In this document: one piece after another, positions 1 to 21,409 of the stretch
Layout: every line of letters starts with the position of its first letter
How positions within the stretch are numbered: position 1 is the first letter of the stretch
Virus record (IMG/VR): IMGVR_UViG_3300035204_000988
Location: 1 to 21,409 of that record
Source of the DNA: a virus
Strand: one strand, 5' to 3'
DNA: 21,409 bases
Notes under the pieces: generated by a model
Databases searched by the model: none
What the model saw: the letters and a program-made list of their open reading frames with translations, nothing else
Told to the model about the DNA's origin: nothing
Translations under genes and position numbers: made by a program

Positions 1-2
1 CT

Positions 3-638
3 CGTCTGGTTATTGATGGCAAAAAAGTTCTGTACGTGTCCTTGGAGATGTCAGAGGACCGAGTTGCCCAAAGATTTGATAGTATTTTTACAAGGATTAA
101 GCAGTGTGAATTAAAAGGACGAGTTGAGGACTTAGCAAAGCGGGTTGAGGAAATGAATTCCTATGAGGGTTTAGGGGAACTAAGAATTAAGGAGTTCCCA
201 ACCAAGCGCCTAACCGTTGCGGGTCTTAGGGCTTATTTGAACCAGTTAAAGAATTATGATGATTTTTGCCCAGATGTAGTTGTTTTAGATTATTTGGAAT
301 TGATGACAGCTGCGGATGCCTCGATGTCTGAGTATATGTCTCAGGAGCGTATTGCGCAGGAACTTAGGGGACTGGCGGTTGAGCATCGGTTATTGGTTTG
401 GACGGCAACACAAACGAACAGACAAGGTAAATTGGTGGATATTATTACAGATGCCGAATTGGCTGATTCTTATGGGAAAATTCGGGTTTGTGATTTAGCT
501 TTTTCTATTAATCAAAAAGAACAAGAGTTTGATGAAGGGAAAGCTCGTTTATATGTTATGAAATCTCGAAACGGACGGGCAAGATTTATTGTGCCTATTC
601 GAATCGATTACAATAAGTTAGTGGTGACACAACAATAA
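3..638 (+). CDS. Replicative DnaB-type helicase, C-terminal part (5' end outside window)
   Basis: The reading frame is open from the first bases of the window, so the gene starts upstream and only the last 211 residues are visible. DnaB-type helicases are hexameric RecA-fold ATPases that unwind DNA at the phage fork. The visible part has the Ser-Leu-Glu-Met-Ser stretch that follows the Walker A strand in this family, then a Walker B strand ending in VVVLDYLELM, then a TQTNRQG segment resembling the usual sensor-like Gln motif. The Walker A loop must lie before base 3. A GTG at 36 is in frame but sits inside the conserved core, so it is not a start. The stop is one base before the next ATG. 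Family assignment is firm; the exact subfamily (DnaB, T4 gp41-like or T7 gp4-like) cannot be fixed without the N-terminus. Confidence 0.85.
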   Translation, partial: RLVIDGKKVLYVSLEMSEDRVAQRFDSIFTRIKQCELKGRVEDLAKRVEEMNSYEGLGELRIKEFPTKRLTVAGLRAYLNQLKNYDDFCPDVVVLDYLELMTAADASMSEYMSQERIAQELRGLAVEHRLLVWTATQTNRQGKLVDIITDAELADSYGKIRVCDLAFSINQKEQEFDEGKARLYVMKSRNGRARFIVPIRIDYNKLVVTQQ

Positions 639-639
639 T

Positions 640-984
640 ATGACTAAAAAATACCCTAAGTATACCCACCCGATGACCGTGTATACGGGAATAAAAACTT
701 TTACAATTAAACAGCAAGCGCTGACAAAAGATAATTTATACGGCTGTGTGGAGTTCCCGAAATCTTTAATAACGATTGACCCTAACCAGTGTGTTGAGGA
801 TTATAAAGGAACTTTACTTCACGAAATTTGTCACGTGGGTTTTGAGGTGTTTGGATTGAACGATGATGACGAAATACCCACAATAGGAAATGAGTATCTT
901 ACTAGTGTTACTTCAAATATGATTCAGCAACTGGCGGGTTTAAACCCTGACCTTTTTCAATTTATTTTTACAAAACAATGCTAG
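640..984 (+). CDS. Small HExxH putative zinc metallopeptidase-like protein
   Basis: A 114-residue protein. It carries HEICH at residues 61-65 within the helix LLHEICHVGFEVFGL, the zinc-binding pattern of gluzincin-type metallopeptidases. Glu85 in GNEYLT, about 20 residues later, is a plausible third ligand, as in ImmA/IrrE-like and other short phage metallopeptidase-like proteins. No signal peptide or membrane segment is seen, so it should act in the cytoplasm. It starts one base after the helicase stop and its end overlaps the next gene by 7 bases, so it is probably co-translated with replication genes. Substrate and activity are unknown. The zinc site is visible in sequence; protease activity is only inferred. 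Confidence 0.65.
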   Translation: MTKKYPKYTHPMTVYTGIKTFTIKQQALTKDNLYGCVEFPKSLITIDPNQCVEDYKGTLLHEICHVGFEVFGLNDDDEIPTIGNEYLTSVTSNMIQQLAGLNPDLFQFIFTKQC

Positions 985-1421
985 ATTTAAAAAATATTTA
1001 CGACACTCTTGAGGACCATTACATGGATATTACTAAGAAGTATTTATCCCTTTCGGAACACAATTTACAAGAGGTGATGACACAACACCCGTCTGTTTAT
1101 GCTTTTTTTGGGGGTGTCAATGCCTATGCCAAAAAAGAAATGGATTTGGCTTCCTTGCTGTTGGAAACGCGCGAAGCGGAACTAAGGGAAGCGAGACGTG
1201 AGGAACTTAAATCTTTAGGGCAAAAGGTCACGGACCGTTCCCTAGACGGATATTTGAAGACGCTTTCCGAGTTACAGGCTTTATCTGCCGGGGTAGTGAA
1301 GAAATCCCACAAATATCATTTATCTCGAAATATTATGTCCAGTTTGGACCACCAAAAGGATATAATAGTTCAACTAAGCGCAAATAAACGCGCAGAAACT
1401 AAACTAATCGAACAACTTTAA
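978..1421 (+). CDS. Unknown helical protein, possible UvsY-like recombination mediator
   Basis: A 147-residue, strongly helical, charged protein. Residues about 55-80 are rich in Glu, Arg and Leu and could form a coiled coil. The C-terminal third reads as another amphipathic helix ending near Leu-Ser-Ala-Asn-Lys-Arg-Ala-Glu. I do not recognise a named domain with certainty. Its size and helix-rich character are close to T4 UvsY (137 residues), which loads UvsX onto gp32-covered single strands. It lies directly upstream of a gp32-type protein, and a UvsX-type recombinase is at 7534 in the same window. Function is therefore a context-based guess. The start overlaps the previous gene by 7 bases and only 3 bases separate its stop from the gp32-like gene. 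Confidence 0.45.
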   Translation: MLDLKNIYDTLEDHYMDITKKYLSLSEHNLQEVMTQHPSVYAFFGGVNAYAKKEMDLASLLLETREAELREARREELKSLGQKVTDRSLDGYLKTLSELQALSAGVVKKSHKYHLSRNIMSSLDHQKDIIVQLSANKRAETKLIEQL

Positions 1422-1424
1422 ACT

Positions 1425-2186
1425 ATGGTTAACATTAACGAATTACGAAAAAAATACGAAGAAATCAACAGTACAGGCACGGGAAACTCCACGGAGTTTT
1501 TAAGCAAGTTTTTTATGATGGAAGAGGGCACCTCGGTGGTGCGGGTACTTCCTTGGAAAGATGAAGAGCAGGAGTTTTACACGGAGACTGCCATTCACCG
1601 TTTGGATGATAAGAACTATCATTGCCCTCGCGTTAAGGGGGACAAGTGTCCTGTTTGTGATAAATACTATGACCTCTGGAAGCAGATTAATGCTATCGGT
1701 AAGGATACCCCAAGGGGCCGAGACTTGGCCGATGTCGCTCGTCAGATTAAAGCTCGCAAGCGTTACTACTTAAATGTAGTGGACCGTCGGGATGGAAAAG
1801 TTAAAATTCTCTCCGTCGGGCAAAAGCTTTTTGGGAAGATTTTGGATTGCTTCTTTGACGAAGATTTTGGAGATATCACGGACGTGTCAGAAGGTTGGGA
1901 CTTTAAGATTGTTAAAGACACCCAAGGGCAGTGGCCAAATTATGATAAGTCCGCACCAAAACCAAAACAAAGTAAAGCAGGAAGTGACCAGGAAGTATCC
2001 CAATGGATGGATGAACTGCATGACATTCACGGTCTTGTTAAAATAGCTGATTATGATGACCTAAAAAATATGATGCTTGCTTTGGGGGGAGAGGATTCTG
2101 GTCCGGAGTCAAGTTCGTCCGTTTCTAAAAACGATGATGACGATGAGGATTACATGGCTCACCTTAAAAATCTTAAGGTTGACTGA
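1425..2186 (+). CDS. gp32: Single-stranded DNA-binding protein, T4 gp32 type
   Basis: A 253-residue protein of the T4 gene 32 family, which coats single-stranded DNA during replication, recombination and repair. Seen in order: a basic N-terminal segment (residues 1-15) of the kind used for cooperative binding; the strand VVRVLPW near 38-44; a zinc motif made from His58 or His66 with Cys67, Cys75 and Cys78 (CP, then KGDKCPVCDK); the core strand KRYYLNVVDRRDGKV at about 112-126; and an acidic Asp/Glu/Ser tail near 222-243. The acidic tail is the usual docking arm for partner proteins. The length is shorter than T4 gp32 (301) but normal for distant relatives. It follows the possible mediator gene by 3 bases. 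No clear SD precedes the ATG. Confidence 0.9.
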   Translation: MVNINELRKKYEEINSTGTGNSTEFLSKFFMMEEGTSVVRVLPWKDEEQEFYTETAIHRLDDKNYHCPRVKGDKCPVCDKYYDLWKQINAIGKDTPRGRDLADVARQIKARKRYYLNVVDRRDGKVKILSVGQKLFGKILDCFFDEDFGDITDVSEGWDFKIVKDTQGQWPNYDKSAPKPKQSKAGSDQEVSQWMDELHDIHGLVKIADYDDLKNMMLALGGEDSGPESSSSVSKNDDDDEDYMAHLKNLKVD

Positions 2187-2188
2187 GC

Positions 2189-3409
2189 ATGAGTAAGGAT
2201 AAGCTAAAAATTTTAGTTTGCCCATCAAATGAGGGGGGATGTGCGTACTATCGTATCATCCTCCCTATGCAAAAGTTGGAGGAGCACTTTGGTGAAGAGG
2301 TGGAGTTTAGGTGGGACTCAAATCCACTTGCGTGGGATAAGGATGCGAAAACCACAACACCTCCTGACTATGATTATGAGAATATAAAATGGGCGGATAT
2401 TGTCTTCACTCAGAATATTCATAACTTTGGAGGTCAGTACACGGCTGAAATATTACGTAAAGCAAATGAGTTTGGGAAATTCACACACTTTGATACAGAT
2501 GATTTACTAACGGATTTGTACCCGGAGCATCGTTTATACCAGGTGTACAAGGAGCAGAAGCTTGACGAAATTACGAAGTACATTTATAATAATGTAGATT
2601 TGGTTTCTGTTACTCAACGAAAGTTTGCAGAGCGCATCCGTCCTTTTGTAAAACGGGCTCTGGTTGTTATTAAAAACGCTATTGATTTTAATTTGGATGG
2701 CTGGAACGCTCCCAAGCTTAAAGCTGCGAGAAAAAATTTGTGTAGGCTCGGTTGGGTAGGAGGAATCCACCACGACGTGGACGTTAAGCAGTTTGCCGCC
2801 TTACCTCATCTTGTAAACCAAAAAGTTGGGAGAGAGCGGGTACATTGGGGCTTTTATGGAAGACCCCAGCGCGAACGCGACGAGAATGGAGTCCCTAAAA
2901 AGGAAGATTGGCAACAAGATGTTTGGGACTACTATGAACAACAGCTTATGAGGGGCTTTAAAGGGCAGAGAAACTATACTATTTACCCTGCGCTGCCTCC
3001 CAATGACTATGGGCGCTTTTACACTAACATTGACGTAAGTTTGGCATTTTTGGACCCAAACCCTTTCAATGATTCTAAGTCGGAAATCAAAGTAATCGAA
3101 GCAGGAAGGTATGGGGTACCTCTTGTAGCAACTAATATAGGTTGCTATGATGAGGTTATTGAAAATGGTGTTACAGGGTACCTTATTGACAAAAATAACC
3201 CAAAGACAGAGTGGTCTAGAATTTTAACTAGGTGTGTTAAAGATAAAAAGCATCGTGAAGAAATGGGTAGAAATTTAAAGAAAATTGTGGACGAGTACTA
3301 TGATATTAACAAGATTGTTGGTGGGCGTCTTCATTTGTATAAACAGCTGCTAGGTATGAAGGCCGAAGCGGAGCAAGAACGAAAAGAAAATATTCAGGAA
3401 GTCGGATGA
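2189..3409 (+). CDS. GT-B glycosyltransferase, GT4-like
   Basis: A 406-residue protein that should transfer a sugar from a nucleotide donor to an unknown acceptor in the cytoplasm. The N-terminal half opens with a Rossmann-type strand followed by GGCAYYRI, a segment frequent in phage and metagenomic GT4-like enzymes. The C-terminal half has the donor-site pattern EIKVIEAGRYGVPLVAT at about 299-315, where Glu299/Glu304 and the Gly-Val-Pro turn match the GT4 C-terminal motif, followed by ENGVTGYLI. No membrane segment is present. The ATG is 2 bases after the gp32-like stop, so the glycosylation block seems transcribed from the replication block. Donor and acceptor cannot be told from sequence. 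Confidence 0.85.
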   Translation: MSKDKLKILVCPSNEGGCAYYRIILPMQKLEEHFGEEVEFRWDSNPLAWDKDAKTTTPPDYDYENIKWADIVFTQNIHNFGGQYTAEILRKANEFGKFTHFDTDDLLTDLYPEHRLYQVYKEQKLDEITKYIYNNVDLVSVTQRKFAERIRPFVKRALVVIKNAIDFNLDGWNAPKLKAARKNLCRLGWVGGIHHDVDVKQFAALPHLVNQKVGRERVHWGFYGRPQRERDENGVPKKEDWQQDVWDYYEQQLMRGFKGQRNYTIYPALPPNDYGRFYTNIDVSLAFLDPNPFNDSKSEIKVIEAGRYGVPLVATNIGCYDEVIENGVTGYLIDKNNPKTEWSRILTRCVKDKKHREEMGRNLKKIVDEYYDINKIVGGRLHLYKQLLGMKAEAEQERKENIQEVG

Positions 3410-4212
3410 GAGAAAAAACTAGTATTGTAGCTTGTATGAAGAACGAGGCTCCTTACTTAAAGGAGTGGATTGAGTTCCATAAACTTGTGGGATTTGAACA
3501 TTTTTATTTGTATGACAATCAGTGCACTGATGACACTAGGGAGGTGCTAAAACCTTATGAAGAAAGTGGTCTTGTGACGGTGAACGAACTTCCATTACCA
3601 AATTGTCAGCTTGCCGCATACTACCATGCACTTTATTCCTATAGGTATGAGTGTGATTGGATGGCATTTATTGATATTGATGAGTTTCTATTTTCCCCGA
3701 AAGGAGAGGATATTAAGGTATTCTTAACAGACTTTAAAGCTTTGCCTGCAGTAACACCCCAGTGGATGACGTTTGGAAGTAATGGGCATGAACAAAAGCC
3801 TGAAGGTTTAGTGATTGAGAACTTTACGAAAAGGGGTCCCAGTGAGAAGGATGCGTTTGAACCAAATAAACACATCAAGTCTATTGTAAATCCAAAGGTT
3901 ACTGTTTGCCCCGCTGGGACACCCCATAATTTCTTTTATATGAGCCCTAACCCCCCTGTTAATGAGCAGGGGCACCAAAATACGGGTCCCTACCGTGAGG
4001 GGGAGTGGACCTATGATAAAATCCGTATCAACCACTATTATTGTAAATCTAAAGAAGAATACCAAGAGAAAATAAATAGGGGTCGTGCTGACGCACCACA
4101 GGCGGAACAAGAATTGTCACGAACCTGGGAAGATTTTGATAAGCATGACAATAATGAAGTTGAGGACTTAACCATTTTACAATACTTGAAGCCCCTAAAG
4201 GAACAATTATGA
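3406..4212 (+). CDS. Glycosyltransferase, GT92/GT2-like (GT-A fold)
   Basis: A 268-residue GT-A type enzyme. The opening TSIVACMKNEAPYLKEWIEF and the following FEHFYLYDNQCTDD are typical of the GT92 / Glyco_tranf_2_4 group. The metal-binding DxD is the Asp-Ile-Asp at 90-92 in AFIDIDEFLF. A conserved NHYYCKS segment occurs near residue 207, where this group has a His-Tyr-x-x-Lys-Ser pattern. It overlaps the previous gene by 4 bases (ATGA) and has AGGAA in front of the ATG, pointing to translational coupling. Many relatives act on cell-surface or capsule glycans; here the acceptor is unknown. Confidence 0.85.
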   Translation: MREKTSIVACMKNEAPYLKEWIEFHKLVGFEHFYLYDNQCTDDTREVLKPYEESGLVTVNELPLPNCQLAAYYHALYSYRYECDWMAFIDIDEFLFSPKGEDIKVFLTDFKALPAVTPQWMTFGSNGHEQKPEGLVIENFTKRGPSEKDAFEPNKHIKSIVNPKVTVCPAGTPHNFFYMSPNPPVNEQGHQNTGPYREGEWTYDKIRINHYYCKSKEEYQEKINRGRADAPQAEQELSRTWEDFDKHDNNEVEDLTILQYLKPLKEQL

Positions 4213-4925
4213 AGACATTTAAGCATTCTGGAGATTTAGGAGATATTATTTTTGGGCTGCCCGCTATGAAAGCGAAGGGGGGAGGTATTTTGTACCTGGA
4301 CCCAACGGGCGGCGAGGGGCAATTTGAGGGGTTAGCAATTGGTTCATCTGGGAAAACTAAACTAACAAAGGAAACCATTCTCGCGGCTAAAGAGTTTTTA
4401 GAAGCTCAACCTTATATTGACGAGGTTAAGTTGTGGGAGGGGGAGAAAGTTAATTATAACTTAGATGAATTTAGAAAGCATATTTCATTTAATAATCTTA
4501 CGAAATCACATTTGGAAGCTTTTAGTATCCCACATGATAAGGCTGATGTAAAATGGTTAAAATTGCCCTCAATGGATACTGTCTTACCAGAAGGGAAATC
4601 TTTTGTCGTGGCTCGTAATGTCAGGTACCAAGGGAACCACGCTTTTTGGGAACAGAACGCAGAGATGTTTAAAGAAAAGGCAGTTTTTGTGGGTTCGCCC
4701 TTTGAGCATGAAGTGTGGGAACACATATTTGGAGAAGGGTTGGAATATTTAAGCACCCCTACAATTATGCACCTGGCCCAAGCTATTAATGAGTGTAAGA
4801 CCTTTGTAGGCAATCAGGGGCTTCCCCATGCTATTGCCGAAGGCTTTAAAAAGCCCATGATTTGTGAGGTGGATAAGACTTACCCCGCCGCCGTTTTTAA
4901 GCGTGAGGATGCGAAGTACGTGTAA
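4209..4925 (+). CDS. GT-B glycosyltransferase, heptosyltransferase (GT9)-like
   Basis: A 238-residue protein, short for a GT-B enzyme. The N-terminus has HSGDLGDIIFGLPAM (6-20), the glycine-rich acceptor-side loop of the ADP-heptose:LPS heptosyltransferase family. The C-terminal half has VFVGSPFEHEVW (159-170) and TFVGNQGLPHAIAEGFKKP (198-216), corresponding to the donor-site Gly-x-x-(Gly/Ser)-x-x-H-x-A-x-x-x-x-x-P motif. The usual length is 320 or more, so the domains are trimmed, especially between the halves. It overlaps its upstream neighbour by 4 bases, with AAGGAA ahead of the ATG. The sugar donor need not be heptose; many phage and metagenomic members have unknown donors. Confidence 0.75.
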   Translation: MKTFKHSGDLGDIIFGLPAMKAKGGGILYLDPTGGEGQFEGLAIGSSGKTKLTKETILAAKEFLEAQPYIDEVKLWEGEKVNYNLDEFRKHISFNNLTKSHLEAFSIPHDKADVKWLKLPSMDTVLPEGKSFVVARNVRYQGNHAFWEQNAEMFKEKAVFVGSPFEHEVWEHIFGEGLEYLSTPTIMHLAQAINECKTFVGNQGLPHAIAEGFKKPMICEVDKTYPAAVFKREDAKYV

Positions 4926-5575
4926 TGGATATAACTGTTGTTTGTGTTGATGATGTGGACCCCTTGGAAGCGGACCGCGTTGTACGCCTGTCAGCGGATA
5001 AACTAAAGGCTAGAAAGTCCTTATTACTAACCAGCCATGTAAGACCGTCTAACGCAAAGGTAGAGTGGACCAAGATAAAACCCATTCGTGATGTTTATAG
5101 CTATAGTTGTTTTATTTTAGAAAAGTTAAAGGACTATGTGGATACTTCGCACGTGTTAGTTGTACAGAAGGATGGCTACGTGATTAATGCTAAAGCGTGG
5201 ACGGATGAGTTTCTTAAGTATGATTATATTGGGGCACCTTGGTATGGGTACAGTACGCTTGGTGTTGCAGAAGGGGCTGTGGGTAATGGAGGTTTTTCCT
5301 TGAGAAGCAAAGATTTTTTAGAAGCTGGAGCTCGGGTTTTAAAAGAGGCTCGAATAAAAAAACTTCCTGTTTTAGAAAAAACTCAAGGAGAGGATAACTT
5401 TCTTTGTGTCCAGAACTATAATAAAATGGTAAACCTTGGCATAAAATTTGCTCCAACTTATTTAGCCAACAAGTTTTCTACGGAGTTTGGTTATAATAAC
5501 TATGTTCCGTACTTAGACCAATTAGGGTTTCATGGACATTTGTCCCGAGAAACTGTGCCCTGTGATTTATTATGA
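4925..5575 (+). CDS. DUF5672-domain protein, predicted glycosyltransferase-like
   Basis: A 216-residue protein matching what I know of DUF5672, a family found beside glycosyltransferases. Diagnostic segments are HVLVVQKDGYVINAKAWTDE (77-95 region), FLKYDYIGAPWYG (96-108), AVGNGGFSLRSKDFL (118-132), GEDNFLC (155-161) and the end GFHGH (201-205). QxDG probably plays the DxD role, and GNGGFSLR resembles the acceptor-site loop of related GT-A enzymes. Function in the family is predicted rather than shown. The ATG shares one base with the previous stop (TAATG). The central position in the run supports a role in building the same glycan. Confidence 0.75.
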   Translation: MDITVVCVDDVDPLEADRVVRLSADKLKARKSLLLTSHVRPSNAKVEWTKIKPIRDVYSYSCFILEKLKDYVDTSHVLVVQKDGYVINAKAWTDEFLKYDYIGAPWYGYSTLGVAEGAVGNGGFSLRSKDFLEAGARVLKEARIKKLPVLEKTQGEDNFLCVQNYNKMVNLGIKFAPTYLANKFSTEFGYNNYVPYLDQLGFHGHLSRETVPCDLL

Positions 5576-6351
5576 TTTCAATTGTTATTAGTTATTGTTC
5601 GATGGAAAAACGCTTCATTCGTAAGATGCTTACGGAGTGTAAGAAGATTACGGACGATATTACGGTTATGCATGGAACTCACCTAATGAATGGGGACGAT
5701 GAGGACTTACCTTTTATTACTGACGTGTGTAATGAGTTTGAGGTTAACCGTGCTACCGTTGCATGGACTAATTTTATTCCCGCTAGAACATACCACAATT
5801 CCTTTAGGTGGTATGGATTAAAAGAATCTGGTACACAGCATGATATGGTATTGTTTTTAGATGCGGATGAAATTATTGATGGCGACTTGTTTGTGCAGTG
5901 GTGGAAGGCGAACAGTAGAATGTTGTCTCAGTACCCTGCGTATGCGTTTGAGGCATATTGGTATTTTCGTGAGCCCATTTATAGAGCCACTACAACGGAG
6001 CACGCTGGTTTGTTAATTCATAAAAAAGAAATTACAGAGCAGAATATATATAATGATATGCAAAGGTGGGGAATTGCCCCACTAAAACCCCACGTAATGG
6101 CACCGGGGGGAATCCCGATGATTCATCATTATAGTTGGGTACGTACAAAAGAAGAAATGATTATTAAAATACGAAATTGGGGGGATAAACATGTTACCCT
6201 TGCGTGCGGTAAAGCCGCAATGGGCTGTATTTCGGACGTACACGAAAGCTTTGAAACTCCTATTGACGAAAATTTTAGGGATTTTGTGCACGGGTACTCG
6301 TTTACCACAGTAAGTAATTTTATGGAGGAAGTTGATGCAATACAAAAATAA
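5572..6351 (+). CDS. Glycosyltransferase, GT2-like; paralogue of the gene at 14777
   Basis: A 259-residue GT-A type protein. It starts with the strand ISIVISYCSMEKRFIRKML, has a clear DxD as FLDADEIIDG (95-104), and near the C-terminus HHYSWVRTKEEM (185-196), where a conserved His often completes the active site. The gene at 14777 shares the opening (ISTVISY, then KFIRR), the DxD context (FLDGDEIVEGD), AGLLI and HHYSWVRSEEEM, so the two are diverged copies separated by about 9 kb. It overlaps the DUF5672 gene by 4 bases (ATGA). No SD is evident. Which sugar it moves is unknown. Confidence 0.8.
   Translation: MISIVISYCSMEKRFIRKMLTECKKITDDITVMHGTHLMNGDDEDLPFITDVCNEFEVNRATVAWTNFIPARTYHNSFRWYGLKESGTQHDMVLFLDADEIIDGDLFVQWWKANSRMLSQYPAYAFEAYWYFREPIYRATTTEHAGLLIHKKEITEQNIYNDMQRWGIAPLKPHVMAPGGIPMIHHYSWVRTKEEMIIKIRNWGDKHVTLACGKAAMGCISDVHESFETPIDENFRDFVHGYSFTTVSNFMEEVDAIQK
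6324..6328 (+). promoter_or_regulatory. Strong ribosome binding site setting the start of the small Lys/Pro-tailed gene
   Basis: GGAGG lies 6 bases before the ATG at 6335, inside the end of the preceding glycosyltransferase gene. It is one of few clear SD sequences in the window and decides between ATG 6335 and TTG 6332. Confidence 0.6.
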
Positions 6352-6550
6352 AACTGGAGGCACGGTTTACTTGCCAGATGGCACGGCGGTTCTTAGGGGG
6401 GAAGAGATTGAATTATCTCAATCTTATGGGGGCCTAACTCCTGTACAAAAAATTCCTCCCCCTAAGAAGACTGCACCAAAGAAAAAAGCTAAAAAAGCTA
6501 CCCTAGAATCTAAGCCGCGCCCTTCAAAGGATGAACAAGAAAAAAATTGA
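6335..6550 (+). CDS. Small protein with Lys/Pro-rich basic tail
   Basis: A 71-residue protein. The first half (MQYKNKTGGTVYLPDGTAVLRGEEIELS) looks like a small beta-rich fold. The second half, from about residue 38, is a low-complexity tail of Pro, Lys and Ala with PPPKK, PKKKAKKA and a charged end. The ATG at 6335 is chosen because GGAGG at 6324-6328 sits 6 bases upstream; an earlier in-frame TTG at 6332 is less likely. It overlaps the upstream glycosyltransferase by 17 bases and the downstream one by 20, so it belongs to the same unit. No known family is recognised. Because it sits inside a glycosyltransferase run, a virion-associated or acceptor role is possible but unproven. Confidence 0.65.
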   Translation: MQYKNKTGGTVYLPDGTAVLRGEEIELSQSYGGLTPVQKIPPPKKTAPKKKAKKATLESKPRPSKDEQEKN

Positions 6551-7325
6551 TATAGTCATGTTGTCATTTGCCAAAACTAAAGAGTTATGGCAAATGACCC
6601 AACAAGCTATTGATTCCCTTCATGCTTCCGAGGACCACATTGAATTTGATGTGTATGTAGTAGAATCAAACCCCCAAGTAGCATTTGCGGATTACAAGGG
6701 GATAAAAAAACTTTTGAAAATCCCAGAGGGAGTCTCATACCACTACAATAAATACTTAAATTTTGGTCTTGAGGAAGCGAGAAAGGAAAATACGGACCGT
6801 CTCGTTGCTTTGTGTAGTAACGATATCATTTTTTTCCCCCAGTGGGCGACCAGTATAATGACTGCCATAAAGGAAACGGACGCTTTGAGTGCCTGCCCTT
6901 TAGACCCTACTGTTCCTGAGCAACAGGGTATCACCGATATAGCTGAAGGATACGAAATCCGAAAGCATATTTCCGGTTGGTGTCTTGTTGGCACCCCGAA
7001 GATGTTTAAGGAAATAGGGAATTATTTGCCAGCTCCTACTGAAGTTTTCCATTGGGGCTCGGATGCTCTCTATGCTGACATGTTGTGGGAAAAGGACATG
7101 AAACATATTTTAGTTCCCAATTCCCAGGTAAGGCATTTAAGTGAGGTCACTTCCCGACGATTGCTGTCGCCTTCTGAGGTTCACGAGCATCATTGGGGTG
7201 CGTTTGACGGGTATCGTAGGTGGAAAGCCCTGAAAAAAACTCCTTTGGTTGCATACGGTCGCCCCGAGGCTTATTGTTTTGTTCTGGAAAATGGTGAGAT
7301 AGAGGAAAGGGATTCCCCTATATAA
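6531..7325 (+). CDS. Glycosyltransferase, GT2-like
   Basis: A 264-residue GT-A type protein. The N-terminal strand IDIVMLSFAKTKELWQMTQQAIDSL fits family 2 enzymes. The DxD position is ALCSNDIIFFPQW (94-105), an Asn-Asp form used by many bacterial GT2 members for a passing metal contact. A later FHWGSDALYADMLWEKD (173-189) matches the Glu/Asp-Asp catalytic region, and RHLSE follows. The ATG overlaps the upstream small gene by 20 bases. It ends the first glycosyltransferase run; 7 bases after its stop a 53-residue basic peptide begins. Donor and acceptor are unknown. Confidence 0.75.
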   Translation: MNKKKIDIVMLSFAKTKELWQMTQQAIDSLHASEDHIEFDVYVVESNPQVAFADYKGIKKLLKIPEGVSYHYNKYLNFGLEEARKENTDRLVALCSNDIIFFPQWATSIMTAIKETDALSACPLDPTVPEQQGITDIAEGYEIRKHISGWCLVGTPKMFKEIGNYLPAPTEVFHWGSDALYADMLWEKDMKHILVPNSQVRHLSEVTSRRLLSPSEVHEHHWGAFDGYRRWKALKKTPLVAYGRPEAYCFVLENGEIEERDSPI

Positions 7326-7326
7326 T
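7321..7326 (+). promoter_or_regulatory. Possible -10 box abutting the 53-residue peptide gene
   Basis: TATAAT at 7321-7326 within CTATATAATAATACT, ending 6 bases before the ATG at 7333. No good -35 is seen and no SD exists. If used, the transcript would begin at or next to the ATG. It could be chance in AT-rich sequence. Confidence 0.3.
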
Positions 7327-7332
7327 AATACT

Positions 7333-7494
7333 ATGAATATTCATCAACGTCGCCGCGCCGAGCGTGCCGCCATCCAAGCGGCTCAAATTAAAGCAGCCCA
7401 AGAGGAGGCAGCCGCAGCTGCCGCTGTCGCCACCCCAAAGAAGGCTCGCAAAAAGAAGTCCCCTAAAAAATCTACGTCCAAGAAAACTAGTTAA
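7333..7494 (+). CDS. 53-residue Ala/Lys-rich basic peptide, histone-tail-like
   Basis: A short ORF starting with ATG at 7333 and ending with TAA at 7492-7494. It begins with an Arg-rich segment (MNIHQRRRAERAA), continues as an Ala/Gln/Glu helix with a run of six Ala (residues 26-31), and ends with Lys/Ser/Pro repeats (TPKKARKKKSPKKSTSKKTS). That layout recalls histone H1 C-terminal tails and small phage or bacterial nucleoid-like proteins, but such composition converges easily. The sequence is GC-richer than its surroundings. It fills the gap between the glycosyltransferase run and uvsX. An alternative frame (7364-7549) is longer but runs across the uvsX start and is not credible. Function unknown; DNA binding is an inference from charge. 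Confidence 0.6.
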   Translation: MNIHQRRRAERAAIQAAQIKAAQEEAAAAAAVATPKKARKKKSPKKSTSKKTS

Positions 7495-7533
7495 TTTTGG
7501 TTGTTTTAGAGTGGGCTGTCCTTTTATACTAAC

Positions 7534-8505
7534 ATGGCTGGAATACTAAGCGATGTTTGTAAGCGCCTTGAGGGCGCTAATTTGTTGGAGGACGAGGCTC
7601 AGGTTCACGGGTATGTGGATTCCGGTTCGTATGCTCTTAATAAGATTATGTCCGGGAAATACAACGGGGGTTTTCCCATTGGAGCTATAACTGAAATTTA
7701 TGGGGAGTCCTCCACGGCAAAAACTGTGTTCCTAACTCATGCTTTTGTGGGAGCCCAGAAGCAAGGCTACTACACTATAATGGTGGATAATGAGCACGCT
7801 TACTCCCCCGGATTTGCCAAAACATTGGGGGTTGACCCCTCTAAACTAGTTTACCTAATGCCGGAAACAATGGAGGCCTGCTTCGAGGCTATTGAGGAGG
7901 TTATTAAGGCAATCCGAGAAAAGGACCAAGACACACCCATTGTTATTGGGTATGATTCTATAGGTGTGTCCCCTACAAAAAAAGAGATGGAGGATGATTT
8001 TGGCAAAAATAGTGAAATGTCCGGGGCAATACGTGCGAAAGTAGCTGGACAGTGTTTGCGTAGAATTAATCCTCTTTTAAGAAAACACAAAGCCGCGCTG
8101 GTTATTATCAATCAAGTCCGAAGTAAGGTGGGACTAGTTTTTGGGGACCCCAGGACTAAGGCGGGGGGTGGAAAGGCATTGCTTTATTATTGTGCGGTTT
8201 CCCTTGAGACCACTTCAGCCAAATCTGATGTTATATATGATGAGATTAAAAATCCAATTGGGATTAAAGGAACGGTAAAATGTGTTAAAAACAAGGTAAC
8301 CGTTCCCTATCAGGATTGTGAGTTTAGGCTTATATATGATAAGGGGTTGGAACGGTCTTATGGGCTAACTGTTTCTATGTACAAAAATGGGATAGTAACC
8401 TCCCCCTCAAAAGGGTGGTACTCTTTAGAGGAGGGCAGTAAAAATAGGGCGGCAGATTTAAACAAAGTTCTTGCTGGGAAAGTTCAGTCTGGGGAAATTA
8501 AATAG
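7534..8505 (+). CDS. uvsX: UvsX/RecA-type recombinase
   Basis: A 323-residue strand-exchange ATPase acting with the gp32-like protein in recombination-dependent replication and repair. Walker A is GESSTAKT at 57-64, a UvsX-like variant of RecA GPESSGKT. TIMVDNEHAY at 81-90 contains the Asp-x-Glu that primes water. Walker B is PIVIGYDSIG at 135-144. Loop 2 and the Gln switch are visible as INQVRSKVGLVFGDPRTKAGGGKAL (192-216), very close to RecA and UvsX. Length is between T4 UvsX (about 390) and minimal RecA cores; the RecA C-terminal domain seems reduced. No SD precedes the ATG; instead TTTATACT lies directly upstream. It may be preceded by the 53-residue peptide in the same transcript. Confidence 0.9.
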   Translation: MAGILSDVCKRLEGANLLEDEAQVHGYVDSGSYALNKIMSGKYNGGFPIGAITEIYGESSTAKTVFLTHAFVGAQKQGYYTIMVDNEHAYSPGFAKTLGVDPSKLVYLMPETMEACFEAIEEVIKAIREKDQDTPIVIGYDSIGVSPTKKEMEDDFGKNSEMSGAIRAKVAGQCLRRINPLLRKHKAALVIINQVRSKVGLVFGDPRTKAGGGKALLYYCAVSLETTSAKSDVIYDEIKNPIGIKGTVKCVKNKVTVPYQDCEFRLIYDKGLERSYGLTVSMYKNGIVTSPSKGWYSLEEGSKNRAADLNKVLAGKVQSGEIK

Positions 8506-8738
8506 TGATTTTCGATATTATTGCTTGGGTAATTGTTCTCGCTGGGATTGCTGTCTTTCTGGGGCAGTTTTATTTAGCGGGGCGTTTTATAGGAAGGGTC
8601 TATGGGGTCTTTAAGCCAAGGCCAAAGCCCCTCCAATTACCCCCTCATCCTCCCCAGGATGAAAAACCAAAAAAAGCTTCACCTCCTGAAGCCGACCCTA
8701 AATACAAAATTAATCCAACCTTTTCCTGGGAAAGCTAG
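8505..8738 (+). CDS. Small single-pass membrane protein with Pro/Lys-rich tail
   Basis: A 77-residue protein starting with GTG that shares one base with the uvsX stop. Residues about 2-30 form one hydrophobic segment (IFDIIAWVIVLAGIAVFLGQ), followed by Arg-rich residues consistent with the cytoplasmic side. The rest is a Pro/Lys-rich tail (KPRPKPLQLPPHPP and similar). It has no signal peptidase site that I can see. No family is recognised; a membrane-anchored scaffold or a lysis-related accessory role is possible but unsupported. The GTG is the only sensible start because the hydrophobic helix begins immediately after it. Confidence 0.6.
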   Translation: MIFDIIAWVIVLAGIAVFLGQFYLAGRFIGRVYGVFKPRPKPLQLPPHPPQDEKPKKASPPEADPKYKINPTFSWES

Positions 8739-8749
8739 ATATTTATACA

Positions 8750-9130
8750 ATGGCTAAACGAAAAACAGGGAACAAAGATATTTCCCCCGAAAAGGTGGGA
8801 AAATTGGACGCCGGGAAGAAGTCTAGGGTACCCGTATACGCCTCCATTGGAGACGCTTTATCTAAGCACGGATACGGAACCTATTTTACAACCCCAAAGG
8901 CAGATAGGATTTATGTTATTACTCGTGGGACGTGGGGGGATAAGTCCGCTAATAAAGTAGTAAAAGGCTTTCCGGGGAAGACACCTATAAATAAAATTAA
9001 GGCTTTTTCTAAGAGGACAAAGGTGAAGCACACTTCAACCCCAATGCCTGGTACGGAAGCGGGGAAAGCTAAAGCTGGGTACGCAACGGATAAAGTTCGC
9101 GACCTAAAGAAACGCCAAAAACCTTTATAA
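8750..9130 (+). CDS. Unknown basic protein
   Basis: A 126-residue protein rich in Lys and Arg at both ends (MAKRKTGNKDI at the start and VRDLKKRQKPL at the end). A central stretch (PVYASIGDALSKHGYGTYFT, then RIYVITRGTWG) looks like a small folded core. The composition suggests contact with nucleic acid or virion packaging, but I recognise no family. The ATG is 11 bases after the previous stop, with no SD; ATTTATACA directly precedes it. It overlaps the next gene by one base (TAATG). Confidence 0.6.
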   Translation: MAKRKTGNKDISPEKVGKLDAGKKSRVPVYASIGDALSKHGYGTYFTTPKADRIYVITRGTWGDKSANKVVKGFPGKTPINKIKAFSKRTKVKHTSTPMPGTEAGKAKAGYATDKVRDLKKRQKPL

Positions 9131-9444
9131 TGCCAAGTCCTTACACTCCTAAAAAAAGCTATTTTTCTGAGGCTAGAGTCCAAAAGATGGCCAAGGATGT
9201 TATCCGTGATTGCAAGCACGATAGAGACCTTGCTTTACAAGCATTTGCTTATTTTAAAACTATTGTTGACGCGAACCCTATGGATGATAAATCTAAGTCT
9301 GAATTGTCCAAAGCACTGGATTTAGCTCAATCTGCTAATGATAAAGTCGTGAGAATTTTAGATTTAATGCTAAAAATGACTGCGGTTGAGATAAAAAATT
9401 CTAAAGACGTCAAACCCATGTCCTTCGAGGACCTTCAGAAATGA
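9130..9444 (+). CDS. Unknown small helical protein
   Basis: A 104-residue, helix-rich, mixed-charge protein. The N-terminus PSPYTPKKSYFSEARVQKMA leads into helices with a Leu/Ala heptad-like pattern (LSKALDLAQSANDKVVRILDLMLKM, residues about 57-82). No catalytic motif, signal or membrane segment is visible, and I do not recognise the family. It overlaps both neighbours by 1-4 bases, so it is probably translated together with the ClpA/B-type ATPase that follows; an adaptor for that ATPase is one possible role. Confidence 0.55.
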   Translation: MPSPYTPKKSYFSEARVQKMAKDVIRDCKHDRDLALQAFAYFKTIVDANPMDDKSKSELSKALDLAQSANDKVVRILDLMLKMTAVEIKNSKDVKPMSFEDLQK

Positions 9445-10682
9445 GCAAAGACACCAAAGATAATTTTATAGTTTATTCCCATGTATTGGATGTTTTCATT
9501 TCGATACGAAAACTGACGGACGAGGAGATTGAGGACCTTGTGGTTAGAGTTGTGGACACTGTAACGGCTCCGAAGTCTTCAATATCCCAATTCATTGAGC
9601 TTATTTTAGAAAAGGTAGTCATAGGATACCCTGATTTAATTTCTGATGCTGATGACGGGGTTAGAGAAGCCATTTTTGAGTGTGTTACAGAGATTTATCC
9701 AGGCTTCTCCTTGGAGTTAATCAGTAAGACGGTAAACTCTTACATGCACGGGGAGGGGGAACTTCCTGATGGAGGGAGCAGTTCTCTTCTGTCCCTAAAG
9801 CAGGTGGACAAAATATCGAAGGCTTTAAAAAGCAACGTGATTGGCCAGAATGAGGCTGTGGATGAAATTATTAAGCATATAAAACTAATAGAATCGAAAC
9901 TTGAAAAGTCCTCGAACCTATTTTTTATTGGCCCTACTGGCGTAGGTAAAACTGAAATGGCGAAAGTTCTCGCCTCGGCTTATCTCGGGAACGAGAGTCG
10001 TTTGTTAAAAATTAATTGTGGAGAGTATTCGAGTAGCCACGAGTATGCAAAATTGGTGGGCAGCCCCCCTGGATATATTGGGCATGGGGAGAAAGGTCTT
10101 TTAACCCAGAAGGCAAGTGAGTCCTCGAAATGGGTTATTCTTTTTGATGAAATTGAGAAAGCTCATTCAAAGCTATATGATTTGCTTTTAAACTTAATGG
10201 ATGAGGGGACAATCACGGATAATCAAGGCGTTGTTTTGGATTTTTCTAATTCCATTATTTTATACACAAGTAATGTTGGATTACGAGAATTTGTAGGAAA
10301 AACCTATCTTGGGTTCGGGGAACAGAAGGTATCGTATGAGGAAGCTAAAAGCAACATAGAATCTGTGTTCAAAGAGAAGTTTTCCCCAGAATTTATTAAT
10401 AGATTGGACGCTGTTATTTACTTTAATACCCTAAATAAGGATGACGCTAAGAAAATAGCGAAACTCCACTTAAAGAAGCTTCCCTTGAAAGTCTCCCCTA
10501 AACTCGTATCATATGTCGTCGATGAAGCCTTCTCAGAGGACTACGGCGCTAGAAATATTCGTAGATTTATTAAAAATAATATTTCTATTAAAATCGCCGA
10601 CAAAATTTTAAGCGGCAAAGTCTCAGATGCTTATACCCCCCTCTTCAAAAAAAATGAGTTCCTCGGATTCAAGTCTGTTTAA
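9441..10682 (+). CDS. ClpA/ClpB-type AAA+ ATPase, single module with a novel N-terminal domain
   Basis: A 413-residue AAA+ unfoldase-like protein. From about residue 120 it matches the second ATPase module of ClpA/ClpB: VIGQNEAVDEI (133-143), Walker A GPTGVGKT (164-171), the pore-loop region SPPGYIGHGEKG (208-219), Walker B VILFDEIEKAH (232-242), sensor 1 YTSN (275-278), arginine finger in FINRLD (319-323) and sensor 2 GARNIRR (369-375). Residues 1-115 are not a Clp repeat domain and I do not recognise them; a Gly/Ser-rich linker joins the parts. I see no clear IGF/L-type ClpP-binding loop, so it may work alone as a chaperone or disassembly motor. It overlaps the upstream small gene by 4 bases. 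Confidence 0.85.
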   Translation: MSKDTKDNFIVYSHVLDVFISIRKLTDEEIEDLVVRVVDTVTAPKSSISQFIELILEKVVIGYPDLISDADDGVREAIFECVTEIYPGFSLELISKTVNSYMHGEGELPDGGSSSLLSLKQVDKISKALKSNVIGQNEAVDEIIKHIKLIESKLEKSSNLFFIGPTGVGKTEMAKVLASAYLGNESRLLKINCGEYSSSHEYAKLVGSPPGYIGHGEKGLLTQKASESSKWVILFDEIEKAHSKLYDLLLNLMDEGTITDNQGVVLDFSNSIILYTSNVGLREFVGKTYLGFGEQKVSYEEAKSNIESVFKEKFSPEFINRLDAVIYFNTLNKDDAKKIAKLHLKKLPLKVSPKLVSYVVDEAFSEDYGARNIRRFIKNNISIKIADKILSGKVSDAYTPLFKKNEFLGFKSV

Positions 10683-10920
10683 GGCTAATGTAGGTAACAT
10701 ACTTACTTTACTGCTGTGTTTTGCAAGCGTGGGGGTCTCCTATGGTACGACACAGAATAGAGTAGGGAACTTAGAGGAAAGGGTGGCTGTTCTTGAAGCA
10801 CGAACGCTCTCTCAGTTAGAGAGCCTTAATGAGAATATAACAAAATTGCGTGTAGATGTGGGGAAAATGTCACAGGATATTAATTGGATGAAGGCCCGTA
10901 TGGTCCCCGAAAAAGAGTAA
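10654..10920 (+). CDS. Membrane-anchored coiled-coil small protein (holin-like architecture)
   Basis: An 88-residue protein if started at ATG 10654; an in-frame ATG at 10627 would add 9 residues. Residues about 13-31 (VGNILTLLLCFASVGVSYG) form a single transmembrane segment. Residues about 37-80 show heptad-like hydrophobic spacing (RVGNLEERVAVLEARTLSQL and onward), predicting a coiled coil. One transmembrane helix plus a coiled coil is common in phage holin-like or anchor proteins, but nothing specific identifies it. It overlaps the end of the AAA+ ATPase by 29 bases. No SD stands out for either start. The function is unknown. Confidence 0.55.
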   Translation: MSSSDSSLFKANVGNILTLLLCFASVGVSYGTTQNRVGNLEERVAVLEARTLSQLESLNENITKLRVDVGKMSQDINWMKARMVPEKE

Positions 10921-10948
10921 AAAAAACGTTCAAACCACCCCTCCCGGG

Positions 10949-10962
10949 ACTATAACATAGTA
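10949..10962 (+). promoter_or_regulatory. Palindromic -10-like element upstream of the gene at 10993
   Basis: ACTATAACATAGTA, containing the dyad ACTAT-AAC-ATAGT. The same 14 bases occur at 14680-14693 in front of the tRNA. A weak -35 (TTCAAA at 10929-10934) lies 16 bases upstream of TATAAC. It sits in a 72-base gap that also has GGAG just before the next ATG. A shared promoter or operator is the likely reading. Confidence 0.45.
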
Positions 10963-10992
10963 TACAACTAAGGGATTTTCCTGGAGAAAACA

Positions 10993-11259
10993 ATGAACGA
11001 AAAAACTTTTACATACGAGAATTACGAGCATGATGCCGAACCAAGCGTACTAGTTACGTCTGAAAACCAGCACACGCTACAAGGGTTCAATATTAATTAC
11101 ATGACTAAAGGGCAAGCAACTCGCATTCGTAATGAGTGGAAACGGGTAGCTAAGCAAAACTGGGCATTGTCCACTAAAGTTCGTGTGGTTATGAATCGGG
11201 TGGGTAAACCTGCAAAGCAATCTTACAGAACTTACCGGAAAGAGTACATTAGCCTGTAG
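10993..11259 (+). CDS. Unknown small basic protein
   Basis: An 88-residue protein with an acidic N-terminal part (NEKTFTYENYEHDAEPSV) and a strongly basic C-terminal half (KGQATRIRNEWKRVAKQNW, then PAKQSYRTYRKEYI). No family is recognised. It has its own upstream gap with a promoter-like box and a fair SD (GGAG, 7 bases before ATG), and is followed by a strong terminator, so it is probably a single-gene or last-gene transcription unit made in quantity. The basic half suggests binding to nucleic acid or to an acidic partner. Confidence 0.65.
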   Translation: MNEKTFTYENYEHDAEPSVLVTSENQHTLQGFNINYMTKGQATRIRNEWKRVAKQNWALSTKVRVVMNRVGKPAKQSYRTYRKEYISL

Positions 11260-11296
11260 TTCAAAGGTTACTGTAAGTTTACCTTATATTATTTCT

Positions 11297-11334
11297 TAGT
11301 AGCGCAGATTACTGCGCTACTATTTTTTATTTTA
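11297..11334 (+). terminator. Rho-independent terminator
   Basis: A perfect 11-bp stem (TAGTAGCGCAG at 11297-11307 with CTGCGCTACTA at 11312-11322), a 4-base loop ATTA, then a T-rich tail TTTTTTATTTT. This is a classic intrinsic terminator. It separates the recombination/chaperone block from the rml block, which restarts at the TATAAT 4 bases further on. Confidence 0.92.
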
Positions 11335-11337
11335 TGC

Positions 11338-11343
11338 TATAAT
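11338..11343 (+). promoter_or_regulatory. Extended -10 promoter for the rmlA operon
   Basis: TATAAT preceded by TGC (extended -10), directly after the terminator. The -35 position holds only the terminator stem and T-tract, with no TTGACA. The ATG of rmlA is 7 bases beyond the box, so a start at the usual distance would give a leaderless message; no SD is present at a usable distance. Confidence 0.55.
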
Positions 11344-11349
11344 AAGGGT

Positions 11350-12075
11350 ATGAAAGGAATTGTTTTAGCTGGGGGACTTGGAACTCGCTTAAACCCTCTG
11401 ACGTTTGCGACGAATAAACACTTACTCCCTGTTTATGACCGTCCTATGGTTTATTACCCTATACAAACTTTGGTGAATGCGGGTATCCGAGATATTATGG
11501 TTGTCACCGGGGGTCCCCACGCAGGGGACTTTATCCGCGTTCTAAAAAATGGGGAGGAGTTGGGTTTAGAGAAAATAAGTTATGCTTACCAGGAAGGGGA
11601 AGGAGGAATTGCACAAGCGCTCTCTATGGCGGAGCCTTTTGTGGGGTCCGATAGTTGCACTGTCATACTTGGGGATAACATTATTGCTGATGATATTAGT
11701 GGGGCGGTTAGTAATTTTGAGTCTGTGGGAGGATGCCACATCTTTACTAAGGCGGTACATGACCCGGAAAGATTCGGAGTAATTAAGTTTGATGAGGAGG
11801 GAGGAGGTATTAAGGACATCATTGAGAAGCCCCCTATACCACCTTCTAATGAAGCCGTAATTGGTTTGTACATGTACGATAATAGCGTGTTTAACCGCAT
11901 TAAATCCCTTAAGCCTTCTAATCGGGGGGAGCTAGAGGTTACTGATTTGAATAAATCTTACCTAAGAGAAGGGAAACTAACGGCCCACAGGGTTCACGGA
12001 ACGTGGGTAGATTGTGGAACGTTTGATTCTTTGGCGAAAGCCACAACTAAATTTTTTGAAGATAAACATGAGTAA
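11350..12075 (+). CDS. rmlA: Glucose-1-phosphate thymidylyltransferase (short form)
   Basis: A 241-residue nucleotidyltransferase expected to join dTTP and glucose-1-phosphate to give dTDP-glucose, the first step of dTDP-deoxysugar synthesis. The signature MKGIVLAGGLGTRLNPLT (1-18), KHLLPVYDRPMVYYPI (23-38), ILGDNI (about 106-111), EKPPIPPS and the GTWVDCGTFDSL segment near the C-terminus all match RmlA, and the KxLLPVYDxP motif argues against a CDP-glucose enzyme. It lacks the roughly 50-residue C-terminal extension of typical 290-residue bacterial RmlA that carries the allosteric dTDP-rhamnose site, so it may escape feedback control. It is the first gene after the terminator at 11297. Confidence 0.92.
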   Translation: MKGIVLAGGLGTRLNPLTFATNKHLLPVYDRPMVYYPIQTLVNAGIRDIMVVTGGPHAGDFIRVLKNGEELGLEKISYAYQEGEGGIAQALSMAEPFVGSDSCTVILGDNIIADDISGAVSNFESVGGCHIFTKAVHDPERFGVIKFDEEGGGIKDIIEKPPIPPSNEAVIGLYMYDNSVFNRIKSLKPSNRGELEVTDLNKSYLREGKLTAHRVHGTWVDCGTFDSLAKATTKFFEDKHE

Positions 12076-13051
12076 TAAAAAAATTGTCGTAACAGGAGGC
12101 TGGGGCTTTATAGGCTCCCGTTTTATCCTAAAAGTTTTGGAAGACACCGATTATAGTGTTCGGGTTATTGATAAAGGCACGTACGCCGCCGATAAGAGCC
12201 GGGTGTTCAATAACTTAAAGAGGGAGGAGGACAAAAATAGAATTGAGATTTTGGAGGTAGATATTTGTGACTGCAGAAAGGAGTACCTAGCGGGTTGCGA
12301 CTATGTGGTTAATTTCGCGGCGGAGAGCCATGTGGACAATTCCATTAGTGATGGCAAGCCTTTCATTAGAAGTAATGTAGAGGGTGTTTTTACCCTTCTG
12401 GAATGTGCCAGGAAGAGCCCTGACCTGAAAAAGTTCATCCATATTTCCACGGATGAAGTTTACGGGGATATGCAGGACCTAATAGGGGAACCAAAAGCCA
12501 CAGAATCTTTCCCCTTACGCCCGAGTTCCTACTACTCAGCCTCCAAGGCATCAGCGGACCTTTTAGTCCAGTCAGTGGCCAGGACGTACGGACTCCCTTA
12601 TATTATTACACGCAGTTGCAATAATTTTGGGCCAAATCAGGACCCTGAAAAGTTTATCCCTAAAATCTTTAAGTCGATTCAGGAAGGTAAGGAGGTTCCC
12701 GTTTACGGTGACGGTAAACAATCTCGGGAATGGATGCACGTAGATGATAATGTGGGTATTATTCTAAACTTAATGCTGTCAGGTGCCACCAACGAGATTT
12801 TTAACATTGGAAGTGGGCACCATTTAACAAACCTTGAGGTAGTTGGTTGCATTGGGGAGCTTCTAAACTCAGACGTGAATTACAGTTACGTGCCAGACAG
12901 GTTGGGCCACGATAGGGTTTACAGCTTAGACACTTCTAAGCTTGATAAATTTTTTGGGGATGTTTTTCATGGTAGTCTAGTATATCGTAAGTTGAAATAT
13001 TTTTTAAAAGATGAAGTTGCAAGGGTTAAAAGTTTTTCTAACGGGGGCTAG
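12068..13051 (+). CDS. rmlB: dTDP-glucose 4,6-dehydratase
   Basis: A 327-residue extended short-chain dehydrogenase that should convert dTDP-glucose to dTDP-4-keto-6-deoxyglucose with bound NAD. NAD-binding VTGGWGFIGSRF is at 8-19, FAAESHVDNSI at 83-93, the catalytic Thr-Asp-Glu in STDEVYGD at 127-134, and Tyr156 and Lys160 in SYYSASKASAD. RSCNNFGPNQ and REWMHVDDN are further RmlB hallmarks. The ATG at 12068 is chosen because it directly precedes the first Rossmann strand and overlaps rmlA by only 8 bases; an earlier start at 12014 would add 18 residues unlike the family. The 3' end overlaps rmlD by 41 bases. Confidence 0.93.
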   Translation: MSNKKIVVTGGWGFIGSRFILKVLEDTDYSVRVIDKGTYAADKSRVFNNLKREEDKNRIEILEVDICDCRKEYLAGCDYVVNFAAESHVDNSISDGKPFIRSNVEGVFTLLECARKSPDLKKFIHISTDEVYGDMQDLIGEPKATESFPLRPSSYYSASKASADLLVQSVARTYGLPYIITRSCNNFGPNQDPEKFIPKIFKSIQEGKEVPVYGDGKQSREWMHVDDNVGIILNLMLSGATNEIFNIGSGHHLTNLEVVGCIGELLNSDVNYSYVPDRLGHDRVYSLDTSKLDKFFGDVFHGSLVYRKLKYFLKDEVARVKSFSNGG

Positions 13052-13706
13052 AGGGCGTCTAGGGGTAGAGTTATCCAAGAGGTTGTTGGAAAAAGGGGCT
13101 GTTACAATAGCCCCTAACAGTCTAGAGTGGGACATCACAAAAGGTGTCAAGCCTAGCCCCCTAATAGTTGACCCTCTTGAGGTTGATTTAGTTATTCATG
13201 CGGCGGCGTACACAGATGTACCTGGTGCAGAGGAAAATCGCTTTGACTGTGTTAAAACAAACATATACGGGACGGAGACCGTCGCAAATTTCGCAAAGTC
13301 TTGTCGGGCAAAGGCTGTCTACATTTCATCAGATTATGTAACTGCCCCACCCCTAAGCTTTTATGCTTTTACGAAGTTAGCCGGGGAAGCTTTCTTTGAT
13401 AAACAAAAAGACATGATTATACGAACCTCCTTTAAATCACGTGGAATGTGGGGCGAAAAGGCCCTTAAGAAGGTTTTTCACCCCGTTTACACAAATGGGG
13501 ATTGGGTTGATATTATAGCGGAACTAATTGTTAAAGCTATTGAAGAAAATCGTACAGGGGTTGTTAATTTGGGTACGAAAGTAAAAACTCTGAAGGATTT
13601 AGCCTTGGAGGAGTACCCCCTAGTGCAAGAGACCCCCGTTACAGAGGCAGATACGCTTTTAGGGTATTATTATCCACGTGATACAACAATGGACTTGACT
13701 ATATAA
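13011..13706 (+). CDS. rmlD: dTDP-4-dehydrorhamnose reductase-like, shortened
   Basis: A 231-residue short-chain dehydrogenase of the RmlD family, which reduces the 4-keto group to finish a dTDP-6-deoxyhexose such as dTDP-L-rhamnose. Visible are FLTGARGRLGVEL (9-21), WDIT (40-43), IHAAAYTDVPGAE (62-74), YISSDYV (104-110) and the Tyr118/Lys122 pair in SFYAFTKLAGE. It is about 60 residues shorter than usual: the loop after SSDYV, normally ending in a VFDG-type motif and a longer run to Tyr-x-x-x-Lys, is cut to a few residues, and the C-terminal substrate region is reduced. Product stereochemistry may therefore differ from rhamnose. The 41-base overlap with rmlB suggests tight coupling. Confidence 0.85.
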   Translation: MKLQGLKVFLTGARGRLGVELSKRLLEKGAVTIAPNSLEWDITKGVKPSPLIVDPLEVDLVIHAAAYTDVPGAEENRFDCVKTNIYGTETVANFAKSCRAKAVYISSDYVTAPPLSFYAFTKLAGEAFFDKQKDMIIRTSFKSRGMWGEKALKKVFHPVYTNGDWVDIIAELIVKAIEENRTGVVNLGTKVKTLKDLALEEYPLVQETPVTEADTLLGYYYPRDTTMDLTI

Positions 13707-13711
13707 TATAG
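13699..13711 (+). promoter_or_regulatory. Palindromic TATAAT element abutting the gene at 13713
   Basis: CTATAT-A-ATATAG is a perfect 6-bp dyad that contains TATAAT (13702-13707). The next ATG starts 6 bases after the box and has no SD. TTGACT occurs just upstream (13695-13700) but far too close to serve as -35 for this box. It resembles the elements at 10949 and 14680. Confidence 0.42.
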
Positions 13712-13712
13712 C

Positions 13713-14165
13713 ATGTCTCAAATAACAACAAGCAACAGGTCTGACAATTGGGGGTTTGATTCTTTCGGGAGCCCTTTGCAGAATACACCCGCCTTTCAGC
13801 GGGAATGGCGGAGTTTATCCACGTCGGTATCCGCCCTTTCTGGTTTAGGAGGTGAAGGGGTGTCTTTGATTGACGCCCCCTCTGCTATTAGACCCGATGC
13901 CAGTGGGAGTATTCACTTGTGGGGACTCGCCGCAACTACGGATGGCAATGGCGCTTTAGCGGGTCTGCTTAAGCAGAATAATAATAGCGGGCAAATTATA
14001 ACGGCTGTTGCTTGTCAAGTAAATGGACCGTTTTTCATGGCCTTTGATGCCCCTGTAAAGTTACCCCTTAACGCTAGTCTGTATTGGGATGAGTTGGCGG
14101 TGACAGGAACGTACCCTTTCATTTCGGTATTTTATACCATCATGTGGGAAAAGGGGAGAAAATAA
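13713..14165 (+). CDS. Unknown small protein A, paralogue of the next gene; possible virion surface protein
   Basis: A 150-residue protein rich in Ser, Gly, Ala and Thr with alternating strands, as in beta-sandwich phage decoration or fibre domains. No known domain is recognised. It shares a pattern with the following gene: SGLGGEGVS (43-51) against SGTAGEGAS, then IHLWG (67-71) against LVIWG, a Gly-Pro after a strand (105-106), and an ending FISVFYTIMW against LLTLIYSIIP. The two look like a tandem duplication with large divergence. Placed between rmlD and glycosyltransferases, it is a reasonable candidate for a particle protein that carries or touches the glycan. This is inference from position and composition only. 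Confidence 0.65.
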   Translation: MSQITTSNRSDNWGFDSFGSPLQNTPAFQREWRSLSTSVSALSGLGGEGVSLIDAPSAIRPDASGSIHLWGLAATTDGNGALAGLLKQNNNSGQIITAVACQVNGPFFMAFDAPVKLPLNASLYWDELAVTGTYPFISVFYTIMWEKGRK

Positions 14166-14686
14166 TGGCTGTCAATATGTGGGATAAGTTTGGTGCGGTG
14201 TCTGGAGGTGCGATTGTACCCCCCTCACCTGGAAGACAAAAAGCCATGCTTCCTAATACCTCTAGGTCATGGAATTTAACAAATTCCCTTAGCGAGGGGG
14301 ATTCTGACGTGTGGTACCCACTTTTTTCTGGCACGGCAGGGGAAGGAGCTTCTTTTAATAACGGGATTCAGACAGTGGGAGAAAATTTTGGGTTTATTGG
14401 CTCCGGAAATGCCCTTGTTATTTGGGGGTTTTCTTTAACAAACGGTGAAACATCCACCCCAGCTGTGAATACTACGGTTGCTTTACAACAGGGGACTGGC
14501 GTAAGGGGGGATGATACTTTTTTGATAATTGGAGGGAAATGCACTGGACCCACTATGGTGTCTTTGGAGATTCCTATCATTCGTCGGGGTCGGGATGGAG
14601 ACATTTTTGCTAAGGTGTTCACCTCACAGGGTACGTGGGATTTACTTACTTTAATTTATTCTATTATACCTGACCCTGTACTATAA
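14165..14686 (+). CDS. Unknown small protein B, paralogue of the previous gene
   Basis: A 173-residue protein starting at ATG 14165, which shares a base with the previous stop (TAATG) and has GGGGAG about 5 bases upstream; an earlier in-frame ATG at 14144 lies within the upstream gene and is less likely. The N-terminus MAVNMWDKFGAVSGGAIVPP is followed by SGTAGEGAS (55-63), LVIWG (84-88), ALQQGTGVRGDDTFLIIGG (106-124), CTGP (126-129) and LLTLIYSIIP (160-169). Strand-rich composition and pairing with protein A suggest a hetero- or homo-oligomeric surface protein. No membrane segment, no signal peptide, no recognised family. Confidence 0.65.
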   Translation: MAVNMWDKFGAVSGGAIVPPSPGRQKAMLPNTSRSWNLTNSLSEGDSDVWYPLFSGTAGEGASFNNGIQTVGENFGFIGSGNALVIWGFSLTNGETSTPAVNTTVALQQGTGVRGDDTFLIIGGKCTGPTMVSLEIPIIRRGRDGDIFAKVFTSQGTWDLLTLIYSIIPDPVL

Positions 14687-14693
14687 CATAGTA
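14680..14693 (+). promoter_or_regulatory. Palindromic -10-like element directly upstream of the tRNA
   Basis: ACTATAACATAGTA, identical over 14 bases to 10949-10962. TATAAC ends at 14687, so a start at the usual distance falls at about 14694-14695, one or two bases before the first tRNA base. The element overlaps the stop of protein B. Confidence 0.5.
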
Positions 14694-14695
14694 AT

Positions 14696-14771
14696 AGGAG
14701 GGTAGCTCAGGGGTTAGAGTTTTGGTCTTATATGCCAATGGTCACGGGTTCAAATCCCGTTCCTCCCACCA
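14696..14771 (+). tRNA. tRNA with anticodon UAU (isoleucine, AUA codons)
   Basis: A 76-base cloverleaf with encoded CCA. Acceptor stem 14696-14702 pairs with 14761-14767 (one A-C mismatch at the first pair, one G-T). Positions 8-9 are TA. D-stem GCTC/GAGT encloses the loop AGGGGTTA. Anticodon stem TTGGT/GCCAA encloses CTTATAT, so position 33 is T and the anticodon is TAT. The variable loop is TGGTC. T-stem ACGGG/CCCGT encloses TTCAAAT. The discriminator is A and CCA is 14769-14771. UAU reads AUA, a codon used throughout these genes. In most bacteria AUA is read by a CAU tRNA carrying lysidine, so a UAU tRNA is unusual. The first-pair mismatch may weaken function. Confidence 0.9.
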
Positions 14772-14776
14772 AAGTT

Positions 14777-15799
14777 ATGTCTACGGTAATAAATACACGT
14801 TATGAATTCGACAGAGAGGATGCCCATAAAGCTCATTTCGTTATGGCTTGGAATAAACATGAGCCCAAAGTTTCTTTTTCCCTAGGCACGGGGATTAGTA
14901 CTGTTATAAGTTATTCAACCGGGGACAGTAAGTTCATTCGACGCTCCATTCTTGAAGCCCAGAAGTTTTCGAAAAGAGTAGTGGTGGTGTCCTGTAGCCA
15001 TAGATTTAATGGAATCCCTGAGGACGATACTTACATAAAAGCCTTGCAGAGGGAATTAAAGTTTGATTTAATAAATCTTCCTTGGGACCGGAATAAATCC
15101 CCAAAAGATTGGCATAATATGTTGAGGCATGCTGGGTATTTACATACGGTTAAATGGGACCCTTTGATTGAGGAGAACGGGGAGTATAAAGGTGTTAGCC
15201 ATTGCTTGTTTTTAGACGGGGATGAAATTGTTGAAGGGGACTCTATGTTAAAGTGGTTAAAGAGCTTACCTGAGTGTCCGGACACCCCCCAGACGTACAA
15301 GTTACTCCCCATAAATGCAATGTTCCCGGCATATTTTTATTTTTTAGACCCCACACTTGTGTCAACCGCATTGGAGATGGCTGGACTGTTAATATCGGTT
15401 CAATACTTGCGGGAACATGAAGATGCTTTTTTTAATGAGAATGAAAGGAGTGGGATGATGAATGCAAGTCTGGGTGTTATAGCCCCTCTAGCGTGGCCAC
15501 CCTCCTATGACCCAGAGATGGAGTTCAATTCCCAATATCAGTTTAAGGACTGGCTTAAGGGGGCTCCTTTCGTACACCACTACAGTTGGGTTAGGTCAGA
15601 GGAAGAGATGTATAAAAAAATAATCTGGGCACATTCTGGGGGTAAGGATTGGAAAACCCTAATCCATAACCATTTTAAACTATTTGATGATTTAAACCCC
15701 TTTTGCGCTTTGGGGGAAGAGCCCGGAGGGAGCCGTCCCCACAAATGTTTTGTTCACAATTATGAGTATTTTCGAGTCCCAAACAAGTTTAATTTATAG
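14777..15799 (+). CDS. Glycosyltransferase, GT2-like; paralogue of the gene at 5572
   Basis: A 340-residue GT-A type protein. After a 34-residue unmatched N-terminus come ISTVISYSTGDSKFIRR (40-56), HCLFLDGDEIVEGD (142-155) with the DxD at 147-149, MAGLLI (201-206) and VHHYSWVRSEEEM (266-278). These segments align with the gene at 5572, but this copy has extra sequence between them (259 against 340 residues). The ATG at 14777 is used because an earlier in-frame ATG (14732) lies inside the tRNA; only five bases separate the tRNA CCA from this ATG, leaving no room for an SD. It is the second step of the tRNA-led transcript. Donor and acceptor are unknown. Confidence 0.8.
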   Translation: MSTVINTRYEFDREDAHKAHFVMAWNKHEPKVSFSLGTGISTVISYSTGDSKFIRRSILEAQKFSKRVVVVSCSHRFNGIPEDDTYIKALQRELKFDLINLPWDRNKSPKDWHNMLRHAGYLHTVKWDPLIEENGEYKGVSHCLFLDGDEIVEGDSMLKWLKSLPECPDTPQTYKLLPINAMFPAYFYFLDPTLVSTALEMAGLLISVQYLREHEDAFFNENERSGMMNASLGVIAPLAWPPSYDPEMEFNSQYQFKDWLKGAPFVHHYSWVRSEEEMYKKIIWAHSGGKDWKTLIHNHFKLFDDLNPFCALGEEPGGSRPHKCFVHNYEYFRVPNKFNL

Positions 15800-15801
15800 G
15801 T

Positions 15802-17091
15802 ATGGATGATATTAAAGAGTTAATTGAGGGGGTTTTAAAAGGTAGCCAAATTAAATCCGTTCATAATGGAGAGTTCTCCAAGAAGGATGGGAAGATGAAG
15901 GTGTACTATTCGGGCCCCTTTTGGGGCAAGGAGGAAGTGGTAGCGGCAGTGGACACGCTCCTAAACGGGAAATGGCTGTCTTCTGGGGAAAAGGTTAATC
16001 GTTTTGAGCGTGAATTTTCTAAGAAATTTAATATGGAAGCTTCCGTTATGGTCAATTCAGGAAGTTCTGCTAATCTTGCTATGATAGCCGCCCTTAAAAA
16101 ATACTTTAAGTGGGAAGATGGTGCGGAAGTAATTGTTTCCCCTGTAGGATTTCCAACGACTATTGCACCTCTTATTCAAAATAACTTAACGCCTGTGTTT
16201 GTAGATATCGAGGAAGAGTCCTTAAACTTTGATTTGTCTGAGATTGAGAAGAAGATTTCCTCTAAGACGGTAGGCGTTTTCTTGTCTCCTGTTTTGGGTA
16301 ATCCTCCTGATATGGATAAGTTAACCTCAATTTGTGAGGAAAGGGGGATTAAGTTAATCTTAGACAATTGTGATTCCCTTGGGTCAAAGTGGAAAGGTAA
16401 GTACTTAAATGAGTATGCTGTGGCGGCGTCCTGTTCCTTTTACCCCGCGCACCATATTACAACCGCTGAAGGGGGCATGGTGTCTGGTCCCAGGGACTTT
16501 GTTAATTTAGTGCGAAGTTTTGCGTGGTGGGGCAGGGATTGTTATTGTGTTGGTCCCGCTAACCTATCCACCTGTGGGTCCTGTGGAAAACGTTTTGATA
16601 GGTGGCTCCCTAATTATGAGGGGGAAATTGACCATAAGTATGTGTTTACAAATGTTGGGTATAACTTAAAGCCCCTTGATTTACAAGGAGCGATTGGGTC
16701 GGTCCAACTAAAAAAATTCGAAGAGATTCACGCCAAACGGCGTTATGCTAAAAATCGTTTGGCTCGTATTTTAGGGGAGTCCTCATTTGTAAGGATTCCG
16801 GTAGAATTACCTGATGCGGAAACGTCTTGGTTTGGAACACCTGTTGTTTGTGACCAAGGCAAAGCCTCTTTAGTAGCACACTTGGAGGCTAATGGTATTC
16901 AAACCCGCCCCTATTTTGCAGGGAATTTATTAATGCACCCGGGGTACAAACATTTAGATGACTACCGTAAATACCCTAAAGCAAACAAAGTTCTTAGTAA
17001 CGTGTTTTTTATAGGAGCTTCTCCCCACTATACCGAGGAGGTTTTTGATTACGTTGATGAGGTATTGCAATTATGGAAGCAGAAAAATTAA
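15802..17091 (+). CDS. rfbH: PLP/PMP-dependent sugar 3-dehydrase, RfbH/E1 (DdhC) type
   Basis: A 429-residue member of the DegT/DnrJ/EryC1/StrS fold, but of the dehydrase branch rather than the aminotransferase branch. In SFYPAHHITTAEGGMV (212-227) His217 takes the place of the PLP-binding Lys, the hallmark of RfbH/E1 and ColD enzymes. Cys190, Cys247, Cys249 and Cys258 or Cys261 in RDCYC and TCGSCGKRF match the [2Fe-2S] ligands of E1 (CDP-6-deoxy-4-hexulose 3-dehydrase). DHKYVFTNVGYNLKPLDLQGA (278-298) and FAGNLLMHP (372-380) are also RfbH-like. It should remove the 3-hydroxyl from a 4-keto-6-deoxyhexose with help of an electron-donating reductase (E3). No E3 is in the window. Neighbours supply dTDP, not CDP, sugars. 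Confidence 0.88.
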   Translation: MDDIKELIEGVLKGSQIKSVHNGEFSKKDGKMKVYYSGPFWGKEEVVAAVDTLLNGKWLSSGEKVNRFEREFSKKFNMEASVMVNSGSSANLAMIAALKKYFKWEDGAEVIVSPVGFPTTIAPLIQNNLTPVFVDIEEESLNFDLSEIEKKISSKTVGVFLSPVLGNPPDMDKLTSICEERGIKLILDNCDSLGSKWKGKYLNEYAVAASCSFYPAHHITTAEGGMVSGPRDFVNLVRSFAWWGRDCYCVGPANLSTCGSCGKRFDRWLPNYEGEIDHKYVFTNVGYNLKPLDLQGAIGSVQLKKFEEIHAKRRYAKNRLARILGESSFVRIPVELPDAETSWFGTPVVCDQGKASLVAHLEANGIQTRPYFAGNLLMHPGYKHLDDYRKYPKANKVLSNVFFIGASPHYTEEVFDYVDEVLQLWKQKN

Positions 17092-17612
17092 AAATTAAGG
17101 ATGTTATTCTAGTTCGGCCCACAGTGTATGCGGATACGAGGGGGTTTTTTATGGAAACGTACCACCGAACTAAGTTCAAGGAGTTAGGTATTGATGGGGT
17201 GTTTTCGCAAGACAACTTTGTATTTTCTAAGAAAGGCGTACTCCGAGGACTTCACTACCAACACACGGCCCCACAGGGAAAGCTTTTACGGTGTGTTAAA
17301 GGGGAAATCCTGGATGTTGCTGTTGATATTCGTCCTGACTCGCCTACTTTCGGGGAACATGTCTCCGTAGTTTTGTCGGAAAGTAACATGAATCAGTTGT
17401 GGATACCAAAAGGTTTTGCCCACGGCTATGCTGTGTTATCGAAGGAAGCCTATGTGTTGTACAAATGTGACCAAGTATGGGTTCCAGAGTATGATTCCGG
17501 GATTAGGTGGGATGACCCTGACCTAAATATTGATTGGAGGATAGAAAACCCCTTGATTTCTGAGAAAGACTCCAAGTTACCCCTTTTGAGAGAAAAAGAT
17601 GAAGGGCATTAG
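17073..17612 (+). CDS. rmlC: dTDP-4-keto-6-deoxyglucose epimerase
   Basis: A 179-residue cupin of the RmlC family, which inverts C3 and C5 of dTDP-4-keto-6-deoxyglucose. Conserved parts: DTRGFFMETY (21-30), VFSQDNFVFSKKGVLRGLHY (43-62) with catalytic His61, PQGKLLRCVKGEILDVAVD (67-85) with Lys70, WIPKGFAHGYAVLS (110-123), Tyr130, and GIRWDDPDLNIDW (143-155). In most RmlC the stretch before Pro-Glu reads Tyr-Tyr-x-Pro-Glu; here it is VWVPE (135-139), so a usual active-site Tyr is Trp. Some relatives epimerise only one carbon, and this change might fit that, but it is not diagnostic. It overlaps the 3-dehydrase by 19 bases and the next gene by 14. Confidence 0.9.
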   Translation: MEAEKLKIKDVILVRPTVYADTRGFFMETYHRTKFKELGIDGVFSQDNFVFSKKGVLRGLHYQHTAPQGKLLRCVKGEILDVAVDIRPDSPTFGEHVSVVLSESNMNQLWIPKGFAHGYAVLSKEAYVLYKCDQVWVPEYDSGIRWDDPDLNIDWRIENPLISEKDSKLPLLREKDEGH

Positions 17613-18216
17613 TATAATTATTCCCTATTTGTCCTCAAGCCTTTCCATAGAGCTTTGCAAGGAGTACGCGCTAAAAAATGCAGACAACCCGAGTGATGTG
17701 GAGTTTGTGGAGATTGTGGATTCTACGGGCGTCTATGCAGCTTACAACGAGGGTGCTGAGAAAGCTACACGCGACCTATTAGTGTTTATCGGGGACGACA
17801 TGTTATTAGGACCCAGTTGGGACACACATTTCTACGACCATGTCCAGCCCCGTACCATAGGAACATGCTATGTTATAGAACCTGGAGTGCCTTCAAAGGG
17901 AGTTAATTTCCGTAATGTGGAACAAAATTTTGGGTATAACCCAGAAGGGTTGCACAGAGAATCTTTGGATGGTTTTATGGAGAAGTATACCCCAGCTCTA
18001 GAGTCCCTTCCGGGTTTTGAGGGTCATGGGTGGTATCAGCCCCTCGCTTGCTTAAAGGAGAGTTGGGTTCCGTATTTAACTGACCCAGAGTTTCCTCACC
18101 CACAGGACATTGAACTGTTTAGTCGGTTAAATGAGAGTAAGTATTACTTTGTGCGCGTACCTGCTTTTACTTATCATTTTCAGTGTCTGACTATAGAGCC
18201 AGACATAAGGTATTGA
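17599..18216 (+). CDS. Glycosyltransferase, GT2-like
   Basis: A 205-residue GT-A type protein, smaller than the others. The start MKGISIIIPYLSSSL and the internal TGVYAAYNEGAEKATRDLLVFIGDDMLLG (43-71) match family 2, with Gly-Asp-Asp (65-67) as the DxD site. A conserved His/Trp region near GHGWYQPLACL (142-152) and a late FTYHF (190-194) fit the catalytic half. GAGAG lies before the ATG and the gene overlaps rmlC by 14 bases, so the two are coupled. It is the last clear gene of the sugar block; about 450 bases of nearly gene-free sequence follow. Confidence 0.75.
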   Translation: MKGISIIIPYLSSSLSIELCKEYALKNADNPSDVEFVEIVDSTGVYAAYNEGAEKATRDLLVFIGDDMLLGPSWDTHFYDHVQPRTIGTCYVIEPGVPSKGVNFRNVEQNFGYNPEGLHRESLDGFMEKYTPALESLPGFEGHGWYQPLACLKESWVPYLTDPEFPHPQDIELFSRLNESKYYFVRVPAFTYHFQCLTIEPDIRY

Positions 18217-18223
18217 GACCCCC

Positions 18224-18243
18224 CACCGTGTATAAGTCAAAGA
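18224..18243 (+). repeat. Direct repeat, copy 1
   Basis: CACCGTGTATAAGTCAAAGA, identical over 20 bases to copy 2, which starts exactly 120 bases later. Confidence 0.85.
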
Positions 18244-18343
18244 CTACGCACTACTCCTTCTTAGGGGTACACACTCTTGAAGCAGAGGGGGTGAGTTGTA
18301 GTGTTTTTCACCCAGTACCAAGCCGTAATACCCATTCCATTCA

Positions 18344-18363
18344 CACCGTGTATAAGTCAAAGA
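18344..18363 (+). repeat. Direct repeat, copy 2
   Basis: Identical over 20 bases to copy 1. It ends one base before ATG 18365 of the weak candidate ORF. Confidence 0.85.
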
Positions 18364-18364
18364 T

Positions 18365-18568
18365 ATGGTACTCGTAGTGATGAAACGCAGCCAACTAGGG
18401 TTTTACCTAAAGAAGGGGTTTACCCTCGTAAGGAGGTATCAACAGGGGGACGAACCTAATGACCTAAAGGATTGTTTTGAGGTGTTGGAACGGTGTATAA
18501 GTCAAAGAGTAGCGGAGAAGGCAAGAACAAGACATGGCAAGGGGGTTGAGATAATAGAAGTCCCTTAA
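18365..18568 (+). CDS. Doubtful 67-residue ORF
   Basis: An ORF from ATG 18365 to TAA 18566-18568 with plausible composition: hydrophobic start (MVLVVMKRSQLGFYLKKGF), an acidic helix (NDLKDCFEVLERCISQRVAE) and a basic end. There is no SD and no recognised family. Copy 2 of the repeat directly precedes it and copy 3 lies inside it. An internal ATG at 18380 is an alternative start. It could be a real small protein or a chance frame in a regulatory region. Confidence 0.3.
   Translation: MVLVVMKRSQLGFYLKKGFTLVRRYQQGDEPNDLKDCFEVLERCISQRVAEKARTRHGKGVEIIEVP
18491..18508 (+). repeat. Direct repeat, copy 3
   Basis: CGGTGTATAAGTCAAAGA; 17 of 18 bases match copies 1 and 2, and the 16-base core GTGTATAAGTCAAAGA is identical. 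It lies 145 bases after copy 2, in a different reading frame relative to the candidate ORFs. Confidence 0.8.
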
Positions 18569-18617
18569 TGAGAGAGGACACCCCGTAAGCCACATGGTTC
18601 CAGTTTAGCCTTATTAG

Positions 18618-18623
18618 TATAAT
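18618..18623 (+). promoter_or_regulatory. Possible -10 box upstream of the gene at 18672
   Basis: TATAAT followed by AGAC, the same context as the box at 21396 (TATAATAGAC). No -35 match is seen at the expected distance. It would drive the gene starting at 18672 with a leader of about 40 bases. Confidence 0.4.
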
Positions 18624-18671
18624 AGACCGATTTCGTAGGAAGTTTGATTTTCTTCCCTAGATATTATTGTT

Positions 18672-19076
18672 ATGATACCTCTTCGTTTTAAGGTTTCGTT
18701 AAAAAGTTCTGAAATTTTGCCTTATAAAAATTTGCTTCCTCTGGTTCATTTATCTATAAATGAAAAAGAAAGAGAGAAAGTTCGTGCTTTATTAAAGTAT
18801 AAAAGTAATGCTTTGTTTGTAGAAGATATGAGGAAGCATAAGCATTTACGCGAAATGGCTTCCGCTTTAATGTTTTTAATTTCTTTGGAAGAGGACAAGG
18901 CTCAACAGCGAGAATTTTTTAGTAGAATAATTTTCTTTGATAAGGATTTAGAAAAACGATTAAGAGAGATGTTTGGTATTCCCTGTGAAGGTTTACACCC
19001 TTTAATGATTCAGTTAATGTATAGTGCTTCTTGTGATACGGATGAATGGGACGATACAATAATGCCTTCTGAATAA
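18672..19076 (+). CDS. Unknown helical protein
   Basis: A 134-residue protein, mostly helical and charged (KEREKVRALLKYKSNALFVE, LREMASALMFLISLEEDKAQ), with an acidic C-terminal tail (CDTDEWDDTIMPSE). No membrane segment, catalytic motif or known family is recognised. It stands alone between the repeat-bearing gap and the long hairpin. By eye its codons are AT-richer, with fewer GGG and CCC runs, than the sugar block, and this also holds for the two genes that follow. The ATG has no SD. Confidence 0.6.
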   Translation: MIPLRFKVSLKSSEILPYKNLLPLVHLSINEKEREKVRALLKYKSNALFVEDMRKHKHLREMASALMFLISLEEDKAQQREFFSRIIFFDKDLEKRLREMFGIPCEGLHPLMIQLMYSASCDTDEWDDTIMPSE

Positions 19077-19106
19077 CAAGAAATTAAAAAAGGAGCCGCT
19101 GGCGAG

Positions 19107-19192
19107 CCGTAAGTGCTGTTCCCATAAGGACTTAGGAAAATCCATTATTTTTTTTTGATTTTCCTAAGTCCTTACACCTTAAAGACTTACGG
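19107..19192 (+). repeat. Long nested inverted repeat (26 bp of stem)
   Basis: The inner stem is 18 bp without a mismatch: TAAGGACTTAGGAAAATC (19125-19142) pairs with GATTTTCCTAAGTCCTTA (19157-19174) across a 14-base loop that contains nine consecutive T. The outer stem is 8 bp: CCGTAAGT (19107-19114) with ACTTACGG (19185-19192). The two stems are separated by 10 bases on each side. The T-run is in the loop, not after the stem, so it is not an ordinary intrinsic terminator. It may be a transcript-end or processing structure, a small RNA, or a DNA-level element. Confidence 0.8.
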
Positions 19193-19214
19193 TCGTTAAA
19201 AGCAACCGAGGGGC

Positions 19215-19243
19215 TTGACTTGCCCTGCGATATGTGCTATACT
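19215..19243 (+). promoter_or_regulatory. Sigma70-type promoter for the MoxR/HExxH pair
   Basis: TTGACT (19215-19220), a 17-base spacer and TATACT (19238-19243) preceded by TGC, an extended -10. The start should be near 19250, giving a leader of about 60 bases. This is the best promoter in the window and looks like a host housekeeping promoter, as expected for an early phage gene. Confidence 0.85.
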
Positions 19244-19296
19244 TTCGGACGGCGTGGTTACTCTACACCGCCTTTAGCCCATTTAACCGTAAATCA

Positions 19297-19302
19297 AAGG
19301 AG
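19297..19302 (+). promoter_or_regulatory. Ribosome binding site supporting a TTG start
   Basis: AAGGAG lies 8 bases before TTG 19311. The first in-frame ATG is residue 26, only three residues before Walker A, so the TTG start is well supported. Confidence 0.75.
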
Positions 19303-19310
19303 ATAAGATT

Positions 19311-20141
19311 TTGGCTTCAAATTTTATAATAGACCCTATTAAAAAGAAAATCCTGACTAAGTTGGTCGAGTCGGGTAAAAACACAATGCTCACAGGGGCA
19401 ACAGGATGTGGTAAAACTACTTTGTGCTTTGAGGTAGCAAAGGAGTTGAATCTAAATCCAGTTGTGATTAACTGTGGTTCTACTCAAGATGCCCGAAGTT
19501 CTCTTTTGGGTTACTTTACTTTGGATAATGGCAATACTGTTTTTCAGGAAGCCGACTTCCTAAAAGCAATTCAAGAAGAAAACACTTTGATTATTCTTGA
19601 TGAATTGTCCCGTGCTTCTGACGATGCTTACAACATTATCTTTCCTCTTTTGGATTTTCGTAAGGAAGTTCGTGTAGATGAAAAAGATGATGGGCGTGTG
19701 GTTAAGTTAGCAGACAATGTAAAATTTATTGCTACTGCTAACATTGGTGTAGAATATAGTTCTGCCCGAAGTATTGACCGTGCTTTACAAGACCGTTTTA
19801 TCTCTTTCAACATTCCTTACCTAAAAGGAAGTAAGGTTAAAACTTATGTAAAGAAGCAATTTGATTCTGAGACTGCGGATATCGCAAGTCCTCTTTTCAA
19901 GATTTACGATTATACTCACAAGATGTTTGCCGAGGGTAAACTTTCTGACCGTCTTTCTACTCGTATGGTTTTAGAAGTAATGCCTTTAGTAAAGGACTTT
20001 ACTATTGGTGAGATTCTGGATAATGTTATCCTTTCATTGTTCCAACAAGATAGTTCTGCTATTTTGAATGATGCTAACATCATTAGAGAATATAGTGATT
20101 CTCTTGGAGTTTACAATAAAGAACAACAGGCAAACGGCTAA
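19311..20141 (+). CDS. MoxR-type AAA+ ATPase
   Basis: A 276-residue AAA+ ATPase starting with TTG. Walker A is GATGCGKT (29-36), Walker B is LIILDELSRA (93-102), sensor 1 is FIATAN (139-144), and RALQDRF (157-163) supplies the arginine finger. This arrangement fits MoxR/RavA/CbbQ-like ATPases, which act as chaperones or activators, usually with a von Willebrand A-type partner encoded next door. The next gene, with an HExxH site, fits the metallopeptidase-like N-terminal part seen in some such partners. A strong promoter and SD precede it, and the second gene begins 3 bases after its stop. The protein target is unknown. Confidence 0.85.
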   Translation: MASNFIIDPIKKKILTKLVESGKNTMLTGATGCGKTTLCFEVAKELNLNPVVINCGSTQDARSSLLGYFTLDNGNTVFQEADFLKAIQEENTLIILDELSRASDDAYNIIFPLLDFRKEVRVDEKDDGRVVKLADNVKFIATANIGVEYSSARSIDRALQDRFISFNIPYLKGSKVKTYVKKQFDSETADIASPLFKIYDYTHKMFAEGKLSDRLSTRMVLEVMPLVKDFTIGEILDNVILSLFQQDSSAILNDANIIREYSDSLGVYNKEQQANG

Positions 20142-20144
20142 GTG

Positions 20145-21377
20145 ATGGCTGAGAATCCTTTTGAGAGCGTTGATAACATTGACGCTGAATTTATGGAACG
20201 GTGGCTTGGTGGGGTAGAGATTGAATCTTTATCCCCCAAGATTCTTTTTGATATCAAACAGTTGATTCAGCATTATGCCAGTATCATTGTTCCAGAGGAA
20301 AAAGTAAATATTGCTTTTCCTGATGGAGAAAAAGAAAGCCCCCGTGCTTCCGTTGAAAACTTGGAAGTAAAAATCCCTACTGCTATGTTAGCAAACGGGA
20401 GAGTAGATGAAACTATTGGTGCGATGATTCACGAATTACACCATATTAAATTATCCGATAAAGAAACAAATATCTGGCTTTCATGCTTCAATTTTGTTTG
20501 TAAAGTATTGGATACTTTGTTTGTGGAAGATGGGAACGGAGGATATAATTCTCTTTATGAGTTGATTCTCGGAGATTCAGATTTGAGATTTGAGGATATC
20601 ATGTCTCCTGAACCTACAAACCCAAATGCCCTTTTCTTACGGAAGGCGTGTGATGATGTTGCTTTCTTTTTGAACGCTATTGAGGATGTTAGAATTGACG
20701 CTAACACACCCCCTAACTTGAAAAAGTATATCGACAAATTAGATTCTAACGCATTTACTAAGTTCAAACCGAAATACGAGGACGGAGAGTTTGACGGGGA
20801 AGAATTATTCCCTGTAATTTATCGGCTTCTATTCCACCATAAAGGATATATTGAAGATGATTTTATCAAAGGTAAATCTCCAGACTTAAATGATATTGTA
20901 AACTCTAGTCCAGAAGAAAATGCTTCTTACTTCTTTGAATCTTTTAAGGAAACTCTAAGAGAGCATATTGAAAATCTTTATCAAAACGGAGAACTTCAAA
21001 TGCCTCAAGTTGGTTTAGTTTCTGGAGAAGGTGGCAGAGATATTATGGATATGTATTTATCCGAGAAAGGTAAGGATGCGTTAAAAGAGGAAATGAATAA
21101 CTCACTTGACGGAAAAGGAAATTCTCTTTCTGATGCCGTGGACTTTGAGGACAGAGAAGTTGATTCCACAAACAAAGAAAAAATCTCGTCAGGACTAAGA
21201 GATTTTAGAAAAAACATTGAACCTTGTAAGGATAAACCAATTATTATTTCTCAAGAATTTGAGTTAGAAATTGATTCTTATAAGAACATTAAAATTCATA
21301 AAACCACAGAAAATCTTAGCAGGAACGGTTCAAGTTATGATGTAGATTATTCGTGTGTTTTCGTAGATTATGCTTGA
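20145..21377 (+). CDS. HExxH protein, partner of the MoxR-type ATPase
   Basis: A 410-residue protein from ATG 20145 (a GTG at 20142 is an alternative). MIHELHHIKLSDKE carries HELHH at 96-100, a zinc-type HExxH motif, and an acidic stretch with NAIEDVRID follows near 190-200. This matches the metallopeptidase-like N-terminal region (DUF2201 type) of proteins encoded beside MoxR ATPases. Those proteins normally end in a VWA-like domain; here I cannot see a clear DxSxS metal site, and the gene stops at 21377 after about 110 residues of charged, low-identity sequence. The VWA part may be highly diverged or lost. No membrane segment. Activity is inferred, not shown. Confidence 0.7.
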   Translation: MAENPFESVDNIDAEFMERWLGGVEIESLSPKILFDIKQLIQHYASIIVPEEKVNIAFPDGEKESPRASVENLEVKIPTAMLANGRVDETIGAMIHELHHIKLSDKETNIWLSCFNFVCKVLDTLFVEDGNGGYNSLYELILGDSDLRFEDIMSPEPTNPNALFLRKACDDVAFFLNAIEDVRIDANTPPNLKKYIDKLDSNAFTKFKPKYEDGEFDGEELFPVIYRLLFHHKGYIEDDFIKGKSPDLNDIVNSSPEENASYFFESFKETLREHIENLYQNGELQMPQVGLVSGEGGRDIMDMYLSEKGKDALKEEMNNSLDGKGNSLSDAVDFEDREVDSTNKEKISSGLRDFRKNIEPCKDKPIIISQEFELEIDSYKNIKIHKTTENLSRNGSSYDVDYSCVFVDYA

Positions 21378-21401
21378 TTTATTTTCAATTTCTGGTATAA
21401 T
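21374..21401 (+). promoter_or_regulatory. Sigma70-type promoter at the window end
   Basis: TTGATT (21374-21379), a 16-base spacer and TATAAT (21396-21401) preceded by TGG, an extended -10. The -35 overlaps the stop codon of the HExxH gene. The gene it drives lies beyond the window. Confidence 0.7.
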
Positions 21402-21409
21402 AGACATTC

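Follow-up and report, generated by a model that had tools for sequence, protein, structure and literature searches.

Complete absence of GATC from a virus fragment and a sharply bounded site-free module in its phage relatives

Introduction

Staphylococcus phage K, a virulent phage of ~140 kb, is a close precedent for the site loss described here: GATC has been eliminated from its genome and Sau3A is evaded (PMC6532042). Like the present family it combines a large genome with total loss of GATC; it differs in being unrelated and in having a known host and enzyme, and a regional second tier is not known to be described for it. More broadly, Rusinov 2018, working on non-temperate phages, called a site 'eliminated' when observed/expected falls below 0.1, found GATC to be reduced in all 46 phages with hosts that encode enzymes for it, and reported avoidance to be most frequent for sites of Type II and among virulent phages (PMC6286503). 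GANTC is depleted in half of the pelagiphages, and the depletion clusters on the phage tree (PMC9516812). The parallel between these marine phages and the present, presumably marine family lies in a methylation-motif depletion that clusters by tree; the differences are the GANTC motif itself, its description as a depletion and a host methylase without a partner enzyme.

Regional site avoidance, too, has a precedent. T5-like phages have no EcoRI sites in their pre-early, first-entering DNA (PMC13250531), in which they are also thought to encode protection (PMC8594841). In the T5 record AY543070 GAATTC is missing from the first 10.2 kb, where 3.3 copies would be expected, and 4-mers are only mildly depleted in the first-entry DNA. 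As in the blocks reported below, sites are missing from one continuous region (~10 kb in T5) and present elsewhere. In T5, however, 4-mers are mildly low and the sites are few, whereas here a stretch of 10-16 kb has lost almost every copy of at least four tetramers; moreover, the T5 region is the first-entering DNA, while the likeness of the present blocks rests on site content, from which we infer the order of entry.

Results

The window, that is, the whole stretch of DNA analysed here, is a complete virus record (G000) of 21,409 bp and represents a fragment of a tailed phage. Its genes listed below from the helicase to the nucleotide-sugar set, and the three of the multi-site-free block, all lie on the plus strand. 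The record end cuts the first of these, the C-terminal portion of a replicative helicase of the DnaB type (36..638; PHROG 19, E 2.6e-41), whose frame is open from base 3. Further along are a single-strand DNA binding protein (1425..2186; PHROG 1192, E 2.5e-29), a UvsX/RecA-like recombinase (7534..8505; PHROG 97, E 3.5e-65), which served as the query for the family and is 55-80% identical in the relatives, a Clp-type ATPase (9441..10682; PHROG 4871 'ATP-dependent protease', E 6.6e-84) and a set of nucleotide-sugar genes (11350..13706). The latter are RfbA-, RfbB- and RfbD-like as judged by eye from their translations, have orthologues in the relatives and lie just before the window-specific genes. 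Between these Rfb-like genes and the multi-site-free block described below sits a variable region (13713-18377), whose genes mostly have no relatives in the family and are in some cases sugar/glycosyltransferase-like. It includes a tRNA-Ile with the anticodon TAT (14696-14771); an ORF called at 14732 begins within this tRNA, and its true start is probably further downstream.

By searching with the UvsX protein we gathered 32 relatives, to which the UvsX alignment added 42 further loci. Terminase, portal and contractile tail sheath are among the relatives' genes, and this predicted gene content marks the family as myovirus-like. The nearest cultured phage is distant, the best UvsX/RecA match being ~34% identical. 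Judging from the IMG numbers, the samples are presumably marine.

GATC does not occur in the window (1..21409). An order-2 Markov model predicts 43.9 copies, an order-1 model 55 and base composition 77; z is -8.1. It is the sole one of the 256 4-mers without any occurrence. When synonymous codons of the coding part were permuted with proteins and codon usage held constant, 56.9 GATC were expected and the lowest of 300 shuffles still contained 41. The sequence-only reading had pointed to this absence over 21.4 kb, to the abundance of sister words and to the use of GAC for Asp before C, and all three hold upon counting: GATT, GATA, GATG and GATATC occur 157, 116, 144 and 6 times, and the Asp codon ahead of C is GAC in 51 of 51 cases, as against 279 GAT and 112 GAC in other contexts. 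In the same vein, the Ile codon ATC is never placed after a codon with a final G, nor Ser TCN after a codon ending in GA. GGCC is also low across the whole window, with 22 seen against 46-65 expected. With elimination taken as observed/expected below 0.1 at more than 15 expected, GATC is eliminated both here (0 against 44-57) and in relatives (0 of up to 378).

The absence is spread across the family. Among the contigs read whole, 22 have no GATC, amounting to 880 kb in total; individual contigs have 0 of 378 expected in 101.7 kb, 0 of 371 in 101.8 kb, and also 0/265, 0/177 and 0/137. Other relatives carry the word at 99/115 (G001), 111/105 (G010), 48/105 (G003) and 354/414 (G024) seen/expected. 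GATC state is bimodal, and it is clustered on the UvsX/RecA tree, with 9 changes against 19.6 when shuffled and none of 500 shuffles as low; in this tree the long branch of L140 is false, its RecA having been read out of frame. The GATC state has nevertheless switched several times in the family. G003, for example, carries GATC while its kin at ~75% nucleotide identity have none, and is still low in GGCC (5/66). The suggestion of long-lasting selection on the coding sequence within a single host group is too simple, since G003, G001 and G010 have GATC and their close kin lack it. Where relatives have GATC, the site is retained in GATC-free kin in 0/5 to 0/83 cases per pair, as compared to 8-58% for other 4-mers, and at least half of the changes at those orthologous sites leave both amino acids intact. 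The contig G018 (L019) has five GATC, all at 834-13068 within its first 13.1 kb, the rest of its 51 kb being GATC-free; these five are perhaps recent gains or products of recombination.

Comparison of gene content between GATC-bearing and GATC-free phages, made on fragmentary contigs, yielded no candidate gene. A phage-encoded methylase behind the GATC-bearing relatives was considered and rejected: a family search of the incomplete contigs found no Dam, N6, N4 or C5 methyltransferase (MethyltransfD12, N6_N4_Mtase, C5), and a motif search found no methyltransferase motif IV in any plausible protein. Scans of genome contigs for a host and a cognate enzyme gave no relative and no carrier genome. 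The 130.6-kb contig G061 (L142) bears the IMG taxon number 2716884398, which is not of the metagenome style, and its source organism could reveal the host.

Other words have been purged genome-wide, independently of GATC: ACGT, CCGG, GTAC or CASTG are gone in close relatives that carry GATC. In G061, of a sister clade, GATC is normal and ACGT (0/227) and CCGG (0/137) are absent; G036 has CCGG at 0/119, G024 has ACGT at 0/195 and CASTG at 0/98, and G031 has GTAC at 0/127 by the order-1 Markov model. The great majority of the eliminated 4- and 6-mers are words of the restriction type, mainly palindromic. The purged 6-mers are enriched for palindromes in G024, G025, G027, G036 and G061, five of the largest contigs (Fisher 1e-10 to 1e-20), and known restriction sites of the Type IIS, IIG and degenerate kinds are also enriched among them in four of the five, the exception being G036. 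CTGAAG, a Type IIG site (AcuI/Eco57I), is almost gone from G024 (L025; 1/77) and G025 (L026; 1/74). Relatives lacking this Type IIG word set the present family apart from the survey of Rusinov 2018, where avoidance of Type IIG sites was not reported (PMC6286503).

Superimposed on this is a local pattern. From 18,369 to 21,409 of the window, AGCT, GTAC, ACGT, TGCA, GGCC and CCGG are absent along with GATC (0 seen against 36.9 expected for the six); the last such site before the block is a GTAC at 18368, and AGCT stands at 0/10 in the block against 62/54 in the remaining window. The gap, which had been regarded as specific to GATC, is so for ~1-18,368 and not beyond, given the six further palindromes absent from 18,369 on. 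The block is cut by the window end. Within it are a 134-aa protein with no function assigned, whose gene has none of the four core words (AGCT, GTAC, ACGT, TGCA) and which has weak orthologues in G027, G033 and G036 (18672..19076), a MoxR/CobS-like AAA+ ATPase that serves as the marker gene of the block (19311..20141; PHROG 249, E 9e-30; its G021 orthologue is a Pfam AAA_5 protein) and a 411-aa protein with a HELHH motif (20142..21377), which has no PHROG match and whose orthologues adjoin the ATPase in relatives.

The clue to this second tier came from three GATC-bearing contigs with one long GATC-free block each: G021 (L070), with GATC at 0/55 over 14.8 kb, G015 (L016), with 0/31 over 10.2 kb, and G041 (L116/L180), with 0 of ~27 in a block that also lacks other palindromes. 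In all three the GATC-free block coincides with the AAA+ ATPase module. We scanned all contigs for sharp blocks without AGCT, GTAC, ACGT and TGCA and recovered them in G033 (46,323-58,486; 2 seen of 155 expected), G017 (38,599-50,948; 5/153), G016 (22,055-35,207; 6/138), G041 (2,026-12,688 of its piece; 6/125), G021 (22,294-38,185; 14/156) and G030 (16,011-31,440; 13/177), as well as in the window (18,368 to its end; 1/29). In the six relatives the blocks measure 10-16 kb, and the four words pooled are seen 39 times against 818 expected, with normal counts outside. Word by word, the pooled seen/expected values inside and outside the blocks are 3/193 and 746/709 for GTAC, 4/187 and 535/606 for ACGT, 12/231 and 897/836 for AGCT, and 20/207 and 610/688 for TGCA. 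With codon shuffling of the pooled blocks as the null, every one of the 13 lowest among the 136 canonical 4-mers is palindromic. GATC is retained inside the block of G016 (36/53), which shows the two tiers to be separate.

Where the four-word pattern is lacking, the module is short of other words: AATT (0/53) and ACGT in G027, TTAA (0/62) in G005, ACGT in G036, and AGCT and AATT in G058. In a fixed-segment test at the module, counts were low in 43 of 235 tests on palindromes and in 12 of 1920 on other words; at least one palindrome is locally purged in 13 of the 16 contigs that hold the module, with almost no such purge in control segments elsewhere, and no significant local purge was detected by this test in G007, G008 and G025. 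In seven phages, then, the second tier has sharp limits and falls on one orthologous module, where further phages have lost other words. The non-palindromic CCAG/CTGG is also locally low in the blocks of G033, G017, G041, G058 and G015 (for example 3/45, 6/48 and 3/43), and in the three blocks examined for it the depletion holds whatever the flanking bases; no enzyme is known to fit it.

The gene set is shared by all blocks: the AAA+ ATPase, the HELHH protein that accompanies it, and a series of ORFs, most of them small. Ten module proteins of G021 compared with Pfam matched no known anti-restriction family. End repeats were sought on the five largest contigs, all of them fragments, and none were found. 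The contig of G027 ends inside its own low-TTAA stretch, which is only suggestive of a genome end.

Discussion

The GATC gap is, with high confidence, a case of restriction-site avoidance by a tailed phage. This interpretation, already offered from the sequence of the window, is strongly supported by the absence or near absence of GATC in most close relatives, over as much as 101.8 kb; the purging of other restriction-type words in GATC-bearing relatives and the mostly synonymous changes at orthologous sites lend it further support. The several words purged, their switching and the lack of matches to a methyltransferase or a MutH-type nuclease in the searched contigs make avoidance the best reading, and the multi-word pattern fits host enzymes of several specificities rather than Dam-directed functions. 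Some hosts would cut at GATC, and every genomic GATC would have been selected away, mostly via synonymous changes; the selecting agent, we infer, is a Type II (MboI/Sau3AI-like) or DpnI-like enzyme.

Loss of GATC in escape from Dam-directed functions, such as MutH mismatch repair, SeqA or hemimethylation, would account for a GATC-only gap over 1-18,368. It has a model in phiX174, which like the present family has no GATC and, differently, has a tiny genome, its lack of GATC being attributed to mismatch repair (PMC5014478). Dam-directed functions, however, do not recognise GGCC, ACGT, CCGG, GTAC or CASTG, all of which the family has purged together with many words of 6 bp, some of them replacing GATC, and further words are also missing from the window's last 3 kb; we consider this escape very improbable. 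A shade less probable again is a phage-made GATC nuclease that degrades host DNA while the phage keeps its own genome site-free. It would explain an absolute, genome-wide absence, but no MutH/Sau3AI-type domain was found in 29 GATC-free records (incomplete contigs, searched for known nuclease families), and for this reason we rejected the candidate; independent switching of words would, moreover, demand many nucleases. A compositional accident or mutational bias has nothing more than moderate AT richness in its favor and can be given practically no weight, because the codon-shuffle and Markov nulls rule out such bias and non-palindromic words are normal.

Taken as a whole, a two-tier account is probably the best explanation of these patterns. 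Its first tier is genome-wide, comprising GATC here, usually GGCC too in the kin, and ACGT and CCGG in the sister clade. Its second tier is the module of 10-16 kb, starting at ~18.37 kb in the window, which is also without AGCT, GTAC, ACGT and TGCA. That this module enters early or first is, by analogy, about evenly poised between true and false; its run of small ORFs would, again by analogy, suit a set of early genes. Module DNA would be the first to enter or to lie exposed, at a time when most restriction enzymes have yet to be blocked by an early function of the phage. Such DNA, exposed before protection, would have to be clean, and the later genome could tolerate AGCT, GTAC, ACGT and TGCA sites; enzymes cutting at GATC and GGCC would escape the block, so that their sites would be avoided everywhere. 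The full partition of the genome by restriction exposure, with a clean module entering naked, the remainder under early anti-restriction and GATC/GGCC-type enzymes escaping it, we advance tentatively, as falling just short of an even chance.

The main rival for the second tier is that the module is a mobile cassette that keeps passing among phages with different, more restrictive hosts and carrying their site avoidance with it. Module exchange does seem to have happened, in that the MoxR protein of the window shares 81% identity with its G021 counterpart compared to 67% for UvsX/RecA, which points to exchange with a distant lineage, and MoxR identity tracks RecA identity only loosely (Spearman 0.47). 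Part of the second tier may accordingly have been inherited via recombination. Yet the boundaries are the same in seven phages although identity among their module proteins is often no more than 30-70%, and the purge persists at deep divergence of the module; G033, whose module is nearest to those of G058, G027 and G036, which lack the four-word pattern, shows that pattern fully; and other words are purged at the same module position in other phages. We hence regard cassette exchange as rather unlikely to be the explanation of this tier.

The loss of a single restriction site from a phage is already known, and the genome-wide loss of GATC belongs to a known phenomenon, seen for example in the large phage K (PMC6532042). 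For a regional multi-site purge of such strength we found no description in the open literature, and it is this sharply bounded, multi-site-free module, whose position many related phages share, that is worth following. Returning to the two-tier account, site-free blocks could serve as markers, readable from sequence, of first-entering DNA and of the relevant host enzymes, and the module points to a probable undiscovered gene for broad anti-restriction in this uncultured phage family. If the genome is indeed partitioned by restriction exposure, then the site content along it would record both the order of its entry into the cell and the reach of a broad anti-restriction protein.
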